A DNA stretch of 64,000 bases. Source: Pollutibacter soli. GTDB lineage: Bacteria; Bacteroidota; Bacteroidia; Chitinophagales; Chitinophagaceae. Each line of letters starts with the position of its first letter. Position 1 is the stretch's first letter. Positions 1-64,000 of the stretch are shown here, in pieces. Position numbers and translations under genes: made by a program. The stretch covers positions 372,001 through 436,000 of the forward strand of contig JARJHS010000004.1 of assembly GCA_029269725.1 (NCBI GenBank), read 5' to 3'. The notes beneath the pieces were generated by a model. The model saw only the letters and a list, made by a program, of their open reading frames with translations, was not told where the DNA came from and ran no database searches.

Positions 1-2
1 CA

Positions 3-128
3 AATCTGCGCCGTATCAGCATTGCCGAGAAAAATCATATCGATGTGGATCTGGAATTCAAACAGGTCGAGTTCAATAAATCGCTCACTTTCCCTTTCAG
101 TATTCCGAAGAACTATAAAATGAAGTAA
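3..128 (+). CDS. C-terminal end of a DUF4292-like protein (partial)
   Basis: The frame is open from the left edge and stops with TAA at 126-128. The last 41 residues are visible and end in the hydrophobic/aromatic tail FPFSIPKNYKMK. That ending and the position directly before an EnvC-like gene fit the Bacteroidota DUF4292 family of envelope proteins, whose function is unknown. The start and any signal peptide lie outside the window. About 84 bp separate its stop from the EnvC-like start, so the two may be co-transcribed. The coding call is firm; the family call rests on a short tail and on context. Confidence 0.65.
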   Translation, partial: NLRRISIAEKNHIDVDLEFKQVEFNKSLTFPFSIPKNYKMK

Positions 129-212
129 TTTTAACAAATGCGGAAAAAATTTTAGCCTTGATTTTCCGTTTTTTGCAGAAATCCTTGTTCGTCGTCGTTT
201 CAAAATTCATCT

Positions 213-1508
213 ATGCGGAAACTCTTATTGCTGTTGATCGGTATTTTATTTGCTTTGACGCCGGCATTTGCACAGAGCCGCGATGAACTGGAGAGAAAGA
301 AGAAAGAAATACAGCAGGAAATAGACGAACTGCAAAAGGTACAGCGCTCTCTCAGCAAGGATAAAAAAACCAGTCTCAGTCAGCTCACACTTGTTCAGAA
401 TAAACTCAAAAAACGCCAGTCAGTTATTGAAAATATCAACTCTCAGGTGCAGTTGATCGACAATGATATTTTCATGAATAACCGTGAGATCTACAGGTTA
501 AAAAACCAGATCGATACGCTGAAAGAGCAATACGGTCGTACTATTGAATATGCATACAAGAACAGCAGTAATTACGACATGCTTAATTTTATTTTTTCAT
601 CGACCAGTTTTAATGATGCAATAAAACGAATTCAGTACCTGAAGAGCTATCGCAATTACCGCGATGAACAGGTGGCTAACATCAACAAAGCAAGAGCTTC
701 ATTGCAGGGAAAGGTGGCTACGCTTGCGGCAAACAAAAAGGAAAAAAGCAATGTGTTGGTGGAACAGAGCAAGCAGCTGAAAATGCTCGAAGATGAAAAG
801 AAGGAAAAAAGTGTAGTCGTTACAAAACTTCAGCAGCGCGAAAAAGAGCTCGGTAAAGAACTCGCTGCCAAGAAAAGAGTTGAAAGAAATTTACAGAACG
901 CAATTGCTGCTGCTGTTAAAAGAGAGATTGAAGCGGCAAGGAAAAAAGCAGAAGCAGAAAGAAAGAAAGCCGAAGAGGATGCAAAAAAACTGGCGGATGC
1001 GAATGCTCCCAAGGCATCAAAGCCTTCAACCGCAACACCGGCAAAGCCGGGTGCGAGGAAATCCAGCGTACTGGAAAATTCACCCGAAGTAACCAGGGTC
1101 TCACTCGGCTTTGAGAATAACCGTCGTGCTTTGCCATGGCCGGTCGACAAATCGATGATCGTTTCAGGCTTTGGCAGAAAAAAAATTGAGGGTACAACGC
1201 TCTACGAAGATAACATAGGCATCACACTGGAAACCACTCCAGGATCAAATGTGAAAGCCATTTATGATGGAATTGTATCTTCTGTATTTGATATCGCCGG
1301 CGAGCCGGCCATCATTATTAAACATGGTAAATACTTCACCACATATCAGAACCTGGCTTCAGTAACTGTCTCTAAAGGCCAGGAGGTAAAAACAGGCCAG
1401 GTCATAGGCAAAGCAGGAACAAATGAAGATGGCGATGGCCAGATACTTTTTGTTGTTACTATCGAAAGCAAATTTGTTGATCCTGAATTGTGGCTTAAAC
1501 CGAGATAG
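213..1508 (+). CDS. EnvC-like murein hydrolase activator (coiled coil plus degenerate M23/LytM domain)
   Basis: 431 residues. A signal peptide covers residues 1-21 and ends in ALTPAFAQ. Residues 22 to about 255 are charged, heptad-rich coiled coil, ending in an Ala/Lys/Glu-rich stretch and a Pro/Ala linker. Residues about 305-430 form a LytM-like domain. The metal-binding positions of active M23 peptidases look lost: NIGITLE stands where HxxxD is expected and HGKYFTTYQNL lacks the final HxH. This is the state seen in EnvC, which activates amidases at the septum rather than cutting peptidoglycan itself. It would act in the periplasm during cell separation. The ATG at 213 is directly followed by the signal peptide. 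The next gene converges on it. Confidence 0.88.
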   Translation: MRKLLLLLIGILFALTPAFAQSRDELERKKKEIQQEIDELQKVQRSLSKDKKTSLSQLTLVQNKLKKRQSVIENINSQVQLIDNDIFMNNREIYRLKNQIDTLKEQYGRTIEYAYKNSSNYDMLNFIFSSTSFNDAIKRIQYLKSYRNYRDEQVANINKARASLQGKVATLAANKKEKSNVLVEQSKQLKMLEDEKKEKSVVVTKLQQREKELGKELAAKKRVERNLQNAIAAAVKREIEAARKKAEAERKKAEEDAKKLADANAPKASKPSTATPAKPGARKSSVLENSPEVTRVSLGFENNRRALPWPVDKSMIVSGFGRKKIEGTTLYEDNIGITLETTPGSNVKAIYDGIVSSVFDIAGEPAIIIKHGKYFTTYQNLASVTVSKGQEVKTGQVIGKAGTNEDGDGQILFVVTIESKFVDPELWLKPR

Positions 1509-1748
1509 GATTCCGGTCACTGAGACGTGCGGGCAAAGACTATCCGGAGCTGGTTTTAACGCCGATGTCAAAAAGAGCGTCGTTCGACCTGTTCAAAAAC
1601 TACAGACTTTTTAAACATGCAGGTAAAAGGCGTGGCTTCTATCTGCATTTTTAAAAGACTTCTTTTATCTAAACAAGAACATTTATTGGAATTAAAGATC
1701 CGCCTGACATTATTCTCTCAGCAATTCGACAGGCTCATTTGAATTTCA

Positions 1749-1776
1749 GAACTATAAACTGCAAACCATCAACCGG
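1749..1776. repeat. Single heptad-periodic repeat arm in a convergent gap
   Basis: Four consecutive 7-bp units, GAACTAT AAACTGC AAACCAT CAACCGG, share the core AAC at the same phase. They end about 10 bp from the bshA stop codon (bshA is on the - strand). No clean partner arm was found near the EnvC stop, so this may be the remains of an inverted pair like those at 8.6, 31.2 and 40.6 kb. The rest of the 277-bp gap (1509-1785) shows nothing recognisable. Confidence 0.45.
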
Positions 1777-1785
1777 CTGTTCCAC

Positions 1786-2922
1786 CTATGAACTCGCAGT
1801 TGCCATCACAAACTTCTCATACAACTCCTCATACTGCGGAACAATATTATGAATATCAAATTTTAACGCCGATGCGCGTGCATTCTCTTTGAATTTCGCC
1901 AGCGTCTCATCATCTTTCAAAATCTGTTTGGAAAAGCGACTCATAGCTTCTACATCACCAACGGCTCCCATGAACCCATTATAACCAGGCTCGATAATTT
2001 CCGGTAAGCCACCTGCATCCGATGCAACAACAGGCGCTCCACCAGCCATCGCTTCCAATGCGCTTAATCCAAAACTTTCATATTCTGATGGAAGTAGAAA
2101 CAAATCGGAGATGGCATACATTTCTTCCATATCCTGTTGTTTCCCGAGGAAACGAACATCATCACAAACACCGAGTTCACGACAAAGCTCTTCAGCCATC
2201 GGCCGTTCAGGGCCATCACCCACCAATAACATTTTTGAAGGAATCTCCTTCTGGATTTTATAGTATAGATAAATAACGTCGGCGATCCTTTTTATTTTTC
2301 TGAAGTTCGATGCGTGGAGAATAATTCTTTCTCCATGGGGGGCAATCACTTTACGAAATGCATCAATCGGTTTCTTGCTGAAGCGTTTGATGTCAACAAA
2401 ATTGTAAATGACTTCAATATCCTTTTCAATATTGAAATTCGCATACGTCTGTTCGCGCAGGTTCTGCGATACAGCAGTAATCGCATCACTCTGGTTGATA
2501 GAAAATGCAACCACAGGTGCGTAGGTCTTATCCTTCCCAACGAGCGTGATATCCGTTCCGTGAAGCGTTGTGATTACTGGTATGCGTCGACCTTCCTGCT
2601 CGAGAATTTTCTTGGCCATATACGCCGCAGCCGCATGCGGAATCGCGTAATGTACATGCAGCAGGTCGAGATTATTGTTGCGAATAACATCCACCATTGT
2701 ACTGGCTAATGCAGTTTCATAAGGCGGAAAATCAAAAAGCGGGTAGGTCGGAACCCGCACTTCATGATAATAAATATTTGGCGTAAATCCTGTAAGTCTT
2801 ACTGGCTGCTGATAAGTGATAAAGTGGATATTATATCCCTTATCGGCTAACGCTTTTCCCAACTCTGTTGCCAACACACCACTGCCTCCAAAAGTTGGAT
2901 AACAGACGATCCCTATATTCAT
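1786..2922 (-). CDS. bshA: N-acetyl-alpha-D-glucosaminyl L-malate synthase BshA (bacillithiol synthesis, step 1)
   Basis: 378 residues from the ATG at 2922. It is a GT-B fold family 4 glycosyltransferase that joins GlcNAc from UDP-GlcNAc to L-malate in the cytoplasm, the first step of bacillithiol synthesis. The N-terminus IGIVCYPTFGGSG followed by ATELGKALA is highly characteristic of BshA. The C-terminal half has the EX7E-type donor site (YESFGLSALEAMAGGAP). An in-frame TTG at 2955 would add 11 residues, but a TATTTTTG -7 box lies across it (2953-2960), and homologues start at MxIGIVCYP, so 2922 is preferred. bshB and bshC are not in the window. Confidence 0.93.
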   Translation of the reverse strand: MNIGIVCYPTFGGSGVLATELGKALADKGYNIHFITYQQPVRLTGFTPNIYYHEVRVPTYPLFDFPPYETALASTMVDVIRNNNLDLLHVHYAIPHAAAAYMAKKILEQEGRRIPVITTLHGTDITLVGKDKTYAPVVAFSINQSDAITAVSQNLREQTYANFNIEKDIEVIYNFVDIKRFSKKPIDAFRKVIAPHGERIILHASNFRKIKRIADVIYLYYKIQKEIPSKMLLVGDGPERPMAEELCRELGVCDDVRFLGKQQDMEEMYAISDLFLLPSEYESFGLSALEAMAGGAPVVASDAGGLPEIIEPGYNGFMGAVGDVEAMSRFSKQILKDDETLAKFKENARASALKFDIHNIVPQYEELYEKFVMATASS

Positions 2923-2952
2923 TTGATTACTGGGTTTAAATAAATCAATAGG

Positions 2953-2960
2953 CAAAAATA
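2953..2960 (-). promoter_or_regulatory. Putative bshA promoter -7 box (TATTTTTG)
   Basis: Read on the minus strand the sequence is TATTTTTG, a perfect match to the Bacteroidota consensus TAnnTTTG. A TTG lies 23 bp further upstream as a possible -33 element. It is about 30 bp upstream of the ATG at 2922 and overlaps the alternative TTG start at 2955, which argues against that longer start. Confidence 0.5.
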
Positions 2961-3133
2961 ATTCCTTGTTTCCAGTCTGATATCAAGCCCGGCCTGTCGT
3001 TAATGGACAGACCAATATGTAAATGTAATTCTTAACCCTTAACCGTTTGAGTTTCCCTACAGCTGTTGGGGTTAGTATCCTTTTTTTCAGATTTCATTAA
3101 CATTTGGTATTTTTCTCCCTTAAATCGGCTGCT

Positions 3134-3499
3134 ATGCGTAAGATGATCTGGATGTTTGTTTTAATTGTCCTTATTGTTGGAACGGGGCTATTCTATTGGA
3201 AATTTTATTTCGTTTTTGGAGAAGGTGCCAAGTCCGGCGAACTGAATTTCCTGGTGAAGAAAGGATATATTTTTAAAACTTATGAGGGCAAACTTATCCA
3301 GGCGGGCTTGCAGTCAAAAGGCGCCAATACTATTCAATCTTTTGATTTTGATTTTTCGGTTACAAAGGAAAGCATAGCCCAGCAGATGCTTACCAACCAG
3401 GGAAAAATATTCAACCTCCATTACAAGGAATACCTTGGTGCAGTTCCGTGGAGAGGATTCAGTAAGTATGTGGTTGACAGTATTATCTCGATGCATTAA
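3134..3499 (+). CDS. Small conserved membrane-anchored protein of unknown function
   Basis: 121 residues from the ATG at 3134; an earlier ATG at 3104 would add ten residues. One N-terminal transmembrane segment (MIWMFVLIVLIVGTGLFYW) is followed by a soluble domain of about 95 residues with the segments GEGAKSGELNFLVKKGYIFKTYEGKL and YKEYLGAVPWRGFSKYVVDSI. From memory, close Bacteroidota relatives are often labelled '6-phosphogluconate dehydrogenase', but nothing here resembles that enzyme: it is far too short and has no Rossmann motif. It is co-directional with the M28 peptidase 20 bp downstream. Function unknown. Confidence 0.8.
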   Translation: MRKMIWMFVLIVLIVGTGLFYWKFYFVFGEGAKSGELNFLVKKGYIFKTYEGKLIQAGLQSKGANTIQSFDFDFSVTKESIAQQMLTNQGKIFNLHYKEYLGAVPWRGFSKYVVDSIISMH

Positions 3500-3519
3500 T
3501 CTCCAGAACAATTTAAGGA

Positions 3520-4908
3520 ATGAATCAAAGTATCAAAGGCATAGTACTTAGCCTTGCGGGTTTAGTTTTATTTTTCGGAAGCCTGCAGGCGCAGACAGAT
3601 ACAGCTGCTGTCTTGAAAAAGATATCCGATGATGTTTTCACTAACGGTAAATCATACATTAATCTTCGGTTCTTGTGCAAACAGGTAGGGCAAAGACTTT
3701 CCGGATCACACGGTGCAGCAAAAGCAGTAGTCGAAACAGCTCGTATGTTGCGCGAAGCAGGTGCTGACACTGTATACCTCCAGGAATGTATGGTTCCGCA
3801 TTGGGTACGCGGCGCAAAAGAAGTGGCTACACTTGAACTCGGAAAAGGTAAGACCTATAACCTGAAAGTCGCAGCTCTTGGTAATTCGGTAGGTACACCT
3901 GGCTCCGGAATAAAAGCACAGGTGATTGAGGTCAAAAGCTTTGATGAATTAAACAAACTCGGTGAAGCGGGAGTGAAAGGCAAGATTGTTTTTTATAACT
4001 ACCCGATGAACCCGACCTACATCAATGCATTCAGAGCATATGGTGAAGCAGGCGTTTATCGCGGTCGCGGTCCATCGATGGCTGCAAAATACGGAGCGAT
4101 CGGGGTGATAACCCGTACGCTGTCACCTAACCTGGACGATTACCCGCATACAGGAAGTACGGTGTACAATGATTCTTTTCCAAAACTTCCGGCCGTGGCA
4201 GTAAGTACCAATGATGCAGAGTATCTCAGTAAAGCGTTGGCTTCTGGTCCGAAGGAAGTATATATAAAAACAAATTGCAGATCGTTACCAGATACGGTTT
4301 CCTATAATGTTGTGGGCGAGATCCGCGGTTCAGAATTTCCAAATGAAGTGCTGACTGTCGGAGGTCATCTTGATAGTTGGGATCTGGCTGAAGGAGCGCA
4401 CGATGATGGCGCCGGGTGTGTCCAGTCAATAGAAGTTATCAGAACTTTCAAATCTGCAGGTATCAGGCCTAAAAGAACCATCCGGGCTGTTATGTTTATG
4501 AATGAGGAGAATGGATTGCGTGGTGGAACAAAGTATGCTGAAATTGCTGTAGCAGAAAAGGAAAAGAAATTCATTTTTGCGTTGGAAAGTGATGCAGGCG
4601 GTTTCACACCTCGCGGTTTCGGCTACACGATGAATGCGCAGCAAGGTCAGAAATTTGCATCCTGGAAAAATCTTTTCTATCCTTACGGTGCAAGTGATTT
4701 TGTACCGGGCGGTGGTGGTGCCGATATTGGACCTCTATATCGTCAATTACAAACACCCCTCGCTGGCCTAAACCCGGATTCACAACGTTATATGGCTTTA
4801 CATCACGCCACAAACGATGTGTTTGAAGAAGTGAGTGAACGCGAACTCAAACTGGGCGCTATTGTAATGACACAACTGATGTGGCTGGTAAGTGAGTATG
4901 GGCTTTAG
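3520..4908 (+). CDS. Exported M28 family metallopeptidase with PA domain
   Basis: 462 residues. A signal peptide ends near residue 25 (GSLQAQ). A protease-associated insertion spans roughly residues 120-235. The M28 catalytic domain follows with GGHLDSWD at about 282 (zinc His and Asp), HDDGAG with the bridging Asp, NEENG at about 327 (catalytic Glu and zinc Glu), ESDAGG, and ALHHATNDVF near the C-terminus with the last zinc His. All zinc ligands appear present, so it should be an active aminopeptidase or carboxypeptidase outside the inner membrane. The substrate cannot be told from sequence. Its 3' end converges on the RsmI-like gene with only 10 bp between the stops. Confidence 0.92.
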   Translation: MNQSIKGIVLSLAGLVLFFGSLQAQTDTAAVLKKISDDVFTNGKSYINLRFLCKQVGQRLSGSHGAAKAVVETARMLREAGADTVYLQECMVPHWVRGAKEVATLELGKGKTYNLKVAALGNSVGTPGSGIKAQVIEVKSFDELNKLGEAGVKGKIVFYNYPMNPTYINAFRAYGEAGVYRGRGPSMAAKYGAIGVITRTLSPNLDDYPHTGSTVYNDSFPKLPAVAVSTNDAEYLSKALASGPKEVYIKTNCRSLPDTVSYNVVGEIRGSEFPNEVLTVGGHLDSWDLAEGAHDDGAGCVQSIEVIRTFKSAGIRPKRTIRAVMFMNEENGLRGGTKYAEIAVAEKEKKFIFALESDAGGFTPRGFGYTMNAQQGQKFASWKNLFYPYGASDFVPGGGGADIGPLYRQLQTPLAGLNPDSQRYMALHHATNDVFEEVSERELKLGAIVMTQLMWLVSEYGL

Positions 4909-4918
4909 GCTCGGATAA

Positions 4919-5620
4919 TCAGGCAAGCAAAAGAAAAATTGCAGGATGTTTATGAAGTTCTTTGTTCATACCCTTCCACTGTTTTGCTGATAACGTCTTC
5001 ACCCATTCATCTTTTGATGTCAGATCAACTGCAACACAAATTTTTGTATCTGGCCTGCAATTTTTTATCAGGCTTTCCAGCAACTGATTATTTCTATAAG
5101 GCGTTTCAATAAAAATTTGTGTACAGTTTTCTTTTGCGGAATCAGCTTCGATTTTTTGTATGGCCTTTGCTCTTTGCTGTGCATCTACGGGAAGGTATCC
5201 GCAAAACCGGAATTGCTGTCCATTCATGCCACTCGCCATCAGGGCAAGTAATATCGAGCTTGGCCCAACAAGCGGTTTTACTATTGCACCAGCTTCCTGA
5301 GCAATTTCCACCAGTGCCTGCCCGGGATCTGCAACTCCGGGACAGCCAGCTTCGCTGATTATTCCAATAGTCGTTCCTGCAGCAATATCCGCTTTGAATG
5401 CAGACACCAATTCATGATCCTGTTGACGGATATTGTACCAGCGATAATCATCAATCACCATTTCCTTCCAGATTTTTTTCAGATATCGACGGGCTGTTCT
5501 TTCTTCTTCTACATAAAATGCTGAACAGTTTTTGACAGCATCGGGAATATACGAAGGCAAGGAATTCAATCCATCTTCTGCAAGAGGCGCAGGAATCAGA
5601 TATATCGTTGAAATTGCCAT
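4919..5620 (-). CDS. RsmI-like SAM-dependent methyltransferase (tetrapyrrole methylase fold)
   Basis: 233 residues. The motif SEAGCPGVADPG at residues 89-100 and VGPSSILLALMASG are diagnostic for the RsmI/CobA superfamily. RsmI proper 2'-O-methylates 16S rRNA C1402. Bacteroidota often carry a shorter second paralogue like this one, whose target is not established. The N-terminus IYLIPAPLAED replaces the usual LYLVATPIGNLxD of RsmI, which supports the paralogue reading. It sits 16 bp downstream of the EI24 gene on the same strand and is probably co-transcribed with it. Confidence 0.87.
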   Translation of the reverse strand: MAISTIYLIPAPLAEDGLNSLPSYIPDAVKNCSAFYVEEERTARRYLKKIWKEMVIDDYRWYNIRQQDHELVSAFKADIAAGTTIGIISEAGCPGVADPGQALVEIAQEAGAIVKPLVGPSSILLALMASGMNGQQFRFCGYLPVDAQQRAKAIQKIEADSAKENCTQIFIETPYRNNQLLESLIKNCRPDTKICVAVDLTSKDEWVKTLSAKQWKGMNKELHKHPAIFLLLA

Positions 5621-5636
5621 GGGGAATATTCAGGGA

Positions 5637-6398
5637 TTAACCAAGATCTCGTTGTTCGTGCATACTGATGGTTGCAGCGACTACAGCATAAGCCGGGGCA
5701 AATATCCAGCCAACGATTATCACAAAATGTACAAGATAAAATACCAGTCCATTGCCAATAGCGAGCCCTTTATGGCGGCCAACATAGGCAATGCTTTTGG
5801 AACTGTTCATATGGCGCCTTTCCGCGCTGTAGTCGAGCATGGAGAAGCCATAATAGTAACATTCAACAAAAAGGGCAAGTATCGGTGTTGCCCAACCGAT
5901 AACCGGAATAAAACAAAGCAGTAAGATAGAAACAGTGTACACCGTCTGCCATAACATATTCCTCAGCGCCAGTCTTATTCCTCTTAATGCGTCTTTGATG
6001 ATTTGCCTGGCAGTGATTTTTATTTCTCTTCCTTCGATGATGGATGATGTCTTTTCACTCAGGTAAGCAAATACCGGCGAGCCGAGAATCAACCACATAT
6101 ATTTGAACAGGGAAAAATAAAAGAACATCAGGATGACAACGAGAATAATTCCACCGATAGTGAAAAAGAAACCCAGCCAGTTGTTTTCAGGCTTCTGGAG
6201 CCAGTTCCTGATCCCGCTGATCTCCGTAATATATCCGATAAAACTGGTGACCGACTGCCCGAAGAAGTAGATGCCAACAGCAAAAAGGATAGCATAGATG
6301 ACTCCCGGAACAATGATCCATTTCCATAACTTGTGAGCAGAAATGAATTGATGCGCTTTGAAATAGGACTGAATGGCTGTTACGATTTCTTTAAGCAA
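5637..6398 (-). CDS. EI24 domain integral membrane protein (CysZ-like)
   Basis: 253 residues with about five to six hydrophobic segments, around residues 28-48, 75-100, 108-125, 150-185 and 215-245. The pattern FKYMWLILGSPVFAYLSEK and the C-terminal CYYYGFSMLDYSAERR match the EI24/CysZ family. CysZ imports sulfate in proteobacteria; the role in Bacteroidota is not known, so sulfate transport is only one possibility. The start is TTG: there is no in-frame ATG, an in-frame stop lies just upstream, and homologues begin MLKEI. It is divergent from the glycosylase gene, which also starts with TTG, across 91 bp. Confidence 0.83.
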   Translation of the reverse strand: MLKEIVTAIQSYFKAHQFISAHKLWKWIIVPGVIYAILFAVGIYFFGQSVTSFIGYITEISGIRNWLQKPENNWLGFFFTIGGIILVVILMFFYFSLFKYMWLILGSPVFAYLSEKTSSIIEGREIKITARQIIKDALRGIRLALRNMLWQTVYTVSILLLCFIPVIGWATPILALFVECYYYGFSMLDYSAERRHMNSSKSIAYVGRHKGLAIGNGLVFYLVHFVIIVGWIFAPAYAVVAATISMHEQRDLG

Positions 6399-6489
6399 GC
6401 CCCAGGTTTTTAAATATTAGGGTATTAGATAAAAACTAGCTATTTTTCTTTTCAAACTTAAGGCTTTTTACAGCAGAAAACGATACTCA

Positions 6490-7119
6490 TTGAAAAAACT
6501 GGATGCGGGATTTTATCAACGGGCTGATCTTTTACAGATTTCGAAAGACCTGTTAGGTAAATTGATAGTCACCAACTGGGATGGTGAGAAAACGATCGCG
6601 AGAATTGTTGAAACGGAAGCGTATGAGGGTATTGGTGATAAAGCGGCCCACTCCTATGGTGATCGGAGGACGTCTCGTACCGAAGTCATGTACAATGCCG
6701 GAGGCCTGGCCTATGTCTATCTCTGTTATGGCATTCACCATCTGTTTAATGTTGTGACTAACTCAGCAGGAATTCCCCATGTGGTTTTAATTCGCGCAGT
6801 GGAACCGGTGGAAGGCCTCACGTATATGGCAAAACGAATCGGAAGAAATGACCATGTACATCGACTGGGTGCCGGACCTGGGAAGCTCACCAAAGCCTTG
6901 GGTATTTCGGTTCAGCATACCGGCATTTCTTTGACAGGAAATAAAATATACCTCGCAGATGACGGATACAAATTGATGCAGAATGAAATAGTTGCATCTC
7001 CGCGCATAGGTGTCGATTATGCTGGAGATCACGCATTATGGCCCTATCGATTTATGATAAAAGATCATCTCAGCATCAGCGTTAAAACAAAAAGTATTTC
7101 AAACCTGGAAATTTCATGA
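6490..7119 (+). CDS. DNA-3-methyladenine glycosylase (AAG/MPG family)
   Basis: 209 residues, the usual size for the bacterial family. It excises 3-methyladenine, hypoxanthine and related lesions in base excision repair. Motifs: LGKLIV near the N-terminus, IVETEAYEG with the catalytic Glu, AHSYGDRRTSRTEVMY, AYVYLCYGIHHLFNVVT, and GPGKLTKALGI. The start codon is TTG (MKKLDAGFYQR); no in-frame ATG is available before conserved sequence. Its stop overlaps the start of the DASS transporter (ATGA at 7116-7119), indicating translational coupling, although no functional link is obvious. Confidence 0.93.
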   Translation: MKKLDAGFYQRADLLQISKDLLGKLIVTNWDGEKTIARIVETEAYEGIGDKAAHSYGDRRTSRTEVMYNAGGLAYVYLCYGIHHLFNVVTNSAGIPHVVLIRAVEPVEGLTYMAKRIGRNDHVHRLGAGPGKLTKALGISVQHTGISLTGNKIYLADDGYKLMQNEIVASPRIGVDYAGDHALWPYRFMIKDHLSISVKTKSISNLEIS

Positions 7120-8582
7120 ATCTGAACTTTATTTCCGGAAGATTTTACAAATTCTTTTCCTTCTGGCTGGGGCCTGCATTGTTTTTTATTTTCCTGTTGT
7201 TTAATCCTTTGGATCTTGAGCCAAAAGCCGTAAAAGTAATTGCTATTGCTGCATTGATGATTACCTGGTGGATAGGGGAAGCATTGCCGATGCCGGCAGT
7301 TGCACTGATACCGTTGGTGCTGTTCCCGTTAATGAATATCAATACCATCAGCAAAACAGCCGCACCATATGCCAATGAAGTGATATTTCTTTTCATGGGT
7401 GGATTCATGATCGGACTCGCTATTGAGAAATGGAATCTGCATAAAAGAATCGCACTAAGTATTGTAAAACTCACGGGGACCAGTGGGGACAGAATCATTC
7501 TTGGATTTATTCTTTCTACAGGGTTTATCAGTATGTGGCTGAGTAATACTGCCACTACCATGATGATGTTTCCCATCGCAGCCTCGGTAATATCTGTCGT
7601 ACAAACCAACACTTCCGACAAACAGAAAGCAGCATATTTTTCCCTTTCCATCATGTTATCTATTGCCTACGCATCGAATTTCGGCGGCATCGCTACCATC
7701 ATAGGTACCCCTCCGAATGTGGCATATGCATCTTTCATCAACAAACATTACAATTACGATATTTCATTTGCACAATGGATGATCATCTGTACACCAATTG
7801 CAGTTCTTTTGTTGTTATCGCTTTATATCGTGATGGTGAAATGGCTCTACCCCAACCGTATTGCAGCGAGTGAAGAAATGAAGAATATGATTCATTCAAA
7901 TCTAAAAGAGTTGGGACCAATGACGGTTCCTGAAAAAAGAGTGCTCACTGTTTTCCTGATCACTGCCGGACTCTGGATAACAAAAGACCTGATTAATGAG
8001 TTGAAATTTTTCAGATTGGATGACAATATGATCGCTGTTTTTGGTGCACTGATGATGTTTATTCTGCCTGCAGGTGATAAGGAGAAAAAAGAGGAAAAGC
8101 TGCTCGACTGGTCAGACACAAAAAAAATGGCCTGGGGAATACTATTGCTTTTTGGAGGTGGTATCACATTGGCTAATGCATTACAGGATGCAGGTTTGAT
8201 TGAGTTGCTTGGAAAAGCGATCGCCGATTATTCCGGAACGAATCTTTTGCTTATAGTAATAGTTATTACTGTTGTATCCATATTTATGAGTGAAGTCATG
8301 AGCAATATTGCGCAGGTAATTGTGATCGCTCCGGTGGTAACAGGGATTGCAGAAGCGTTACACATAAATCCATTTATGTTGGGACTTCCGATGACCCTTG
8401 CAGCAAGTGCAGCATCAATGATGCCCATGGGAACACCGCCAAATGCGATTGTATTTGCCAGCGGATATATTCAACTGAAGCAAATGATTCGTGTAGGATT
8501 TGTGATGAATATGGTGAGTATAATATTGATTGTGCTGTTCTGCTATTTTGTTTTACCGCATATTATAACGCTGGGCAAGTAG
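7116..8582 (+). CDS. DASS/SLC13 family sodium-coupled anion transporter
   Basis: 488 residues and about 11-12 membrane segments. The two family signatures are visible: SNTATTMMMFPIA (around residue 142) with IIGTPPNVA, and the second-half repeat SEVMSNIAQVI with MPMGTPPNAIVFASG. These Ser-Asn-Thr and Gly-Thr-Pro-Pro-Asn elements form the sodium and substrate sites of dicarboxylate, citrate or sulfate carriers. The exact anion cannot be assigned. It overlaps the glycosylase by 4 bp and converges on the PorP/SprF-like gene; a heptad repeat element begins 7 bp after its stop. Confidence 0.92.
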   Translation: MNLNFISGRFYKFFSFWLGPALFFIFLLFNPLDLEPKAVKVIAIAALMITWWIGEALPMPAVALIPLVLFPLMNINTISKTAAPYANEVIFLFMGGFMIGLAIEKWNLHKRIALSIVKLTGTSGDRIILGFILSTGFISMWLSNTATTMMMFPIAASVISVVQTNTSDKQKAAYFSLSIMLSIAYASNFGGIATIIGTPPNVAYASFINKHYNYDISFAQWMIICTPIAVLLLLSLYIVMVKWLYPNRIAASEEMKNMIHSNLKELGPMTVPEKRVLTVFLITAGLWITKDLINELKFFRLDDNMIAVFGALMMFILPAGDKEKKEEKLLDWSDTKKMAWGILLLFGGGITLANALQDAGLIELLGKAIADYSGTNLLLIVIVITVVSIFMSEVMSNIAQVIVIAPVVTGIAEALHINPFMLGLPMTLAASAASMMPMGTPPNAIVFASGYIQLKQMIRVGFVMNMVSIILIVLFCYFVLPHIITLGK

Positions 8583-8588
8583 TGGGGC

Positions 8589-8842
8589 GTTCATCGTTTT
8601 TGGTTGTTCGTCCTTCGAAGTTTATGGTTGTTATTGAGCAGATAGTGTGATTAAATTATGTTTCCAGACCAGGAATTCAAATGCCCGTTAGTTAAGGCAT
8701 TAAGAAAAGCGAGATAGAATACGTAAAACAGACAACGTTAGAAAAGCGCTGCTTCCCCTGCTGTTGATGCTTGCACAAGAAATGTATCCGGGAGCACAAA
8801 CTTCATTTAGGAACGAGAAACGAACAACGAACAACGAACAAC
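8589..8842. repeat. Heptad-arm inverted element 1 (GTTGTTC units) filling a convergent gap
   Basis: Left arm 8589-8616 reads in 7-bp steps GTTCATC GTTTTTG GTTGTTC GTCCTTC. Right arm 8808-8842 reads TAGGAAC GAGAAAC and then GAACAAC three times; reverse-complemented this is GTTGTTC three times, then GTTTCTC and GTTCCTA. The two arms are therefore inverted copies of the same degenerate heptamer. Between them is about 190 bp of unique sequence without a convincing gene. The left arm starts 7 bp after the transporter stop and the right arm touches the PorP/SprF-like stop codon. Confidence 0.7.
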
Positions 8843-9852
8843 TAAAATTTCGGGCATCTCGTTTTCCTGTCCGTCCTGTCCGGCGGTACCCGCACATAGA
8901 TTAAAGAAACTTCCATTCCGCCACGACTATTGGAAGCTGTTTTCAGTGAAGATGTATTAAAGTCGTATGATACCCCAAGACGAAGTCCGCTGAACTCCAG
9001 TCCGAAATAAGGAATGATTGCGTCGTTGAACCTGTACCACAGACCTCCATACAGTTCTACAGGACTATCCTCGTCGTTTTTTACATTCTGCGAAACTGCT
9101 CCACCTAATACAGTTTCAGTTGCCCCGGCCTGGCGTTGATGGATGAAACTTCCGTGTACTGTTGTCCATTTTGCAACCGGAATGAATCCGCCACCATGAA
9201 TCGTTAGTCTTGGATTGAGAACAAAATTTCCGCCCTGGAACGATTCTTTGGGGCGATTAATATGATAAACAGAAGCACCGATGTAAAAGCTGTTATAACT
9301 GTTAGTCGTACCCGAATACATGATACCTGTATTCAGATCAAAATAATTGATACCCACCTGGCTGTTATTGAATACTTCTGAGGTAACACCGGTGAATCCG
9401 AGCGAAGTCAACTCATCTTCAAAATCAGCACGTGTAATATCAAGCCTTTTACTCGCATAGGTTCCCTGGAAACCAACAGTGATCTGGTGATAACCATTTT
9501 CATCGAGACCTTTATGATATGCAGTTGAAAGAGAAACAAAATTGTTGTTGAGAATCTTATTACCGCTCTGATCATTCAATCCCATGACACCAACACCCCA
9601 GGTATCATTTTCCGGAATACGGTTAACAAGAATGGGCATATCAAATGACACAGTAGCTGTTGTGAAGGCATTATTTATTGTTGGCCATTGATTGCGATAG
9701 TTACCGGCAAGCCTGAAATTACCATCGATCCTTCCCGTTAGTGCAGGATTCAAGGTAAGTGGCGAAGCAAAAAACTGAGAGAAATGCGGATCCTGGGCCC
9801 GAAGAGTTGAAACGAGCAGCACCATTACCACACATATTAGGATTGATTTCAT
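8842..9852 (-). CDS. PorP/SprF family type IX secretion system membrane protein
   Basis: 336 residues from the ATG at 9852; an upstream TTG at 9930 would run into upp and place 26 residues before the signal peptide. The signal peptide (MKSILICVVMVLLVSTLRAQ) is followed by DPHFSQFFASPLTLNPALTG, the family hallmark, and then alternating outer-membrane beta-barrel sequence ending near LGVSYDF. PorP/SprF proteins are 14-16 stranded barrels that partner T9SS or gliding components. This copy is next to upp, away from other T9SS machinery, and far from the four T9SS cargo genes at 45-58 kb. Confidence 0.9.
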   Translation of the reverse strand: MKSILICVVMVLLVSTLRAQDPHFSQFFASPLTLNPALTGRIDGNFRLAGNYRNQWPTINNAFTTATVSFDMPILVNRIPENDTWGVGVMGLNDQSGNKILNNNFVSLSTAYHKGLDENGYHQITVGFQGTYASKRLDITRADFEDELTSLGFTGVTSEVFNNSQVGINYFDLNTGIMYSGTTNSYNSFYIGASVYHINRPKESFQGGNFVLNPRLTIHGGGFIPVAKWTTVHGSFIHQRQAGATETVLGGAVSQNVKNDEDSPVELYGGLWYRFNDAIIPYFGLEFSGLRLGVSYDFNTSSLKTASNSRGGMEVSLIYVRVPPDRTDRKTRCPKF

Positions 9853-9889
9853 CTGGTGTTGATTAGCAAACAAAGTACAAAAATTAATC

Positions 9890-10540
9890 TCAGGATTGTA
9901 ATTTTTCACCGTACGCAAGATCACCTGCATCGCCCAGACCGGGAACTATATAGCCTTTTGCTGTAATCTCATCATCGATATCACCGCACCAGATCGTCAC
10001 ATGCGGCTCCTCTCTTTTGACATATTCGATCCCGACGGAACAGGCAATGGCCGAAACCACATGAATTTCTTTGGCTATGCCTTCATCTTTGAGGAAATGG
10101 ATGGTTTTAACAAGTGAAGCACCGGTAGCCAGCATGGGATCACAAACGATCAGGATCCTGTTTTCCAGCGTCGGACAGGAAATATATTCAAGACTGATAT
10201 CAAAACTACCGTCGCGGTGGTGTTTCCGGTAAGCCGAAATAAAAGCATTATCGGCCTTATCAAAATAATGCAACATACCCTGGTGTAACGGCAAACCTGC
10301 TCTCAGGATTGTTGCCAGTACCGGTTGTTCTTTTAAAACTTTACAAACTGAAGTACCCAGCGGGGTCAGAATTTCTTTATCCTCCCAGGGCAGATTTCTG
10401 CTGATTTCATAAGCCATCACTTCACCTATCCGTTCCAGGTTACGCCTGAAACGCATCCTGTCAGACTGAACGTTTACGTCTCTTAATTCACTGATCCAAT
10501 TGGTTAACAGGGAATGTTTCTCGCTGAGATTGATGACCAT
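9890..10540 (-). CDS. upp: Uracil phosphoribosyltransferase
   Basis: 216 residues. It makes UMP from uracil and PRPP in pyrimidine salvage. The PRPP-binding loop VCDPMLATGAS and the uracil-binding C-terminus YIVPGLGDAGDLAYGE are both intact, and TILRAGLPL is present in the middle. It has an ATG start at 10540. It is divergent from anmK across 131 bp and co-directional with the PorP/SprF-like gene 37 bp downstream, with no evident functional link. Confidence 0.95.
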   Translation of the reverse strand: MVINLSEKHSLLTNWISELRDVNVQSDRMRFRRNLERIGEVMAYEISRNLPWEDKEILTPLGTSVCKVLKEQPVLATILRAGLPLHQGMLHYFDKADNAFISAYRKHHRDGSFDISLEYISCPTLENRILIVCDPMLATGASLVKTIHFLKDEGIAKEIHVVSAIACSVGIEYVKREEPHVTIWCGDIDDEITAKGYIVPGLGDAGDLAYGEKLQS

Positions 10541-10671
10541 ACAAAAGTTCTAATTTCGGCCGGTAAACCCGCAAAACAAATCTAATTCGTTTGCAGGGTA
10601 TATCCTATGGATTTATAAAAAACTTAGGATTAGAACACTGGCTGAATCAGTAAATATTAAATCAGGACTAT

Positions 10672-11772
10672 ATGTTGTATCGGGTGATTGGTATGATGAG
10701 CGGAAGTTCACTGGACGGAATGGACCTTGTTTTCGCCGAATTGCAGGAAACCGGCGGTAAATGGACTTATGAAATTAAAAAAAGTTCCTGCTACCCTTAT
10801 TCTCCGGAATGGAAAGAACGACTTTCCAACGCTATTCATCTTGATGCCATGAATTACGTGCTGTTGCATGCAGATTATGGCCATTACATCGGAAAACAGA
10901 TTAATGCGTTCATTAGCGAACATCAAATTGATTACCAGGTAGGCTTGATCGCTTCACATGGACACACGACATTTCATCAGCCGCCGCGTATGACCGGTCA
11001 ATTGGGTGAAGGAGCTGCGATTGCAGCCGAAACCGGGCTACCCGTGGTCTGCGATCTTCGTGCGTTGGATCTGGCATTTGGAGGTCAGGGAGCACCGATT
11101 GTTCCATTAGGTGAAAAAATGCTACTGGGTCAATATGCATTCTTTCTGAACCTCGGGGGAATAGCAAATATTTCCTGTCGGACTTCTGAAAGCTATATTG
11201 CATTTGACATTTGCCCGGCGAATCGAGTACTCAATTTACTTATTGCTGAAACCGGCCAGGAATATGATGCAGAAGGCAGGATGGCTTCTGCAGGAAATGT
11301 AAGCCAGGAACTTCTTGAAAAACTGAATGATTACGCCTATTACCGGAAAGCCTACCCGAAATCATTGGCAAATACATTCGGTACCGATGAAATCTTTCCC
11401 CTGATCAAGTCTTTTGATTTGAATTTAAACGATGCGTTGCGTACATATGTTGAACACATTGCTATTCAGATTAAAAATTCAGTTAAACAAATCGCCTATG
11501 AAATACCGGAAAATCAACATATAGAAATGCTTGTTACCGGCGGTGGAGTGTTTAATAACTTTTTGCTTGAACGAATTGCAGAAACCCTCGCACCAATCGG
11601 TATTAATGTGAAAGTTGCGGAACCTGAACTGGCGATGTACAAAGAAGCACTGATAATGGCTTTTCTGGGAGTACTCCGTTGGCGTGAAGAAGTTACGGTA
11701 TTACCTTCTGTAACCGGGGCTCGTAAGGCGAGTATTGGTGGCGCTCTCTGGATGGGGTATAATGAAGATTGA
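10672..11772 (+). CDS. anmK: Anhydro-N-acetylmuramic acid kinase
   Basis: 366 residues, typical length. It phosphorylates and opens 1,6-anhydroMurNAc to MurNAc-6-phosphate during cell-wall recycling. Motifs: GMMSGSSLDGMD at the N-terminus (phosphate loop), GGQGAPIVPLGE with the catalytic Asp region just before it, FLNLGGIANIS, FDICPANRVLN and VTGGGVFNNFLLERI (adenosine site). Recycling partners (murQ, nagZ, ampG) are not in the window. The ATP-grasp gene follows on the same strand after about 100 bp. Confidence 0.95.
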   Translation: MLYRVIGMMSGSSLDGMDLVFAELQETGGKWTYEIKKSSCYPYSPEWKERLSNAIHLDAMNYVLLHADYGHYIGKQINAFISEHQIDYQVGLIASHGHTTFHQPPRMTGQLGEGAAIAAETGLPVVCDLRALDLAFGGQGAPIVPLGEKMLLGQYAFFLNLGGIANISCRTSESYIAFDICPANRVLNLLIAETGQEYDAEGRMASAGNVSQELLEKLNDYAYYRKAYPKSLANTFGTDEIFPLIKSFDLNLNDALRTYVEHIAIQIKNSVKQIAYEIPENQHIEMLVTGGGVFNNFLLERIAETLAPIGINVKVAEPELAMYKEALIMAFLGVLRWREEVTVLPSVTGARKASIGGALWMGYNED

Positions 11773-11875
11773 TTTTAGATAAAAAATATCTCGAAATTCG
11801 CATAACCCGTATCTTATTAATATTTTGACGGGATGCTGTTCAGGCGTTAGTCAACGTTTAAAAAATCCTGCTGCC

Positions 11876-13402
11876 ATGGTCAATAAAATGACAAAATCAA
11901 TACCAGGTTCCGAAGAAGAGAGAGCTCGGTTTAAGGAAATACAATCGGAATTGAAACATCAGTTTGAAGTTGCATTTCCTGATTACGGCGCTCCTAAAAC
12001 GGTGGTGATTATTCCCAGTCTTACACTTGACCAGGAAATCCTCGCGAAAGTGAAGGGACATTTCTATTACGAAGAAAGGATGCTGTGTCACCTGATGTTG
12101 CTGCGGATGCCACGTACACACGTTGTGTTTGTAACGAGCGTACCGATTGATCCCGTCATTGTCGATTATTATCTTCACCTGTTACCAGGAATTACCGGTC
12201 TGCATGCAAGGGCAAGACTCACTCTTTTGAGTTGTTATGATTCTTCTGCAAAATCGCTTACGGAAAAAATATTGGAAAGGCCTCTTCTTATCAACAGAAT
12301 AAAAGAATCGATTCCAGTAGGACATGCTGCGCATATTTCTTCTTTTATTGTTACAGGTCACGAACGTACGCTTGCTGTGCAATTGGGAATTCCCGTTTTC
12401 GGGTGTGATCCTGATTTGTATTACTGGGGCACAAAAAGTAAAGCCCGCGAATTGTTCAGGATGTGTGGGTTAAATATGCCTGATGGTTTTGAAAATTTAT
12501 ATAGCACTGAGGAAGTAATCGATTCACTTGTCAAACTAAAAGAACGAAATCCAGCATTGCGAAAAGCTGTTATAAAGATGAACGATGGATTCAGTGGAGA
12601 AGGCAATGCAATTTTCAGTTTTAAGGATGCACCGGAAACAGGATTGCGGGATTGGGTGGAGGCGCACCTCGCGGAAAACTCAGCCGTTGTTGCTGCAGGT
12701 ATGTATTTCAATCAATTCATGGAGAAATTTGTGCAGATGGGTGGAATTGTGGAGGCATTTGTTGATGGAGATATCAAAACATCACCTTCTGTTCAATGCA
12801 GAATAAATCCTGTAGGGGTGCCGGATGTTTCCAGTACGCACGATCAATTGCTTGGTGGAGAATCAGGTCAGGTTTTTCTGGGTGCTTCATTTCCTGCGAA
12901 TGATGAATACAATCTCGAGATCGGCGCTATCGGAAAAAGGGTCGCCGATTTTCTCCACGATAAAGGCGTATTAGGCCGCTTCTCTGTTGATTTCCTTTCT
13001 GTGAAAGAAAATGACAAATGGACGCACTACGCAATTGAAATCAATCTGCGCAAAGGTGGTACAACACATCCTTACCTGATGCTTCAGTTCCTGACCGATG
13101 GCAATTATAATCCTGACACGGGAGCTTACCTCACTGCAGGTGGACAGACAAGATATTATTTTGCGACGGACAACCTCTATGGCGAAAGCAATCATGGGCT
13201 AGCGCCTATGGATCTGGTTGATCTGGCCATCTGCAACGGACTTCACTACAATGCTTCGTCACAGGAGGGTGTTACATTTCACTTAATTGGCGCGCTTTCC
13301 CAATTCGGAAAACTTGGCGTAGTCTGTATCGGCAAGGATCGTGAAACCTGTGAGAAATTATATCAAAGAGTGGTGAAGGTGCTTGCGGAAGTGGGAACAT
13401 AG
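11876..13402 (+). CDS. PGM1-like ATP-grasp ligase (pheganomycin peptide ligase-related)
   Basis: 508 residues from the ATG at 11876. A second ATG is at 11888, and the frame is open back to a TTG at 11825. The central region looks ATP-grasp-like: KAVIKMNDGFSGEGNAIF for ATP binding, GIVEAFVDGD, and EINLRKGGTTHPY for metal ligation. The C-terminus resembles the domain found after the ATP-grasp in PGM1, the ligase that adds peptides in pheganomycin. Bacteroidota homologues are stand-alone genes of unknown substrate. No peptide precursor gene or other biosynthetic partner is visible next to it. The fold call is fairly firm; the reaction is unknown. Confidence 0.75.
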   Translation: MVNKMTKSIPGSEEERARFKEIQSELKHQFEVAFPDYGAPKTVVIIPSLTLDQEILAKVKGHFYYEERMLCHLMLLRMPRTHVVFVTSVPIDPVIVDYYLHLLPGITGLHARARLTLLSCYDSSAKSLTEKILERPLLINRIKESIPVGHAAHISSFIVTGHERTLAVQLGIPVFGCDPDLYYWGTKSKARELFRMCGLNMPDGFENLYSTEEVIDSLVKLKERNPALRKAVIKMNDGFSGEGNAIFSFKDAPETGLRDWVEAHLAENSAVVAAGMYFNQFMEKFVQMGGIVEAFVDGDIKTSPSVQCRINPVGVPDVSSTHDQLLGGESGQVFLGASFPANDEYNLEIGAIGKRVADFLHDKGVLGRFSVDFLSVKENDKWTHYAIEINLRKGGTTHPYLMLQFLTDGNYNPDTGAYLTAGGQTRYYFATDNLYGESNHGLAPMDLVDLAICNGLHYNASSQEGVTFHLIGALSQFGKLGVVCIGKDRETCEKLYQRVVKVLAEVGT

Positions 13403-13485
13403 GCAGCATATCGGCACAGTGAGCAAGCCAGGATTCTTTTGCAAATCCGAATTGTCGACATCCTTTATTCAAAAACTTTTATTCT

Positions 13486-13526
13486 CGCAATTGCAGAGAC
13501 AAGGCATGCTTGTCTTTGCAATTGCG
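13486..13526. repeat. REP-like palindrome (18-bp stem, GCATG loop)
   Basis: Left arm CGCAATTGCAGAGACAAG (13486-13503), loop GCATG, right arm CTTGTCTTTGCAATTGCG (13509-13526). The arms pair over 18 bp with a single G-T position. It lies in the convergent gap between the ATP-grasp gene and the TIM-barrel gene and has no T-tract, so it looks like a dispersed palindrome rather than a simple terminator. Confidence 0.7.
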
Positions 13527-13613
13527 AACCCGGATAAACAACGTCTATAAGTTACTTCACGGTTTTTAACGAAGTCTGATAATTCTCCTCTCCTCTTGAT
13601 TCCTCTCCGGTAA

Positions 13614-13650
13614 TAAAAAAAGACTACCCGTTACAGATAGTCTTTTTAAA
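13614..13650. terminator. Bidirectional intrinsic terminator
   Basis: A ten-bp perfect stem, AAAAAGACTA / TAGTCTTTTT, with the loop CCCGTTACAGAT. The A-run on one side and T-run on the other serve both strands. It is 39 bp past the stop of the minus-strand TIM-barrel gene and can also end transcription of the ATP-grasp gene. Confidence 0.75.
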
Positions 13651-13688
13651 CAAAATTATTAATTAAACATCTTTCAATTCGGCCTTTC

Positions 13689-14594
13689 CTAGTATCCCCA
13701 TTTCTTCATAATCGCCAGATCTTCCCTGATGCTGTCGAGGGGCTGTTTGCCCTGGTAAGCTTCCTGCTCGATGATGAAATGTTTTGTACCCCATTTTCTT
13801 CCGAGATCGATTACCTCTTTTACCGGCACAATACCAGTACCTAATATGGTTGATTCATATTTCTCATTACCACCAGCTGCCAGCACTTCATCTTTTACGT
13901 GCATGGAAACAAATCTTCCCGGATATTTCTGCATGATATCAAGCGCCTTTGCTCCGCCATTAATCATGTTACCAATATCCAGCTGCTGAATAACCAGTTT
14001 TGGATCTGTTTCTTTCAGTATCATATCAAATAAGTTAGTGTCTCCCATTTTTTGAGTGAACTCGAAATCGTGGTTGTGATAACCGAATCTCATTCCTGAT
14101 TTCTGACAGAGCTCACCACTTTTATTGAACACAACCATGAATCTCTTTACATCATCAACCGTTTTGCGGTTATCAGGCGGAAGAGAAGGACTGATTACAA
14201 AAGTCTGACCCAGGATGGCCGCATCTTCTACAGTATACTTCCATAGATCAGTGAATTCATTTTTTGATGCATCCCAATGACGGTTACCCAGAACCGTATG
14301 TCCGCTCGGCATTTTCAGACCAAGATCATCCAGGATTTTCCTGAATTCTTTTGCAGGATATCCGTAAAACTTACGGTCATTATAACTCGCATGTTCTACA
14401 TGTTTATATCCCATCGCAGCCACCTGTTTAAGTGTACCTAATGGATCAGCTTTCATCTGATCTCTAACGGAATATAACTGTACGCCTGTTAATTCTCCTT
14501 CCGGAGGAAGACCAGCAAATATCTTATTGGAAATAATTGCTGCACCAGCAGTGAATGCTGTACTTTTTAAGAAAATTCTCCTGTTCATTGACAT
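13689..14594 (-). CDS. Tat-exported sugar phosphate isomerase/epimerase-like TIM-barrel protein
   Basis: 301 residues. The N-terminus NRRIFLKSTAFTAGAA is a twin-arginine signal. The mature part matches the AP-endonuclease-2/xylose-isomerase TIM-barrel superfamily: GVQLYSVRDQM, GYKHVEHASYNDRKFYGYPAKEF, MRFGYHNHDFEF, VIQQLDIGNMINGG, FVSMHVKDE and HFIIEQEAYQG, with metal ligands Glu, Asp, His and Glu in the expected order. Such exported proteins are common in Bacteroidota and probably act on a sugar or sugar acid in the periplasm; the substrate is unknown. A second in-frame ATG lies two codons in. Confidence 0.87.
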   Translation of the reverse strand: MSMNRRIFLKSTAFTAGAAIISNKIFAGLPPEGELTGVQLYSVRDQMKADPLGTLKQVAAMGYKHVEHASYNDRKFYGYPAKEFRKILDDLGLKMPSGHTVLGNRHWDASKNEFTDLWKYTVEDAAILGQTFVISPSLPPDNRKTVDDVKRFMVVFNKSGELCQKSGMRFGYHNHDFEFTQKMGDTNLFDMILKETDPKLVIQQLDIGNMINGGAKALDIMQKYPGRFVSMHVKDEVLAAGGNEKYESTILGTGIVPVKEVIDLGRKWGTKHFIIEQEAYQGKQPLDSIREDLAIMKKWGY

Positions 14595-14759
14595 ATGGCA
14601 GAGATTATTTATGGTTTAACTCTTTTGAAGCGATCAAGTTAGTGAAAAATCACAACCCTTTGTCCGGCCTTTATTATTTAAATTGATCATAACAAATCAT
14701 TTATAGCTATTTTTCTCCCCGATAAAGTATTTTTTCCTGTTCCTCGTCTTTAATAAGGA

Positions 14760-15329
14760 ATGGACAAGGAACTAATTCCGGAATGGTCAGCGAACGGGCA
14801 ATTTATGAAGCCTTTTAGTGAATATAGCCAGCGGCTGTACAATTTTATCCGAGGCAGGGTAGATACTGACGAAGATGCGGAAGATATTTTGCAGGATGTC
14901 TGGTATCAGTATATTACTACCGCCGCATCGAAAACGATCAATACCATCAGCGCATGGCTTTTTACAGTCGCACGGAACAAAATAACAGATAGCTATCGCC
15001 GCAAAAAACCAGATCTGATTGATGATATATTCCCGCAGGATGAAGAATCAGAAACGCCATTCAGAGACATTCTGTTTTCAAATAGTGATGATGCCGAAAC
15101 GCAATTATTGAAATCTTTATTCTGGGATGAATTGTGGAACGCGCTCGATGAACTTCCGGAAAATCAACGAAAAGCTTTTGTGGAAAACGAAATTGAAGGA
15201 TTCACCCTACAGGAAATTGCTGATGCTTCCCATGAGAACATCAAAACAATTATCAGCCGCAAAAGATATGCAGTGCAACACCTGCGTGAGCGGCTGCAGT
15301 ACCTGTATGATGATCTGTTAAACTATTAA
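14760..15329 (+). CDS. ECF-type RNA polymerase sigma factor
   Basis: 189 residues. Region 2 covers roughly residues 15-85 (YSQRLYNFIRGRVDTDEDAEDILQDVWYQYI and WLFTVARNKITDSYRRKK). Region 4 covers about 125-180 (LPENQRKAFVENEIEGFTLQEIADASHENIKTIISRKRYAVQHLRERL). It lacks region 3, as ECF factors do. The next gene, a small membrane protein, starts 4 bp after its stop and an Hsp20 gene follows, suggesting a stress-response unit. The membrane protein could act as its anti-sigma partner, but that is inference. Confidence 0.92.
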   Translation: MDKELIPEWSANGQFMKPFSEYSQRLYNFIRGRVDTDEDAEDILQDVWYQYITTAASKTINTISAWLFTVARNKITDSYRRKKPDLIDDIFPQDEESETPFRDILFSNSDDAETQLLKSLFWDELWNALDELPENQRKAFVENEIEGFTLQEIADASHENIKTIISRKRYAVQHLRERLQYLYDDLLNY

Positions 15330-15333
15330 ATTT

Positions 15334-15720
15334 ATGAGTATGGAAAATGAACGGCGAGAACCCAGTAGGTTTAAAATGAAGGCTCCATTTTTAATTATGA
15401 AAATAGCGTTCCTGTTTATCGGTGCACTTGTGGTGATGCTCTTATGGAACGCATTAATGCCGGATATTTTCAGTCTCAAAGAACTGAGTTATTGGCAATC
15501 TGTCGGATTACTTTTACTGGCCCGCATATTAACCGGGAATTTTTATAAGCCAGGAGGCCCACGCATGGCGCATCGTGGTTTCGGCCCTCCGCGGCATCTT
15601 TTTGAAAAATGGAAAACCATGACTCCGGAAGAGCGTGATCGCTTCAAAGAAGAATGGAGAAAACGTTGCGCCGGTGGAAAGAGATTTAGAAAAAGCGATG
15701 AAACTTCGGATTTAAAGTAA
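15334..15720 (+). CDS. Small membrane protein in a sigma factor/Hsp20 group (unknown)
   Basis: 128 residues. A basic N-terminus is followed by two hydrophobic segments, about residues 18-42 and 50-68. The soluble tail has FEKWKTMTPEERDRFKEEWRKRC, an amphipathic and strongly charged helix. It starts 4 bp after the ECF sigma stop, so the two are very likely co-transcribed. Position and topology fit a possible anti-sigma or membrane sensor, but no known anti-sigma domain is recognisable. The Hsp20 gene follows about 90 bp downstream. Confidence 0.75.
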   Translation: MSMENERREPSRFKMKAPFLIMKIAFLFIGALVVMLLWNALMPDIFSLKELSYWQSVGLLLLARILTGNFYKPGGPRMAHRGFGPPRHLFEKWKTMTPEERDRFKEEWRKRCAGGKRFRKSDETSDLK

Positions 15721-15809
15721 AATCACCGGGTATCCCGTCTGTATAATTGTTAGCCTGCGATGATCAAATATTCCGCAAGGCATTTTTAAAACAATTTAAA
15801 TCAGAAACT

Positions 15810-16217
15810 ATGTTTGGAGGATCTAAACATGCGGCTTATGGCCGTTCGTATCATCATGCCCGCAACTTCGGCGGATGGGGCAGAAGGCCCAAGTACAATG
15901 TTCCGGTAAACATTGCAGACAAGGATACTTTTTATGAAGTATCAGTTTATGCAACGGGGTTTGAGAAAGAAAATATCAAACTCAAAATCTCAGGTAATGA
16001 ACTTTACATCAACGGTACAAGACATGTTGATGAAACAGAAATTCCCACTTTTGTGAAACAGGAATTTCCGGTTCGTGTTTTTGAGAGAGTTATCAGTCTC
16101 GGAGATGGCATCGACATCGAAGCGATCACAGCAAGACAGGAGAATAATATCCTGTACATCAGCTTACCAAAGAATGCAGCAGCCCGAAATGACGGCCGCG
16201 AAATCCAGGTAAACTGA
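15810..16217 (+). CDS. Small heat shock protein, Hsp20/alpha-crystallin family
   Basis: 135 residues from the ATG at 15810; the TTG at 15747 would add 21 residues that do not look like the family. An alpha-crystallin domain spans about residues 25-125, with YEVSVYATGFEKENIKLKISG, ELYINGTR, FERVISLGDGID and ENNILYISLPK. It is an ATP-independent holdase that keeps unfolded proteins soluble. It sits third in the group with the ECF sigma factor and the membrane protein, and converges on the sulfatase with 7 bp between stops. Confidence 0.9.
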   Translation: MFGGSKHAAYGRSYHHARNFGGWGRRPKYNVPVNIADKDTFYEVSVYATGFEKENIKLKISGNELYINGTRHVDETEIPTFVKQEFPVRVFERVISLGDGIDIEAITARQENNILYISLPKNAAARNDGREIQVN

Positions 16218-16224
16218 AATCAGC

Positions 16225-17769
16225 TTAGTAAATACCGTTGTATTTATTATCTGATCTTTTGATATCAATTTTACGCAGGGGGATTTGAGATCCCCCTGTT
16301 TTTTCTAGCCAGTTGAATATTGAATCGCGCATCGAATGAGCGATTTGCTGGTACTCCGGACTGCGTATCAGGTTATTCATTTCATAAGGATCTGCCCGGA
16401 GATCGTATAGCTCATTTATATCCCATACGCCGTGATTATAGATATATTTATACCGATCAGTTCTCGCAGCAAACAGGGTGGGAGTCTGAGGAAATGCATA
16501 CTCCCAGTAATATTCATAATAGGCAACATTTGTACTTTTACTTTTTACTCCTTTGAATGAAGGAAGAAATGATCTGCCCTGCATCTGCGGGGGAGCTGCA
16601 ATTCCAGCCATTTCCAGTATCGTTGGTGCTATATCTATATTCCGGACAAGGTCATTTACCTCGCCCTTTATTTTTGTTAACGGTGGGGCATACACGAGAA
16701 GTGGAACACGCATAGATTCTTCATAGGCATGGCGCTTATCAATAAGGCCGTGCTCACCAAAACTGAACCCATTATCACCCATGTAAAATACGATTGTATT
16801 GTCCAGTAGCCCTGCAGATTCAAGATAATCCAGCACTTTTCCGACGCTGTCATCGACAGCAAGCAATGTCTCTAGATATCGTCTGTAGAAATCGATAAAG
16901 GATAATTCACCGTGATACAGGTAGTCAACACCATGCCAGCTATACCGTTGGTTCCATACCCAGGATGGGATATCCGGTTTGTTTATCTTCCAACCTTTCG
17001 TTTCAATTTCTTTGTTAGCGATCGTCTTTAAATCACCAAAATTATCTACATCACCTGCTGTCAGAAACATCGAGGGCGGTGGTTGAAATTGAAGATTTTT
17101 GTATTTGTCCCGGTGACGTGTGGCAGGTTGAAACATCGCATGTACTCCTTTATGCGATAAATAAAGAAAGAACGGTTGAGCTGACTTTCTTTGCTTCAGC
17201 CAGTCAATTGATAGGTTCGTTAGCAGGTCCGTCGTGTATGTACTATCGGTATAGGGTACCTGTTTCCCGTTGATATTCATTACCGGATTATAGTATTCTC
17301 CCTGGCCTTTGAAACTGGCCCAGTAATTAAAGCCTTTCCGGGGCTTGTCCGTTTCTTCTCCCATATGCCACTTGCCCAAAAACGCAGTCTGGTATCCTGC
17401 CTTTTGAAGATACTCGGGAAAGAATCTTAAGTTTTCCGGAACCGGCGCCTGGTTATCAACTACCCGGTGCCGGTGTGCATATTGTCCGCTTAATATGCTC
17501 GCACGGCTTGGCGAACACAGGGCCGTCGTCACTACTGCGTTTTTGAAATAAATCCCTTCTTTCGCCATCCTGTCCATGTTTTGAGTTTCAAGCCCTGGAA
17601 ATGCACCAGTAAATCCCATGGCATCATACCGATGGTCATCCGCAAGGATAAAAACAATATTGGGCCTTTTTTTTTCAGCCCTGGCAGAGGTTTGCGAACC
17701 AGCAGAAAGGGATGATAGAATCAGGATAAAGGCAAAACTTATATTTAATGCTAATCCGGAAAAGGCCAT
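16225..17769 (-). CDS. Exported sulfatase (formylglycine-dependent arylsulfatase family)
   Basis: 514 residues. A hydrophobic N-terminal signal spans roughly residues 5-28. Metal-binding DD is at 44-45 (ILADDHRYD). C85 in CSPSRASILSGQ is the cysteine that is converted to formylglycine in active type I sulfatases. YMGDNGFSFGEHG carries the second metal site. All key residues are intact. Such enzymes remove sulfate from polysaccharides or other sulfate esters in the periplasm. No SusC/SusD pair or glycoside hydrolase is nearby, so the substrate is open. It is divergent from the exported methyltransferase gene. Confidence 0.93.
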   Translation of the reverse strand: MAFSGLALNISFAFILILSSLSAGSQTSARAEKKRPNIVFILADDHRYDAMGFTGAFPGLETQNMDRMAKEGIYFKNAVVTTALCSPSRASILSGQYAHRHRVVDNQAPVPENLRFFPEYLQKAGYQTAFLGKWHMGEETDKPRKGFNYWASFKGQGEYYNPVMNINGKQVPYTDSTYTTDLLTNLSIDWLKQRKSAQPFFLYLSHKGVHAMFQPATRHRDKYKNLQFQPPPSMFLTAGDVDNFGDLKTIANKEIETKGWKINKPDIPSWVWNQRYSWHGVDYLYHGELSFIDFYRRYLETLLAVDDSVGKVLDYLESAGLLDNTIVFYMGDNGFSFGEHGLIDKRHAYEESMRVPLLVYAPPLTKIKGEVNDLVRNIDIAPTILEMAGIAAPPQMQGRSFLPSFKGVKSKSTNVAYYEYYWEYAFPQTPTLFAARTDRYKYIYNHGVWDINELYDLRADPYEMNNLIRSPEYQQIAHSMRDSIFNWLEKTGGSQIPLRKIDIKRSDNKYNGIY

Positions 17770-17864
17770 TTGTCAATTTTTAACTTTGATCAGTTACTAA
17801 AAATAGTAAACTTAGTAAAGGAGGTTTTATTTATTCAAATCCCTTCTATACAAACTCAAATCCA

Positions 17865-18596
17865 ATGAGTAAATACATTATTCGTTCTGGCATTCTGATC
17901 AGCTCCATGATAGCTTCGATCTTTACCTTAAATGCGCAGGAAAGTAAGAAGGATTCCGTTTACACCTATAAAGAGGCATCGTCACACGGGACTGGCAAAT
18001 TCTATATGGATAGGGAAATTGCGAGGATTATTAGTTCCACGGGTTCAGGCTGGCTGGATAGAAGTACAAGACAGGAAGAGGAAAACAGTAATCTCGCAGT
18101 GGAAAAAATGCAGCTTAAACCTACTGATGTGGTTGCTGACATTGGCGCGGGAACTGGTTACTACAGTTTTAAGATTGCTAAGTATGTTCCGCAAGGGAAA
18201 GTGTATGCTGTGGAAATCCAGGATCCATTTCTAAAAATGTTGAATGACAGGATCCGCGATTCTTCCTCTAAAAATATGGAAGTAATCAAAGGTGGAGAGC
18301 AAACACCTAACCTTCCGGAAAATAGTGTTGACTGCGCCCTGATGGTTGACGTCTATCATGAATTGATGTATCCAAAAGAAATGTTGCAGGCCATTGCTAA
18401 AAGTCTGAAAAAAGGTGGACGATTAATCCTGATGGAGTATCGGGCTGAAGATGCAGAAATTGGAATATTGAAATTGCATAAGACGAGCGAAAAGCAGATT
18501 AAAAAGGAACTTGAGGCAAACGGTTTCAGGATGGTCAGCAATGGTAAATTTCTGCCCATTCAGCATTTTTTCATATTTACAAAAACAGCAGATTAG
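17865..18596 (+). CDS. Class I SAM-dependent methyltransferase with a signal peptide
   Basis: 243 residues. Residues 1-25 look like a cleavable signal peptide (basic start, hydrophobic core, ending FTLNAQ). The mature protein carries motif I VVADIGAGTGYYSFKIA at about 87-103, an acidic residue in VYAVEIQ, MVDVYHELMYPKE and KKGGRLILMEYR. Export of a SAM-dependent enzyme is odd, because SAM is a cytoplasmic cofactor. Either the N-terminus is an uncleaved anchor or the protein has another role. It precedes the APC permease, whose start is unusual. Confidence 0.82.
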   Translation: MSKYIIRSGILISSMIASIFTLNAQESKKDSVYTYKEASSHGTGKFYMDREIARIISSTGSGWLDRSTRQEEENSNLAVEKMQLKPTDVVADIGAGTGYYSFKIAKYVPQGKVYAVEIQDPFLKMLNDRIRDSSSKNMEVIKGGEQTPNLPENSVDCALMVDVYHELMYPKEMLQAIAKSLKKGGRLILMEYRAEDAEIGILKLHKTSEKQIKKELEANGFRMVSNGKFLPIQHFFIFTKTAD

Positions 18597-18733
18597 GGTT
18601 AATTCTTCTCCTGATATTCGGAAAGGAAAATTCTGCTTTCAACACTATCTTCAATGCTGAAATCAATCAGAAAGCCATCCTGCCGGATAAAAAAATAAGT
18701 GTCATTACAGCTTCGGCCATTGTCATTGCAAAT

Positions 18734-19984
18734 ATGATTGGCACGGGTGTATTCACAAGTCTCGGTTTTCAGCTTTCATCAGTACAGAATTCATTCAGCA
18801 TTTTATTACTGTGGATTCTAGGTGGGGTTCTGGCGCTATGCGGAGCGTTGGTATATGCGGAACTAGGTACAAAATTCAAAGAGTCGGGTGGCGACTATAT
18901 TTATCTATCAAGAATTTTTCATCCGCTGGCAGGCTTTCTATCCGCATGGGCAGGATTGACAGCAGGATTTTCTGCACCTGTCGCACTTGCGGCGATAGCT
19001 TTCACAAAATATATGTCTCCACTGGGTTTAGAGCACAGCAAACTCTGGGCGGTAGCTTTAATTCTGGGAATCGGAATCATGCATAGTTTTACCATTCGCC
19101 ATAGCAGCCGGTTTCAGAATGCAACAACAATAATAAAAATTCTTTTTATTGTTTTTTTAATAATTGCCGGTTGCATTTTTTCATCGGGTGGAGATAACTC
19201 TTTGCGCTGGGATGGAGCATGGCAATCGGAGATCACAACAACCGGATTTGCGGTCTCAATGGTCTTTGTTTTTTTTGCATATACCGGCTGGAATGCAGCA
19301 TCATATGTCACCGGTGAAATCAGGAATCCTTTCGTGAATCTTCCAAAAGCATTGATCATAAGCACTGTTTTTGTTGCCGTCGTTTATGTATTATTTCAGT
19401 ATGTGCTGATGAAGCATGCCTCTGTCGCACAAATGAAAGGGAAAGAAGAAGTGAGTTTTATTGCATTTCAGAATCTGTTTGGCTCCGGCGGGGGAAAATG
19501 GGTGAGTATATTTATTGCCATTCAGTTGATCGCAACGATCAGTTCGTACCTATGGGTTGGCCCGAGAGTAACCTGGGCAATGGCGAATGATAATCCGGTT
19601 TGGAAAATCCTCGCGAGAAAAAATAACCAGGGTATTCCTGTACCTGCGTTGTGGTTGCACGTATTGATTAGCATTGTATTAACAGTAACAGGATCTTTCG
19701 AAAATATATTATTGTACTGCGGATTTGTTTTGCAGTTGATGGCATCGCTCACGGTTGCTTCTGCTTTGAAGGATAAGATAAAAGTTGATGGAAGTTTCCG
19801 TGCACCATTACGCCCATGGCCACACGTAATATTCCTTTTGTTTAATTGCTGGGTATTGCTGTTTACGTTGAAGGACAAACCCGTGGAAAGTTTGATTGGC
19901 CTGGCTATACTTGCACTGGGTGTACTTTTGTTTTATATCGGCAAAAGAAAAGCGTCCGTCGGTGCGGTAGTAAATCAACAATAA
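18734..19984 (+). CDS. APC family amino acid permease (annotated start probably too short)
   Basis: 416 residues from the first ATG. The protein has about 12 membrane segments and the family signature MIGTGVFTSLGF. The ATG at 18734 falls in the middle of the first transmembrane segment: upstream codons read ILPDKKISVITASAIVIAN, exactly the expected N-terminus, and the frame is open back past 18600 without ATG, GTG or TTG. Either a CTG at 18680 is used, or an indel in the 7-A run at 18689-18695 separates the gene from the out-of-frame ATG at 18654. The substrate is unknown, probably an amino acid. The DUF1415 gene follows 16 bp later. Confidence 0.85.
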   Translation: MIGTGVFTSLGFQLSSVQNSFSILLLWILGGVLALCGALVYAELGTKFKESGGDYIYLSRIFHPLAGFLSAWAGLTAGFSAPVALAAIAFTKYMSPLGLEHSKLWAVALILGIGIMHSFTIRHSSRFQNATTIIKILFIVFLIIAGCIFSSGGDNSLRWDGAWQSEITTTGFAVSMVFVFFAYTGWNAASYVTGEIRNPFVNLPKALIISTVFVAVVYVLFQYVLMKHASVAQMKGKEEVSFIAFQNLFGSGGGKWVSIFIAIQLIATISSYLWVGPRVTWAMANDNPVWKILARKNNQGIPVPALWLHVLISIVLTVTGSFENILLYCGFVLQLMASLTVASALKDKIKVDGSFRAPLRPWPHVIFLLFNCWVLLFTLKDKPVESLIGLAILALGVLLFYIGKRKASVGAVVNQQ

Positions 19985-20000
19985 TTTGAACTTTATAGTT

Positions 20001-20546
20001 ATGATTGATGAACAGTTAATCATTGCAAATACTTTGGAATGGGTGAAGGTCGTTGTCATCGGTTGCAATTTTTGTCCTTTCGCATCAAAACCTGTCAATG
20101 AGGGAAAGGTTCGTTTTACAGTGAATTCCAACAAGAGCAGGGAAGCAGTTCTCGAACAGGTAATTCGGGAATGTTATCGTTTAGATGAAAGCGATGATAT
20201 CGAAACCAGCTTACTGATCATCCCGGAGGGATATGAGGACTTTGAAGATTTTTTGGAACTGTTGGATATGTCGGAGGAGTTGCTCGAGGACCAGGATTAT
20301 GAAGGGATCTATCAACTGGCCAGTTTTCATCCACAATACTTATTCGCCGGCTCTGATGAAAATGATCCCGCGAATTACACTAACCGGTCACCTTATCCGA
20401 TGTTGCATTTTTTAAGGGAATCCAGTGTTGAGAAGGTCTTGGAATTTTATAAGAATCCCGAAAAGATACCGGAAAACAACATTCGTTTTGCGCGGGAGAA
20501 AGGATTGCTGTTTATGCAACAGCTTTTAAAACCTGGCAGGTCTTAA
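20001..20546 (+). CDS. DUF1415 family protein
   Basis: 181 residues from the ATG at 20001, just after the permease; a TTG at 19986 would add five. Characteristic segments are TLEWVKVVVIGCNFCPFA, TSLLIIPEG, FLELLDMSEELL, YQLASFHPQYLFAG and NYTNRSPYPMLHFLRE. The family is widespread and uncharacterised; the conserved CNFCPFA and FHP motifs suggest a metal or redox role, but this is a guess. The last codons and the stop lie inside a 30-bp perfect palindrome (20530-20559), so the repeat supplies the C-terminal Pro-Gly-Arg-Ser. Confidence 0.88.
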   Translation: MIDEQLIIANTLEWVKVVVIGCNFCPFASKPVNEGKVRFTVNSNKSREAVLEQVIRECYRLDESDDIETSLLIIPEGYEDFEDFLELLDMSEELLEDQDYEGIYQLASFHPQYLFAGSDENDPANYTNRSPYPMLHFLRESSVEKVLEFYKNPEKIPENNIRFAREKGLLFMQQLLKPGRS

Positions 20547-20559
20547 GACCTGCCAGGTT
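20530..20559. repeat. Perfect 30-bp palindrome with AGGTCTTAAGACCT core (copy 1)
   Basis: The sequence is its own reverse complement around the central TTAA (half-site AACCTGGCAGGTCTT). It overlaps the 3' end and stop codon of the DUF1415 gene. It is the first of three related palindromes in this convergent gap. Confidence 0.85.
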
Positions 20560-20646
20560 GGAAATCGCAGCAACACTTCTAAAAGCAGCGACAATTCACT
20601 CCTGATAAAAAAAGGTATTGATTGTCAATGTCATTTTTTTTCAAAC

Positions 20647-20685
20647 ACCCCAACCTTGGGGGTCCTAGACCTCCCAGGTTGGGGT
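20647..20685. repeat. 39-bp imperfect palindrome, variant of the flanking copies (copy 2)
   Basis: Left arm ACCCCAACCTTGGGGGTC pairs with right arm GACCTCCCAGGTTGGGGT around the centre CTA, with one mismatch (T20657/C20675) and one G-T pair. The AACCT...AGGTT and GGTC...GACC elements resemble copies 1 and 3, but the sequence is GC-richer. Confidence 0.75.
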
Positions 20686-20735
20686 TGGCAGGGAATGACA
20701 AAAAAATCCATTTTAAGGAGCGTTCTGCAAAGAAC

Positions 20736-20763
20736 AACCTCGCAGGTCTTAAGACCTGCCAGG
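20736..20763. repeat. 28-bp near-perfect palindrome with AGGTCTTAAGACCT core (copy 3)
   Basis: The half-site ACCTCGCAGGTCTT is mirrored around TTAA with one mismatch (C20740/C20759). It shares the core GCAGGTCTTAAGACCTGC with copy 1 and ends 10 bp from the stop of the minus-strand PepSY gene. Copies 1 and 3 thus bracket the gap. Confidence 0.8.
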
Positions 20764-20773
20764 TCTTTATAGT

Positions 20774-22036
20774 TTAAACCGTCACAAATTCAGGCTGTGC
20801 TTTGAAAACCAAGTTTGTTTTCCTGCGTTTCTGTTTGAGTTTGTTCCACCAGATCATTGTGCCGCTGACAGGCAAAGAAGTCGCTACCAGGCAGGCAAGA
20901 AAATAAAGAATTTTTGTGAATTTGCCGTACACATTCCCAACATGAATCGCCTTGATTGATCCGGCAACTCTTTCTTTAAATGGCTTGTTTTTGAATATCT
21001 CTGTCCTGATCAGATTTCCTGAATAAGCATCAATAATTAAGCGGTCAGCAGCGGCTGGTGCGAAGAAGCCAATCTTTGTCTTGCTGATAGTATATGGCGT
21101 TCCCTGCTCCTGTGGAATCTGGATATTGTAATCGCCTGCATAAGGTAAAGCTTTATCGGCAATGGCAATTACGGATGAAAGTGAAATCACCGGCTGTACA
21201 ATTGAATCGAGAGAAACAGGTTTTACATCTTTGACCTCATTCTTTTTCTCCGGCCCGGGTTTATCTTTTGGTTTGTAAGTACCCAACGTTTTTTGTAAAC
21301 CGTTTCTGTACCATTCAAACGACCACTGCGGACCTGTTAAACCCATCAGCAATAAAAAAATCAATGAATAAAATGCAAGCGTATTATGCAGATCATGATT
21401 GACTCGCTTCCAGTTAGCGTTGAACTTTACTTTTAAGCCTTGTCTCCAGTTTCTCAGTTTCTGTGGGAACCAGATGATCAAACCAGTAATACATCCCAGG
21501 GTAAAAATGATCGTTGTCCATCCGGTAATCACACTGCCCAACTCTCTGTTTGTTTTGTTTTTTAAAATTGGCGTTTCAATTTTATCAAGCATGAGCCAGC
21601 GATGAAGACTGAACATCTTACTCATGAATTCCTTAGTACCATTTTTTTCTGCGGAGTTACCCACGATATTGCCATTGTAAGGATTCACCATGTAAGTCGC
21701 GCCTCTCGATTTATCGTCTTTCTTTTTTGCATTGAATTGATATGTTCGTGATAAATCTGCCGGATAATTGAGCGACTGGACTTTTCCTTCCGAATTTTTT
21801 TCAATAGAAGCAATCAGTGAATCAGGGGGAATTCTTTGAACACCTGGTTTAGCTTCTACTTTATATAAATGAGGAGCAGACATCTCGGTGATTTCCGTAT
21901 TATAAACATAGATAGTACCACTGAAACAAATAGCAATTACCACGATACCACTGGTTAAGCCTGACCAAAGATGAATATCATTAAAAAGTTTACGGACTTT
22001 TTGCCAGTTTGATTTTGTTGCTGCCTGTGTAACCAT
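20774..22036 (-). CDS. PepSY-associated transmembrane protein (iron-reductase-like)
   Basis: 420 residues and four main membrane segments: about 30-52 (IHLWSGLTSGIVVIAICFSG), 195-215, 245-265 (DLHNTLAFYSLIFLLLMGL) and 375-395. Conserved His residues lie in DIHLWSG, SLHRWLM, DLHNTLAF and AIHVGNVYGKF; in this family they are thought to bind heme. PepSY-like periplasmic regions lie between them. Members are often linked to siderophore uptake and ferric reduction in the periplasm, but no TonB receptor is adjacent here, so iron is only likely. It ends in a palindrome-rich convergent gap. Confidence 0.88.
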   Translation of the reverse strand: MVTQAATKSNWQKVRKLFNDIHLWSGLTSGIVVIAICFSGTIYVYNTEITEMSAPHLYKVEAKPGVQRIPPDSLIASIEKNSEGKVQSLNYPADLSRTYQFNAKKKDDKSRGATYMVNPYNGNIVGNSAEKNGTKEFMSKMFSLHRWLMLDKIETPILKNKTNRELGSVITGWTTIIFTLGCITGLIIWFPQKLRNWRQGLKVKFNANWKRVNHDLHNTLAFYSLIFLLLMGLTGPQWSFEWYRNGLQKTLGTYKPKDKPGPEKKNEVKDVKPVSLDSIVQPVISLSSVIAIADKALPYAGDYNIQIPQEQGTPYTISKTKIGFFAPAAADRLIIDAYSGNLIRTEIFKNKPFKERVAGSIKAIHVGNVYGKFTKILYFLACLVATSLPVSGTMIWWNKLKQKRRKTNLVFKAQPEFVTV

Positions 22037-22212
22037 CGGAGATGCCGGTTTATAAAATGATCAACCGGCAAAATAATTCACAGCGCGCAGAGCAGCTTAC
22101 GGAATCGGGAAAAACTGCAGAAGCTGATTCAGCTAAAAGGCTGTTCAGAAGCTATTGCACCCGGATTTTCAAGTGTTTATTCGAAATTTGCGATCTGGGA
22201 AGGCAGTTTAAG

Positions 22213-22953
22213 TTAAGATTCTAACGCTTCCTTCAACCTGACTAAACCGGTTCGACTGACAGGAACTTTCGTACCTGATTTTAATACCACGATATAATTC
22301 TCCTTTTCGTATGGTTCCAGCTTTGCGATCTCGGTAAGATTAATGATATAAGATCGATGTGTCCTGAGGAATTTCGCGGGATCAAGTGTTTTTTCGAAAT
22401 GCGCCATCGTTCTGTTTTTCAACCAAACTCCTTTGCCTGTATGAATCTTTACAAAATCATCTGCAGCTTCAAGGTATTGAATGTCGTTGACAGGAATGAT
22501 GATCACAGACGTGCCGGACCTCACGACAATCCTTTCTTTTTGTTGAGGAGATTGCGATGCTGTTTCCAAAAGATTATTGGTTGCTTTTGCATCCTTCGCA
22601 AACTGTTGGAGTTTCCATTTCTGTATAGCCTGGTCAAAACGTGTTCTACTAAACGGTTTTAATAAATAATCTATAGCATGAAGATCAAATGCCTTCATCG
22701 CATATTCATCAAAAGCAGTGGTGAAAATAACAGAAGGTTTTTGCTCAAGGAGCTCAAGCATTTCAAAGCCGTTAATTTTCGGCATTTGTATGTCAAGAAA
22801 AATCAGGTCTGGCTGATGTTGTTGAATTGATTTCACACCTTCAAGTCCGTTGTCGCATTCTTCAACAACTTCAATATCACTAAATGATTCGAGGTATTCT
22901 TTCACCAGGCTTCTTGCGAGTGGCTCATCATCAATGAGTATTACTTTGGTCAT
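22213..22953 (-). CDS. LytTR family response regulator
   Basis: 246 residues. The receiver domain is at about 1-120, with the acidic pair at residues 8-9 (LIDDE), phosphoacceptor D54 (LIFLDIQMP), a TTAFDEYAM switch region and KPF. The LytTR DNA-binding domain is at about 140-246 (IPVNDIQYLEAADDFVKIHTG, FLRTHRSYIINL). Its start overlaps the upstream histidine kinase stop by 4 bp, so kinase and regulator form a cognate pair. It is the last gene of the LiaF-like/DUF4288/kinase/regulator operon. Confidence 0.94.
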   Translation of the reverse strand: MTKVILIDDEPLARSLVKEYLESFSDIEVVEECDNGLEGVKSIQQHQPDLIFLDIQMPKINGFEMLELLEQKPSVIFTTAFDEYAMKAFDLHAIDYLLKPFSRTRFDQAIQKWKLQQFAKDAKATNNLLETASQSPQQKERIVVRSGTSVIIIPVNDIQYLEAADDFVKIHTGKGVWLKNRTMAHFEKTLDPAKFLRTHRSYIINLTEIAKLEPYEKENYIVVLKSGTKVPVSRTGLVRLKEALES

Positions 22954-23996
22954 GGCTGAGGAATTATAATCGACGTGATAAATTGATTTTCTTTTTCCGT
23001 AATCTTTAAGAGATCTGTTCGTGCAAATAAAAGATATAATCTTCTTTGAACAGAAGTCAATCCGAAACCAGTGCCTGTTTTTACCTGAGCTGTTTCAGGA
23101 TCAAATGGATTTGATATCGATACGATTAATAATTGATCTTTTTTCTCCGCGGTGATTTTGATATTCACATTGCCTGTGGTTTCGTAAACACCAAACTTGA
23201 TTGCATTCTCAACAACTGGCTGTAACAGCAAGGCTGGAATCTTCAATTGTTTTGTGTCTTCAGGCATAAATATTTCCGCATCAAGCCGATGGCCGAAGCG
23301 AAGTTTCTCTATCGAAAGATACAGGTTGAGGTCCCTGAATTCTTCTTCAAGGCTAGCCATTTGATCGCCTTCTTTTCTAACAGTGCTGCGAAGAAAATCG
23401 CTCAGGGTTTCAATCATATTACGGGCCTGGCCCGGATCTCTGGAAACTAGCGCACTTATCGAATTTAGACTATTGAATAAAAAATGTGGCTGCAACTGCT
23501 GGCGAAGTCTGATGAGCTCCGCTTCACGGGCAAGTTTTTCCGCGTCTGATTTTCTTTGCTGTTGAACAGCTTTTTCCTCCATGGTTCTTCTCAATACAAT
23601 AATCAATGCAATGCAGGTGAGTACAAGAAGTCCGATAGCAAATCTTATGGTTCCGGTATACTGAAAAAAATCCTGCGTAAATATTTCTTCTTTCAAGGCA
23701 GCGAGCACAGCAGTTCTGCTAACGAGAAACCATAAAAATGTGATCGCTGCAACAATAGCTACAAGATTAACATAGCTGCCCTGGCCGGGGAGATAATGTT
23801 TAAGAAGATTGGTTAAGAAGATTGCGGCGGCCGCAAGCAAAAGATTACTTATCAAACTATCAGTGACGGCTGGTTGAAGTGGTAGTCCTGCAGCATACAT
23901 TACCCAACAATTTGCAGCTGTCCATACAAGCCATCCGGCTGCTGCAATTGAAATTGTTCTCAAGCTCCAGTTTGCAATTGGCGACTGCACAGCCAT
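22950..23996 (-). CDS. LytS-like sensor histidine kinase (His_kinase family)
   Basis: 348 residues. Four transmembrane segments lie within about residues 10-145, with little extracytoplasmic sequence. A short coiled coil leads into LRQQLQPHFLFNSLNSIS with the phosphoacceptor His near residue 171. The ATPase domain follows (LLLQPVVENAIKFGVYE, GTGFGLTSVQRRL). A kinase with such small loops probably senses a signal inside the membrane or through a partner; the LiaF-like protein in the operon is the obvious candidate. It overlaps the regulator by 4 bp and abuts the DUF4288 gene. Confidence 0.92.
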   Translation of the reverse strand: MAVQSPIANWSLRTISIAAAGWLVWTAANCWVMYAAGLPLQPAVTDSLISNLLLAAAAIFLTNLLKHYLPGQGSYVNLVAIVAAITFLWFLVSRTAVLAALKEEIFTQDFFQYTGTIRFAIGLLVLTCIALIIVLRRTMEEKAVQQQRKSDAEKLAREAELIRLRQQLQPHFLFNSLNSISALVSRDPGQARNMIETLSDFLRSTVRKEGDQMASLEEEFRDLNLYLSIEKLRFGHRLDAEIFMPEDTKQLKIPALLLQPVVENAIKFGVYETTGNVNIKITAEKKDQLLIVSISNPFDPETAQVKTGTGFGLTSVQRRLYLLFARTDLLKITEKENQFITSIIIPQP

Positions 23997-24352
23997 CAGT
24001 AAATATCAAGTATATGTTGTTCAATATTCTGGCGAAGTAATTCTGCTCTTTTATTCGTCATAAGCTCATACAAAGTGCCGTTCTCCTCGGCCTTCAATGA
24101 AGAAAATATTTCGGCACCATCTATGAATTGATTGATCTGATAAATTTCTGAGACGTTGATAAATTTCCATTGTACTACTGAACTCATCAGCCCGTCTGCA
24201 GTGCTCTCTGAGCGTCCCATTTCCTGTGCTTTTGAAAACGCTTCAGCAGCAGAATCCGAACTAATCAAACGCAGCTGTTCTTCAAACTGAGAGTTGTTGT
24301 TGTAGTTCCCGCAATGTATTCTGTAAACCATTTTAGCCAGGTACCAGTTCAT
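23996..24352 (-). CDS. DUF4288 family protein
   Basis: 118 residues, no signal or membrane segment. The N-terminus WYLAKMVYRIHCGN, the segment FEEQLRLISSDSAAEAFSKAQEMG and VVQWKFINVSEIYQI match DUF4288, an uncharacterised cytoplasmic family. It overlaps the kinase start by 1 bp and begins 10 bp after the LiaF-like stop, so it is inside the envelope-sensing operon and may modulate it. Its role is unknown. Confidence 0.82.
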   Translation of the reverse strand: MNWYLAKMVYRIHCGNYNNNSQFEEQLRLISSDSAAEAFSKAQEMGRSESTADGLMSSVVQWKFINVSEIYQINQFIDGAEIFSSLKAEENGTLYELMTNKRAELLRQNIEQHILDIY

Positions 24353-24362
24353 AGCTTCAGTT

Positions 24363-25193
24363 TCAACGGTTATAGCTTTTTATTTCGATGCCGCCAAACA
24401 TGCAGAATCCCTGCAACACTAAAGTTTTTTCCGGTATTACTGACAAGCTGGAAAAATGCCTTTTGTCTTCAACTCCCCCAAAAATTGATACCACTTCTGA
24501 TTTGACTTCCCATGAGGAAGGAATAAATAGTTTGGTACCTCCGAAAATATTGACAGCTTCAATATTTGTGGTTTCATTAAAATCTGCGTGAATGAGATTA
24601 ATATCTGCACCACCAAACACAGTTACAATTTCACCGCCTCTGAAATTTTTCGACATGATGTTTTTTCGCACATTGCCGAAAATGGAAACAACTTCAAGAA
24701 TGTTGTCAGTAAAAGGTATACCTGCACTTCTCCGGTTCTTTTCTTCCGGAGCGGTTTTGTCTTCTGGAAATATTTCATCGGTTTCTGTGCGAACACCGTA
24801 ATCAGAAATATTATCATCGTTTTTCACTGGAGGCGGATTTTCATTCGTCGTATTATCTGCCTTAGACCTGGTAAGGATCAAAAAACCTACTCCTAAAAAA
24901 ATTACCGGAAGAATAAATCTGCCAAGTCGCAGGTGTGGTATAAAGTCGTCGATTAAAAAGAAAGCACCCACAGCAACGATCACCAACCAGGCACCATGCC
25001 TGAAGCCATCTTTAAATCCTATAAAAAGACCCACCAGTATTACGATCATCTCCCACTGAAAAAACCAATCCGGGAAATAAAATCCGATGCGATCCATTAA
25101 CAACACTCCACCGACTATCAGGAAAGGGATTGCCACCCAACCTGTATTCTGCCTGTTTTTAAGTTTTCTGCCCATAGAATAACTGTTATCCAT
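24363..25193 (-). CDS. LiaF-like membrane protein (cell-wall-active antibiotic response domain)
   Basis: 276 residues from the ATG at 25193; the TTG at 25211 adds six. There are about four N-terminal membrane helices (residues 15-120) and a polar linker. A C-terminal beta-rich domain of repeated FGG turns follows (VSIFGNVRKN, VTVFGGADINL, VNIFGGTKLF, VSIFGGVEDK, FCMFGGIEIK), the pattern of LiaF and other LiaF-like C-terminal domains. In Firmicutes LiaF inhibits the LiaS kinase. Here it heads an operon with a LytS/LytTR pair, suggesting the same inhibitor role with a different kinase class. Confidence 0.85.
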   Translation of the reverse strand: MDNSYSMGRKLKNRQNTGWVAIPFLIVGGVLLMDRIGFYFPDWFFQWEMIVILVGLFIGFKDGFRHGAWLVIVAVGAFFLIDDFIPHLRLGRFILPVIFLGVGFLILTRSKADNTTNENPPPVKNDDNISDYGVRTETDEIFPEDKTAPEEKNRRSAGIPFTDNILEVVSIFGNVRKNIMSKNFRGGEIVTVFGGADINLIHADFNETTNIEAVNIFGGTKLFIPSSWEVKSEVVSIFGGVEDKRHFSSLSVIPEKTLVLQGFCMFGGIEIKSYNR

Positions 25194-25324
25194 TATTTCA
25201 AGTTTCCTCAAAACTAATTTCTGAATTTACGGTCTCAAATGCGTAAAAGGCAAATCCGGGCAGTGTACTCGGTAAACAAGCTCTGCCGGGCGGCGAAATT
25301 TTCAATTTGATGCAAAAAGAGAAA

Positions 25325-26974
25325 TTATACGGGTTCGATAATCCGGAAACTCTCTCCGTCGAACAGGCCTTTGTCGCTCAGTTTCAATTTTGGAATGACG
25401 AGTAATGCCATGAACGACAATGTCATGAATGGTGCACCTAATTTTGATCCCGTTGATTTTGCTGCCTCGTCAATTTCGGTGTATTTTTTGGCAACAAGAT
25501 AACCATCTTCAAAACTCATTAAGCCAGCCACGGGAAGTGGTAAAAACCATTCATTTTCATTGTTGACACAACTGATGCCACCTTCGTCGCCGATGATAAG
25601 ATTGACTGCTTTGCAAATAAAATCATCATCTGTCCCAACGGCAACTATGTTATGAGAATCGTGAGCGACAGACGAAGCAATCGCTCCTTTTATCAATCCA
25701 AAGTTTTTGATAAATGCTTTTGCGATGGGAGCTTCATGATACCTGTTGACAACCACAATTTTCAGAATATCTTCGTCGACATTGCTGATCCATTTACCTT
25801 CATGAAGTAAAGGTTGACCTTCGGATTTTCCGGTCACGATTTGCCCGTCGAGCGCTTCGATAATTGGGAACTTATATTCATTACCGGTAGTAGAAATGAA
25901 TTCAAAATCCGCAGGTTGTTTTTTTGAACAATGGAAAGAATTGACTCGTGGGTGAGAAGTCCTGGCAATATCAATGAGTGACTTCCCCTCTGAAGCTACA
26001 CAAACTCCATTAATCCAGGTTTCTCTGACTTCGAAATTTTTAAGATCGTTGACGAGAATAAAATCTGCCGGATCTCCTACATTCAATTTACCTGTGTCGA
26101 GTTTATAGTGTTCCCGGGGGTTTAAACAGGCAGCTCTTATAACATCAAAGAGATCGTGTCCTTTTGCGATTGCCCTTGCGCACATCTGGTTAATATGACC
26201 ATCGACCAGACTGTCCGGATGTTTGTCGTCACTGCAGAACATAATGCTGTCAGGATGAGTTTTCAGCAGATCGATCAGCGCTTCGAAATTTTTTGCAGCA
26301 CTGCCTTCGCGTATGAGAATTTTCATTCCATATTTCAATTTGTCTAACGCTTCTTCTTCAGTAAAACATTCATGATCTGTGCTGATACCGCGGTATATAT
26401 AATGCATTGCATCTTCGCCTCTCAGTCCTGGAGCATGACCATCAACAGGTTTTCCTCTTTTTCTCGCTGCTTCGATTTTTTTCAAAACCTCGGGGTCACC
26501 TTGCAACGCACCCGGGAAATTCATCATCTCACTCAGGTATTTTATTTCCGGGAGATCAAGTAATTGTTCAACTGCGGTGGCATCAAGCGTCGCGCCTGCT
26601 GTTTCAAAAGTAGTAGCAGGCACGCAACTGGGTGCTCCAAAATAAAATTTAAAAGGTGTCAGACGACTGTTTTCAATCATGAATCTGACACCTTCTATTC
26701 CGCAGACATTGGCAATTTCATGCGGATCACTGACGGTAGCGATTGTTCCATGCACAACAGCAAGTCTTGCAAATTCAGACGGCACCAGCATAGAACTTTC
26801 AATGTGAATATGACTATCGATGAAACCAGGAAGTAAAAATGGAAGATGTTCCTGGTTTATGTGAGGTAATTTTTCAACGGCTGAAATCAAGCCGTCTTTG
26901 AAATGAAGTCTTGCCGGTACTATAGTTCTGTTGCTGCAATCGACAAGATTTCCGTCTATTAACTGGGTATTCAT
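25325..26974 (-). CDS. ade: Adenine deaminase
   Basis: 549 residues, typical length. It converts adenine to hypoxanthine in purine salvage, with two metal ions. Amidohydrolase motifs: GFIDSHIHIESSMLVPSEFA (metal HxH and the family-specific ESS), HGTIATVSDPHEIANV, DGHAPGLRG and MFCSDDKHPD; the C-terminal adenine deaminase domain has IASSVAHDSHNIVAVG. The N-terminus starts directly at MNTQLIDGNLVD. It is a single gene: about 130 bp separate its stop from the LiaF-like start downstream, with no clear shared control. Confidence 0.94.
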   Translation of the reverse strand: MNTQLIDGNLVDCSNRTIVPARLHFKDGLISAVEKLPHINQEHLPFLLPGFIDSHIHIESSMLVPSEFARLAVVHGTIATVSDPHEIANVCGIEGVRFMIENSRLTPFKFYFGAPSCVPATTFETAGATLDATAVEQLLDLPEIKYLSEMMNFPGALQGDPEVLKKIEAARKRGKPVDGHAPGLRGEDAMHYIYRGISTDHECFTEEEALDKLKYGMKILIREGSAAKNFEALIDLLKTHPDSIMFCSDDKHPDSLVDGHINQMCARAIAKGHDLFDVIRAACLNPREHYKLDTGKLNVGDPADFILVNDLKNFEVRETWINGVCVASEGKSLIDIARTSHPRVNSFHCSKKQPADFEFISTTGNEYKFPIIEALDGQIVTGKSEGQPLLHEGKWISNVDEDILKIVVVNRYHEAPIAKAFIKNFGLIKGAIASSVAHDSHNIVAVGTDDDFICKAVNLIIGDEGGISCVNNENEWFLPLPVAGLMSFEDGYLVAKKYTEIDEAAKSTGSKLGAPFMTLSFMALLVIPKLKLSDKGLFDGESFRIIEPV

Positions 26975-27020
26975 ATTTGAAGTTAAGGATTAAAGAAATC
27001 TTCAGATGGTAACCTATACT

Positions 27021-27028
27021 TATATTTG
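27021..27028 (+). promoter_or_regulatory. Putative -7 box TATATTTG upstream of the LolA-like gene
   Basis: A perfect match to TAnnTTTG on the + strand, 73 bp upstream of the ATG at 27102. It lies in the divergent gap between the adenine deaminase and LolA-like genes. No convincing -33 TTG is at the usual distance. Confidence 0.35.
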
Positions 27029-27101
27029 AATGTCCAATGATTTTGTGAAACTGTTAGCTGAATAGTTAATGAATCAAAAATTTAAAACACACAATTCAAA
27101 C

Positions 27102-27815
27102 ATGAAAGCTTTAAAATTTGCATCTTTTGCTTTGATTGCTCTTTTCCTGGTGTCTTTTGTAAATGCACAAACAGTTGATGAAGTTGTTACAAAACACCTG
27201 GATGCGATTGGAGGAGCAGCGAACTGGAAGAAGGTAAACACGATGAAAATGGAGGCCAATATAAATGTGCAGGGAAACGACATTCCTGTTACTATTTACC
27301 AGGTGAACAATAAAGCAACAAAAAGTGAGATCAACTTCCAGGGTACTGTAAATTATAACATCATCACTACTGAAGGTGGATGGAAGTATTTCCCGATCAT
27401 GGGCCAGGCAGCTCCGGAAGCATTATCAGATGAAGAAATAAAAGCCGGACAGAATCAGCTTGACATCCAGGGGGAACTGGTTGACTACAAAGCAAAGGGA
27501 CATAAGGTTGAACTTGTTGGGAAAGAAACAGTTGATGGCATTGAAGGGTACAAACTTAAAGTAACCCGCAAGAATGGTTCACAGGTAAATTTCTTAATCG
27601 ATGCGAAAACATTTTATATCGTTCGCGCCACTGCAAAAATTTCTGCAAATGGTCAGGAGATAGAACAAACTTCCATCATGAGTAACTATACAAAACTGCC
27701 CGAAGGAATTTTTGTTCCCATGACACTTGAAGGTGTAGGACCTGCACCGATTGTAGTATCCAAAATAGAAGTGAATCCAAAGATTGAAGATGCAGTGTTT
27801 AAAGTGACGCAATAA
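27102..27815 (+). CDS. LolA-like periplasmic protein
   Basis: 237 residues from the ATG at 27102; an ATG at 27069 would add 11 residues ahead of the signal peptide. The signal peptide (MKALKFASFALIALFLVSFVNA) is followed by TVDEVVTKHLDAIGGAANWKKVNTMKMEANI, a start typical of Bacteroidota outer-membrane lipoprotein-sorting-like proteins. The rest alternates as beta-strands forming the LolA-type half barrel, including VDGIEGYKLKVTRKNG and NFLIDAKTFYIVR. Family members bind lipid or lipoprotein acyl chains; the ligand here is unknown. A strong terminator follows. Confidence 0.78.
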   Translation: MKALKFASFALIALFLVSFVNAQTVDEVVTKHLDAIGGAANWKKVNTMKMEANINVQGNDIPVTIYQVNNKATKSEINFQGTVNYNIITTEGGWKYFPIMGQAAPEALSDEEIKAGQNQLDIQGELVDYKAKGHKVELVGKETVDGIEGYKLKVTRKNGSQVNFLIDAKTFYIVRATAKISANGQEIEQTSIMSNYTKLPEGIFVPMTLEGVGPAPIVVSKIEVNPKIEDAVFKVTQ

Positions 27816-27836
27816 TCTCTCTTAACAGATCAATAG

Positions 27837-27865
27837 AAAACCCGGCAGATGCCGGGTTTTTTTTT
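27837..27865. terminator. Intrinsic terminator between convergent genes
   Basis: A ten-bp stem AAAACCCGGC / GCCGGGTTTT with an AGAT loop runs into a further five Ts. It follows the LolA-like stop by 22 bp and overlaps the last two bases of the hybrid kinase stop on the other strand; the A-run gives that strand a T-tract too. Confidence 0.9.
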
Positions 27866-30014
27866 AACCATATTTGAATTTCTGAAGTCGATCGTAAGCC
27901 GTAAGCTGCAGAATTTTTTTATGAAGTTCTTCCGGTCGGAAAGGTTTTGGAATAAAGTCAGAAAATCCTTTTTCAAGAAGATCATTATACATGTTATCAT
28001 ACACCGCTGCAGTAAATGCCACGATTGGGATAGTTTTATTTCGTTTACGTATCTCCGATACCGCCTGTGCGCCATCCATCAGTGGCATTTCAAGATCAAT
28101 AAGCAACAGATCATAAGCATTGCCATTAAAAAGCTCGAGCGCCTTTTCACCATTGACTGCTTCATCCACGGTCACCTGCCATTTTTCAAGAAAGCGTTTG
28201 GCTACAATCATATTAACCGGGTTGTCTTCGGCCAGTAGAATTCTCAGACCCGCCATTCCCCCAAGCTCTTTGTTGCCCTGGTTTCCACTGGTACGGCCAG
28301 CCTTTTTAATTTTCATCGCGATAGTAAAATAGAACTCACTTCCCGTCCCGGGTTCACTGCTCACTTTAATCTCGCCGCCCATTTTTTCAACGATGTGTTT
28401 ACTGATGGCAAGTCCTAATCCGGTACCGCCATACTTTCTTGTAGTTTCGGTATCTGCCTGCGTGAAACTGTCAAATATCTGTCTCGTTTTTGCCGACGAA
28501 ATTCCAATGCCTGTGTCTTTTACAGAAAAGGAAACAACCAGGTTATTTTCTTTTATCATTTCTCTTTTGGCAGTAACGGTGATCGTTCCTGTTTCGGTGA
28601 ATTTTTTTGCGTTGGATAAAAGATTATTCAACACCTGTTTCAAACGCATCTCATCACCCATGATTTCTGCATCCAGTTCTTCATCGATCCTTAATTCCAG
28701 TTGTACTTTGCTTTTGCTGATGCTGGAATGAAATGGCTGAACCGCCGCAATGAGGAAAGCCTTTAAATTGAATGGAGACAATTCGAGCTCCATTTTGCCA
28801 GCTTCCAGTTTGCTGAAATCAAGTATATCATTTACCAGTTGCAGCATATGTTCTGAAGAGTTCTTCAATACTGAGAAAAACTCCTGCTGACTATCAAGTG
28901 ATTCTTCCTGTAAAAGAATATTTGATGTACCGATGATCGCATTCAGTGGAGTTCTGAGTTCATGGCTCATATTGCTCAGAAACCTGGATTTAACCAATGC
29001 TGCTTTTTCTGCGCGTTCCTTTGCTTTGATGATTTCGAATTCAGCTATTTTAATTTCGGTGATATCGAGTATGCTGATCTTGCAGTACATCTCATGCTGA
29101 TGTCTGAACGGAACTATATTTACATAGGCGAAAAAAAGTACTTCATTCTCTCTTACAAAATCCATATTTCCATACCATGGCGAGTGCTTTTCAAAATGAT
29201 TATTTCTGAAACTGTTTATTTGTTCAAGTACCTGGGAACCTAAAAGCGACTCCACTGGTTTCCCAACAGCGGTTTTTTTATCGGGATAAGAAAAAACTTC
29301 CAATGCTCTTTTATTACAGTCGGTAATGAGCAGGTTGGAAGCATTTACAGTAAATACTGCGTCAAGCGAAGTATTAAAAATGGTGTCTGCAAGAAGTTTT
29401 TCTTCGAGTATTTTTTCTTCGTGTGTCTCGAGCGTTTTTAAAATAAAATATGCAAAAACAGAGGTTAGTAAAAGCGCTAGTGCGAGGTTAGTACTGAACA
29501 GGCCACTATAAAGATCCTGCGGAATTTTTTGCAGGTTATTCTGATAAGGGACCAGGATAAAAATCATTACCGTCGTAAGCAGGGTAATGACACTGGTGCT
29601 GATCACTTCCTGCAGATTTTTTTTGATATCGATTACAAATACAAGTGCGAGGAGGAGCGGGAAGAACAAAAGATATTGACCAGACCTCAGTCCTTCAACA
29701 TAACTGATTACAAAAAGATAAACATTCAGCGCCATGATCCCGACACGCTTAGCGGTATTGAAATGGCCATCTTTATTTACAAAAAAAGAGATGGTCAGAA
29801 AAAATGCGCCGGCTATATTGACGATAGCACTGAAATACAAGCCGTTAAGAAAATTGAACAAAAGGCTGATCAGCACGACGCCAAAGGCGAAACTGAGGAA
29901 CAGATTGAGCCTCAATATGTTCTTCCTGTTTTCGAGAGTGGTATTTTCCTTGATCCCACTATTCAAAATAGTTGCCTGTAAGGATAATATACTTTCTAAT
30001 ATGTTCGTTTTCAT
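27864..30014 (-). CDS. Hybrid sensor histidine kinase with membrane domain, PAS and receiver
   Basis: 716 residues from the ATG at 30014; a TTG at 30035 adds seven. Domain order: about six membrane helices (residues 40-195), coiled linker, PAS (about 215-325), HisKA with SNMSHELRTPLNAIIG, HATPase (NNLLSNAKKFTETG, DTGIGIS, GGTGLGLAISK) and a C-terminal receiver (ILLAEDNPVN, LLIDLEMPLMDG, KPF). The receiver end means phosphate must pass through an Hpt protein. An Hpt gene and a LytTR regulator lie divergently next door, so the three probably form one phosphorelay. The signal is unknown. Confidence 0.93.
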   Translation of the reverse strand: MKTNILESILSLQATILNSGIKENTTLENRKNILRLNLFLSFAFGVVLISLLFNFLNGLYFSAIVNIAGAFFLTISFFVNKDGHFNTAKRVGIMALNVYLFVISYVEGLRSGQYLLFFPLLLALVFVIDIKKNLQEVISTSVITLLTTVMIFILVPYQNNLQKIPQDLYSGLFSTNLALALLLTSVFAYFILKTLETHEEKILEEKLLADTIFNTSLDAVFTVNASNLLITDCNKRALEVFSYPDKKTAVGKPVESLLGSQVLEQINSFRNNHFEKHSPWYGNMDFVRENEVLFFAYVNIVPFRHQHEMYCKISILDITEIKIAEFEIIKAKERAEKAALVKSRFLSNMSHELRTPLNAIIGTSNILLQEESLDSQQEFFSVLKNSSEHMLQLVNDILDFSKLEAGKMELELSPFNLKAFLIAAVQPFHSSISKSKVQLELRIDEELDAEIMGDEMRLKQVLNNLLSNAKKFTETGTITVTAKREMIKENNLVVSFSVKDTGIGISSAKTRQIFDSFTQADTETTRKYGGTGLGLAISKHIVEKMGGEIKVSSEPGTGSEFYFTIAMKIKKAGRTSGNQGNKELGGMAGLRILLAEDNPVNMIVAKRFLEKWQVTVDEAVNGEKALELFNGNAYDLLLIDLEMPLMDGAQAVSEIRKRNKTIPIVAFTAAVYDNMYNDLLEKGFSDFIPKPFRPEELHKKILQLTAYDRLQKFKYG

Positions 30015-30094
30015 TCGCGGAGCCTTGGTATTCAATTAGAAACGATTGTGAGAGACCAGATGAAAACGCTATTATAAACCGAAAATTGTGATTT

Positions 30095-30499
30095 ATGATG
30101 AAGGGAAGCCCACAGGAAATCTACCAGTTTTCCAGCCATTTCGATCATCAGTTCCTTAACGAGTTATATGGCGATGATATGAGATCAGCAGAAGAAGTAT
30201 TTCATTCGGCATTGATTCAGATTGACCAGGAAGTTTCAGAAGCAGAGAAACTCTTCAGAGAAAAAAACTTTACTGAGGTTCGGAAAATATTCCATCGGAT
30301 TAAACCTTTGTTTGGTTATGTAGGTCTGATGGAAGTCCAGGATAATATCCAGCAGTTTGAAGACAACTGTATTCATTTTCGTGATATCGGAAGTCTTGAA
30401 CTGGCATTTGAGAATGTGAAAACTATCGTTTGGGAAGCATCGGTTAAAATCAGTGAGGAAAAGGGTAAACTCAGCGATTATAACAAACAGCGTGCATGA
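30095..30499 (+). CDS. Hpt (histidine phosphotransfer) domain protein
   Basis: 134 residues, all helical. FTEVRKIFHRIKPLFGYVGLMEVQDNIQQFED matches the Hpt helix pair, with the phosphoacceptor in FHRIKP. It is a free-standing Hpt placed between a divergent hybrid kinase and a LytTR regulator, and overlaps the latter by 4 bp (ATGA). The likely job is to carry phosphate from the kinase receiver to the regulator. A second ATG follows immediately after the first. Confidence 0.82.
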   Translation: MMKGSPQEIYQFSSHFDHQFLNELYGDDMRSAEEVFHSALIQIDQEVSEAEKLFREKNFTEVRKIFHRIKPLFGYVGLMEVQDNIQQFEDNCIHFRDIGSLELAFENVKTIVWEASVKISEEKGKLSDYNKQRA

Positions 30500-31185
30500 A
30501 GTATTCAAGCGTAATCGTAGAAGATCTGCAGACGGCGGCTGATTTTCTAAGGAAGTTTTGTGAACGCAGTGGCCTGGTTGAGGTGCAGGCACATTTTCTC
30601 AATGCAGAAGATGCATTGAATTATTTATCCGAGAATTTAGTCGATCTGATATTCCTGGATGTTGAGATGCCCGGGGCAACGGGTTTTGATTTGATGGACC
30701 GGCTGGTATACACACCCCAGGTTATCCTCACTACATCAAAAACGGAATACGCCTACGATGCATTTCAGTACAACGTTACCGACTACCTGAAAAAGCCTTT
30801 CACTTATCAAAGATTTCTGGAAGCTTTGCAAAAAGTACAGGTAAAAAAAGAAGAAGAAGATTCATCTTCGGAGCGCGATCATATTTTTATTAAGTCTGAT
30901 GGCAAACTGATTCGCCTCAAAAACGATGATATCCTTTTCATTGAAAGCATGGGTGACTACGTAAAGTTCGTCACCGCGGAAAAAAAATACATCACGCACA
31001 ACACGATAAAAAACCTGGAAACAAAAGTTGATCCGTTGCGCTTTATGAAAGTGCACAGGTCTTATATCGTAAATCTTTCCCGCATCGATGATATCCAGGA
31101 GAATTCTTTGTATATCAAAGGAACCATGATCCCGATCAGTAAGGCGCACAAGGCGAGGGTAATGCAGAAACTGAATATAGTTTAA
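30496..31185 (+). CDS. LytTR family response regulator, partner of the Hpt protein
   Basis: 229 residues. Receiver at about 1-115 (VEDLQTAADFL, LIFLDVEMPGATGFDLM with the phosphoacceptor Asp, LTTSKTEYAYDAF, KKPF). LytTR domain at about 130-229 (HIFIKSDGKLIRLKNDDILFIESMGDYVKF, FMKVHRSYIVNLSRIDDI). It is translationally coupled to the Hpt gene. LytTR regulators are usually fed directly by LytS-type kinases; feeding through an Hpt from a hybrid HisKA kinase would be a less common wiring. Its stop is followed within 2 bp by a heptad repeat arm. Confidence 0.93.
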   Translation: MKYSSVIVEDLQTAADFLRKFCERSGLVEVQAHFLNAEDALNYLSENLVDLIFLDVEMPGATGFDLMDRLVYTPQVILTTSKTEYAYDAFQYNVTDYLKKPFTYQRFLEALQKVQVKKEEEDSSSERDHIFIKSDGKLIRLKNDDILFIESMGDYVKFVTAEKKYITHNTIKNLETKVDPLRFMKVHRSYIVNLSRIDDIQENSLYIKGTMIPISKAHKARVMQKLNIV

Positions 31186-31186
31186 T

Positions 31187-31312
31187 GTTGAACGTGTAAC
31201 GTTAAACGTTAGCCTCTGGTAATGTAAGGTCACTCAGGTCTTCAAACCAGCATTTCGGCAGCAGCATTCATCCGCAGACTCTACGTTCAACGTTCACCGT
31301 TTAACGTTTCAC
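31187..31312. repeat. Heptad-arm inverted element 2 (GTTAAAC/GTTGAAC units) filling a convergent gap
   Basis: Left arm 31187-31214 reads GTTGAAC GTGTAAC GTTAAAC GTTAGCC. Right arm 31285-31312 reads GTTCAAC GTTCACC GTTTAAC GTTTCAC; reverse-complemented it is GTGAAAC GTTAAAC GGTGAAC GTTGAAC. Seven-bp phase is unbroken in both arms. The core of about 70 bp is unique. The left arm begins 2 bp after the LytTR stop and the right arm covers the kup stop codon. Confidence 0.78.
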
Positions 31313-33288
31313 TCTTCGGTATTTATCCTTTGTAACCTCAGATTAGTAACCGGAGATACAATCAACGGGAATTTTTCCACCTTAACATTGCTGGGGTCAA
31401 GGCCAAAACCACGTTCTTCTGAAAGTGCGGTTTCTTTGAGCCAGAAATACAATTTCATTACAACTCTTTCCCAGAATGGAAGTTCATTATCCTGGCTCAG
31501 GAATTTTTCAAGTACTACAAATTCGAAATCGCCTACGATATTATTTCGCTGCAGACTTTCGTAGCGGCTGACGATATTGACTTCTTTATTGCTCACCATG
31601 TCTTCAACCACTTTTCTGAACATCAGGTTGATTCTCGGTTCAATCCTGAAACCAAGCCTGAATTCAACACGGATAACTTCGTTTGGAATAATGGTTTGTA
31701 CTTCGTACTCGCATGTATATGGATCATCCAGCGTGTCCACATGTACAAACCAGTAAATATCCGCGCGCTTAGGTTTTTTATTGAGGATCGAGTGTATGAT
31801 CTTATGCTCAATCTCTTTTGGATTATTTGCGCTCGTCAAATAAATAAGATGCGTTGAATATTTGTTGATCGTAGCATCGTTACTGAGTTCCTGAAGCAAC
31901 GGCAGATAATGATCCAGACGAACGAACTCCACGTAACGGTTCTTGATCTTTCTTGATCTGTACCAGATATACATAACAAGAAACATCAGCATACCGACAA
32001 GAAGGGTGATATATCCTCCATGCGTAAACTTCTGCAGCAGTGCTACCAGGAAGAGTATTTCTATACTGAGGTAGGAAAGGAGAAATACATAGATCAGCAC
32101 GGGCCTTACGCGATGTAATACAAGGAAGTTTGCAAACAAAATTGTTGTTGCCAGCATAGTCATAATAATAGCAAGACCATAGGCCGCTTCCATACGTGAA
32201 GATTCACGGAAATACAGCACCACACCACAACAGCCAATAAAAATGAGGTTGTTCAATGATGGTATGAACAATTGTCCCTTGGCCTCCGAAGGATAATTGA
32301 TTTTTAATCTTGGCCAAAGATTAAGTCGGATAGCTTCACTGATCAGTGTAAATGATCCGCTGATCATTGCCTGGCTCGCAATAATTGCAGCAGAGGTTGC
32401 AATGATCACTCCGATCAGTACAAACCATTCCGGCATCATATCGTAAAAGGCATTAATGTTCAGTTGCTCTTTCAATGCATTTGTTATATGTAAACCCTTC
32501 CTTGTTGCAAGAAGATTTGCACCCTGGCCAAGGTAGTTAAGCAACAGGCAGGACTTCACAAAAATCCAGGATATCCTGATATTTCCGCGACCGCAATGCC
32601 CGAGATCGCTGTACAAAGCTTCGGCCCCTGTCGTACAAAGGAAAATTGCACCCAGCAGCCAGATCGCATTCGGATGCTCCGAGATCAGCTGAAATGCATA
32701 ATAAGGATTGAATGATTTAAAGATTGCACCATAATCTGCCAGATGGATTACGCCCAGTATCGCAATGGTAGAAAACCAGATAAACATGATAGGCCCAAAC
32801 AATTTACCTATTGATGCAGTGCCGAATTGTTGAAGAAAAAAGAAAAGACCCATAATACCCAACACGATGTATACAATGGTGTCTTTCGAGATATTATGAA
32901 GCCGGGGAATATTTTTAAGACCTTCAATAGCAGAAGTGATAGAAATAGGAGGGGTAATGATTCCATCGGCAAGAAGCGCTGAACCTCCAATCATTGCCGG
33001 AATCACCAACCACTTTCGCCGGCGCCGGACAAGAGCATAGAGTGCAAAAATTCCACCCTCCCCACGATTGTCAGCCCGAAGTATAAGGATTACATATTTG
33101 ACTGTAGTCTGTAAAGTGATCGTCCAGATGATACACGACAGACTTCCGATGATCAGGTCTTCAGTTATGACCCTGTCAGTAATAATTGAATTAAATACAT
33201 ACAATGGGGAAGTACCAATATCTCCGTAAATGATCCCTAAGGCGATCAGGAGTCCTGCTCCTGTTACCTTATTCAGATTTGTGCCCAC
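31309..33288 (-). CDS. kup: KUP family potassium transporter
   Basis: 659 residues, typical length. The N-terminal signature LGIIYGDIGTSPLYVFNSI, the loop DNRGEGGIFALYAL and 12 membrane helices up to about residue 455 identify Kup/HAK/KT, which imports K+ with protons. A cytoplasmic C-terminal domain of about 200 residues follows. The start is GTG at 33288 (GTG GGC ACA AAT), about 43 bp downstream of a TACCTTTG -7 box. The stop codon lies inside the right arm of the heptad element. Confidence 0.93.
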   Translation of the reverse strand: MGTNLNKVTGAGLLIALGIIYGDIGTSPLYVFNSIITDRVITEDLIIGSLSCIIWTITLQTTVKYVILILRADNRGEGGIFALYALVRRRRKWLVIPAMIGGSALLADGIITPPISITSAIEGLKNIPRLHNISKDTIVYIVLGIMGLFFFLQQFGTASIGKLFGPIMFIWFSTIAILGVIHLADYGAIFKSFNPYYAFQLISEHPNAIWLLGAIFLCTTGAEALYSDLGHCGRGNIRISWIFVKSCLLLNYLGQGANLLATRKGLHITNALKEQLNINAFYDMMPEWFVLIGVIIATSAAIIASQAMISGSFTLISEAIRLNLWPRLKINYPSEAKGQLFIPSLNNLIFIGCCGVVLYFRESSRMEAAYGLAIIMTMLATTILFANFLVLHRVRPVLIYVFLLSYLSIEILFLVALLQKFTHGGYITLLVGMLMFLVMYIWYRSRKIKNRYVEFVRLDHYLPLLQELSNDATINKYSTHLIYLTSANNPKEIEHKIIHSILNKKPKRADIYWFVHVDTLDDPYTCEYEVQTIIPNEVIRVEFRLGFRIEPRINLMFRKVVEDMVSNKEVNIVSRYESLQRNNIVGDFEFVVLEKFLSQDNELPFWERVVMKLYFWLKETALSEERGFGLDPSNVKVEKFPLIVSPVTNLRLQRINTEE

Positions 33289-33330
33289 TTTTTCAGGTGA
33301 TTAATCGTTTTGGGTAAGTTAGATTATCGA

Positions 33331-33338
33331 CAAAGGTA
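33331..33338 (-). promoter_or_regulatory. Putative kup promoter -7 box (TACCTTTG)
   Basis: Read on the minus strand it is TACCTTTG, matching TAnnTTTG exactly, 43 bp upstream of the GTG start of kup. No clear -33 TTG was seen, so confidence is moderate. Confidence 0.4.
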
Positions 33339-33482
33339 TAGGGAAAAAAAATGAACCGCCTAAAACCCTATTCATTATACATGCATAACGTTAAAAATAC
33401 CTGTATTTCCCGGGCCTTAATCTTTGATTAATGACTTAATTGCAGTACATCACGTATTTTTAGTGACGAAAAGCCGACGTTA

Positions 33483-35006
33483 ATGAACAAATTGTTTCTT
33501 GCCTTATGTTTCCTTCTTTTTGCTAATATTCTGCCCGCACAAAGAATTTATTATTCTGACATAGAGAAAGATGACTATCGTCAGATGAATTTTGAAATCA
33601 TCGGTAAAGTAGGTGGTAATATTAATATCTACAAAAACTACCGAAACCGTAACGATATTGCCGTTTATTTCAATGACATGAAGTTGAAATCGAAAACCAA
33701 GCTGGAATTTATGCCAGACCGGGTGTACAATGTCGATTTTGTGGCGTATCCTGATTTTTACTACATGATCTATCAATACCAGAAACGCAACGTAATGTTT
33801 TGCGCAATGGTAAAAATGAATGGCGAAGGAAAATTAATGACAGACCCTGTTGTGCTCGATACTTCCCAGTTGCCTTCTACCAACGAAAGTAAAGTATATA
33901 CCACGGTAGCCAGCGACGACAAGCAGAAGATTATGGTCTTTAAGATCAACAAGAAAAATGAAAAGAGCTTTCTGTTAACGACATTACTATACAACAACCA
34001 TCTCGAATTGCAGAAAAAGTCCAATATCACCATGAGCGGTTCTGCCCGCGAAGATTTGTTTACAGATTTTCTCCTGGATAACGATGGTGACCTGGTTTTT
34101 GGAAGATGCGGACGCACCGGAAATCGTGATTATATCAACAACTTCGACCTCGTTTTAAAAAGAGCAAATGAAGATACACTTCAGTACACCAATTTCCCGC
34201 TGACGGATAAAACGCTTGACGAAATAAAGATCAAACCGGACAATACCAATAAGAATATTATTTTTTCCTCCTTTTACTATAAACAGAAAAGAGGAAATAT
34301 TGATGGACTCTACAGTGTGATCTGGGATAAGAATGACAGGAAAGTCCTTACCGATGTTACATTTCCTTTCGGAGATACATTAAGGATGGACGCAAGATCG
34401 GACAACAGTTCGTTGAAAGTTGCGTTTAATGATTACTTTATCAAACAGATAATTCCGACTCGCGATGGAGGATATGCCGTACTTGCCGAACTATACTATA
34501 CGACTTCCCGCGCATCAGGGTGGAGCAGGTATGATTACCTGTACGGGTACAATAGTTTTATGCCTTATGATTACTACTATTCTCCGTACGGGGGGTTGAA
34601 CAACTATTATCGCGGTTGGGATCCATACAACAGGTATGGATCTGCCACGAGGCATTTTGCAGAAAATATCATGATATTCTATTTCAACAAAGCGGGAAAC
34701 CTGGTTTGGAGTAATGCAATAAGAAAAACACAGTTCGACGATAACACGGATATGTATCTTTCCTATCAGCTTTTCAATACCGGCAGTGAAGTGCGAATCC
34801 TTTTTAACCAGCTGGAACGAAGAGAGAGAATGCTGAACAGTGTTACAGCGAATGCAAGTGGAGAAATAAAAAAAGATCCTACACTCAGAAACCTGGACAA
34901 AGGATATGAGTTTATGCCGCGGTTTGGAAAACAGGTAGGTTTGAAGGAAATTGTTTTACCCTGTATGAACAGGAACTATATCTGTTTTGCCAAGCTAGAC
35001 TTTTAA
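33483..35006 (+). CDS. Secreted protein of unknown function with a Tyr-rich insert
   Basis: 507 residues. The signal peptide (about residues 1-19, LFANILPAQ) is followed by mostly beta-type sequence with recurring strand-turn units (IYKNYRNRNDIAVYF, LLDNDGDLVFGRCGR, IFYFNKAGNLVWSNAIRK), suggestive of a beta-propeller. Residues about 350-387 form a Tyr/Pro/Gly-rich, low-complexity insert (DYLYGYNSF, YDYYYSPYGG, YYRGWDPYNRYG). I do not recognise a named family. It precedes the DUF6427 gene by 15 bp on the same strand and is probably co-transcribed with it. Confidence 0.8.
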   Translation: MNKLFLALCFLLFANILPAQRIYYSDIEKDDYRQMNFEIIGKVGGNINIYKNYRNRNDIAVYFNDMKLKSKTKLEFMPDRVYNVDFVAYPDFYYMIYQYQKRNVMFCAMVKMNGEGKLMTDPVVLDTSQLPSTNESKVYTTVASDDKQKIMVFKINKKNEKSFLLTTLLYNNHLELQKKSNITMSGSAREDLFTDFLLDNDGDLVFGRCGRTGNRDYINNFDLVLKRANEDTLQYTNFPLTDKTLDEIKIKPDNTNKNIIFSSFYYKQKRGNIDGLYSVIWDKNDRKVLTDVTFPFGDTLRMDARSDNSSLKVAFNDYFIKQIIPTRDGGYAVLAELYYTTSRASGWSRYDYLYGYNSFMPYDYYYSPYGGLNNYYRGWDPYNRYGSATRHFAENIMIFYFNKAGNLVWSNAIRKTQFDDNTDMYLSYQLFNTGSEVRILFNQLERRERMLNSVTANASGEIKKDPTLRNLDKGYEFMPRFGKQVGLKEIVLPCMNRNYICFAKLDF

Positions 35007-35021
35007 ATAAAACAACTGCTT

Positions 35022-36011
35022 GTGGTCGGAGTTTTCAGGGATTACAACCCTTTCGGGATCATTTTCCTGTTTTTTTACGGACTGATCCTTAAATATGCTT
35101 CTTTTCTGCAACCGCATATACCCGTGGCTCAGCCTACCGACGGGTTTCTTTACCATTCACTGTTGAGATCAATGGAAAGTGCAGGGAAATCGTCCCCTGT
35201 TATTTATTCCTTGTTCGCATATGTACTCGTTTTTGTGCAATCGATAATGCTGAATACTATGGTGAACAACAGAAGACTTCTGCCAAAGCCAAGTTTTCTT
35301 GCAGCAATGTCTTACTTACTCATCACATCTTTTTTTCCGGAATGGTGGCAGCTGTCTTCAACATTGATAGTAAATACTTTCCTGATCTGGATTTTTTCCA
35401 GGATGAGTATTCTTTATAGCTATCCCAAGGCCAAACTCTTACTTCTGAACGTTGGGTTCGTTTTAGGGGTTAGTTCATTCTTCTATTTTCCTTCGCTTGC
35501 GTTTTTACTACTTATATTCTTTGCATTACTCATCATGCGGCCTTTTCGTTTGGTTGAATGGATGGTCGGATTGTTGGGAATCATGATCCCTTATTATTTT
35601 CTTTTTGCCTGGATGTTTTTACAAAATGACTGGAATATCAAAAAAATTCTCCCTTCTGTAACGCTTTCCTACCCGACTTTTCAGCAAACCATCTGGGCCT
35701 GGGGCGGATTGTTATTACTGGTAATTCCTTTTATGATCAGTGGATTTATCATCCAGGGAAGTATTCTTCGAATGTTGATCCAGGTCAGGAAGAACTGGAG
35801 CCTGATGCTGGTGTATCTCTTGTTAGCTATGCTGGTGCCTTTTATTAACTCCAGTTCTACCTTCGAATACTGGATCCTCTCAGCACTTCCATTTGCAGTT
35901 TTTCACGCAGGCGCCTTCTATTTTTCGAAACGCCGGTATTTTCCTGTCATCCTGCATTGGCTCATGGTGATTTTTGTTCTCGCGTTAAACTGGGCTCTTC
36001 TGGGCTTTTAG
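35022..36011 (+). CDS. DUF6427 family integral membrane protein
   Basis: 329 residues with about nine hydrophobic segments spread over the whole length. The N-terminus VFRDYNPFGIIFLFFYGLILKYASFL is typical of the DUF6427 family of Bacteroidota (short soluble start, Asn-Pro, then the first helix). The start codon is GTG at 35022, 15 bp after the previous stop. Function unknown; a role in envelope or gliding biology is sometimes supposed, but nothing here proves it. Confidence 0.8.
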   Translation: MVGVFRDYNPFGIIFLFFYGLILKYASFLQPHIPVAQPTDGFLYHSLLRSMESAGKSSPVIYSLFAYVLVFVQSIMLNTMVNNRRLLPKPSFLAAMSYLLITSFFPEWWQLSSTLIVNTFLIWIFSRMSILYSYPKAKLLLLNVGFVLGVSSFFYFPSLAFLLLIFFALLIMRPFRLVEWMVGLLGIMIPYYFLFAWMFLQNDWNIKKILPSVTLSYPTFQQTIWAWGGLLLLVIPFMISGFIIQGSILRMLIQVRKNWSLMLVYLLLAMLVPFINSSSTFEYWILSALPFAVFHAGAFYFSKRRYFPVILHWLMVIFVLALNWALLGF

Positions 36012-36182
36012 AATTCGTTAAATCCAGTCCAATTAAATAGTAACGCCTTAATTTTGTGCCTTTTCGGCATTATGTGCGGTATTTAACAGGATTTAGGGAA
36101 AATGGTGCCGGAACTTTTATAATAAACCGGGGTAAATTCAGTTTAGAAAAACCATACAAAACCAATCAGCTCCTGTGAATCC

Positions 36183-37250
36183 ATGCGCCTGAAAGTCCAC
36201 CTTATTATATTAATTTTCAATGTATTTCCGGTATTTGCTTTTACACAGGTACAGATGTTGAAAGTGGACACACTGAAAAACATGGATGGAGTTACCGACC
36301 CGGGAGATGCTGATCCGAGGTATATTGGAAAATTTACAAGAGCTAATGAAGTACGTGGATTTTTCAGAGCACAGAATTCAAGGCTGGAGTTCGGCTCACT
36401 AAAAGAAATATCCCGCCTGAGTAACCGCGGTTATTTTAAAAATACTACTGATCAGATAGGCCTGGGAGTTACCTACAAAATTATCAATCTTGACCTTAGC
36501 TTTTCACTTCCTAACAAAAGAAAACTAGACTCAATCTACCAGGATGTAAAGCAATTCCGACTGGCTTTCAGTTACACAGGCAGAAAGTTTGGCTTCCGCT
36601 ATTACCTGACTCAGGGCAGGGGACTGGTCGTTGGAGACCCCTTAAAACGTTTTTACTCAAATCCTGATGTGAGTATGTTCAAGACCGGAGCCCAGATGAT
36701 CTATATATTCAATGAAGACCGGTATTCCCTCAGGGCTTCTTTCCTGCAAAATGAAATACAAAGGAAAACAGCAGGTTCTTTCCTGGCTAAGGCCGACCTT
36801 TTTTATTATAACCTGAAAACGCCAACGGGCCTGGTAACACCAGATAAAGACCTTGAACCCCTTTATGGAAACCAGGTGGGTTTAAAATACCTGCGCGGTC
36901 CCGGTTTATTGATGATGCCGGGTTATGGTATGAATTTTACTTTTTTTGATGGACAACTTTATGTGTCCCCGGTGCTCTTTGTGGGTGCCGGGATGGCTTA
37001 TAATTTCTATACTGCTTCAAGCGGCTCTCATAATAAGATGAACCTTCTGTTAGGCGCAGCAGGCCAGGTTAATTTTGGATATAATACTCCAGGACTTTAT
37101 ACCAATTTTAATATCTCTCACGAAACCACGCATATATCTCTAAATCCTTCATTTATTTCCGATACCGACTTCCGTTTCGTAATGACTGTCGGATTCAGAT
37201 TCGGCAATCTCGAAAAAGTGATTCCGGCCAGTACTGATGAGATTTTTTAG
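36183..37250 (+). CDS. DUF4421-like outer-membrane beta-barrel protein
   Basis: 355 residues. Signal peptide at about 1-22 (FPVFAFTQ). The mature chain has alternating hydrophobic strands ending in a barrel-like terminus (FRFVMTVGFRFGNLEK). The segment TDQIGLGVTYKIINLDLSFSLPNK, then FRLAFSYTGRKFGFRYYLTQGRG, resembles DUF4421, whose members are porin-like barrels of unknown role. It lies 171 bp after DUF6427 and before purQ on the same strand. Barrel nature is fairly sure; the exact family is less so. Confidence 0.7.
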   Translation: MRLKVHLIILIFNVFPVFAFTQVQMLKVDTLKNMDGVTDPGDADPRYIGKFTRANEVRGFFRAQNSRLEFGSLKEISRLSNRGYFKNTTDQIGLGVTYKIINLDLSFSLPNKRKLDSIYQDVKQFRLAFSYTGRKFGFRYYLTQGRGLVVGDPLKRFYSNPDVSMFKTGAQMIYIFNEDRYSLRASFLQNEIQRKTAGSFLAKADLFYYNLKTPTGLVTPDKDLEPLYGNQVGLKYLRGPGLLMMPGYGMNFTFFDGQLYVSPVLFVGAGMAYNFYTASSGSHNKMNLLLGAAGQVNFGYNTPGLYTNFNISHETTHISLNPSFISDTDFRFVMTVGFRFGNLEKVIPASTDEIF

Positions 37251-37304
37251 ATCTGCAACACCGCGTTCCTGAGTATTGTTTAAAAAGATGAAGCGCTAAA
37301 AGCT

Positions 37305-37312
37305 TAACTTTG
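37305..37312 (+). promoter_or_regulatory. Putative purQ promoter -7 box (TAACTTTG)
   Basis: A perfect TAnnTTTG match 21 bp upstream of the purQ ATG at 37334, which would give a short leader. It overlaps an upstream in-frame TTG (37310) and argues against that start. A possible TTG at 37276 is further away (26 bp) than usual. Confidence 0.4.
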
Positions 37313-37333
37313 TTGCTTCAAAAATCAAGCAGC

Positions 37334-38014
37334 ATGAAATTTGGCGTAGTGGTATTTCCAGGTTCAAATTGCGACAGGGACATGATCGAAACCCTAAAAA
37401 ATGATCTTAACCAGGAAGTGATAACGCTCTGGCACAAAGATGATGACCTGAGCATGTTTACCACTGATGATTGTATTGTGTTGCCTGGTGGTTTCTCTTA
37501 TGGTGACTACCTGCGTTGCGGTGCAATCGCCCGATTCAGCCCGATGATGCAAAGCGTGATAGAGTTCGCTAACAAAGGAGGAAAAGTTTTCGGGGTTTGT
37601 AATGGTTTTCAGATTCTTTGCGAAGCGGGTTTACTGCCAGGTGCTTTATTGAGGAACGCTCATATGCAGTTTGCTTGTAAAAATGTTTTTCTGAAAACGG
37701 AAGATGGTGAGCAGGTCTATAAAATTCCCATTGCACACGGTGAGGGAAGGTACTATGCAGATCAACAGACTCTCGACGAACTCGAAAAAAATAAGCAGGT
37801 ACTCTATTACTATACTAACGAAAAAGGGGAAGTGACTACCGAAGCAAATCCCAACGGTTCGTTGAGGAATATAGCCGGTATTTGCAACGCCAATAGAAAT
37901 GTGTTTGGAATGATGCCTCATCCGGAAAGGGCCTGCAGCGATCTTCTTGGAAACAACGACGGCAGAGAAATCTTTAATGCGTTGTTTTTCAGCAAAGTAC
38001 CTGAACTGGTATAA
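37334..38014 (+). CDS. purQ: Phosphoribosylformylglycinamidine synthase subunit PurQ (glutaminase)
   Basis: 226 residues from the ATG at 37334. It is a class I glutamine amidotransferase that supplies ammonia to PurL in step 4 of purine synthesis. Motifs: [13 protein letters not shown] at the N-terminus, [19 protein letters not shown], the nucleophile Cys in GVCNGFQIL, and the catalytic His/Glu in [10 protein letters not shown] separate PurQ implies the three-part PurL-PurQ-PurS enzyme rather than the single long PurL; the partners are not in the window. Confidence 0.95.
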
Positions 38015-38109
38015 GATCACTTTTTTGAAGTCTGAAACTAATTTTAGGCAATTTTTTTAAATTGATTTGCCAATTTTGCATTTATTCTATAGCCTCAATT
38101 TAATAAAGC

Positions 38110-38577
38110 GTGACTAAAAAGATTTTACTCATATCAACATTGATATTGTCAGTTTTCGGAGCTGCTTTTGCTCAGACAGGTTCAGCGAAACAGGTGAAAT
38201 GGACTTTCACGTCAAAGAAAATAGCAGACAATACTTATGAGGTTCGCCTCACAGCAGATATTTCGGGCAACTATCATATGTATGCACAGAAAGCTGGTGT
38301 CGATGGGCCTGTGCCAACTACGATCAATTTTACGGCTAACCCACTGCTTTCACTGAATGGTGATGTGAAAGAATCCGGAAAGCTGATCAAAAAATTTGAG
38401 AGTGCCTGGTCTGGCGATGTAAACTATTATGAAAAAACAGTTGAATTCGTCCAGGTAGTGAAACTCAAAACAAAAGCAAAGACAAACATCAACGGAAAGG
38501 TGGAATTTATGGTTTGCAACGAATCACTTTGTCTTCCTCCATCAGAAGTTGCTTTTAAAATTGAAGTTGGTGGATAA
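38110..38577 (+). CDS. Stand-alone DsbD alpha-like (DsbD N-terminal) periplasmic protein
   Basis: 155 residues with a GTG start. Signal peptide MTKKILLISTLILSVFGAAFAQ, then one immunoglobulin-like DsbD alpha domain. The segment VEFMVCNESLCLPP carries the Cys pair (CxxxxC) that in E. coli DsbD takes electrons from the membrane domain and hands them to DsbC and similar proteins. The next gene, a full DsbD, has an N-terminal domain without these cysteines, so this protein may supply the missing redox step. The spacing of about 90 bp suggests co-transcription. Confidence 0.85.
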   Translation: MTKKILLISTLILSVFGAAFAQTGSAKQVKWTFTSKKIADNTYEVRLTADISGNYHMYAQKAGVDGPVPTTINFTANPLLSLNGDVKESGKLIKKFESAWSGDVNYYEKTVEFVQVVKLKTKAKTNINGKVEFMVCNESLCLPPSEVAFKIEVGG

Positions 38578-38670
38578 TCACTCTACATTAATTCTTCTTC
38601 GACATCGATCATTTCAAAACTGCATATCCTGGTTGAATTAGAAAGACACTGAAGAAACTATTCTGAGCTT

Positions 38671-40575
38671 ATGCGAAAACTTCTGCTCTTTCTATTGCTT
38701 TCAGGTTTCTGCGCTTCCGGTTTATTTGCACAGGATTCTTCAGCATATCAATGGAGCGTTTCAAGCATAAAAAAAGAGAATGGACTGTACACTTTAGAAT
38801 TCAGTACCGAGGGAAATAAAAGCTGGGATCTTTTTGCACCCGAAGCGATGTTCGATGATATTAATTCGGGCACTCTTCAACTATCAGACTCTTCTATTAA
38901 GATTGTCAGACCGCTCAGTGCTATCGGTGAAGGACAAGCGATAACGAGTCCGCTTTTTCCGGATAAGCAATACAAGGTTTATAACGGCCCGGCAAAATTT
39001 TCTGTGGATGTCAAAATCGGGGGAACTGTTCCCGCCGTATTACTTGGTACACTTCAATTTACCTATGGGAAAGGAGAATCATTTTATCCGCTGGAGTCCT
39101 GGCCTTTTGAAGTGGCACTGGAGGGAGGTGTTGTTGCAAACAATAAGATTCTCATTCCGTCAATCGATATAAAAAAGCCTCTGCAGGAATGTGGAAAGTC
39201 AACAGCGTCAAATGAGAAAAGTCTTTTTACCATTTTTATCCTCGGATTTCTTGGTGGACTTGTGGCATTGCTGACGCCTTGTGTATTTCCGATGATTCCA
39301 TTGACTGTATCATTTTTTACAAAGAAAGCCGGTAAATCCAATGCAATACTTTACGGAGCATTTATTTTCCTGATCTATTCTGCATTGAGTATTCCGTTTC
39401 ACATTATCGGGACAGTTAGTCCGACGATCTATAATGACATCGCCACTAATATTTATCTGAACGTCATATTCTTTATCATTTTCATCGTTTTTGCGATTTC
39501 GTTTTTTGGCTATTTCGAAATCACATTGCCAGGTTCAGTGGCCAACCGGGCAAATGCGAAGCAGGGTTCAAATCTGGTCGGAATATTTTTCATGGCACTC
39601 ACATTGGTGATCGTGTCTTTTTCATGTACAGGTCCCATACTTGGTACATTACTCGTGGGTAGTGCGAGTGAAGGTGCCTGGCCATTGACTGCAGGCCTTG
39701 CAGGATTTGGACTTGCTCTGGGATTACCTTTTGCGCTGTTTGCATTATTCCCGCATTGGCTTCAGAATTTACCGAAAAGTGGTGGTTGGTTGAATACCGT
39801 TAAAGTGGTCCTCGGTTTTATCGAGCTGGCGCTGGCTTTGAAGTTTTTGTCAAATGCAGATCTGGTTGCGCATTGGGGCATATTGAAGAGAGAATTGTTT
39901 TTTGCCCTCTGGGTATTGATATTCCTCGGACTTTTCATTTACCTGATGGGGTGGTTGCGTTTTCCTCACGATGATCCTTCGAAGAAGCCTGGATTAGCAA
40001 GAAAGTTATTTGCATTTTTTGTACTGGCCTTCACCTTATATATTTTACCGGGAGTTACCAATACCAGGTACGCGAATATTGGATTGGTGAGCGGGTTCCC
40101 GCCTCCGCATTGCTACAGTCTTTATTCCAACCCGATAAATTGTGAAGAGCCGTTGATGGATTATGCGGAAGCATTGAAAGTTGCAAAAGAAACAAATAAG
40201 CCAATAATGATCGATTTCACGGGTTGGGCCTGCGTGAACTGCAGAAAAATGGAAGAGAATGTCTGGCCAGATCCCGGGGTAAAAGAGTTAATGGAGAAAT
40301 ATGTACTTGTTTCTCTTTATGTCGATGACAAAAAACAATTACCTGCGGCTGAGCAATTTGTATATACTTCAAAAGACGGTACTGAACGGAAGATCAGAAC
40401 TGTGGGAGACAAATGGAGTACTTTCCAGACAGAAAATTTCAATGCCAGTTCTCAGCCCTGGTATGTACTGATCAGTAATAAAGAAATTCTACTCACACCA
40501 CCAGTCGGGTATACGCCTGATAAAACCGAATTTTCGGAATGGCTTCGTTGCGGACTCGATGCCAATGGAAAATAA
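38671..40575 (+). CDS. dsbD: Thiol:disulfide interchange protein DsbD (alpha domain without its Cys pair)
   Basis: 634 residues. Signal peptide 1-20; N-terminal alpha-like domain to about residue 155; eight membrane segments (about 185-455); C-terminal thioredoxin domain (about 490-634). The membrane cysteines are in ALLTPCVFPMIPLTVSFF and VSFSCTGPILGTLL, and the thioredoxin site is WACVNC at about 518-523, with the cis-Pro in SSQPWYVL. In the N-terminal domain the place of CxxxxCLPP reads GKGESFYPLES: both cysteines are gone. The enzyme would move electrons from cytoplasmic thioredoxin outward. Confidence 0.93.
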   Translation: MRKLLLFLLLSGFCASGLFAQDSSAYQWSVSSIKKENGLYTLEFSTEGNKSWDLFAPEAMFDDINSGTLQLSDSSIKIVRPLSAIGEGQAITSPLFPDKQYKVYNGPAKFSVDVKIGGTVPAVLLGTLQFTYGKGESFYPLESWPFEVALEGGVVANNKILIPSIDIKKPLQECGKSTASNEKSLFTIFILGFLGGLVALLTPCVFPMIPLTVSFFTKKAGKSNAILYGAFIFLIYSALSIPFHIIGTVSPTIYNDIATNIYLNVIFFIIFIVFAISFFGYFEITLPGSVANRANAKQGSNLVGIFFMALTLVIVSFSCTGPILGTLLVGSASEGAWPLTAGLAGFGLALGLPFALFALFPHWLQNLPKSGGWLNTVKVVLGFIELALALKFLSNADLVAHWGILKRELFFALWVLIFLGLFIYLMGWLRFPHDDPSKKPGLARKLFAFFVLAFTLYILPGVTNTRYANIGLVSGFPPPHCYSLYSNPINCEEPLMDYAEALKVAKETNKPIMIDFTGWACVNCRKMEENVWPDPGVKELMEKYVLVSLYVDDKKQLPAAEQFVYTSKDGTERKIRTVGDKWSTFQTENFNASSQPWYVLISNKEILLTPPVGYTPDKTEFSEWLRCGLDANGK

Positions 40576-40975
40576 GGCAGGAGTAAGGAGAGGGAGGCAG
40601 GAGAGTTAGTTTGTAGCGATAAGCATAGCAAAAGAAGACCTGCTTTTCTGCTGATAGGCAGATACCTGTTCATCAACTGCCGGCTGTGTCTATTGTCTGC
40701 AGTCTACTGTTTGCCGATGATAAGTTTAAAAGAACCAGAAGATAAGATTAAGCCATATCAGGTGCATTTACCCTAATGAAATTACGAAGTGCATATCTAC
40801 ACTCAACCGCCGGCTGTTTGTATTGTCTACGTTTACTATTTGCCGATGATAAGCCAAAAGAAGAACCAGAAGATAAGATCAAGCCATATCAGGTGCGTTT
40901 ACCCTAATGAAATTACGAAGTGCATTTCTACACTCAACCGCCGGCTGTTTCTCCTGCCTGCGAACGCCTGCCTGC
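40575..40975. repeat. Heptad-arm inverted element 3 (AGGCAGG units) with a tandem duplication inside
   Basis: Left arm 40575-40605 has AGGCAGG AGTAAGG AGAGGG AGGCAGG (one unit is 6 bp). Right arm 40953-40975 has CCTGCCT GCGAACG CCTGCCT; CCTGCCT is the exact reverse complement of AGGCAGG. The left arm starts on the last base of the dsbD stop codon. The interior holds a tandem repeat of about 130 bp and further 7-bp periodic runs (TGTCTAT TGTCTGC AGTCTAC TGTTTGC at 40687-40714). Confidence 0.7.
40665..40950. repeat. Tandem duplication, period about 130 bp, two copies plus a partial third
   Basis: Copy 1 begins near CGGCTGTGTC at 40681, copy 2 at CGGCTGTTTG (40811), and a partial third at CGGCTGTTTC (40942). 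From AGATAAGAT (40739 and 40870) to CCGCCGGCTGT the copies differ at only three of about 78 positions. Each copy ends in ACCCTAATGAAATTACGAAG followed by TGCAT. No coding frame is conserved between the copies, so this is non-coding DNA in the gap between dsbD and the ECF sigma gene. Confidence 0.85.
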
Positions 40976-40978
40976 TAA

Positions 40979-41031
40979 ATCATTAAGGAAACAGGCATCG
41001 GGGCGCCTGCTCCTTAATGATCTTTTCTTTC
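40979..41031. terminator. Long stem-loop, probable terminator for both strands
   Basis: An outer 11-bp perfect stem ATCATTAAGGA / TCCTTAATGAT, a small bulge, an inner CAGGC / GCCTG stem and the loop ATCGGGGC. On the + strand it runs into CTTTTCTTTC. It lies between the repeat element after dsbD and the stop of the minus-strand sigma factor. Confidence 0.6.
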
Positions 41032-41053
41032 AGATGGTGGGGCTTATAATTTA

Positions 41054-41635
41054 TTAGAGAGCTATCTGTTTTTCTGTCATCATCTTACGAAGATTGATCA
41101 GGCCATAGCGCATACGACCGAGCGCAGTATTGATGCTGCAGTTGGTCATTGCTGCGATTTCCTTGAAACTCATCTCCGCATAGTGACGAAGAATAATTAC
41201 CTCGCGCTGATCTGCGGGAAGCAGGTCAAGCATCTGACGTACGCGGTCATGGCTCTGGCGTTGCATCATCTTACGATCAACACCATCTTCAGTAAAATTC
41301 AGAACTTCAAAAATGTCGCGGTCTTCGCTGTTGCGGATGGTTGGTGTTCTTTTAACTTTTCTGAAATGATCTACGCAAAGGTTGTGGGCGATCCTCATTG
41401 CCCATGGTAAAAATTTACCCTCTTCCGTGTAACGACCGCTACGAACAGTGTCGATAACACGAATGAACACATCCTGGAAAATATCTTCTGCGAGATACTT
41501 GTCTTTAACAAGCAGAAAAATGGATGTGTAGATTTTTTCTTTGTGACGAATAATAAGTGCTTCAAGGGCTTCAGAGTCCCCATCCATAAATAAATGAATG
41601 AGTTGCTGATCAGTGAGATTGGTTAGGGATCGCAT
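41054..41635 (-). CDS. ECF-type RNA polymerase sigma factor
   Basis: 193 residues from the ATG at 41635; a TTG at 41683 would add 16. Region 2: FMDGDSEALEALIIRHKEKIYTSIFLLVKD followed by AEDIFQDVFIRVIDTVRSGRY and WAMRIAHNLCVDHFRKVKR. Region 4: LDLLPADQREVIILRHYAEMSFKEIAAMTNCSINTALGRMRYGLINLRKMM. It resembles the highly conserved single-copy ECF factors of Bacteroidota. No anti-sigma gene is adjacent. It is divergent from uvrA across 290 bp. Confidence 0.93.
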   Translation of the reverse strand: MRSLTNLTDQQLIHLFMDGDSEALEALIIRHKEKIYTSIFLLVKDKYLAEDIFQDVFIRVIDTVRSGRYTEEGKFLPWAMRIAHNLCVDHFRKVKRTPTIRNSEDRDIFEVLNFTEDGVDRKMMQRQSHDRVRQMLDLLPADQREVIILRHYAEMSFKEIAAMTNCSINTALGRMRYGLINLRKMMTEKQIAL

Positions 41636-41914
41636 AACTTCTACGGTTTTTAATAATGGTTTGGGATATTTGGAACATCCCAATATGACCAGTGAACAAG
41701 TAGAAGTCTATCCTATAGGCGGGAATAGTGTTTCTTATTTGCTTTTCCGGGATATTGGGACAATGAAAATAGTATATATTTTATTACCCCCAAATAATAG
41801 TTAAAAATATTTTTTCAACTATTTCCCGAAAAAAATTATTGTTATCGTGCAATATTATTTTAAAGATAGATGATGGTTTTATCAGATGAAAGTGTGCAAC
41901 ATAAATTTAACAAT

Positions 41915-41922
41915 TACTTTTG
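41915..41922 (+). promoter_or_regulatory. Putative uvrA promoter -7 box (TACTTTTG) next to the start codon
   Basis: A perfect TAnnTTTG match only 3 bp upstream of the ATG at 41926. Transcription would begin at or just after this ATG, giving a leaderless or nearly leaderless message, perhaps starting at the second ATG (41932). No clear -33 TTG is visible. The rest of the sigma-uvrA gap is AT-rich and otherwise featureless. Confidence 0.4.
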
Positions 41923-41925
41923 CAG

Positions 41926-44760
41926 ATGACTATGACGAAAGCCGCGTCCGGTAAGGGAAGTAAGACAATTGCATCATCAGTTACATCAAAAGATTCCATT
42001 TTCATTAAAGGTGCCCGTGTACATAATCTACGTAACATAGACGTAGAAATACCTAGGGAAAATCTCATTGTAGTTACGGGTGTTTCGGGATCGGGAAAAT
42101 CATCATTAACGATCGATACATTATATGCAGAGGGTCAGCGCAGGTATGCAGAAAGTTTAAGCGCATATGCAAGGCAATTTCTGATGCGAATGAATAAACC
42201 GGATGTGGATTATATACACGGTTTGTGTCCTGCAATTGCTATAGAACAGAAAGTTATTACACGTACTCCACGTAGTACGGTGGGTAGTATGACTGAGATA
42301 TATGATTACCTGAGGTTATTTTATGGAAGAATCGGAAAAACTATCTCTCCGATTTCGGGAAGGCAAGTGAAAAAAGATGATGTACTGGATGTAATCAATG
42401 CAATTACAAATTTAAAATCCGGTGACAAAGTTTATATTCTTGTACATTTTTTATTTCATGGTAAACGGGAAATAAAAGAAGAACTCAATATTCTTTTACA
42501 AAAAGGTATTACGCGTTTGTTTGATAAAAAGACAAACAGTGTTTTGCGTATCGAAGAATTATTGGAACAGAAAAGCTGGAGACCAACTGCTGATACTTTT
42601 GTATTGATTGACAGGTTGGTAGTGAAAGATTTTGATGAAGATGATAAACATCGGATAGCCGATTCCGTTAGTACTGCGTTTTACGAGGGTGAAGGAAACA
42701 TTGAATTGATGGTGAATGAAAAAGAAATGATTTCTTTTTCTAATCGTTTTGAACTTGATGGAATGAAGTTCGAAGAGCCTGTACCCAATCTTTTTTCGTT
42801 CAACAATCCCTTCGGTGCCTGCCCGGTATGTGAAGGCTTCTCCCAGATCCTGGGAATAGATCCTGACCTCGTAATTCCGGATAAACGGTTAAGCCTTTAT
42901 GAAGGCGCCGTGGCACCCTGGAAGGGAGAGAAGCTCGGCCAGTGGAAAGAGAGTTTTATAAAAGCAGCAAAACGGTTTGACTTTCCTGTACATCGTCCGA
43001 TCATAGATCTGAAACCGGCGGAGCTTAGAACACTTTGGGAAGGTAACGAGTACGCTCAGGGTATCAATGATTTCTTTAAAGAAGTTGAGCAGAATCTGTA
43101 CAAGGTGCAGTATCGGGTATTGTTATCGAGATATCGTGGCAGAACAACCTGCACCGCCTGCCACGGTTATCGATTAAGACCGGAAGCGCTGTATGTAAAA
43201 ATTGCAGACAAACATATCGGTGAGCTTTGTGAAATGCAGGTACGTGATCTGAACCAATGGTTTGATGATCTGCAGCTGAGTGAGTTTGATCAGCAGGTGG
43301 CCAAAAGAATTCTTATTGAGATCAGGCAAAGGTTACAGACACTTCTCAACGTTGGGTTAGGATACCTTACTTTAAACAGACTGGCGAACAGTCTTAGCGG
43401 TGGGGAAAGCCAACGCATTCAGTTAACACGCAGTATTGGCAGTAACCTGACCAATTCGCTTTATATATTAGATGAACCTTCTATTGGATTACATTCCCGC
43501 GACACAGACAGGCTAATCAAAGTATTAAAAAATCTGCGCGATCTGCACAATACCGTGGTTGTAGTGGAACACGACGAACTGATGATGCGGGAAGCAGACT
43601 ATATCATTGATATGGGTCCGCTGGCAAGTCACCTCGGTGGGGAAGTTGTTGCGGCGGGTAACTACAATGAGTTGGTTAAAAACAAGAAAAGTCTTACGGC
43701 TGGTTACCTGACAGGGAAATTAAAGATTGAAATTCCTGAGAAGATAAGAAAATGGAAAAAATCGATTAATGTAGAAGGCGCCAGGCAGAATAATTTAAAA
43801 GATCTGAATATTTCATTTCCGTTACAGACCCTCTGCGCTGTGAGCGGAGTGAGTGGGAGCGGTAAAACAACATTGGTAAAACAAATCCTTTATCCTGCGC
43901 TTCAGAAAATTAAAGGAGAGTTTTCAGATAAAGTGGGACTGCATAAAGCGATTACGGGAGATATCGAATCGATAAAGCAGGTGGAGATGGTGGATCAGAA
44001 CCCGATCGGTAAATCATCAAGGAGCAACCCGGTTACCTATATAAAGGCATGGGATGAAGTCAGGGATTTGTTTGCAAAACAACCACTGAGCAAAATCCGC
44101 GGATACCAGCCGAAACATTTTTCATTCAATGTTGATGGAGGCCGTTGCGATCAATGTAAGGGTGAGGGAGAGCAGGTAGTTGAAATGCAGTTTCTTGCCG
44201 ATGTACACCTGACCTGTGAAGTATGTGGCGGTAAAAGATTCAAGGAAGAAGTGCTTGAAGTCAGGTATCGTGAGAAGAACATATATGATATCCTGGAATT
44301 GAGTGTTGACCAGGCGATTGAATTTTTCGCGGATGAAAAGGATATTATCCAGAAAATAAAACCGCTGAGCGATGTTGGTCTTGGGTATATAAAACTGGGA
44401 CAATCCGGGGACACGCTATCCGGTGGAGAGGCTCAGAGGATCAAGCTCGCTTCCTTTCTTGGAAAGGGAAAAGCGGCGCAGGGGATTCTTTTCATATTTG
44501 ATGAACCAACAACCGGGCTTCACTTCCACGACATTAAAAAGCTTCTTGCGTCCTTTAATGCTTTGATCGATCAGGGACATAGTGTAATCGTGATTGAGCA
44601 TAACATAGACGTAATTAAAAGCGCCGACTGGGTTATTGAATTAGGACCGGAGGCGGGCGATGAGGGTGGCCAGCTGGTTTACGCTGGTGTACCTGCAGGG
44701 TTAGCAAAATGCACTGAAAGCCGCACCCAGCCTTACTTAAAAGGAGAATTCCCTGGTTAA
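41926..44760 (+). CDS. uvrA: Excinuclease ABC subunit A (UvrA)
   Basis: 944 residues from the ATG at 41926 (alternative 41932; the frame opens at a TTG at 41920). It is the damage-recognition ATPase of nucleotide excision repair. Two ABC modules are visible: Walker [20 protein letters not shown] and [14 protein letters not shown], signatures [13 protein letters not shown] and [14 protein letters not shown], and Walker [13 protein letters not shown] and [13 protein letters not shown]. Zinc-binding Cys pairs are at CPVC, CTAC, CDQC and CEVC. The length is normal for UvrA. It stands alone as a transcription unit. Confidence 0.96.
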
Positions 44761-45117
44761 ACTACTAAATGGTTGTACCGTTTCTGGGGTTTTTTCGCGT
44801 GTTTTTACGCTATTTTCTAATCACTTTCTAATTGAATTTCAAAGTTTTCCAACGGTTCATATCGAAATAATCAATATACATGATTTGCAAGATTAATGGC
44901 CCCATATTAGTTTTGCTCCGATTCGCGCGTAAAACGCACTCCATATCCGCTATAGAGATCTCTTGAAGCTAAGCTAATCTATCCTTTACTATAACCCTTT
45001 AGTGTCTAAACGGACATGTCCCGGAACAATGATCTGGCTCCGTTCCGGTAGTCTTTTGTCACTACCTGAAATATCCTCTGCTAACCTTACTCTACACTGA
45101 AAACTAAAAACATTGAG
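44761..45117. other. Intergenic region upstream of the first T9SS cargo gene
   Basis: 357 bp without a gene. It is AT-rich, with a weak GCGT/ACGC hairpin soon after the uvrA stop and a 7-bp perfect stem CCGGAAC (45021-45027) / GTTCCGG (45042-45048) about 70 bp before the next ATG. The latter is followed by TAGTCTTTTGTC and may be a leader hairpin. No -7 box of the perfect TAnnTTTG form was found. Confidence 0.4.
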
Positions 45118-47943
45118 ATGAAAAAGATTTACTCTGTGATCACGCACAACTTTTTGTGTACGTTTATTTTTTTATCCCTGATGGTCGTGGGAGCGTCATT
45201 GAATTCAACAGCCCAGACTACCTACACCTGGAACATAGCCGGAAGCGGATCGATTGCGACAGCCGCCAACTGGACTCCCGCCAGAAATTCCCCTGCCAAC
45301 AATGATATTTTAAATATCAACAACGGAGGTACTAAAACAATTGATATTCCGAGTGGTTTTACAGCGGGGCAAATCAATATCAGTGGGAACACCAACGTTA
45401 CTTTTCAGAAAACTGGTGCTACCGCTGCAACCATTACATTAGCTTCAGCGCTAAGTGTTGCGAATGGAAGTACTTTGACATTGACGGGAGCAACAGGAGG
45501 TGCCAATCTTAATTTGGCATTTTCCGGCACCAGTACAAACACAATCGCAGGTACATTAAATTTAAACCAGGGAAGTGCTACATTAACTTCTGGCATCAAC
45601 ACAGCCAATAGCACAACGACTGTTACAGGATTTATCAACCGTAACGGGTTGAATACAACTATAACCTCTACAGCAGCAACATTAATTTTTGGAAATGGAG
45701 GTACTTATGTTCATAACATAAATGGCGGTACCATACCCACTGCAACATGGAATATCGGATCGACCGCTTCAGTCACCGGGATTACAAACACATTTCCAAC
45801 TGCTGGGGCGACTCAAAATTTTTATAACTTAAATATTCAAAGTACGTTAACTGCGGCCGCCGCGATTAATACCGACCTCACAGTTCTTGGAACGTTGACG
45901 ATAAATAACGCGTCTGCATTTGAATTATCTCTCGTCAATTCCACAACTGGCAGAACAATATCCGCAGGAAACTTCAGTCTAATAGGAGGTCTTTTTACAC
46001 TAAAAAATACTAGTAATGGTTCAGCCACGCTATCGGTTACAGGTAATTTGGTAATTTCTGGTGGTACTTTCACTTATCGTACAGGCGGCTCCGGAAGTGC
46101 TCCAGTCGTTAACGTATCTGGGAATTTCAATCTTTCGGGCGGAACGTTGAATATGCAAACTAATAATCAAACGGGCATACTTAATCTCAGTGGAAACTAT
46201 ACGCATTCCGGTGGAACATTAACTGAGTTAGATAATGGTGCGGGCGAGTTTCTTTTTACTGGAAATAAACAACATATATTTTCTTCTGTTGCTTCAGCAA
46301 GTAACAACATAAATTATATTGTAGAAACAGGGGATACTCTCCAGTTCGATCTGCCAACAACACTGATCACTGGCGCCGGCGCTTTCACAGCACAAGCTGG
46401 TTCCACAACCGGTATTAGACATCCACAAGGGATTTCTACGACGGCATCTACCGGTCAGGTGCAGACAACTGGCGCTAAAACTTATTCCACAAGTGCAAAT
46501 TATATATATAACGGTAGTGCGGCACAGGCTACCGGAAACGGTGTTACTGGTGCAGCAAATCTCACCATTGCAAACACAGGAGCTTCAACCGTAACAATGA
46601 CCAACAATAACGTTGCCGTTACCGGAAATGTATTGATAAGTTCAGGTACATTAGCACTTGGTTCTAACATAATGACTGTCGGAGGCAACTGGACAAATAA
46701 TGCGGCCTTTACGTCAAATGGAGCTGCACCTAACGGAAAAGTGACATTTAACGGATCTGGTATTCAGACGATTGGTGGAAGTACTATTACCACTTTCAAC
46801 CATTCAGACTTAAATAAAACTACAGGTACTGTTGTACTTGCTCAGGATATAAATATCTCCGGGACTTTGAATATCGGAGTAAACCTCGATTTGACTACAC
46901 ATATCCTGACAATGTCTGCTGCTTCACCTGCTATCGGTACCCTGGGTACAGGCAGTTTTAGCGCAACAAAAATGATTATCGCAAATGGTGGTGGTGAAGT
47001 CCGCAAGTTGCTCACAAGCGCTGCGGCAGTGGCTTTCCCAATTGGCGATACTACTGGTACTGCTGAATATACACCTGCCTTGGTTTCGTTTTCTGGCGGA
47101 ATCTATGCCGGTTATGTTTCAGCAAAAGTTGTTGATGCAAAGCATCCAGCAAATGGAAACATTACAAACTATCTCACACGATACTGGACTATATCACAAT
47201 CTGGATTTTCTGGGTTCAGTGCTACTGTTGGATTAACATATGATGATGCTGATATTGTTGGAGATGAAAATAATATCAGAATGGGGAAATGGGACGGCAA
47301 TGAGCCTTGGGTTCGTTTCGATCCATCAAGCGTTCCGGCTTTGAATTCAATTTATGCAACAGTAACCTCATTCTCAGATTTCACCGGTATCAACTTACTC
47401 GAAGCATTACCGGTAAAACTCACCAGTTTCAATGCTACTCTTATGGATAAGGCTGCTTTATTGGAATGGACGACCGCTGAAGAAGTCAATTCTTCACATT
47501 ATGATGTCGAATACAGCACCGATGGTCAGCACTTTATCAGTCTGTCAAGGGTAAACTCACGTAATAGTATGACCGGAAGTTTTTACTCCTACAAACACCT
47601 CAACCCGATTAATGGTAAAAATTATTATCGGTTAAAGATGATTGACATCGATGACAAATTCGATTATTCGCCAATAATTATGCTGAAATATTCCGGTGAA
47701 CAAAGACATCTGAATGCCTATCCTAACCCGGCATCTGACAACGTAACCATCCAGTTTGAAAAAGCAGGAAAAGGTGCATTTATCCGGGTGGTTGATATGC
47801 AGGGGAAACTGGTTCAATCTATCCAGGTACCTGCAGGAGCAACTTTACAGCAGATCAGATTGAATAACCTTAATCGTGGAATGTATAATATCATATACGA
47901 GAATGGAGGCGAAAAGACCATCCATCGGATTCAAAAAAATTAA
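45118..47943 (+). CDS. Large secreted protein with T9SS type A sorting domain (paralogue 1)
   Basis: 941 residues. Signal peptide at about 1-33 (ending NSTAQ). Residues about 35-75 have a G8-like start (WNIAGSGSIATAANWTPAR, ILNINNG). Then come some 600 residues of Thr/Gly/Asn-rich parallel-beta repeats (SGGTFTYR, LSGGTLNMQ, HSGGTLTEL). A shared core follows (GIRHPQGIS at about 430, ANYIYNGSAAQATGNG, GKVTFNGSGIQTIGG, KHPANGNITNYLTRYWTI). A fibronectin-like segment (LLEWTTAEEVNSSHYDVEYS) precedes the sorting domain LNAYPNPASDNVTIQFE ... LNRGMYNIIYENGG. It should be exported by T9SS to the cell surface; function unknown. Confidence 0.88.
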   Translation: MKKIYSVITHNFLCTFIFLSLMVVGASLNSTAQTTYTWNIAGSGSIATAANWTPARNSPANNDILNINNGGTKTIDIPSGFTAGQINISGNTNVTFQKTGATAATITLASALSVANGSTLTLTGATGGANLNLAFSGTSTNTIAGTLNLNQGSATLTSGINTANSTTTVTGFINRNGLNTTITSTAATLIFGNGGTYVHNINGGTIPTATWNIGSTASVTGITNTFPTAGATQNFYNLNIQSTLTAAAAINTDLTVLGTLTINNASAFELSLVNSTTGRTISAGNFSLIGGLFTLKNTSNGSATLSVTGNLVISGGTFTYRTGGSGSAPVVNVSGNFNLSGGTLNMQTNNQTGILNLSGNYTHSGGTLTELDNGAGEFLFTGNKQHIFSSVASASNNINYIVETGDTLQFDLPTTLITGAGAFTAQAGSTTGIRHPQGISTTASTGQVQTTGAKTYSTSANYIYNGSAAQATGNGVTGAANLTIANTGASTVTMTNNNVAVTGNVLISSGTLALGSNIMTVGGNWTNNAAFTSNGAAPNGKVTFNGSGIQTIGGSTITTFNHSDLNKTTGTVVLAQDINISGTLNIGVNLDLTTHILTMSAASPAIGTLGTGSFSATKMIIANGGGEVRKLLTSAAAVAFPIGDTTGTAEYTPALVSFSGGIYAGYVSAKVVDAKHPANGNITNYLTRYWTISQSGFSGFSATVGLTYDDADIVGDENNIRMGKWDGNEPWVRFDPSSVPALNSIYATVTSFSDFTGINLLEALPVKLTSFNATLMDKAALLEWTTAEEVNSSHYDVEYSTDGQHFISLSRVNSRNSMTGSFYSYKHLNPINGKNYYRLKMIDIDDKFDYSPIIMLKYSGEQRHLNAYPNPASDNVTIQFEKAGKGAFIRVVDMQGKLVQSIQVPAGATLQQIRLNNLNRGMYNIIYENGGEKTIHRIQKN

Positions 47944-48335
47944 TTCTCCGGATTGAATATTAGTAAAGGGACTGTGCAAACAGTCCTTTTGCTTTTTAAA
48001 TATGGCACTGCAGGTTTCGCTTTTAATGGGAAAATATTAGAATGCTATTAGTTTTTTAAAAACCAGTCAGAATTTTGACAAACCACTGTGATTTTTTGGA
48101 TGATAAAAATCGTTGGCTCCCAACCGTTAGTAGAAATCTATATCGAATTGGTCAACTACCTAAGAAGTAACCTGGAAATCAGGTATAGTAGTTTTTTAAA
48201 AGATTCTGCGTTTCTATAAAACATTCTCCCTATAAGAACAGCCTGAACAGATTCAGAAGGAAATCGCTGTGCACGAATACACTCGCCTGTTTGAATTCTG
48301 CCTGGCAAATCATTGATTAAAACATCCTTTATTCT
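47944..48335. other. Intergenic region between T9SS cargo genes 1 and 2
   Basis: 392 bp. Apart from the terminator at 47965-47992, it holds a stem CCTG-GAAAT-CAGG (48171-48183) followed by TATAGTAG and a run of six Ts, which could be a second terminator or a leader attenuator. No gene, no perfect -7 box and no heptad arrays were seen. Confidence 0.4.
47965..47992 (+). terminator. Intrinsic terminator of T9SS cargo gene 1
   Basis: Stem AAAGGGACTGT / ACAGTCCTTTT (one G-T pair) with a GCAA loop, ending in TTTT and then GCTTTTT. It is 21 bp after the stop of paralogue 1. Confidence 0.8.
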
Positions 48336-51158
48336 ATGTTTACCCTAACCAAAACATTAAGGGCTTCCGGCCTGTCGGTTGCGATTTTACTTGCAAGTTA
48401 CGGACACGCACAAACGAACACGTTTGACGGGTCCACAAATAATAATTGGAGTGTCGCTGCCAACTGGTCTCAGAACAGGGTGCCTCTGGCCACCGACAAT
48501 GTGGTGATCCCTAATGGATTTACCGTTTCCGTTAATATTAATGCAGTTTGCAACTCTCTTACAATAAATGGTGTGAATACAGTGACTATTGTAAGTATCG
48601 TTAGCACTTTCAACCTTAACGTTGAAGGTGCCGTTACGATAAACAATACGGCAACGACATCGAACCGGGATCATTCTATTGCTATAGGAGCCGGCACACT
48701 TACATGTGAATCAGTTTCTATTACCAATTCCACGAACGATAACCGAAAATCATTCATCACCCTTACAACAGGGACATTGACAGTCAGGGGAAATATAGTC
48801 CTCGGGTCCGATCCGCAACGCTGTTTTATTCAATCAACAAATGCAGGTACCGTTAATCTCGGTGGATCCGTGACTGGCGGCGACATTATCATGCATGCTG
48901 GAAGTAATTTCAACTATAACGGGGCTGCTGCTCAAACGGCAAATTTTTCAAATGGTACCGAACCCTATGTATATGGAAATATTACGTTCAGTAATACCAG
49001 TACCGAAGGGGTTACACTTGGAGCGGCAGTTACAGGTACCAATGTTTTGAGCAACCTGACAATTCTATCCGGAACTTTAAATAATGGTGGCTTCTCAATT
49101 AGTCTTGGAACAAATGATGATTTTGCAATGAAAGCAAACACTTTATTGACGCTTACAGGCTCCACATCGTTTTCGGTTACTGGTACCGGTGCTGTTGTGG
49201 ATCTGGATCCGGCTTCAACAATAGATTTTTCAGGTGGTGATAAAAATGTACCTGTTTGCGATTACGGAAATATTAAGATTAGCGCTGGTGGTACCAGGAC
49301 CTTAGAGGGAAGCATAAATATCTTCGGGACTTTGGAAATTACGGGTGGTACATTTGAAACCAACTGGTATTTTTCAGGGAGCCGCAGTGTGACCATGTAC
49401 GGTGATTTTATTCATACAGGCGGGGACATTTACGGTTACAGCATTCTATACAGTACAACCTTTTACTTTGAAGGCAACAAAAGTCACAATTTTACTTCCG
49501 GCGCAGCCAATACTGTTACTGGTCCACAAAATTTTACAGTTACTGCCGGCGACACATTGCAGGCCGTTTCTGCAACAACGATCATCCAGGGAGGAGTTTT
49601 TACTGTCCAGAGTGGCGGGACTTTTGGTATACGGCATGCACAGGGCATTACCGGTTCTGGCGCAACAGGCCAGGTAAGAACATCTGCAAGAAACTATAAT
49701 TCCGGAGCTAACTATATTTTTAACGGAAGTGCCAACCAGGCGACGGGCAATGGGTTAACCGGGGCAAACGATCTTAGAATAGCCACTACAGGGAATGCGG
49801 CAGTTACTCTGACAAATACAAACGTCGATGTGAACGGCGACCTGGTAATTTCTTCCGGACGATTTATTCTTTCTACACGCATCATAACAGTCGCGGGAAA
49901 TTTTGTCAATGATGGTACAGGATTTTCAGCAAACGGTTATGCTCCGAATGGAAAAGTAACATTTGATGGTTCAGGTGTTCAAACGATTGGTGGTTCCTCA
50001 ATAACTACTTTTAATAATATAGACATTAATAAAACGACCGGCTCCCTGCTTCTGAACCAGCATGCCATCATTTCCGGAACCTTAAATATCGGTGTTAATC
50101 TCGACCTGTCTGCATATACACTCACGATGGGCGCATCTTCACCTGACATAGGTACTCTGGGTGCCGGGTCTTTCAGTTCGTCAAAAATGATTATTGCAAC
50201 CGCAGGTGGAGAATTACGCAAGGCAATGACATCCGCTGGCGCATTCTTGTTTCCTGTGGGAGAGAACACGGGCAACTCCGAGTATTCGCCGATCCATCTT
50301 TCGTTTACTGGCGGTAGTTATGCCGGTTATGTAGGAGTAAGTGTAGCGGACGAAAAGCATCCAAACAATGGAAACATCACCTATTACCTGACCCGTTATT
50401 GGTCGGTAAATCAATCCGGGCTGTCCGGTTTTTCGGCAACCGTTACCTCTTATTACCTGGATAATGATATCATTGGATCTGAATATCTGATCAGCATGGC
50501 TAAATGGAACGGCACTGAACCGTGGATGGAATTTGCTTCAGGGATGAACTATACCGCTAACCAGATGACCGCAGTGGTTACTTCATTTTCAGAATTCACC
50601 GGACTGGACTTTCTTTCACCACTTCCTGCCGGGCTTATCAATTTTACGGTATTGTTGTCGGACAAACACTCTTTGCTCGAATGGAATACCCTGGCAGAAA
50701 ATCAACTGTCCGTTTTTAATGTGGAGTATAGTTCTGATGGAGTACATTTCAATTCCATAGGGTATGTCCATGCGAACAATAACCCGATAGGTGGCAGCTA
50801 CAGTTTTCGACATCTGACTCCTGGCAGCGGCAAAAATTACTACCGGCTGAAAATGATTGATGTCGATCAGCAGTTCGGTTATTCCCCGGTTATCATGCTC
50901 AAGGTCAGAGAAGGTCAAAATCAACTGAAAGCTTATCCGAATCCGGTATACGAAATGGTTACACTCCCGCTCGGAAAAGCGGGAAGAGGTTCTTATATAA
51001 AAATTACTGATATGCAGGGTCGGATGATAAGATCAATTTCCGTACCGGATGGTGCCACTATACAACAGGTCAATCTTAAGGAGCTTAACCGGGGAATGTA
51101 TAATATTATATTTTGGAATGGAAGACAAGATACTGTCTATCGAATTCAGAAATACTGA
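48336..51158 (+). CDS. Large secreted protein with T9SS type A sorting domain (paralogue 2)
   Basis: 940 residues. Signal peptide at about 1-25 (ASYGHAQ). The N-terminal G8-like unit is clear: NTFDGSTNNNWSVAANWSQNRVPLATDNVVIPNG. Beta-repeat region to about 420, then the shared core (GIRHAQGITGSGATGQV, ANYIFNGSANQATGNGL, GKVTFDGSGVQTIGG, KHPNNGNITYYLTRYWSV, VTSFSEFTGLD). A fibronectin-like segment and the sorting domain LKAYPNPVYEMVTLPLG ... LNRGMYNIIFWNGRQ follow. It is closest to paralogue 1, including the VYRIQK-type ending (HRIQKN there). The N-terminal half differs more than the C-terminal half. Confidence 0.88.
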   Translation: MFTLTKTLRASGLSVAILLASYGHAQTNTFDGSTNNNWSVAANWSQNRVPLATDNVVIPNGFTVSVNINAVCNSLTINGVNTVTIVSIVSTFNLNVEGAVTINNTATTSNRDHSIAIGAGTLTCESVSITNSTNDNRKSFITLTTGTLTVRGNIVLGSDPQRCFIQSTNAGTVNLGGSVTGGDIIMHAGSNFNYNGAAAQTANFSNGTEPYVYGNITFSNTSTEGVTLGAAVTGTNVLSNLTILSGTLNNGGFSISLGTNDDFAMKANTLLTLTGSTSFSVTGTGAVVDLDPASTIDFSGGDKNVPVCDYGNIKISAGGTRTLEGSINIFGTLEITGGTFETNWYFSGSRSVTMYGDFIHTGGDIYGYSILYSTTFYFEGNKSHNFTSGAANTVTGPQNFTVTAGDTLQAVSATTIIQGGVFTVQSGGTFGIRHAQGITGSGATGQVRTSARNYNSGANYIFNGSANQATGNGLTGANDLRIATTGNAAVTLTNTNVDVNGDLVISSGRFILSTRIITVAGNFVNDGTGFSANGYAPNGKVTFDGSGVQTIGGSSITTFNNIDINKTTGSLLLNQHAIISGTLNIGVNLDLSAYTLTMGASSPDIGTLGAGSFSSSKMIIATAGGELRKAMTSAGAFLFPVGENTGNSEYSPIHLSFTGGSYAGYVGVSVADEKHPNNGNITYYLTRYWSVNQSGLSGFSATVTSYYLDNDIIGSEYLISMAKWNGTEPWMEFASGMNYTANQMTAVVTSFSEFTGLDFLSPLPAGLINFTVLLSDKHSLLEWNTLAENQLSVFNVEYSSDGVHFNSIGYVHANNNPIGGSYSFRHLTPGSGKNYYRLKMIDVDQQFGYSPVIMLKVREGQNQLKAYPNPVYEMVTLPLGKAGRGSYIKITDMQGRMIRSISVPDGATIQQVNLKELNRGMYNIIFWNGRQDTVYRIQKY

Positions 51159-51663
51159 AAATAATCTGTGCAATTGTAAAATAGGCACCTCCAGGACGGG
51201 TCCTTATTCGTTTTAGCAACACGATAATACTGCCCGAACTAACGTCAACGGGCATCTAAAACTTACGGTAACAAACCCCCGATTTTTTCCGAACAAAGTG
51301 ACGAAACCCGCCACAGATGCGTGGTTTGCACTTCCAAAACAAAGATTTGAGTTATAATTTTGTCTATTTCAATAGGTTGGCATATTTTTATGCCATATCT
51401 GCAGTTTCGCTATCCAATTCCTCTGAATTCAGCACGTCCCTGATTACACTACACCGATTCGCGGTGCCATTCAATTAAAACTATTCGTACACCAACCCGA
51501 GAAAGTTACCGGCTTGTATTAAGAATTGATTTTATAATAACGTCAATTTGAACATACACTGTTAACCCATCAATGTGTTTCAACGACCAATGAGAGAGCC
51601 GGTAGTGATACCGACTAATTTTTTATTTGTAAAACTCAATATTCTGAAATAAACTCTACCTAC
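51159..51663. other. Intergenic region between T9SS cargo genes 2 and 3
   Basis: 505 bp with no convincing gene. There is a weak GGAC/GTCC hairpin with CTTATTCGTTTT after the paralogue 2 stop (about 51193-51215) and a short stem GGTA-GTGA-TACC at 51602-51613 close to the next gene. The rest is AT-rich sequence in which I recognise nothing. Confidence 0.4.
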
Positions 51664-54552
51664 ATGTTTCCAAAACTTCCTGCGTACAAAAACCTGACAT
51701 TAACTTTTGTTGCATTAATGTCACTACAAATTGCTATAGCCCAAACCAATCTTTGGGATGGGTCTGCAGATAATAATTGGAATAACCCTGCGAACTGGTC
51801 TTTGAATGTTGTGCCAGTTGCTAAATCAAACGTCGTAATTCCAATCAATGCAAACATCGTTGTCAACGTTGCATTACCTGTTTTTAAAAGTCTCACGATC
51901 TCAAACAATTCTACAGTCGTTCTGAATGCACTGACAACAAACAGAACCATCAGTCTACAGAACACCGGATTGGCACTTAATATTCAATCGGGCAGTACCC
52001 TTACACTACAGGGAACCACGACTGAATTCTTTATGATCAGGTATATCGGAACAGCGAGCACAGCGATCATTGCCGGAACACTTAATCTCGGAACTGCAGG
52101 AGCAGGCGGAGGGTATGGTGCATCAAATGCAGTTACGACAGTTACCGGAAAAATGTCACTCCTTAAAGGCCGCATAAGTACAACTGTTGAGACGGAACTG
52201 ATCTTTGGCGATGGCGGAATTTATGAACATCATATTACTGGAGGTTTCATACCTGCCGCAACTTGGGATGCGAATTCTCTTGTAGATCTGATTGGAACGA
52301 TCGCTGATCTTCCAACCGGTTTCAACCAGGTGTTTGGAAATCTTGCTTTTCATAATACATTGACAAGACCAGTATTCTTAAACTCTGATATTTTCGCACA
52401 AAGTAATTTCACCGTCAATAACAGCGGACCCTACATCATGGGTCTTACGAATCATACCGCACCCAGCGCTATGATAGTGGGTGGCAATTTTGTGATGAAT
52501 TCCGGAATCTTTGCATTGGTACAGAATGCTTCAGATGGCTCACTGGATGTAGGAGGAAATCTGATAGTCAATGGTGGTACATTTGACGCTAAACGTTTTT
52601 CAGGTGCCGCCAATATCAATGTCTTCGGTAACCTTGAGATCAATGGTGGAGTATTTAACCTTCGTGCAGTAAATGGAAATGGTTCCACTTCCACTTTGTC
52701 GGTTTTCACCAACTACATACAAACCGCAGGAACATTGAATCTGAATAGTGTTATAAACAGCTCTACAGTATTTAATCTTTATGGTGATTTCATGCTCAAC
52801 GGAGGTACGTTAACAGAAAGTGGTGCTGGTACGAGTAATGGGCAGATTTTCTTCGGAGGGTTTATTCAGAATTATCACAAAGGCGGAACAACACCGGCAA
52901 GCGCAATTATCAATTATACTGTTAATGAAGGGTCAGTATTACAGTTTGCTGATAATTCTACCATCAGTGGTGCTGGAACGTTCACCAACCTCATTAATTC
53001 GACCATTGGTGTTAAACACCCGCAGGGTATTTCAACAACAGGCGCAACAGGCCAGATCCAGGTAACGGGAACAAGAACTTATGCAGCAGGTGCCAACTAT
53101 ATTTATAATGGAACAGCAAACCAGGTGACTGGTACTGGTCTTACGCAAAATACAATTGCTTTCCTGACAATTGATAATCCCGGAAATACAGTGACACTTT
53201 CAGCTCCAACTGAAGTGAGTGCGGATCTGGTAATCAATGCAGGAAATTTCAATCTGAATAATAATAATTTAACCCTCGGAGGAGAATATTATAATAACGA
53301 TGTTATTACTCCAGGTACTGCAAAAGTTATTTTGAACGGAGCAGGGATACAGACCCTCGGTGGAAATGTATCATCAACGTTCTATATTCTTGAGCTGGCA
53401 AAAACATCAGGCAGCGTATTGCTTGGCATTGACCAGTTTGTATCAAATACTTTGAACATTGATGTTATCCTTGATCTGGGAACTTTCAACCTGACGATGG
53501 GGAATACTGCACAGGCGATTGGTACACTGACGGGCACTTTCGACGAAACAAAAATGATTGTATCTACCGGTGGCGGCCAGTTGAGAAAAAGCGCAACCAA
53601 TGCTGCTCAGGCAACATACGGTTTCCCGATTGGAGATATTGATGGTACCCCTGAGTTTTCACCTGCCGGAATATTATTTTCCGGAGGTAGTTATAATGGT
53701 TGGGTTGGTGTAACAGTAGTGAATCAGAAGCATCCGAATAATGGGAACAACACTGACTATCTAAACAGGTACTGGACAGTAGATCAAAACGGATTTTCTG
53801 GTTTTACTGCAACGGTTGGTTTCAACTTTGTGCCTGCTGATGTGGTTGGAACGGAAACCGAAGTTCGTCTCGGGCAATGGGAAGGAAATGAACCATGGGT
53901 GCGTTACGATCCTTCATTGATTGATCCGCAAAATTTATTAACAGCTACAGTTACGCAATTCAGTGACTTCACAGGCTTAAGTGTTTCTGAAGCATTGCCG
54001 ATTCATTTTGGTTCAATCCGGGGCTGGGCAGTCAACAATAATTCAATAGCTGTTGAGTGGAAGATCCTTGGTGAAACGGGAACTTCACATTATGAAGTAG
54101 AAAAGTTGGTTAGCGCAAACAACTTTGCGAAAATCGGATCACAGAACGCTTCGAACAGCGGCCTGGATGAGACTTATACCTTTACTGATGTGAATCCCGC
54201 AAGTGGCGATAATTTCTACCGGATCAAAGGCATCGAACTAACCGGTGAAATTACCTACAGCCCTGTTGTTAAAGTGAAATTGAATGGTTCTTCTGCAAGG
54301 GAGATGAAGATTTATCCGAACCCGATCAGGAACAGCAACCTTGCAATATCACTTCAGAATTTCAAATCAGGCAAGTATGATGTTGTGATCAGTAACAACA
54401 ACGGACAAATCATTCACAACAGCAAAATCAACCAGGTTGGTCCGAATACAATCGTGAATATTCAATTGAATCCAACACTTTCGAAAGGAATTTACCGATT
54501 GAGGATCACCAACGGAGAAGATACCTACCTGAGCAGTTTTGCAAAGGAGTAA
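51664..54552 (+). CDS. Large secreted protein with T9SS type A sorting domain (paralogue 3)
   Basis: 962 residues. Signal peptide at about 1-26 (ending QIAIAQ). The G8-like start is NLWDGSADNNWNNPANWSLNVVP ... NVVIPINAN. Beta repeats follow (NFVMNSGIFAL, LIVNGGTFDAK, LEINGGVFNLR). The shared core has GVKHPQGISTTGATGQIQ, ANYIYNGTANQVTGTGL, AKVILNGAGIQTLGG, KHPNNGNNTDYLNRYWTV and VTQFSDFTGL. A fibronectin-like segment precedes the sorting domain MKIYPNPIRNSNLAISLQ ... LSKGIYRLRITNGEDTYLSSFAKE. This sorting domain is nearer to that of paralogue 4 than to those of 1 and 2. Confidence 0.88.
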   Translation: MFPKLPAYKNLTLTFVALMSLQIAIAQTNLWDGSADNNWNNPANWSLNVVPVAKSNVVIPINANIVVNVALPVFKSLTISNNSTVVLNALTTNRTISLQNTGLALNIQSGSTLTLQGTTTEFFMIRYIGTASTAIIAGTLNLGTAGAGGGYGASNAVTTVTGKMSLLKGRISTTVETELIFGDGGIYEHHITGGFIPAATWDANSLVDLIGTIADLPTGFNQVFGNLAFHNTLTRPVFLNSDIFAQSNFTVNNSGPYIMGLTNHTAPSAMIVGGNFVMNSGIFALVQNASDGSLDVGGNLIVNGGTFDAKRFSGAANINVFGNLEINGGVFNLRAVNGNGSTSTLSVFTNYIQTAGTLNLNSVINSSTVFNLYGDFMLNGGTLTESGAGTSNGQIFFGGFIQNYHKGGTTPASAIINYTVNEGSVLQFADNSTISGAGTFTNLINSTIGVKHPQGISTTGATGQIQVTGTRTYAAGANYIYNGTANQVTGTGLTQNTIAFLTIDNPGNTVTLSAPTEVSADLVINAGNFNLNNNNLTLGGEYYNNDVITPGTAKVILNGAGIQTLGGNVSSTFYILELAKTSGSVLLGIDQFVSNTLNIDVILDLGTFNLTMGNTAQAIGTLTGTFDETKMIVSTGGGQLRKSATNAAQATYGFPIGDIDGTPEFSPAGILFSGGSYNGWVGVTVVNQKHPNNGNNTDYLNRYWTVDQNGFSGFTATVGFNFVPADVVGTETEVRLGQWEGNEPWVRYDPSLIDPQNLLTATVTQFSDFTGLSVSEALPIHFGSIRGWAVNNNSIAVEWKILGETGTSHYEVEKLVSANNFAKIGSQNASNSGLDETYTFTDVNPASGDNFYRIKGIELTGEITYSPVVKVKLNGSSAREMKIYPNPIRNSNLAISLQNFKSGKYDVVISNNNGQIIHNSKINQVGPNTIVNIQLNPTLSKGIYRLRITNGEDTYLSSFAKE

Positions 54553-54586
54553 TATTTAGAAGAACTTGGTAGAAATAATCTTAATC

Positions 54587-54617
54587 AATAGGCTGCATTA
54601 ATGCGGCCTATTTTTTT
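54587..54617 (+). terminator. Intrinsic terminator of T9SS cargo gene 3
   Basis: Stem AATAGGC-T-GCAT / ATGC-G-GCCTATT with a tiny TA loop and one mismatch, followed by five further Ts. It starts 35 bp after the stop. Confidence 0.85.
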
Positions 54618-54701
54618 ATGTACAACTTACCTGAGGCATGCCTGAATAAAATTCAGGTCATATTTTAAATAAGGCTTGCTGTTTAAGCGAGGGCAGTTAG
54701 C

Positions 54702-54783
54702 GTTTTTCATTTTTTCGTTCATCGTTGTTCGTTGAAGAAGTGTGATTTGCAGAAATGTAGAATAAAGAATACAAAGTACAACT
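54702..54783. repeat. Heptad-periodic element 4 in a convergent gap (weaker)
   Basis: Left run 54702-54737: GTTTTTC ATTTTTTC GTTCATC GTTGTTC GTTGAAG (one unit is 8 bp). Right run 54760-54780: GAATAAA GAATACA AAGTACA. The units GTTCATC and GTTGTTC are the same as in element 1 at 8.6 kb. The right run is heptad-periodic, but its unit pairs only loosely with the left run. Confidence 0.5.
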
Positions 54784-55219
54784 CTGATGTTGAGGCCAAC
54801 CAAATGCATAGATATTCACGCTTTGTCATTTAATCCGCCCAGACACTGGCATCAAGATTCTTTTGTAATTAAATATCCACCAGGTCTTGCACAACAAAAC
54901 AGCAAGCTCTATATATGAGATGTTAGTCAAAGAATCGTTCCTTCGAATTGGTTACAATACTATTGTGTCGGGATGTTTGAAGGTTTTGTCTCTTGACTTC
55001 TGTAATAGCAGGAATTAAATATTGCTTGATATGAATTGTTTGCTTAACCATGAGCAGTTGACAGACTAACAGGCAGTTGGAAAGATTTTTTGCACCCATT
55101 CTTTGAATTAATGTACTGCTCCGGATAGTTAAATGGTCCGGAATTCTCTGGTCGCTCAGGAATAATCCGTTTGATATTAAATCAGGTTAAATGAGAGTTC
55201 AAACGGCAGGAAAAGTAAA

Positions 55220-55237
55220 TGCCTGCACGCAGGCAAA
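55220..55237 (-). terminator. Possible terminator of T9SS cargo gene 4
   Basis: A perfect 7-bp stem (TGCCTGC / GCAGGCA) with an AC loop at 55220-55235. On the minus strand it is followed by TTTACTTTTCC. It lies about 55 bp past the stop of the minus-strand gene. The T-tract is interrupted, so this is tentative. Confidence 0.45.
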
Positions 55238-55290
55238 ATTCAATACCAAAAACCTATTTGAATTGAAGTGATCCGGGTTAAGTCAGGGAA

Positions 55291-58242
55291 CTATTGTTTA
55301 ATGAACGAAGTAAACCAGGTTTTTTCGGTACCCGTAACCGTTAGGTAATAAACTCCTGATGGTAGATTATTATTCAGGTTAAGGCTCATGTAAGTTATAC
55401 TGCCGCGGCTGTTATGTTTTTGCTGAACCACTTTCTGACCCTGTGTATTGGTAATTACCACTTCATACTGGCCGTCCTTAAAATTCAACAGAGATAATTG
55501 TAAGGGCCCTTTTGAAACGGGATTCGGGAAGAGTCTGAGTTCGGTTTCGGTGTTAAATGCGTTGTTGTCTGCAACTGCAAAACGGGCGTTGGATTTAATA
55601 CTATCCTTCGGATCCGGCTTCTTTAAACCAATACCCGTGAAATCAGAAAAAGATGTAATCTGGGTAGTTGTAAAAGTGTTTGCTTTTGCGGGATCGGGGA
55701 AGCTTACCCATCCGGTAGCAAGTGTATCATGACTGAATTTACCCATCCTTAATGCCTCAAGTGAACCTGAAACATCGGAAGAATCAAATGTTGTCGAGAC
55801 AGTCGCAGTAAATTTGCTGTATCCATTCTGTTGAACGGTCCAAAAGCGCTCCAGGTAGTTTTGGTTGTCGGGACTGGCAGGGTGTTTTTTATTTGTTACA
55901 GACACCGATGCGTATCCTTTAAATACTCCGCCTCTTGAAAATGTAATGCTGATTGGTGAATAATATTTTTTATTATGCTCGTAATTTCCAATCGGGAAAA
56001 AATAGCTTGCGTCAAGAAAGTTTGTGGCGTATTTTCTTATTTCACCATTTTCATTAAGCACGAGCATTTTTGAAGAGCTGAAAGAATCGGCATAGATTTT
56101 TGCACTTACACCCATTGACAAAATATGAGAACCGACAACTAAGTTTCCTTCCAGTAATTCAAGTTGAGAAGCAACGCTGATATCAGAACCGAGACTTACA
56201 TCTTTTGCATTCTTAATCACCAGACCATAAAAACTATTGGAACTTTTCCCTGTAATCAACTGAGCGTCGTAGCCAGTAAAACTTACTGTCGAATAATTAC
56301 CAAAATTGTAAAATCCATTGTTTACCCAATTCCCTTCTAGATTAATATTTTTATTACGAGAATACAATTCACCCTGGACTATATTCAAATCCCCGGCAAT
56401 TTTTAAATCAGATGACTGCGTGACTTTTGTCGGATTGTCAATGGTTATCGATCCGGGAATGAATTCAACATATGCAGTACCTGTTGCTTGAGGTGAACTT
56501 CCGTTGAATACAATATTGGCGCCGGAAGTATAGTTTCTTACCGGGGTAAAAATATGACCCATTAATGAGGGTGAAGGCATCAGCCCTGAAATGCTTCTTA
56601 TTCCCAGGGTTCCTCCTTTTCTTAATACAAATTTTCCATTACTTGTAATCCTGGAATTTTCAGAGGCCATTTGTAAAAAACTAAGGCTGTCAACATAGAC
56701 GTTGATGGTATTCTGAAATTTCTCCACTGCATCATAGATCTGAACAGAATCACCCGCGAAATAAATATTGCCGTATCCGGTTCCGGTCTCAGTAATTACT
56801 CCACCCGCGAAACTGAAGTTGCGATCTACATACAAATTTCCAATTCCATCATTTTGGGAGAAATTGGTTGTGCCCCCATTCTGTACAAAACTTTTTAATA
56901 CCACGACTTCAGATTTTCCTTTTCCGGAAACTGAGTCGTTCGAATTGAAAAATAGTGTACCGTTTTCCCTGATAAAATCACCCATCGTAAACACCTGCGC
57001 GTCGCCGGAAGATTTTTTTAGCATGAGGTTCCCCCCAGACTGAATAAAATTTTTAGTGACCTGAAGTGAAGCAGCACCTTTTGAGTTGACCATTACAATT
57101 GTTCCTGCTGTAAAATTAAAATTACCACCAACAAGAAGGCTATGATGCGTGCTATCGGTATTAATGATCAGTGCGCCTTTTGATGAATTTTCAAATAATA
57201 GATTTCCCTGGCAGTCAATTGTCTGGTTCAAAACAATATCTGCAGGAAAATCAGAATTGAAGCTGACGTTACCCAGGACCTGGTTCAGGCCGGATGGTAA
57301 TTTTGTTTTTATTCCGGTGAAAATACAGTTGGATTTTGGAGACCATTTCGCTACCGGCAGACTTCCACCATCCTGTAAATGCTCATAAACCGCATTGTCA
57401 TTTACAACGAAATTCAATGCATTGCTATTGATTATAGATCCAGCGTTAGCAAGCTTGCCATTCAAAATCAATTTTGCATTTAATTCTGATATGTCAAATT
57501 CACCTGAGCTTTTCAGAATACCGTTAATTATGAAATTGGAATTCGAGCCAATAGTAAATTTCTTTATTCCTGAAATATTAACAGATGATCCGCTGCTGAT
57601 AAAAAAGCTTGTATCTGCGCTTTCTTTTGAACTTATTGATTCAGCATTTTTATCAGCTGTAAAATTCAGACTTGTATTATCTAAAACACTCAATCTGCAA
57701 AGAGTAACCGTAGATAGATTCAGTTGCCATTCAACAGCTCCTCCGGCTGCAACTTCAATGGCGGCCAAGGGATGCCAGGATAATGCAGTTGTTGATATTG
57801 TAGATTTATTTCTATGCCGGTACAGGCTATAAGCCTGTAAACTGATGGTTCCTTTCGTAATCAATGTGCCGGCAGCATCAAAAGTGCCTTCGACTATCAG
57901 ATCGGTACCCACACCATTCGCAATTTCAAGAGAAGCAGTATCAGCAACGAATAATATGGCTTTAGGTTCTATACGAATCTGATCAGCCAATGCAGCAGTT
58001 GTGATCGTAATCTTATTGTTTGCGCGGATCTGAATATTTGAAGAATTGACACCAGGGGCACCATCTTCAATTGTTGGTGTAAACCATCCCGAGTCCGTAA
58101 AAATCTGCCAGCTGGTGAGATCATTCCAGTTACCATCTGCCGCTGAGCGATAGTCACCCACTTTTTGACTGAATGCAAGAATGCCAGGCAGCAAACATGC
58201 AACCGTTATCAACAATTTTCTGTAGAAAAAATACGCTCCCAC
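55291..58242 (-). CDS. Large secreted protein with T9SS type A sorting domain (paralogue 4)
   Basis: 983 residues with a GTG start (no ATG near the signal peptide, which ends ILAFSQ at about 26). The G8-like start is YRSAADGNWNDLTSWQIF ... SSNIQIRANNKITITTA. Beta repeats follow (NFIQSGGNLMLK, SFVQNGGTTNFS, NFSFAGGVITETG). The shared core is more diverged: GIRSISGLMPSPSLMG, ANIVFNGSSPQATGTA, KHPASPDNQNYLERFWTVQQNGYSKFTATV and ITSFSDFTGIG. The fibronectin-like segment seen in paralogues 1-3 is missing or reduced here; a short linker leads to LFPNPVSKGPLQLSLLNF ... LPSGVYYLTVTGTEK. It is transcribed towards the other three. Confidence 0.87.
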   Translation of the reverse strand: MGAYFFYRKLLITVACLLPGILAFSQKVGDYRSAADGNWNDLTSWQIFTDSGWFTPTIEDGAPGVNSSNIQIRANNKITITTAALADQIRIEPKAILFVADTASLEIANGVGTDLIVEGTFDAAGTLITKGTISLQAYSLYRHRNKSTISTTALSWHPLAAIEVAAGGAVEWQLNLSTVTLCRLSVLDNTSLNFTADKNAESISSKESADTSFFISSGSSVNISGIKKFTIGSNSNFIINGILKSSGEFDISELNAKLILNGKLANAGSIINSNALNFVVNDNAVYEHLQDGGSLPVAKWSPKSNCIFTGIKTKLPSGLNQVLGNVSFNSDFPADIVLNQTIDCQGNLLFENSSKGALIINTDSTHHSLLVGGNFNFTAGTIVMVNSKGAASLQVTKNFIQSGGNLMLKKSSGDAQVFTMGDFIRENGTLFFNSNDSVSGKGKSEVVVLKSFVQNGGTTNFSQNDGIGNLYVDRNFSFAGGVITETGTGYGNIYFAGDSVQIYDAVEKFQNTINVYVDSLSFLQMASENSRITSNGKFVLRKGGTLGIRSISGLMPSPSLMGHIFTPVRNYTSGANIVFNGSSPQATGTAYVEFIPGSITIDNPTKVTQSSDLKIAGDLNIVQGELYSRNKNINLEGNWVNNGFYNFGNYSTVSFTGYDAQLITGKSSNSFYGLVIKNAKDVSLGSDISVASQLELLEGNLVVGSHILSMGVSAKIYADSFSSSKMLVLNENGEIRKYATNFLDASYFFPIGNYEHNKKYYSPISITFSRGGVFKGYASVSVTNKKHPASPDNQNYLERFWTVQQNGYSKFTATVSTTFDSSDVSGSLEALRMGKFSHDTLATGWVSFPDPAKANTFTTTQITSFSDFTGIGLKKPDPKDSIKSNARFAVADNNAFNTETELRLFPNPVSKGPLQLSLLNFKDGQYEVVITNTQGQKVVQQKHNSRGSITYMSLNLNNNLPSGVYYLTVTGTEKTWFTSFIKQ

Positions 58243-58442
58243 AAATGACCTTTTTAAAAGATTGAGTACGGTTTTTAAATAAGATTTGTGGAACCTGGAC
58301 TGCTAGAACTAATGGATTTGTTTTCGGGAAGTAAATCAAGTGTACAGAAAATGCGGAGTAATATTGGATGGTATTAACTGTACCGCTTAACCGGACAGTA
58401 AAACTATTTTATTTCGGCTTCCTCACAAAATTAATTTTCTGG

Positions 58443-58868
58443 TCAACGCAGGCGTTCCAGGCTTTTAACCAGCTTCTGGTCCTTCCTGATGCCTCCATAG
58501 GCAAGCATAAAAAGCAATATCATCAGGATCGGGAGGATTGCACCAAACAGCCAGCGGCTTTCTTTGAAGTTCGTATCCGACTTAAAGCCTTCAACTTGTG
58601 TGAATTCCAGTATTACGATAACTATCGAAAGTACAATACCGAGGAAACAAAGGGTTTTCTGCAGTTTTCGATTTTTAAATAAGAAAATAGTCACCAAAGC
58701 CAGAACTGAAGTCGCAACGATCACCGTGAAAAGAAGCAGCATTTCAGGTCCAAGAAACACTTTTTTAGTGCCGTCCTGCAAAATTCCTTCCCAAAGCGGT
58801 AACCGGTATGTCATTATTCCTGCAATAGCGGCTAGTAATAACCATACAGACTGAATGCGCTGAATCAT
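58443..58868 (-). CDS. DUF4293 family membrane protein
   Basis: 141 residues and four membrane segments (about 5-22, 40-60, 70-90 and 108-125). The start MIQRIQSVWLLLAAIAG is the hallmark of DUF4293, a Bacteroidota family of unknown function. It lies 42 bp downstream of glyA on the same strand and may share its transcript. Roughly 200 bp separate its stop from the GTG start of paralogue 4, with nothing evident between. Confidence 0.87.
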   Translation of the reverse strand: MIQRIQSVWLLLAAIAGIMTYRLPLWEGILQDGTKKVFLGPEMLLLFTVIVATSVLALVTIFLFKNRKLQKTLCFLGIVLSIVIVILEFTQVEGFKSDTNFKESRWLFGAILPILMILLFMLAYGGIRKDQKLVKSLERLR

Positions 58869-58910
58869 GTTAAACAGTTTAGCTCGGTAAAAACTTCCTT
58901 TTTTAATTCT

Positions 58911-60191
58911 TTACTTGAGTCCCCGATACAGGGGAAATGATTTCATTAAAATACTAACTTCCTCTTTTACAGAAGCAATTTCTTTTTCATTTTCCGTATT
59001 GGTCAGAACCCTGTCAATCAGGTTTACAACAGTCTCCATATCATTTTCTTTCATTCCCCTTGTCGTAACAGCCGGAACACCAACCCTGATACCAGAAGTC
59101 ACAAAAGGACTTTTATCATCGAAGGGTACAGAGTTCTTATTTAAAGTGATATGAGCTTTGTCAAGCGTCTCCTGTGCTTTTTTGCCTGAAATATTTTTGT
59201 TTCTGAGGTCGATAAGCATGAGGTGATTGTCAGTACCGCCACTGATTAGATCATATCCCCTGGAAACAAACGATTTTGCCATTGCCTGTGCATTCACCTG
59301 CACCTGTTTTTGATACAAGCTGAAATTATCCGAAAGTATCTCAGCAAAGGAAACCGCTTTGGCGGCGATCACATGCATTAGTGGTCCGCCCTGCATACCT
59401 GGAAAAACGGCCAGATCAAGCAACGCACTCATTGGACGGATATTCCCTTTCGGATCTTTTAATCCCCACGGATTATCAAAATCATTTCTCAACATGATAA
59501 TTCCACCCCGTGGTCCACGAAGCGTTTTGTGTGTTGTAGAAGTAACGATATGGCAATGGTCAAAAGGATCATTTAAATACCCTTTTGCTATCAGACCAGC
59601 GGGGTGCGCGATATCAGCCATCACCAATGCACCGATCTCATCCGCTACCGCCCGGATCCTTTGATAATCCCAATCCCTGCTGTAAGCAGAAGCTCCACAT
59701 ATTATAATTTTAGGTTTCTCTGTTCTTGCAACCTGCTCAAGCTGTTCATAATCCACAAGTCCGGTTTCTCTTTTAACCCCGTAAAAAAGCGCCTGATAGT
59801 TTTTACCGCTGAAATTTGCCGGGCTGCCATGCGTCAAATGCCCACCCATGCTTAAATCAAGTCCCAAAATTTTATCACCCGGCTTCAAACATGCCATAAA
59901 AACCGCGGTGTTGGCCTGTGCTCCGCTGTGGGGCTGAACGTTTGCCCATGAAGCGTTGAAAATCTTTTTTAACCTATCAATGGCGATAGTTTCAATCTCA
60001 TCAACCACTTCGCATCCGCCATAATATCTTTTGCCAGGATACCCCTCTGCATATTTGTTTGTCGGGCAGGTACCCATTGCTTCCATTACCTGCTGAGAAG
60101 TGAAATTTTCAGACGCGATCAATTCAATGCCATTTCGCTGTCTTTCCAATTCCTTTCCGATAAGATCAAATATTAGACTATCCTTTTGCAT
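58911..60191 (-). CDS. glyA: Serine hydroxymethyltransferase
   Basis: 426 residues from the ATG at 60191; a TTG at 60209 would add six and lies inside the -7 box. It interconverts serine and glycine with tetrahydrofolate and PLP. Motifs: [35 protein letters not shown], the PLP-binding Lys in [14 protein letters not shown], and [15 protein letters not shown]. The length is typical. It is downstream of the lipid A cluster on the same strand but has its own promoter-like box. Confidence 0.96.
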
Positions 60192-60206
60192 GTTTAAAAT
60201 TTGGCA

Positions 60207-60214
60207 CAAAAGTA
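60207..60214 (-). promoter_or_regulatory. Putative glyA promoter -7 box (TACTTTTG)
   Basis: On the minus strand it reads TACTTTTG, a perfect TAnnTTTG match, 15 bp upstream of the glyA ATG at 60191. It suggests that glyA is transcribed separately from the upstream ABC ATPase gene. Confidence 0.45.
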
Positions 60215-60259
60215 AATGGAACTAATGAAAAGAGAAAGGCAGTGGAGAAAGATTAAAGG

Positions 60260-60877
60260 TCACTTATAATCCTGGATCGAAATTATTTCCTGGCAGAATT
60301 GATATTCGGTCTCATCATTGCTGCTTACAATGATGATTTTACCAGCACAATAGTTTTGAATCAGGCTCAGATACAATTCAATACCACTTTTATCAAGATT
60401 TGTGCAAGGCTCGTCCAATAATAGTACAGGGCTTTCAGAAAATACAGCCTGTGCCAGTTTAAGTCGTTGCTTCATACCACTGCTGAAAAACCGGATTTGC
60501 TTTTTTGCTGTATTACCTAATCCAACAATGGAGAGAATATCTTTTTTGGATATACCTGATTGCAGCGGTTTAAATGTCGAATGAAAATCCAGAAATTCGT
60601 ACGCATTCATTTCTTCTATCAATTCAAGATATGGTGCGCAAATGGAAACATGCCTGAATTGATTTTCGGGCTCGATTGCTTTGCCATTTATTTCATAGCG
60701 GCACTTGCCTTCACTCAAAAGGATTGCGCCTGATATAACCTGCAATAAGGTTGATTTTCCCGATCCATTATGACCGGTGATGGCATATCTGCCTTTTTCC
60801 TGAAAATGATAGCTGAAGTGTCTGAAGATCCAATCCCGGTTGAAGCGTTTACCGGCATCAGTCGTTGAGATCTTCAT
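60260..60877 (-). CDS. ABC transporter ATP-binding protein without adjacent permease
   Basis: 205 residues from the ATG at 60877 (a TTG lies one codon earlier). It is a minimal ATPase: Walker A GHNGSGKST at about 36-44, signature FSSGMKQRLKLAQ, Walker B VLLLDEPCTNLD and a late switch region IIIVSSND in which the usual His is Asn/Asp-like. There is no regulatory extension. It overlaps the 3' end of lpxA by 20 bp, so it is translated from the lpxA message. No membrane subunit is nearby, so the transported substrate is unknown; a role linked to lipid A or the envelope is inferred only from position. Confidence 0.87.
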   Translation of the reverse strand: MKISTTDAGKRFNRDWIFRHFSYHFQEKGRYAITGHNGSGKSTLLQVISGAILLSEGKCRYEINGKAIEPENQFRHVSICAPYLELIEEMNAYEFLDFHSTFKPLQSGISKKDILSIVGLGNTAKKQIRFFSSGMKQRLKLAQAVFSESPVLLLDEPCTNLDKSGIELYLSLIQNYCAGKIIIVSSNDETEYQFCQEIISIQDYK

Positions 60878-61664
60878 CAAAGCTGGTTTTAGAATAGCGT
60901 TTGATGATGCCTCGTCCGCTTTCCCTGATAAACGTTACGATCTCATCACGTTCGTCTGTTGCAGCAAATTCTTCTTCTATATACTGAACAGCCTGTGTGG
61001 TGTTCATGCCTTTATTGTAGATGTACCGGTAGATATCGAGGATATGATTGATCTTTTCGACTGTAAAACCCTTACGTTTTAAGCCAATGGAGTTCACTCC
61101 GGCATAACTTAATGGAGAACGACCTGCTTTTATATAAGGAGGGATATCTTTCCCAACAAGTGAACCACCCGATACAAAAGCATGCTGACCAATCTTAACA
61201 AACTGATGTACCGCACACATGCCTGCAAGGATAGCATAATCTCCCATCATTACATGCCCTGCAATCTGGGTGTTGTTGCTCATTACACAATTATTGCCGA
61301 TTATGCAGTCGTGCGCGATATGGCTGTAGGCCATGATCAGGCAATTATTCCCAACAACAGTCTTCCAGCGATCACGGGTCCCGCGATGGATAGTAACAAA
61401 TTCCCTGATGGTACTGTTGTCACCAATCTGAACAATTGTTTCTTCACCTTCAAATTTCAGATCCTGCGGGGCTGCAGAAATTACTGCACCTGGGAAAATC
61501 CTGCAATTCCGACCAATCCTGGCACCTTCCATAATGGTCACATTACTCCCGATCCAGGTGCCTTCGCCTATCTCTACATTCTGATGGATTACCGTAAATG
61601 GGTCAACCTTCACATTCGTAGCCAGCTTGGCATTCGGATGGATATAAGTATGCGGATGGATCAT
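60858..61664 (-). CDS. lpxA: Acyl-ACP--UDP-N-acetylglucosamine O-acyltransferase LpxA
   Basis: 268 residues from the ATG at 61664; a TTG at 61682 adds six. It carries out the first step of lipid A synthesis. A left-handed beta-helix of hexapeptide repeats starts at MIHPHTYIHPNAKLATNVKV. The catalytic His lies in TQIAGHVMMGDYA, and STIREFVTIHRGT and GRSPLSYAGVNSIGLKRKGF are LpxA-specific. The C-terminal helical domain is complete. It follows lpxC-fabZ by about 110 bp on the same strand and overlaps the ABC ATPase gene. Confidence 0.96.
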   Translation of the reverse strand: MIHPHTYIHPNAKLATNVKVDPFTVIHQNVEIGEGTWIGSNVTIMEGARIGRNCRIFPGAVISAAPQDLKFEGEETIVQIGDNSTIREFVTIHRGTRDRWKTVVGNNCLIMAYSHIAHDCIIGNNCVMSNNTQIAGHVMMGDYAILAGMCAVHQFVKIGQHAFVSGGSLVGKDIPPYIKAGRSPLSYAGVNSIGLKRKGFTVEKINHILDIYRYIYNKGMNTTQAVQYIEEEFAATDERDEIVTFIRESGRGIIKRYSKTSFDEDLND

Positions 61665-61775
61665 GGATTCAGTTAATATCAATGAAGATGGTCTTGAAAT
61701 GAGTCAGTATAATTATTAATATTTTCTGTCTTATTAAATACCGTGCGCAAAAATAGACTTTTCCACCGTTTAAGG

Positions 61776-63182
61776 TCAACCTCTTTTTACCAGTTGAGCC
61801 ATTAATACAGCTTCAGTGGCTATCTTGTTACCAACATAAACAGTTCCGTGCATCTCACAAAGTCCTCTCCTGATCGGGCCCAGGAGCTCCATTTTCAGGA
61901 TCATCGTATCACCAGGCACCACTTTTAACTTAAACTTGCAATTATCAATTTTTACAAAATATGTATCGTAATCTCCGGGGGGAAGTGTATTGATGGCCAG
62001 AATTCCACCTGTCTGCGCCAGCGCTTCGATCTGCAGCACACCAGGCATCACCGGATTACCGGGAAAATGTCCCGGGAAAAAGGGTTCATTAAAAGTAACA
62101 TTTTTTATACCCACAATAGTCTTATCGGTCAGCTCAATTACTTTATCAACCAATAAAAATGGGTATCGATGCGGTAATCTTTTTTCAATCTGCTGGGTAG
62201 TAAAAACTGGCTGCTGTCCGGGATCATACACCGGAACATCTTTTACATGCTTGTTTTTCTTGATGTAATTTTTGATCTTTTTGGCAAACTCCACATTGGA
62301 AAAATGGCCAGGACGATTGGCGATGATATGTGCCTTGATCGGATATCCGATCAGAGCCAGATCACCAACTACATCGAGCAGTTTATGACGGGCAGGTTCA
62401 TTGGGAAATCTAAGCTCCAGGTTATTCAGATAACCTTCACTCATTACTTCAATCTTGTCCTTCTTGAATGCTTTGGCCAGCCTAACTTTTTCTTCTTCGG
62501 TAACTGGCTTATCAACCACAACAATTGCATTGTTGATATCGCCCCCCTTAATAAGGTTATGTTCCAGCAACATTTCCAGTTCATGCAGGAAACAAAATGT
62601 GCGACATGGAGCTATTTCATTTGCAAAATCCCTTATGGTTTTTAAGCCTGCATGCTGTGTACCGAGTACCGGACTATTGAAATCAATCAGCGTTGTGAGT
62701 TTATACTCAACGGCAGGCATAGCTACCAGCTCTACCCGCTTTTCTTCATTATAATAAGTGATATTGGTATCGATAGTGTACCAGTGCTTTGCCGCCTCCT
62801 GTTCAGCAACCCCAGCCTCGCGGATAATCTCCACAAAAGGCTCAGAACTGCCATCCATGATCGGGGTTTCAGGTCCGTTGATTTCGATGAGACAGTTATC
62901 AATACCCATCCCTACCAATGCGGCCAGCACATGCTCTACAGTGCTGATTCTCGCGCCATTATCTTCAAGGGTGGTGCCTCTTGAAGTATCAACAACGAGG
63001 TCACAATCGGCCTTTACCAGTGGTTGACCCGGAAGATCTATTCTTTTAAACTGAATACCGAAACCGGGGTTTGCCGGTTTAAGATTCATATCAACATTGA
63101 CACCAGTATGGAGGCCAGTTCCCGAAATACTTATTGCGGATTTTAGCGTATGCTGAATATCAGGATTGAACTTTTCACTCAT
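61776..63182 (-). CDS. lpxC: Bifunctional LpxC deacetylase / FabZ dehydratase fusion
   Basis: 468 residues. The N-terminal LpxC part (about 1-305) has the zinc His in STVEHVLAALVGMGIDNC, NGPETPIMDGSS, and the second metal motif HKLLDVVGDLALIGYP with catalytic HIIANRPGH. The C-terminal FabZ part (about 325-468) has LPHRYPFLLVDKV, FFPGHFPGNPVMPGVLQIEALAQTGG and the catalytic His and Glu within it. The fusion is standard in Bacteroidetes and couples the committed step of lipid A with fatty acid dehydration. It has an ATG start and sits downstream of a TATATTTG box. Confidence 0.96.
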   Translation of the reverse strand: MSEKFNPDIQHTLKSAISISGTGLHTGVNVDMNLKPANPGFGIQFKRIDLPGQPLVKADCDLVVDTSRGTTLEDNGARISTVEHVLAALVGMGIDNCLIEINGPETPIMDGSSEPFVEIIREAGVAEQEAAKHWYTIDTNITYYNEEKRVELVAMPAVEYKLTTLIDFNSPVLGTQHAGLKTIRDFANEIAPCRTFCFLHELEMLLEHNLIKGGDINNAIVVVDKPVTEEEKVRLAKAFKKDKIEVMSEGYLNNLELRFPNEPARHKLLDVVGDLALIGYPIKAHIIANRPGHFSNVEFAKKIKNYIKKNKHVKDVPVYDPGQQPVFTTQQIEKRLPHRYPFLLVDKVIELTDKTIVGIKNVTFNEPFFPGHFPGNPVMPGVLQIEALAQTGGILAINTLPPGDYDTYFVKIDNCKFKLKVVPGDTMILKMELLGPIRRGLCEMHGTVYVGNKIATEAVLMAQLVKRG

Positions 63183-63201
63183 GCCCTAAGAAATTAAGGC
63201 G

Positions 63202-63209
63202 CAAATATA
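63202..63209 (-). promoter_or_regulatory. Putative lpxC-fabZ promoter -7 box (TATATTTG)
   Basis: On the minus strand it reads TATATTTG, a perfect TAnnTTTG match, 19 bp upstream of the lpxC-fabZ ATG. A TTG lies 14 bp further upstream, which is short for a -33 element. The 114-bp gap to lpxD is consistent with a separate promoter. Confidence 0.45.
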
Positions 63210-63296
63210 GACGATATTTCTTGCAAGGATTTTTTAGAATGAAAAGCTCTCGAAAGAGATTTGAATTTGACCAGTAAAGTTCTATTAAATTATCTT

Positions 63297-64000
63297 TTAA
63301 GATACCTTTTCAGCCATCAATGCAGCGATTGCTCTTTCGAGTTCTTTGATCTTTTTTTCAAGCTCGGGAAGGTTCCTTCCGGCTACCTGGGCGCGTAGGG
63401 CCGCACCATATTCGTATGCAGGACTTCCCGTGACAGCTGAGTTCGGGAACTTTATGGACTTACTTACGCCACTCTGCGCATTGATTTTTGAACCATCAGC
63501 AATAAAAATATGACCTACAATTCCCGCCTGGCCGCCGATCATTACATTATTGCCAATCTTAGTACTTCCACTTACACCCGCCTGCGCCGCGATCACTGTA
63601 TTTTGTCCAACCTCAACGTTATGAGCAATTTGAATAAGGTTATCGAGTTTTGCACCTTTCCTGATGGTTGTTGATCCCATAGTCGCCCTGTCAATGGTGG
63701 CATTTGATCCGATTTCCACAAAGTCTTCAATCAAGACATTGCCGATCTGGGGAATTTTTTGATAGGTACCATCTGTTTGTGGAGCGAATCCAAAACCATC
63801 ACTTCCAATAACAGTCCCCCCATGTATAATAACATTATTCCCGACTACACAGTCATGGTAAATTTTTACTCCCGGATGAACAATTGTATTTGTACCCAGT
63901 TTCACATTGTCTCCTATATATGTCTGGGGAAATACTTTTGTATTATCACCTATTACCACCTGCTCTCCGATATACGCGAAAGCACCGATAAACACATTGC
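63297..64000 (-). CDS. lpxD: UDP-3-O-acylglucosamine N-acyltransferase LpxD (partial, N-terminus outside the window)
   Basis: The last 230 or so residues are present; the frame runs off the right edge. Hexapeptide repeats form the left-handed helix ([42 protein letters not shown]). The LpxD segment GSDGFGFAP, then [33 protein letters not shown] with the catalytic His, and [21 protein letters not shown] identify it. The C-terminal helix ends [15 protein letters not shown]. It performs the third acyl step of lipid A and heads the cluster with lpxC-fabZ and lpxA. Confidence 0.94.

Follow-up and report, generated by a model that had tools for sequence, protein, structure and literature searches.

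Heptad-repeat arrays between genes of Pollutibacter soli and their probable relation to small S23p-type insertion elements

Why do arrays of degenerate 7-bp units lie between bacterial genes, often against a stop codon, and where do they come from? The window analysed here is a 64,000-nt stretch of contig C32 of Pollutibacter soli, whose 6.1-Mb genome (G000) also includes contigs C1 and C23. Five such arrays had been predicted in it, all in gaps between convergent genes, three of them with two clear inverted arms around a unique core.

Heptad arrays in the window and its genome

When the lag-7 score of each gap was compared with 2000 dinucleotide-model shuffles and its inverted arms with 1000 shuffles, three of the five arrays were significant on their own and inverted arms were significant at two loci (8589 and 31187), leaving the third predicted pair of arms without significance. 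At 8589-8842 (lag-7 score 23.2, reached in 0 of 2000 shuffles; inverted arms p = 0.003), a left arm of GTTGTTC/GTTCATC-like words (8588..8617, segment score 9.4) starts just after the stop of a plus-strand gene of the sodium:sulfate symporter family (7116-8582, Pfam PF00939); beyond a core without an S23p gene (8618..8808), the right arm of GAACAAC words (8809..8845, score 23.2) extends to the stop of a minus-strand PorP/SprF gene (8842-9825, PF11751). At 31187-31312 (score 17.8, 0 of 2000 shuffles; inverted arms 0 of 1000), the left arm of GTTGAAC/GTTAAAC words (31180..31211, score 13.6) overlaps the last codon and stop of a plus-strand LytTR response regulator gene (30496-31185, by Pfam), and, past a 68-bp core (31212..31279), the right arm of ACGTTCA words (31280..31317, score 17.8) overlaps the stop of a minus-strand K+ transporter gene (31309-33288, by Pfam).

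The array at 54702-54783 (score 11.5, p = 0.006 for the gap) has one heptad arm, CGTTCATCGTTGTTCGTTG (54703..54734), and an AT-rich lag-7 segment (54754..54781, score 11.5) that is doubtful as a second arm (inverted match to the left arm p = 0.30). The gap around it, 54553-55290, clusters by blastn with eight gaps on C1, and by eye GAACAAC-type heptads stand at the place matching the 54703 arm in other copies of this dispersed core. Neither the single array reported at 1749-1776, AACTATAAACTGCAAACCATCAACC (score 6.3, p = 0.15; inverted arms p = 0.92), nor the locus at 40575-40975 (score 7.3, p = 0.10; inverted arms p = 0.08) is significant alone; at the latter, a possible left arm of AGGCAGG words (40577..40606) follows the stop of a DsbD-like gene (38671-40575) and a possible right arm, CCTGCCTGC, lies at 40952..40977. 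A 131-bp tandem duplication is also present within this locus. The DsbD-like protein has its closest relatives in a Chitinophagales bin (77% identity) and in Chitinophagaceae bins. All arrays in the window that passed were in convergent gaps as predicted, with one weak segment (score 9.5) at 3026-3047 in a divergent gap. No tRNA, no Rfam match at gathering score and no match to S23p (PF05635) was found in the window; of the eight S23p matches in G000, none is on C32.

That period-7 arrays form a real class was borne out on C1 (1,175,171 bp), where the score threshold was reached by 136 segments of lag 7 and by none of lag 5, 8 or 11. All cut-offs in this analysis (scores of 11 or 13 nats, a distance of 200 bp, a match of 12) were set after the first data had been seen. 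The other lags from 4 to 20 gave 1-18 segments each, apart from the harmonic at 14 (73 segments); the harmonic at 21 gave 39, and the higher counts among the remaining lags fell mostly at multiples of 3, as expected of coding DNA. Genome-wide there are 145 copies of the word GTTGTTCGTTGTTC and none of its reversed control. Many words are in use: AACGTNN is the commonest, alongside GTTGTTC, AACTATG, AGTAAGT, AGGCAGG, GAATACA and others, and a TAACTGA-type array is present at C1:83186. Across the 36 arrays of the AACGT class, positions 1-5 are conserved at 92-99% and positions 6 and 7 at only 73% and 57%, a profile biased in part by our choosing the rotation that maximises AAC. Extrapolation from C1 and C23 gives an estimated 700-1000 arrays, roughly, in G000.

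The claim that arrays are confined to convergent gaps did not survive the wider survey, in which they are enriched there and occur in co-directional and divergent gaps as well. An array was found in 35 of 147 convergent, 49 of 552 co-directional and 10 of 157 divergent gaps on C1; the counts were 15 of 52, 28 of 181 and 8 of 56 in a 400-kb stretch of C23 (a check set taken after C1), and 11 of 41, 30 of 177 and 8 of 44 in the order-level relative G056, with genes of the compared genomes called by a simple in-house caller and some controls not length-matched. Per kb of convergent, co-directional and divergent gap this amounts to 1.81, 0.70 and 0.37 arrays on C1, 1.64, 1.04 and 0.54 on C23, and 1.20, 1.25 and 0.58 in G056. 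Intragenic arrays are few (14 of 136 on C1, 7 of 65 on C23, 1 of 60 in G056), and the class as a whole prefers the 3' sides of genes and shuns divergent gaps and genes.

The predicted contact between arms and stop codons was upheld in all three data sets. Array edges within 15 bp of a gene 3' end exceed uniform placement in convergent gaps (43 against 21.3 expected on C1, 20 against 8.5 on C23, 10 against 6.2 in G056) and in co-directional gaps (25 against 15.9, 18 against 10.8 and 20 against 7.9, respectively); 5' ends in co-directional gaps show no excess (13 against 15.5, 8 against 10.7 and 5 against 7.9). We rejected all-frame stop cassettes as a general reason: 3'-end arms stop 2.31 sense frames on C1 and 2.32 on C23, compared with 1.81 and 1.75 after shuffling, and G056 goes the opposite way (0.93 against 1.28).

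Polarity, pairing and folding of the arms

Apart from the ACGT arrays, arrays are richer in G than C on the left of a gap and richer in C than G on the right, whatever the orientation of the genes. With C1, C23 and G056 pooled, the odds ratio for this polarity is 24 in convergent gaps, 8.5 in co-directional plus, 5.3 in co-directional minus and 12 in divergent gaps, and it holds for arrays that are alone in their gap (33.6 on C1, 19.5 on C23, 4.7 in G056); it fails in the co-directional minus gaps of C23 (0.67). Gaps free of arrays show a weaker polarity of the same sign in most sets, with two departures in G056, where array-free divergent gaps are as strongly polar (12.7) and array-free convergent gaps are reversed (0.14). 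Polarity is the strongest regularity of the arrays, and because it tracks the side of the gap and not the direction of the gene, it suggests an element with two arms and not a tag on genes.

Paired arms had been predicted to use the same unit, kept matched by gene conversion or by selection for pairing. The first part stands on C1 and in G056, where inverted matches exceed those with permuted partners (p = 0.0002 for 34 pairs and p = 0.002 for 10), and falls short on C23 (p = 0.07 for 11). A purely inverted relation was not borne out on C1 or C23: matches in direct orientation also exceed permuted partners there (C1 p = 0.0002, mean 9.2 compared with 11.8 inverted; C23 p = 0.02, mean 9.0 compared with 8.1), in part because ACGT words are palindromic, and they do not in G056 (mean 5.0 compared with 13.3). 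By eye, GTT-type words mostly come first at paired loci and AAC-type words last, the ACGT class being palindromic. The second part found no support, since no in-register match was seen in 26 pairs (21 from G000 and 5 from G056), 10 of which scored above and 16 below heptad-shuffled controls. This register test also led us to reject a strict hairpin in G000. In addition, 63 of the 123 C1 arrays tested are alone in their gap, five of them with a cryptic inverted match of at least 13.

The suggested role as double-strand terminator or insulator fared no better in this genome, whose convergent gaps with heptads are neither consistently more foldable nor clearly poorer in terminators than those without. 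Mean fold z with and without arrays is -2.16 and -2.97 on C1 and -2.51 and -2.01 on C23 (in G056, -3.82 and -2.83), and ordinary terminators were found in 8 of 41 convergent gaps with heptads against 21 of 61 without on C1, and in 7 of 20 against 9 of 23 on C23. A single MITE family with a common core was likewise rejected: an all-against-all comparison of intergenic DNA gave few core families, the largest covering 10 of 612 gaps.

S23p genes between heptad arms and their insertion on plasmids

The first case of an S23p gene among these arrays was a 23S_rRNA_IVP gene in an armed Chitinophaga gap. A PF05635 search of seven genomes returned 25 matches in six of them. The seventh, C. eiseniae, gave no match, and its stretch used for comparison is poor in arrays (2, as opposed to 18 and 13). 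After two matches without an intact ORF were dropped, 23 remained: 18 of these lie within 200 bp of at least one array, and 9 are flanked on either side by matched inverted arms. Two further loci, L273 and L276, are bracketed by eye yet fall outside these nine: the ORF picker took a neighbouring ORF for L276 (as also for L265), and at L273 the start it chose swallowed the left arm. Matched arms on both sides are rare around other genes, with 7 of 1865 in all (4 of 940 on C1, 1 of 315 on C23, 2 of 288 in G056, and 0 of 108, 0 of 97 and 0 of 117 in G060, G061 and G062). In the four genomes with both counts, 5 of 13 S23p genes are bracketed compared with 7 of 1768 others (p = 7e-9), and in G020 two of the four bracketed genes among 234 are S23p. 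A survey of the best S23p match in each of 20 Bacteroidota genomes found an array on at least one side in 10, on both sides in 3 and matched arms in 2.

Among the eight S23p genes of G000, only two have matched-arm brackets; L285 has one arm, L279 a weak one, L283 an array about 340 bp away, and L274, L277 and L282 no array nearby. The arm words of its S23p loci are those of its intergenic arrays (ACGTT words at L262, AACTATG at L267). For 8 of 10 S23p elements, the arms best match non-coding arrays of their own genome among five genomes, in a test with unequal array pools (201 to 23 arrays); the exceptions are L266, which matches a close sister genome, and L261. S23p counts correlate modestly with counts of AAC-type heptads (rho 0.34 in 60 genomes and 0.54 in 37 of the genus, uncorrected for genome size, completeness or kinship). 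Outliers exist on both sides: no S23p was found in G022, which gave 422 heptad hits, and G046 and G054 have six and five S23p genes and no AAC-type heptads by that pattern.

On plasmids, tblastn for S23p gave 30 records, of which 28 bear cyanobacterial names; the 16 analysed include several related ones and are therefore not 16 independent cases. Arrays lie within 200 bp on both sides at 14 of these 16 loci and on at least one side at 15; the locus without a detected array, L328, has imperfect inverted arms by eye. Where arms were compared (13 loci), an inverted match of at least 12 was found in 11, G exceeds C on the left in 11 and C exceeds G on the right in 12. Two of the plasmids carry 57 further annotated genes; none of these has arrays on both sides, and 14 have one on some side. 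Arm words vary by element (CAGGAGT, GGGAAAA, AGGGTGT, GGGAACA, GGTGACA and TTAGCTG, with GGAGGAC in Azospirillum), and cyanobacterial arms are not in register above heptad-shuffled arms (5 above and 5 below, n = 11). All 15 proteins scanned from S23p loci match PF05635; solved relatives are 2gsc and 2rld, and Pfam names no catalytic domain in S23p.

Related plasmids offer the same gene junctions with and without the element. At site 1, L342 is empty, with the sequence AAAAAGTAATTAACAAATAAATATG, and L326 is occupied, with AAAAA-GTAAT, element, GTAAT-TAACAAATAAATATG, which makes it longer by 428 bp net. The 5-bp GTAAT, which contains the stop codon of the upstream gene, stands at both ends of the insertion; in L343 this site retains a single arm together with the first part of S23p, a copy reduced to a solo arm. 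In a Nostoc operon of genes A, B and C, the element of L330 lies between A and B, and L336 carries another, different element between B and C, so that each plasmid shows the other's site unoccupied. A repeated ATG is present at the B-C site, and nothing clear is repeated at the A-B site. Stop and start are 3 bp apart in the empty L352, and 513 bp lie at that place in L331; L328/L353, L325/L351 and L335/L346 are further occupied and empty pairs. The coding form of arm, gene and arm is thus present or absent as one unit, usually directly after a stop codon. A non-coding armed element is also able to insert, as a 182-bp copy with heptad arms lies within the S23p gene of another element in L337, whose empty form is L330, with no clear duplication seen at this nested insertion. 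By eye, L345 carries a non-coding armed element in the gap that holds S23p in L335 and L348. Just two sites showed a short target repeat (5 bp and 3 bp); at the others none was clear. One arm differs in length by whole heptads between L326 and L327 and between L335 and L348. Of the roles originally suggested, the mobile hairpin is consequently the best supported, through armed S23p-coding copies that insert as a unit on plasmids.

Origin of the arrays and comparison with known systems

We consider the window arrays to be, more likely than not, terminal arms or decayed remains of small S23p/IVS-type insertion elements. The complete form would consist of an inverted heptad arm, a single gene for the S23p (PF05635) four-helix bundle and a second inverted heptad arm, spanning about 400-510 bp where measured, and the many intergenic arrays of G000 may be copies of these elements that lack S23p, or what is left of them. 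As the window itself has no S23p gene, we infer the link of its arrays to such elements from elsewhere; the shared words and the count correlation support, short of proof, gene-less copies or remnants, and the presence of only eight S23p genes in G000 for roughly 700-1000 arrays speaks against this. S23p may recognise the arms and help non-coding copies to move in trans, with 7-bp slippage later lengthening and shortening the arrays. A site just past a stop codon is likely to be harmless, and insertion there would survive because both genes are spared; if the stem were cut from the transcript as RNase III cuts IVS stems, the downstream gene would be spared too. A reverse transcriptase was rejected as obligatory partner: no RVT_1 was found in G000, G020 or G056, three of the seven genomes searched (G033, G060, G061 and G062 have one each), so RNA copying by reverse transcriptase is not obligatory.

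The main rival holds that the arms grew outward from ordinary 3'-end hairpins, as template switching and slippage across the stem lengthened them, and were retained for ending or shielding transcripts. We judge this unlikely as an account of the window arrays, and its evidence comes from Chitinophaga. In-register matching is seen there in 24 of 25 pairs (pattern-picked loci supplied 17 pairs and syntenic stretches 8, 7 of the latter above controls), with very stable folds (mean z -12.1 against mononucleotide shuffles), the 20 sampled loci having been taken from pattern hits and not at random. Sequence ahead of the arms is rich in A (3.6 of 8, compared with 2.8 on C1) and that behind them in T (3.6 of 8, compared with 2.4 on C1). 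An intrinsic bidirectional terminator would have a stable stem between A-rich and T-rich flanks; stable stems with modest A/T flanks were observed in Chitinophaga and not in G000. Three species whose proteins are about 90% identical were compared at 96 orthologous gaps, 15 of which contain heptads in one species or more. One gap has AGCTNNT arms in one species, GAATTAC in another and none in others; pattern counts per strand also differ sharply among these relatives (81, 1, 124 and 0). By eye, three species share a GACC..GC inner stem at one orthologous gap, one without arms and two with different words. Such locus-specific inner stems pair, and insertion alone does not explain them, which suggests that some Chitinophaga arms were later retained as terminators or arose as terminators. 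Extended terminators do not fit G000 as well, given that its arms are out of register, about half of the C1 arrays tested are solo, its convergent heptad gaps are not consistently more foldable and, by eye, some cores hold a terminator of their own; they also leave unexplained the arms that bracket S23p genes and the whole units absent from related plasmids.

Neutral slippage, in which the polymerase slips by 7 and the repeats last where DNA is unconstrained, would account for the depletion of arrays in genes and the whole-heptad length changes, and passages of PMC4692102 already propose slippage alongside heptamer over-representation. We find it distinctly improbable: it does not predict the polarity by gap side seen in all orientations of the three pooled data sets, the words shared by paired arms, the twofold abutment on 3' ends in C1 convergent gaps or, allowing for the choice of rotation, the uneven conservation within AACGTNN units. 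Least credible, to the point of being very hard to sustain, is the idea that pre-existing arrays were landing sites for S23p elements. A cas6-cas4 gap fits it, with an AATTACG array and no S23p in L347 and with S23p in L329 and L334; the empty sites of L342, L344 and L352, however, are heptad-free by eye, and arms and gene arrive together.

Taking insertion elements as the preferred source of the arrays, we can compare them with known systems. REP/REPIN sequences with their RAYT (Y1_Tnp) are extragenic, high in copy number, palindromic and mobile in trans, and the heptad elements resemble them in the first three respects and may do so in the fourth. REP/REPIN would have one conserved palindrome with a tetranucleotide tag per genome; many heptad words per genome were seen here. 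A RAYT partner was rejected, as only 1 of 11 Y1_Tnp loci is bracketed by arms and Y1_Tnp was not found in three of five genomes searched, all three Chitinophaga and two of them array-rich. The integron attC motif, RYYYAAC ... GTTRRRY, has its AAC side first, the reverse of the order that paired heptad loci mostly show by eye. As for Avd, the accessory protein of diversity-generating retroelements, 5 of the 15 S23p proteins scanned have a weak, below-cut-off similarity to bAvd PF22296; as noted, G000, G020 and G056 gave no RVT_1 match.

STRR is the name for cyanobacterial heptameric repeats, and the present arrays, tandem 7-bp units that are mostly intergenic, agree with that description. Passages of PMC4692102 and PMC4679880 describe intergenic heptamers of the same size and placement: GGGAATC in Xanthomonas, GGGGA(C/T)T in Nostoc and TAACTGA in Beggiatoaceae, cyanobacteria and five Bacteroidetes. 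In its relevant passages MacGregor's account stresses start codons, whereas here stops are preferred and words vary by element; the passages of these two papers on heptamers make no link to S23p or to unit insertion. Heptameric repeats and S23p-bearing IVS are each known. Among the open-access papers listed in literature searches, none links S23p to intergenic heptad arrays by title and abstract, none was found to unite the two in an element inserted between protein genes, and PMC4990558 alone has S23p and heptamers together.

A broader proposal, for now somewhat less than an even bet, is that elements made of S23p and inverted heptad arms form a class of their own, tiny, mobile and widespread, with members in Bacteroidota, Cyanobacteriota and at least one alphaproteobacterium. 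The 23S rRNA IVS would be those members that inserted into rRNA, and the heptameric repeats described for decades at scattered intergenic places would be non-coding copies and footprints, moved in trans by S23p with no known transposase or obligatory reverse transcriptase. It would join two puzzles, namely why heptameric repeats fill some bacterial intergenic DNA and what role S23p and the 23S rRNA IVS play. If true, heptad arrays would be footprints of an element without a recognised recombinase that fits between a stop and a start codon, and the mobility of IVS, an old question that passages of PMC4990558 cite to Ralph and McClelland 1993, would become testable outside rRNA.

A close counterpart is the 23S rRNA IVS, in which an S23p gene likewise lies between inverted repeats. 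According to passages of PMC4990558, on whose description we rely for this element, the Coxiella IVS has 428 nt, a 28-bp terminal stem and heptameric repeats ahead of its S23p ORF, and IVS stems are cut by RNase III. The elements described here share the S23p ORF (PF05635 in all 15 proteins scanned from S23p loci, with none in the window itself) and terminal inverted repeats (11 of 13 plasmid loci compared and 9 of 23 Bacteroidota loci). They differ in place, the annotated plasmid loci lying among protein genes (L339 is unannotated) and not in 23S rRNA helices 9, 25 or 45, in having heptad arrays with element-specific words as arms, and in the number of arrays, which far exceeds that of S23p genes in G000. 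By analogy, the plasmid S23p elements may work like IVS, and we do not class them as IVS.

Duplicated and composite arrays

Within the gap at window position 40575, 2.1 tandem copies of a 131-bp unit occupy 40673-40952, and a motif of this unit, CCGGCTGTTT, recurs beside heptads (degenerate 7-bp tandem arrays) elsewhere in the genome. Composite arrays in the gaps at 49235, 245921, 260331, 771011 and 1161753 of C1, another contig of the same genome (loci L031-L089), have a similar word order (GGCAATA, GAATACA, GAAAACT, CTGGCTGTT, GAACAAC or AACTAAG, GACAACT, AACTATG), which by eye looks conserved across unrelated gaps.

Small genes and heptad-armed insertions

CRISPR-Cas operons host genes for S23p, the 23S rRNA intervening-sequence protein (PF05635), at three plasmid loci, with the gene lying between cas10 and cmr3 in L328 and between cas6 and cas4 on plasmids L329 and L334. 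On a Nostoc plasmid (L337, 1449-2045), a single locus carries several nested heptad-armed insertions. Small genes besides S23p may be bracketed by heptad arms too, because a gene with the RAYT transposase domain Y1_Tnp in an order-level relative (L250, G056:C2, 1321-2167) is flanked on both sides by inverted GTTGCGG / AACTCGT arms.

Other extragenic repeats

Besides the heptads, this genome contains another type of extragenic repeat, palindromic and ACCTGCCAGGTC-type, at window 20526-20773 in the convergent gap following 20546; by eye it resembles a family dispersed on C1 (423285, 451107 and others). At C1:1116558-1119458, a repeat family is clustered around a Y1_Tnp gene, and the two possibly represent a classic REP-RAYT pair, distinct from the heptads.
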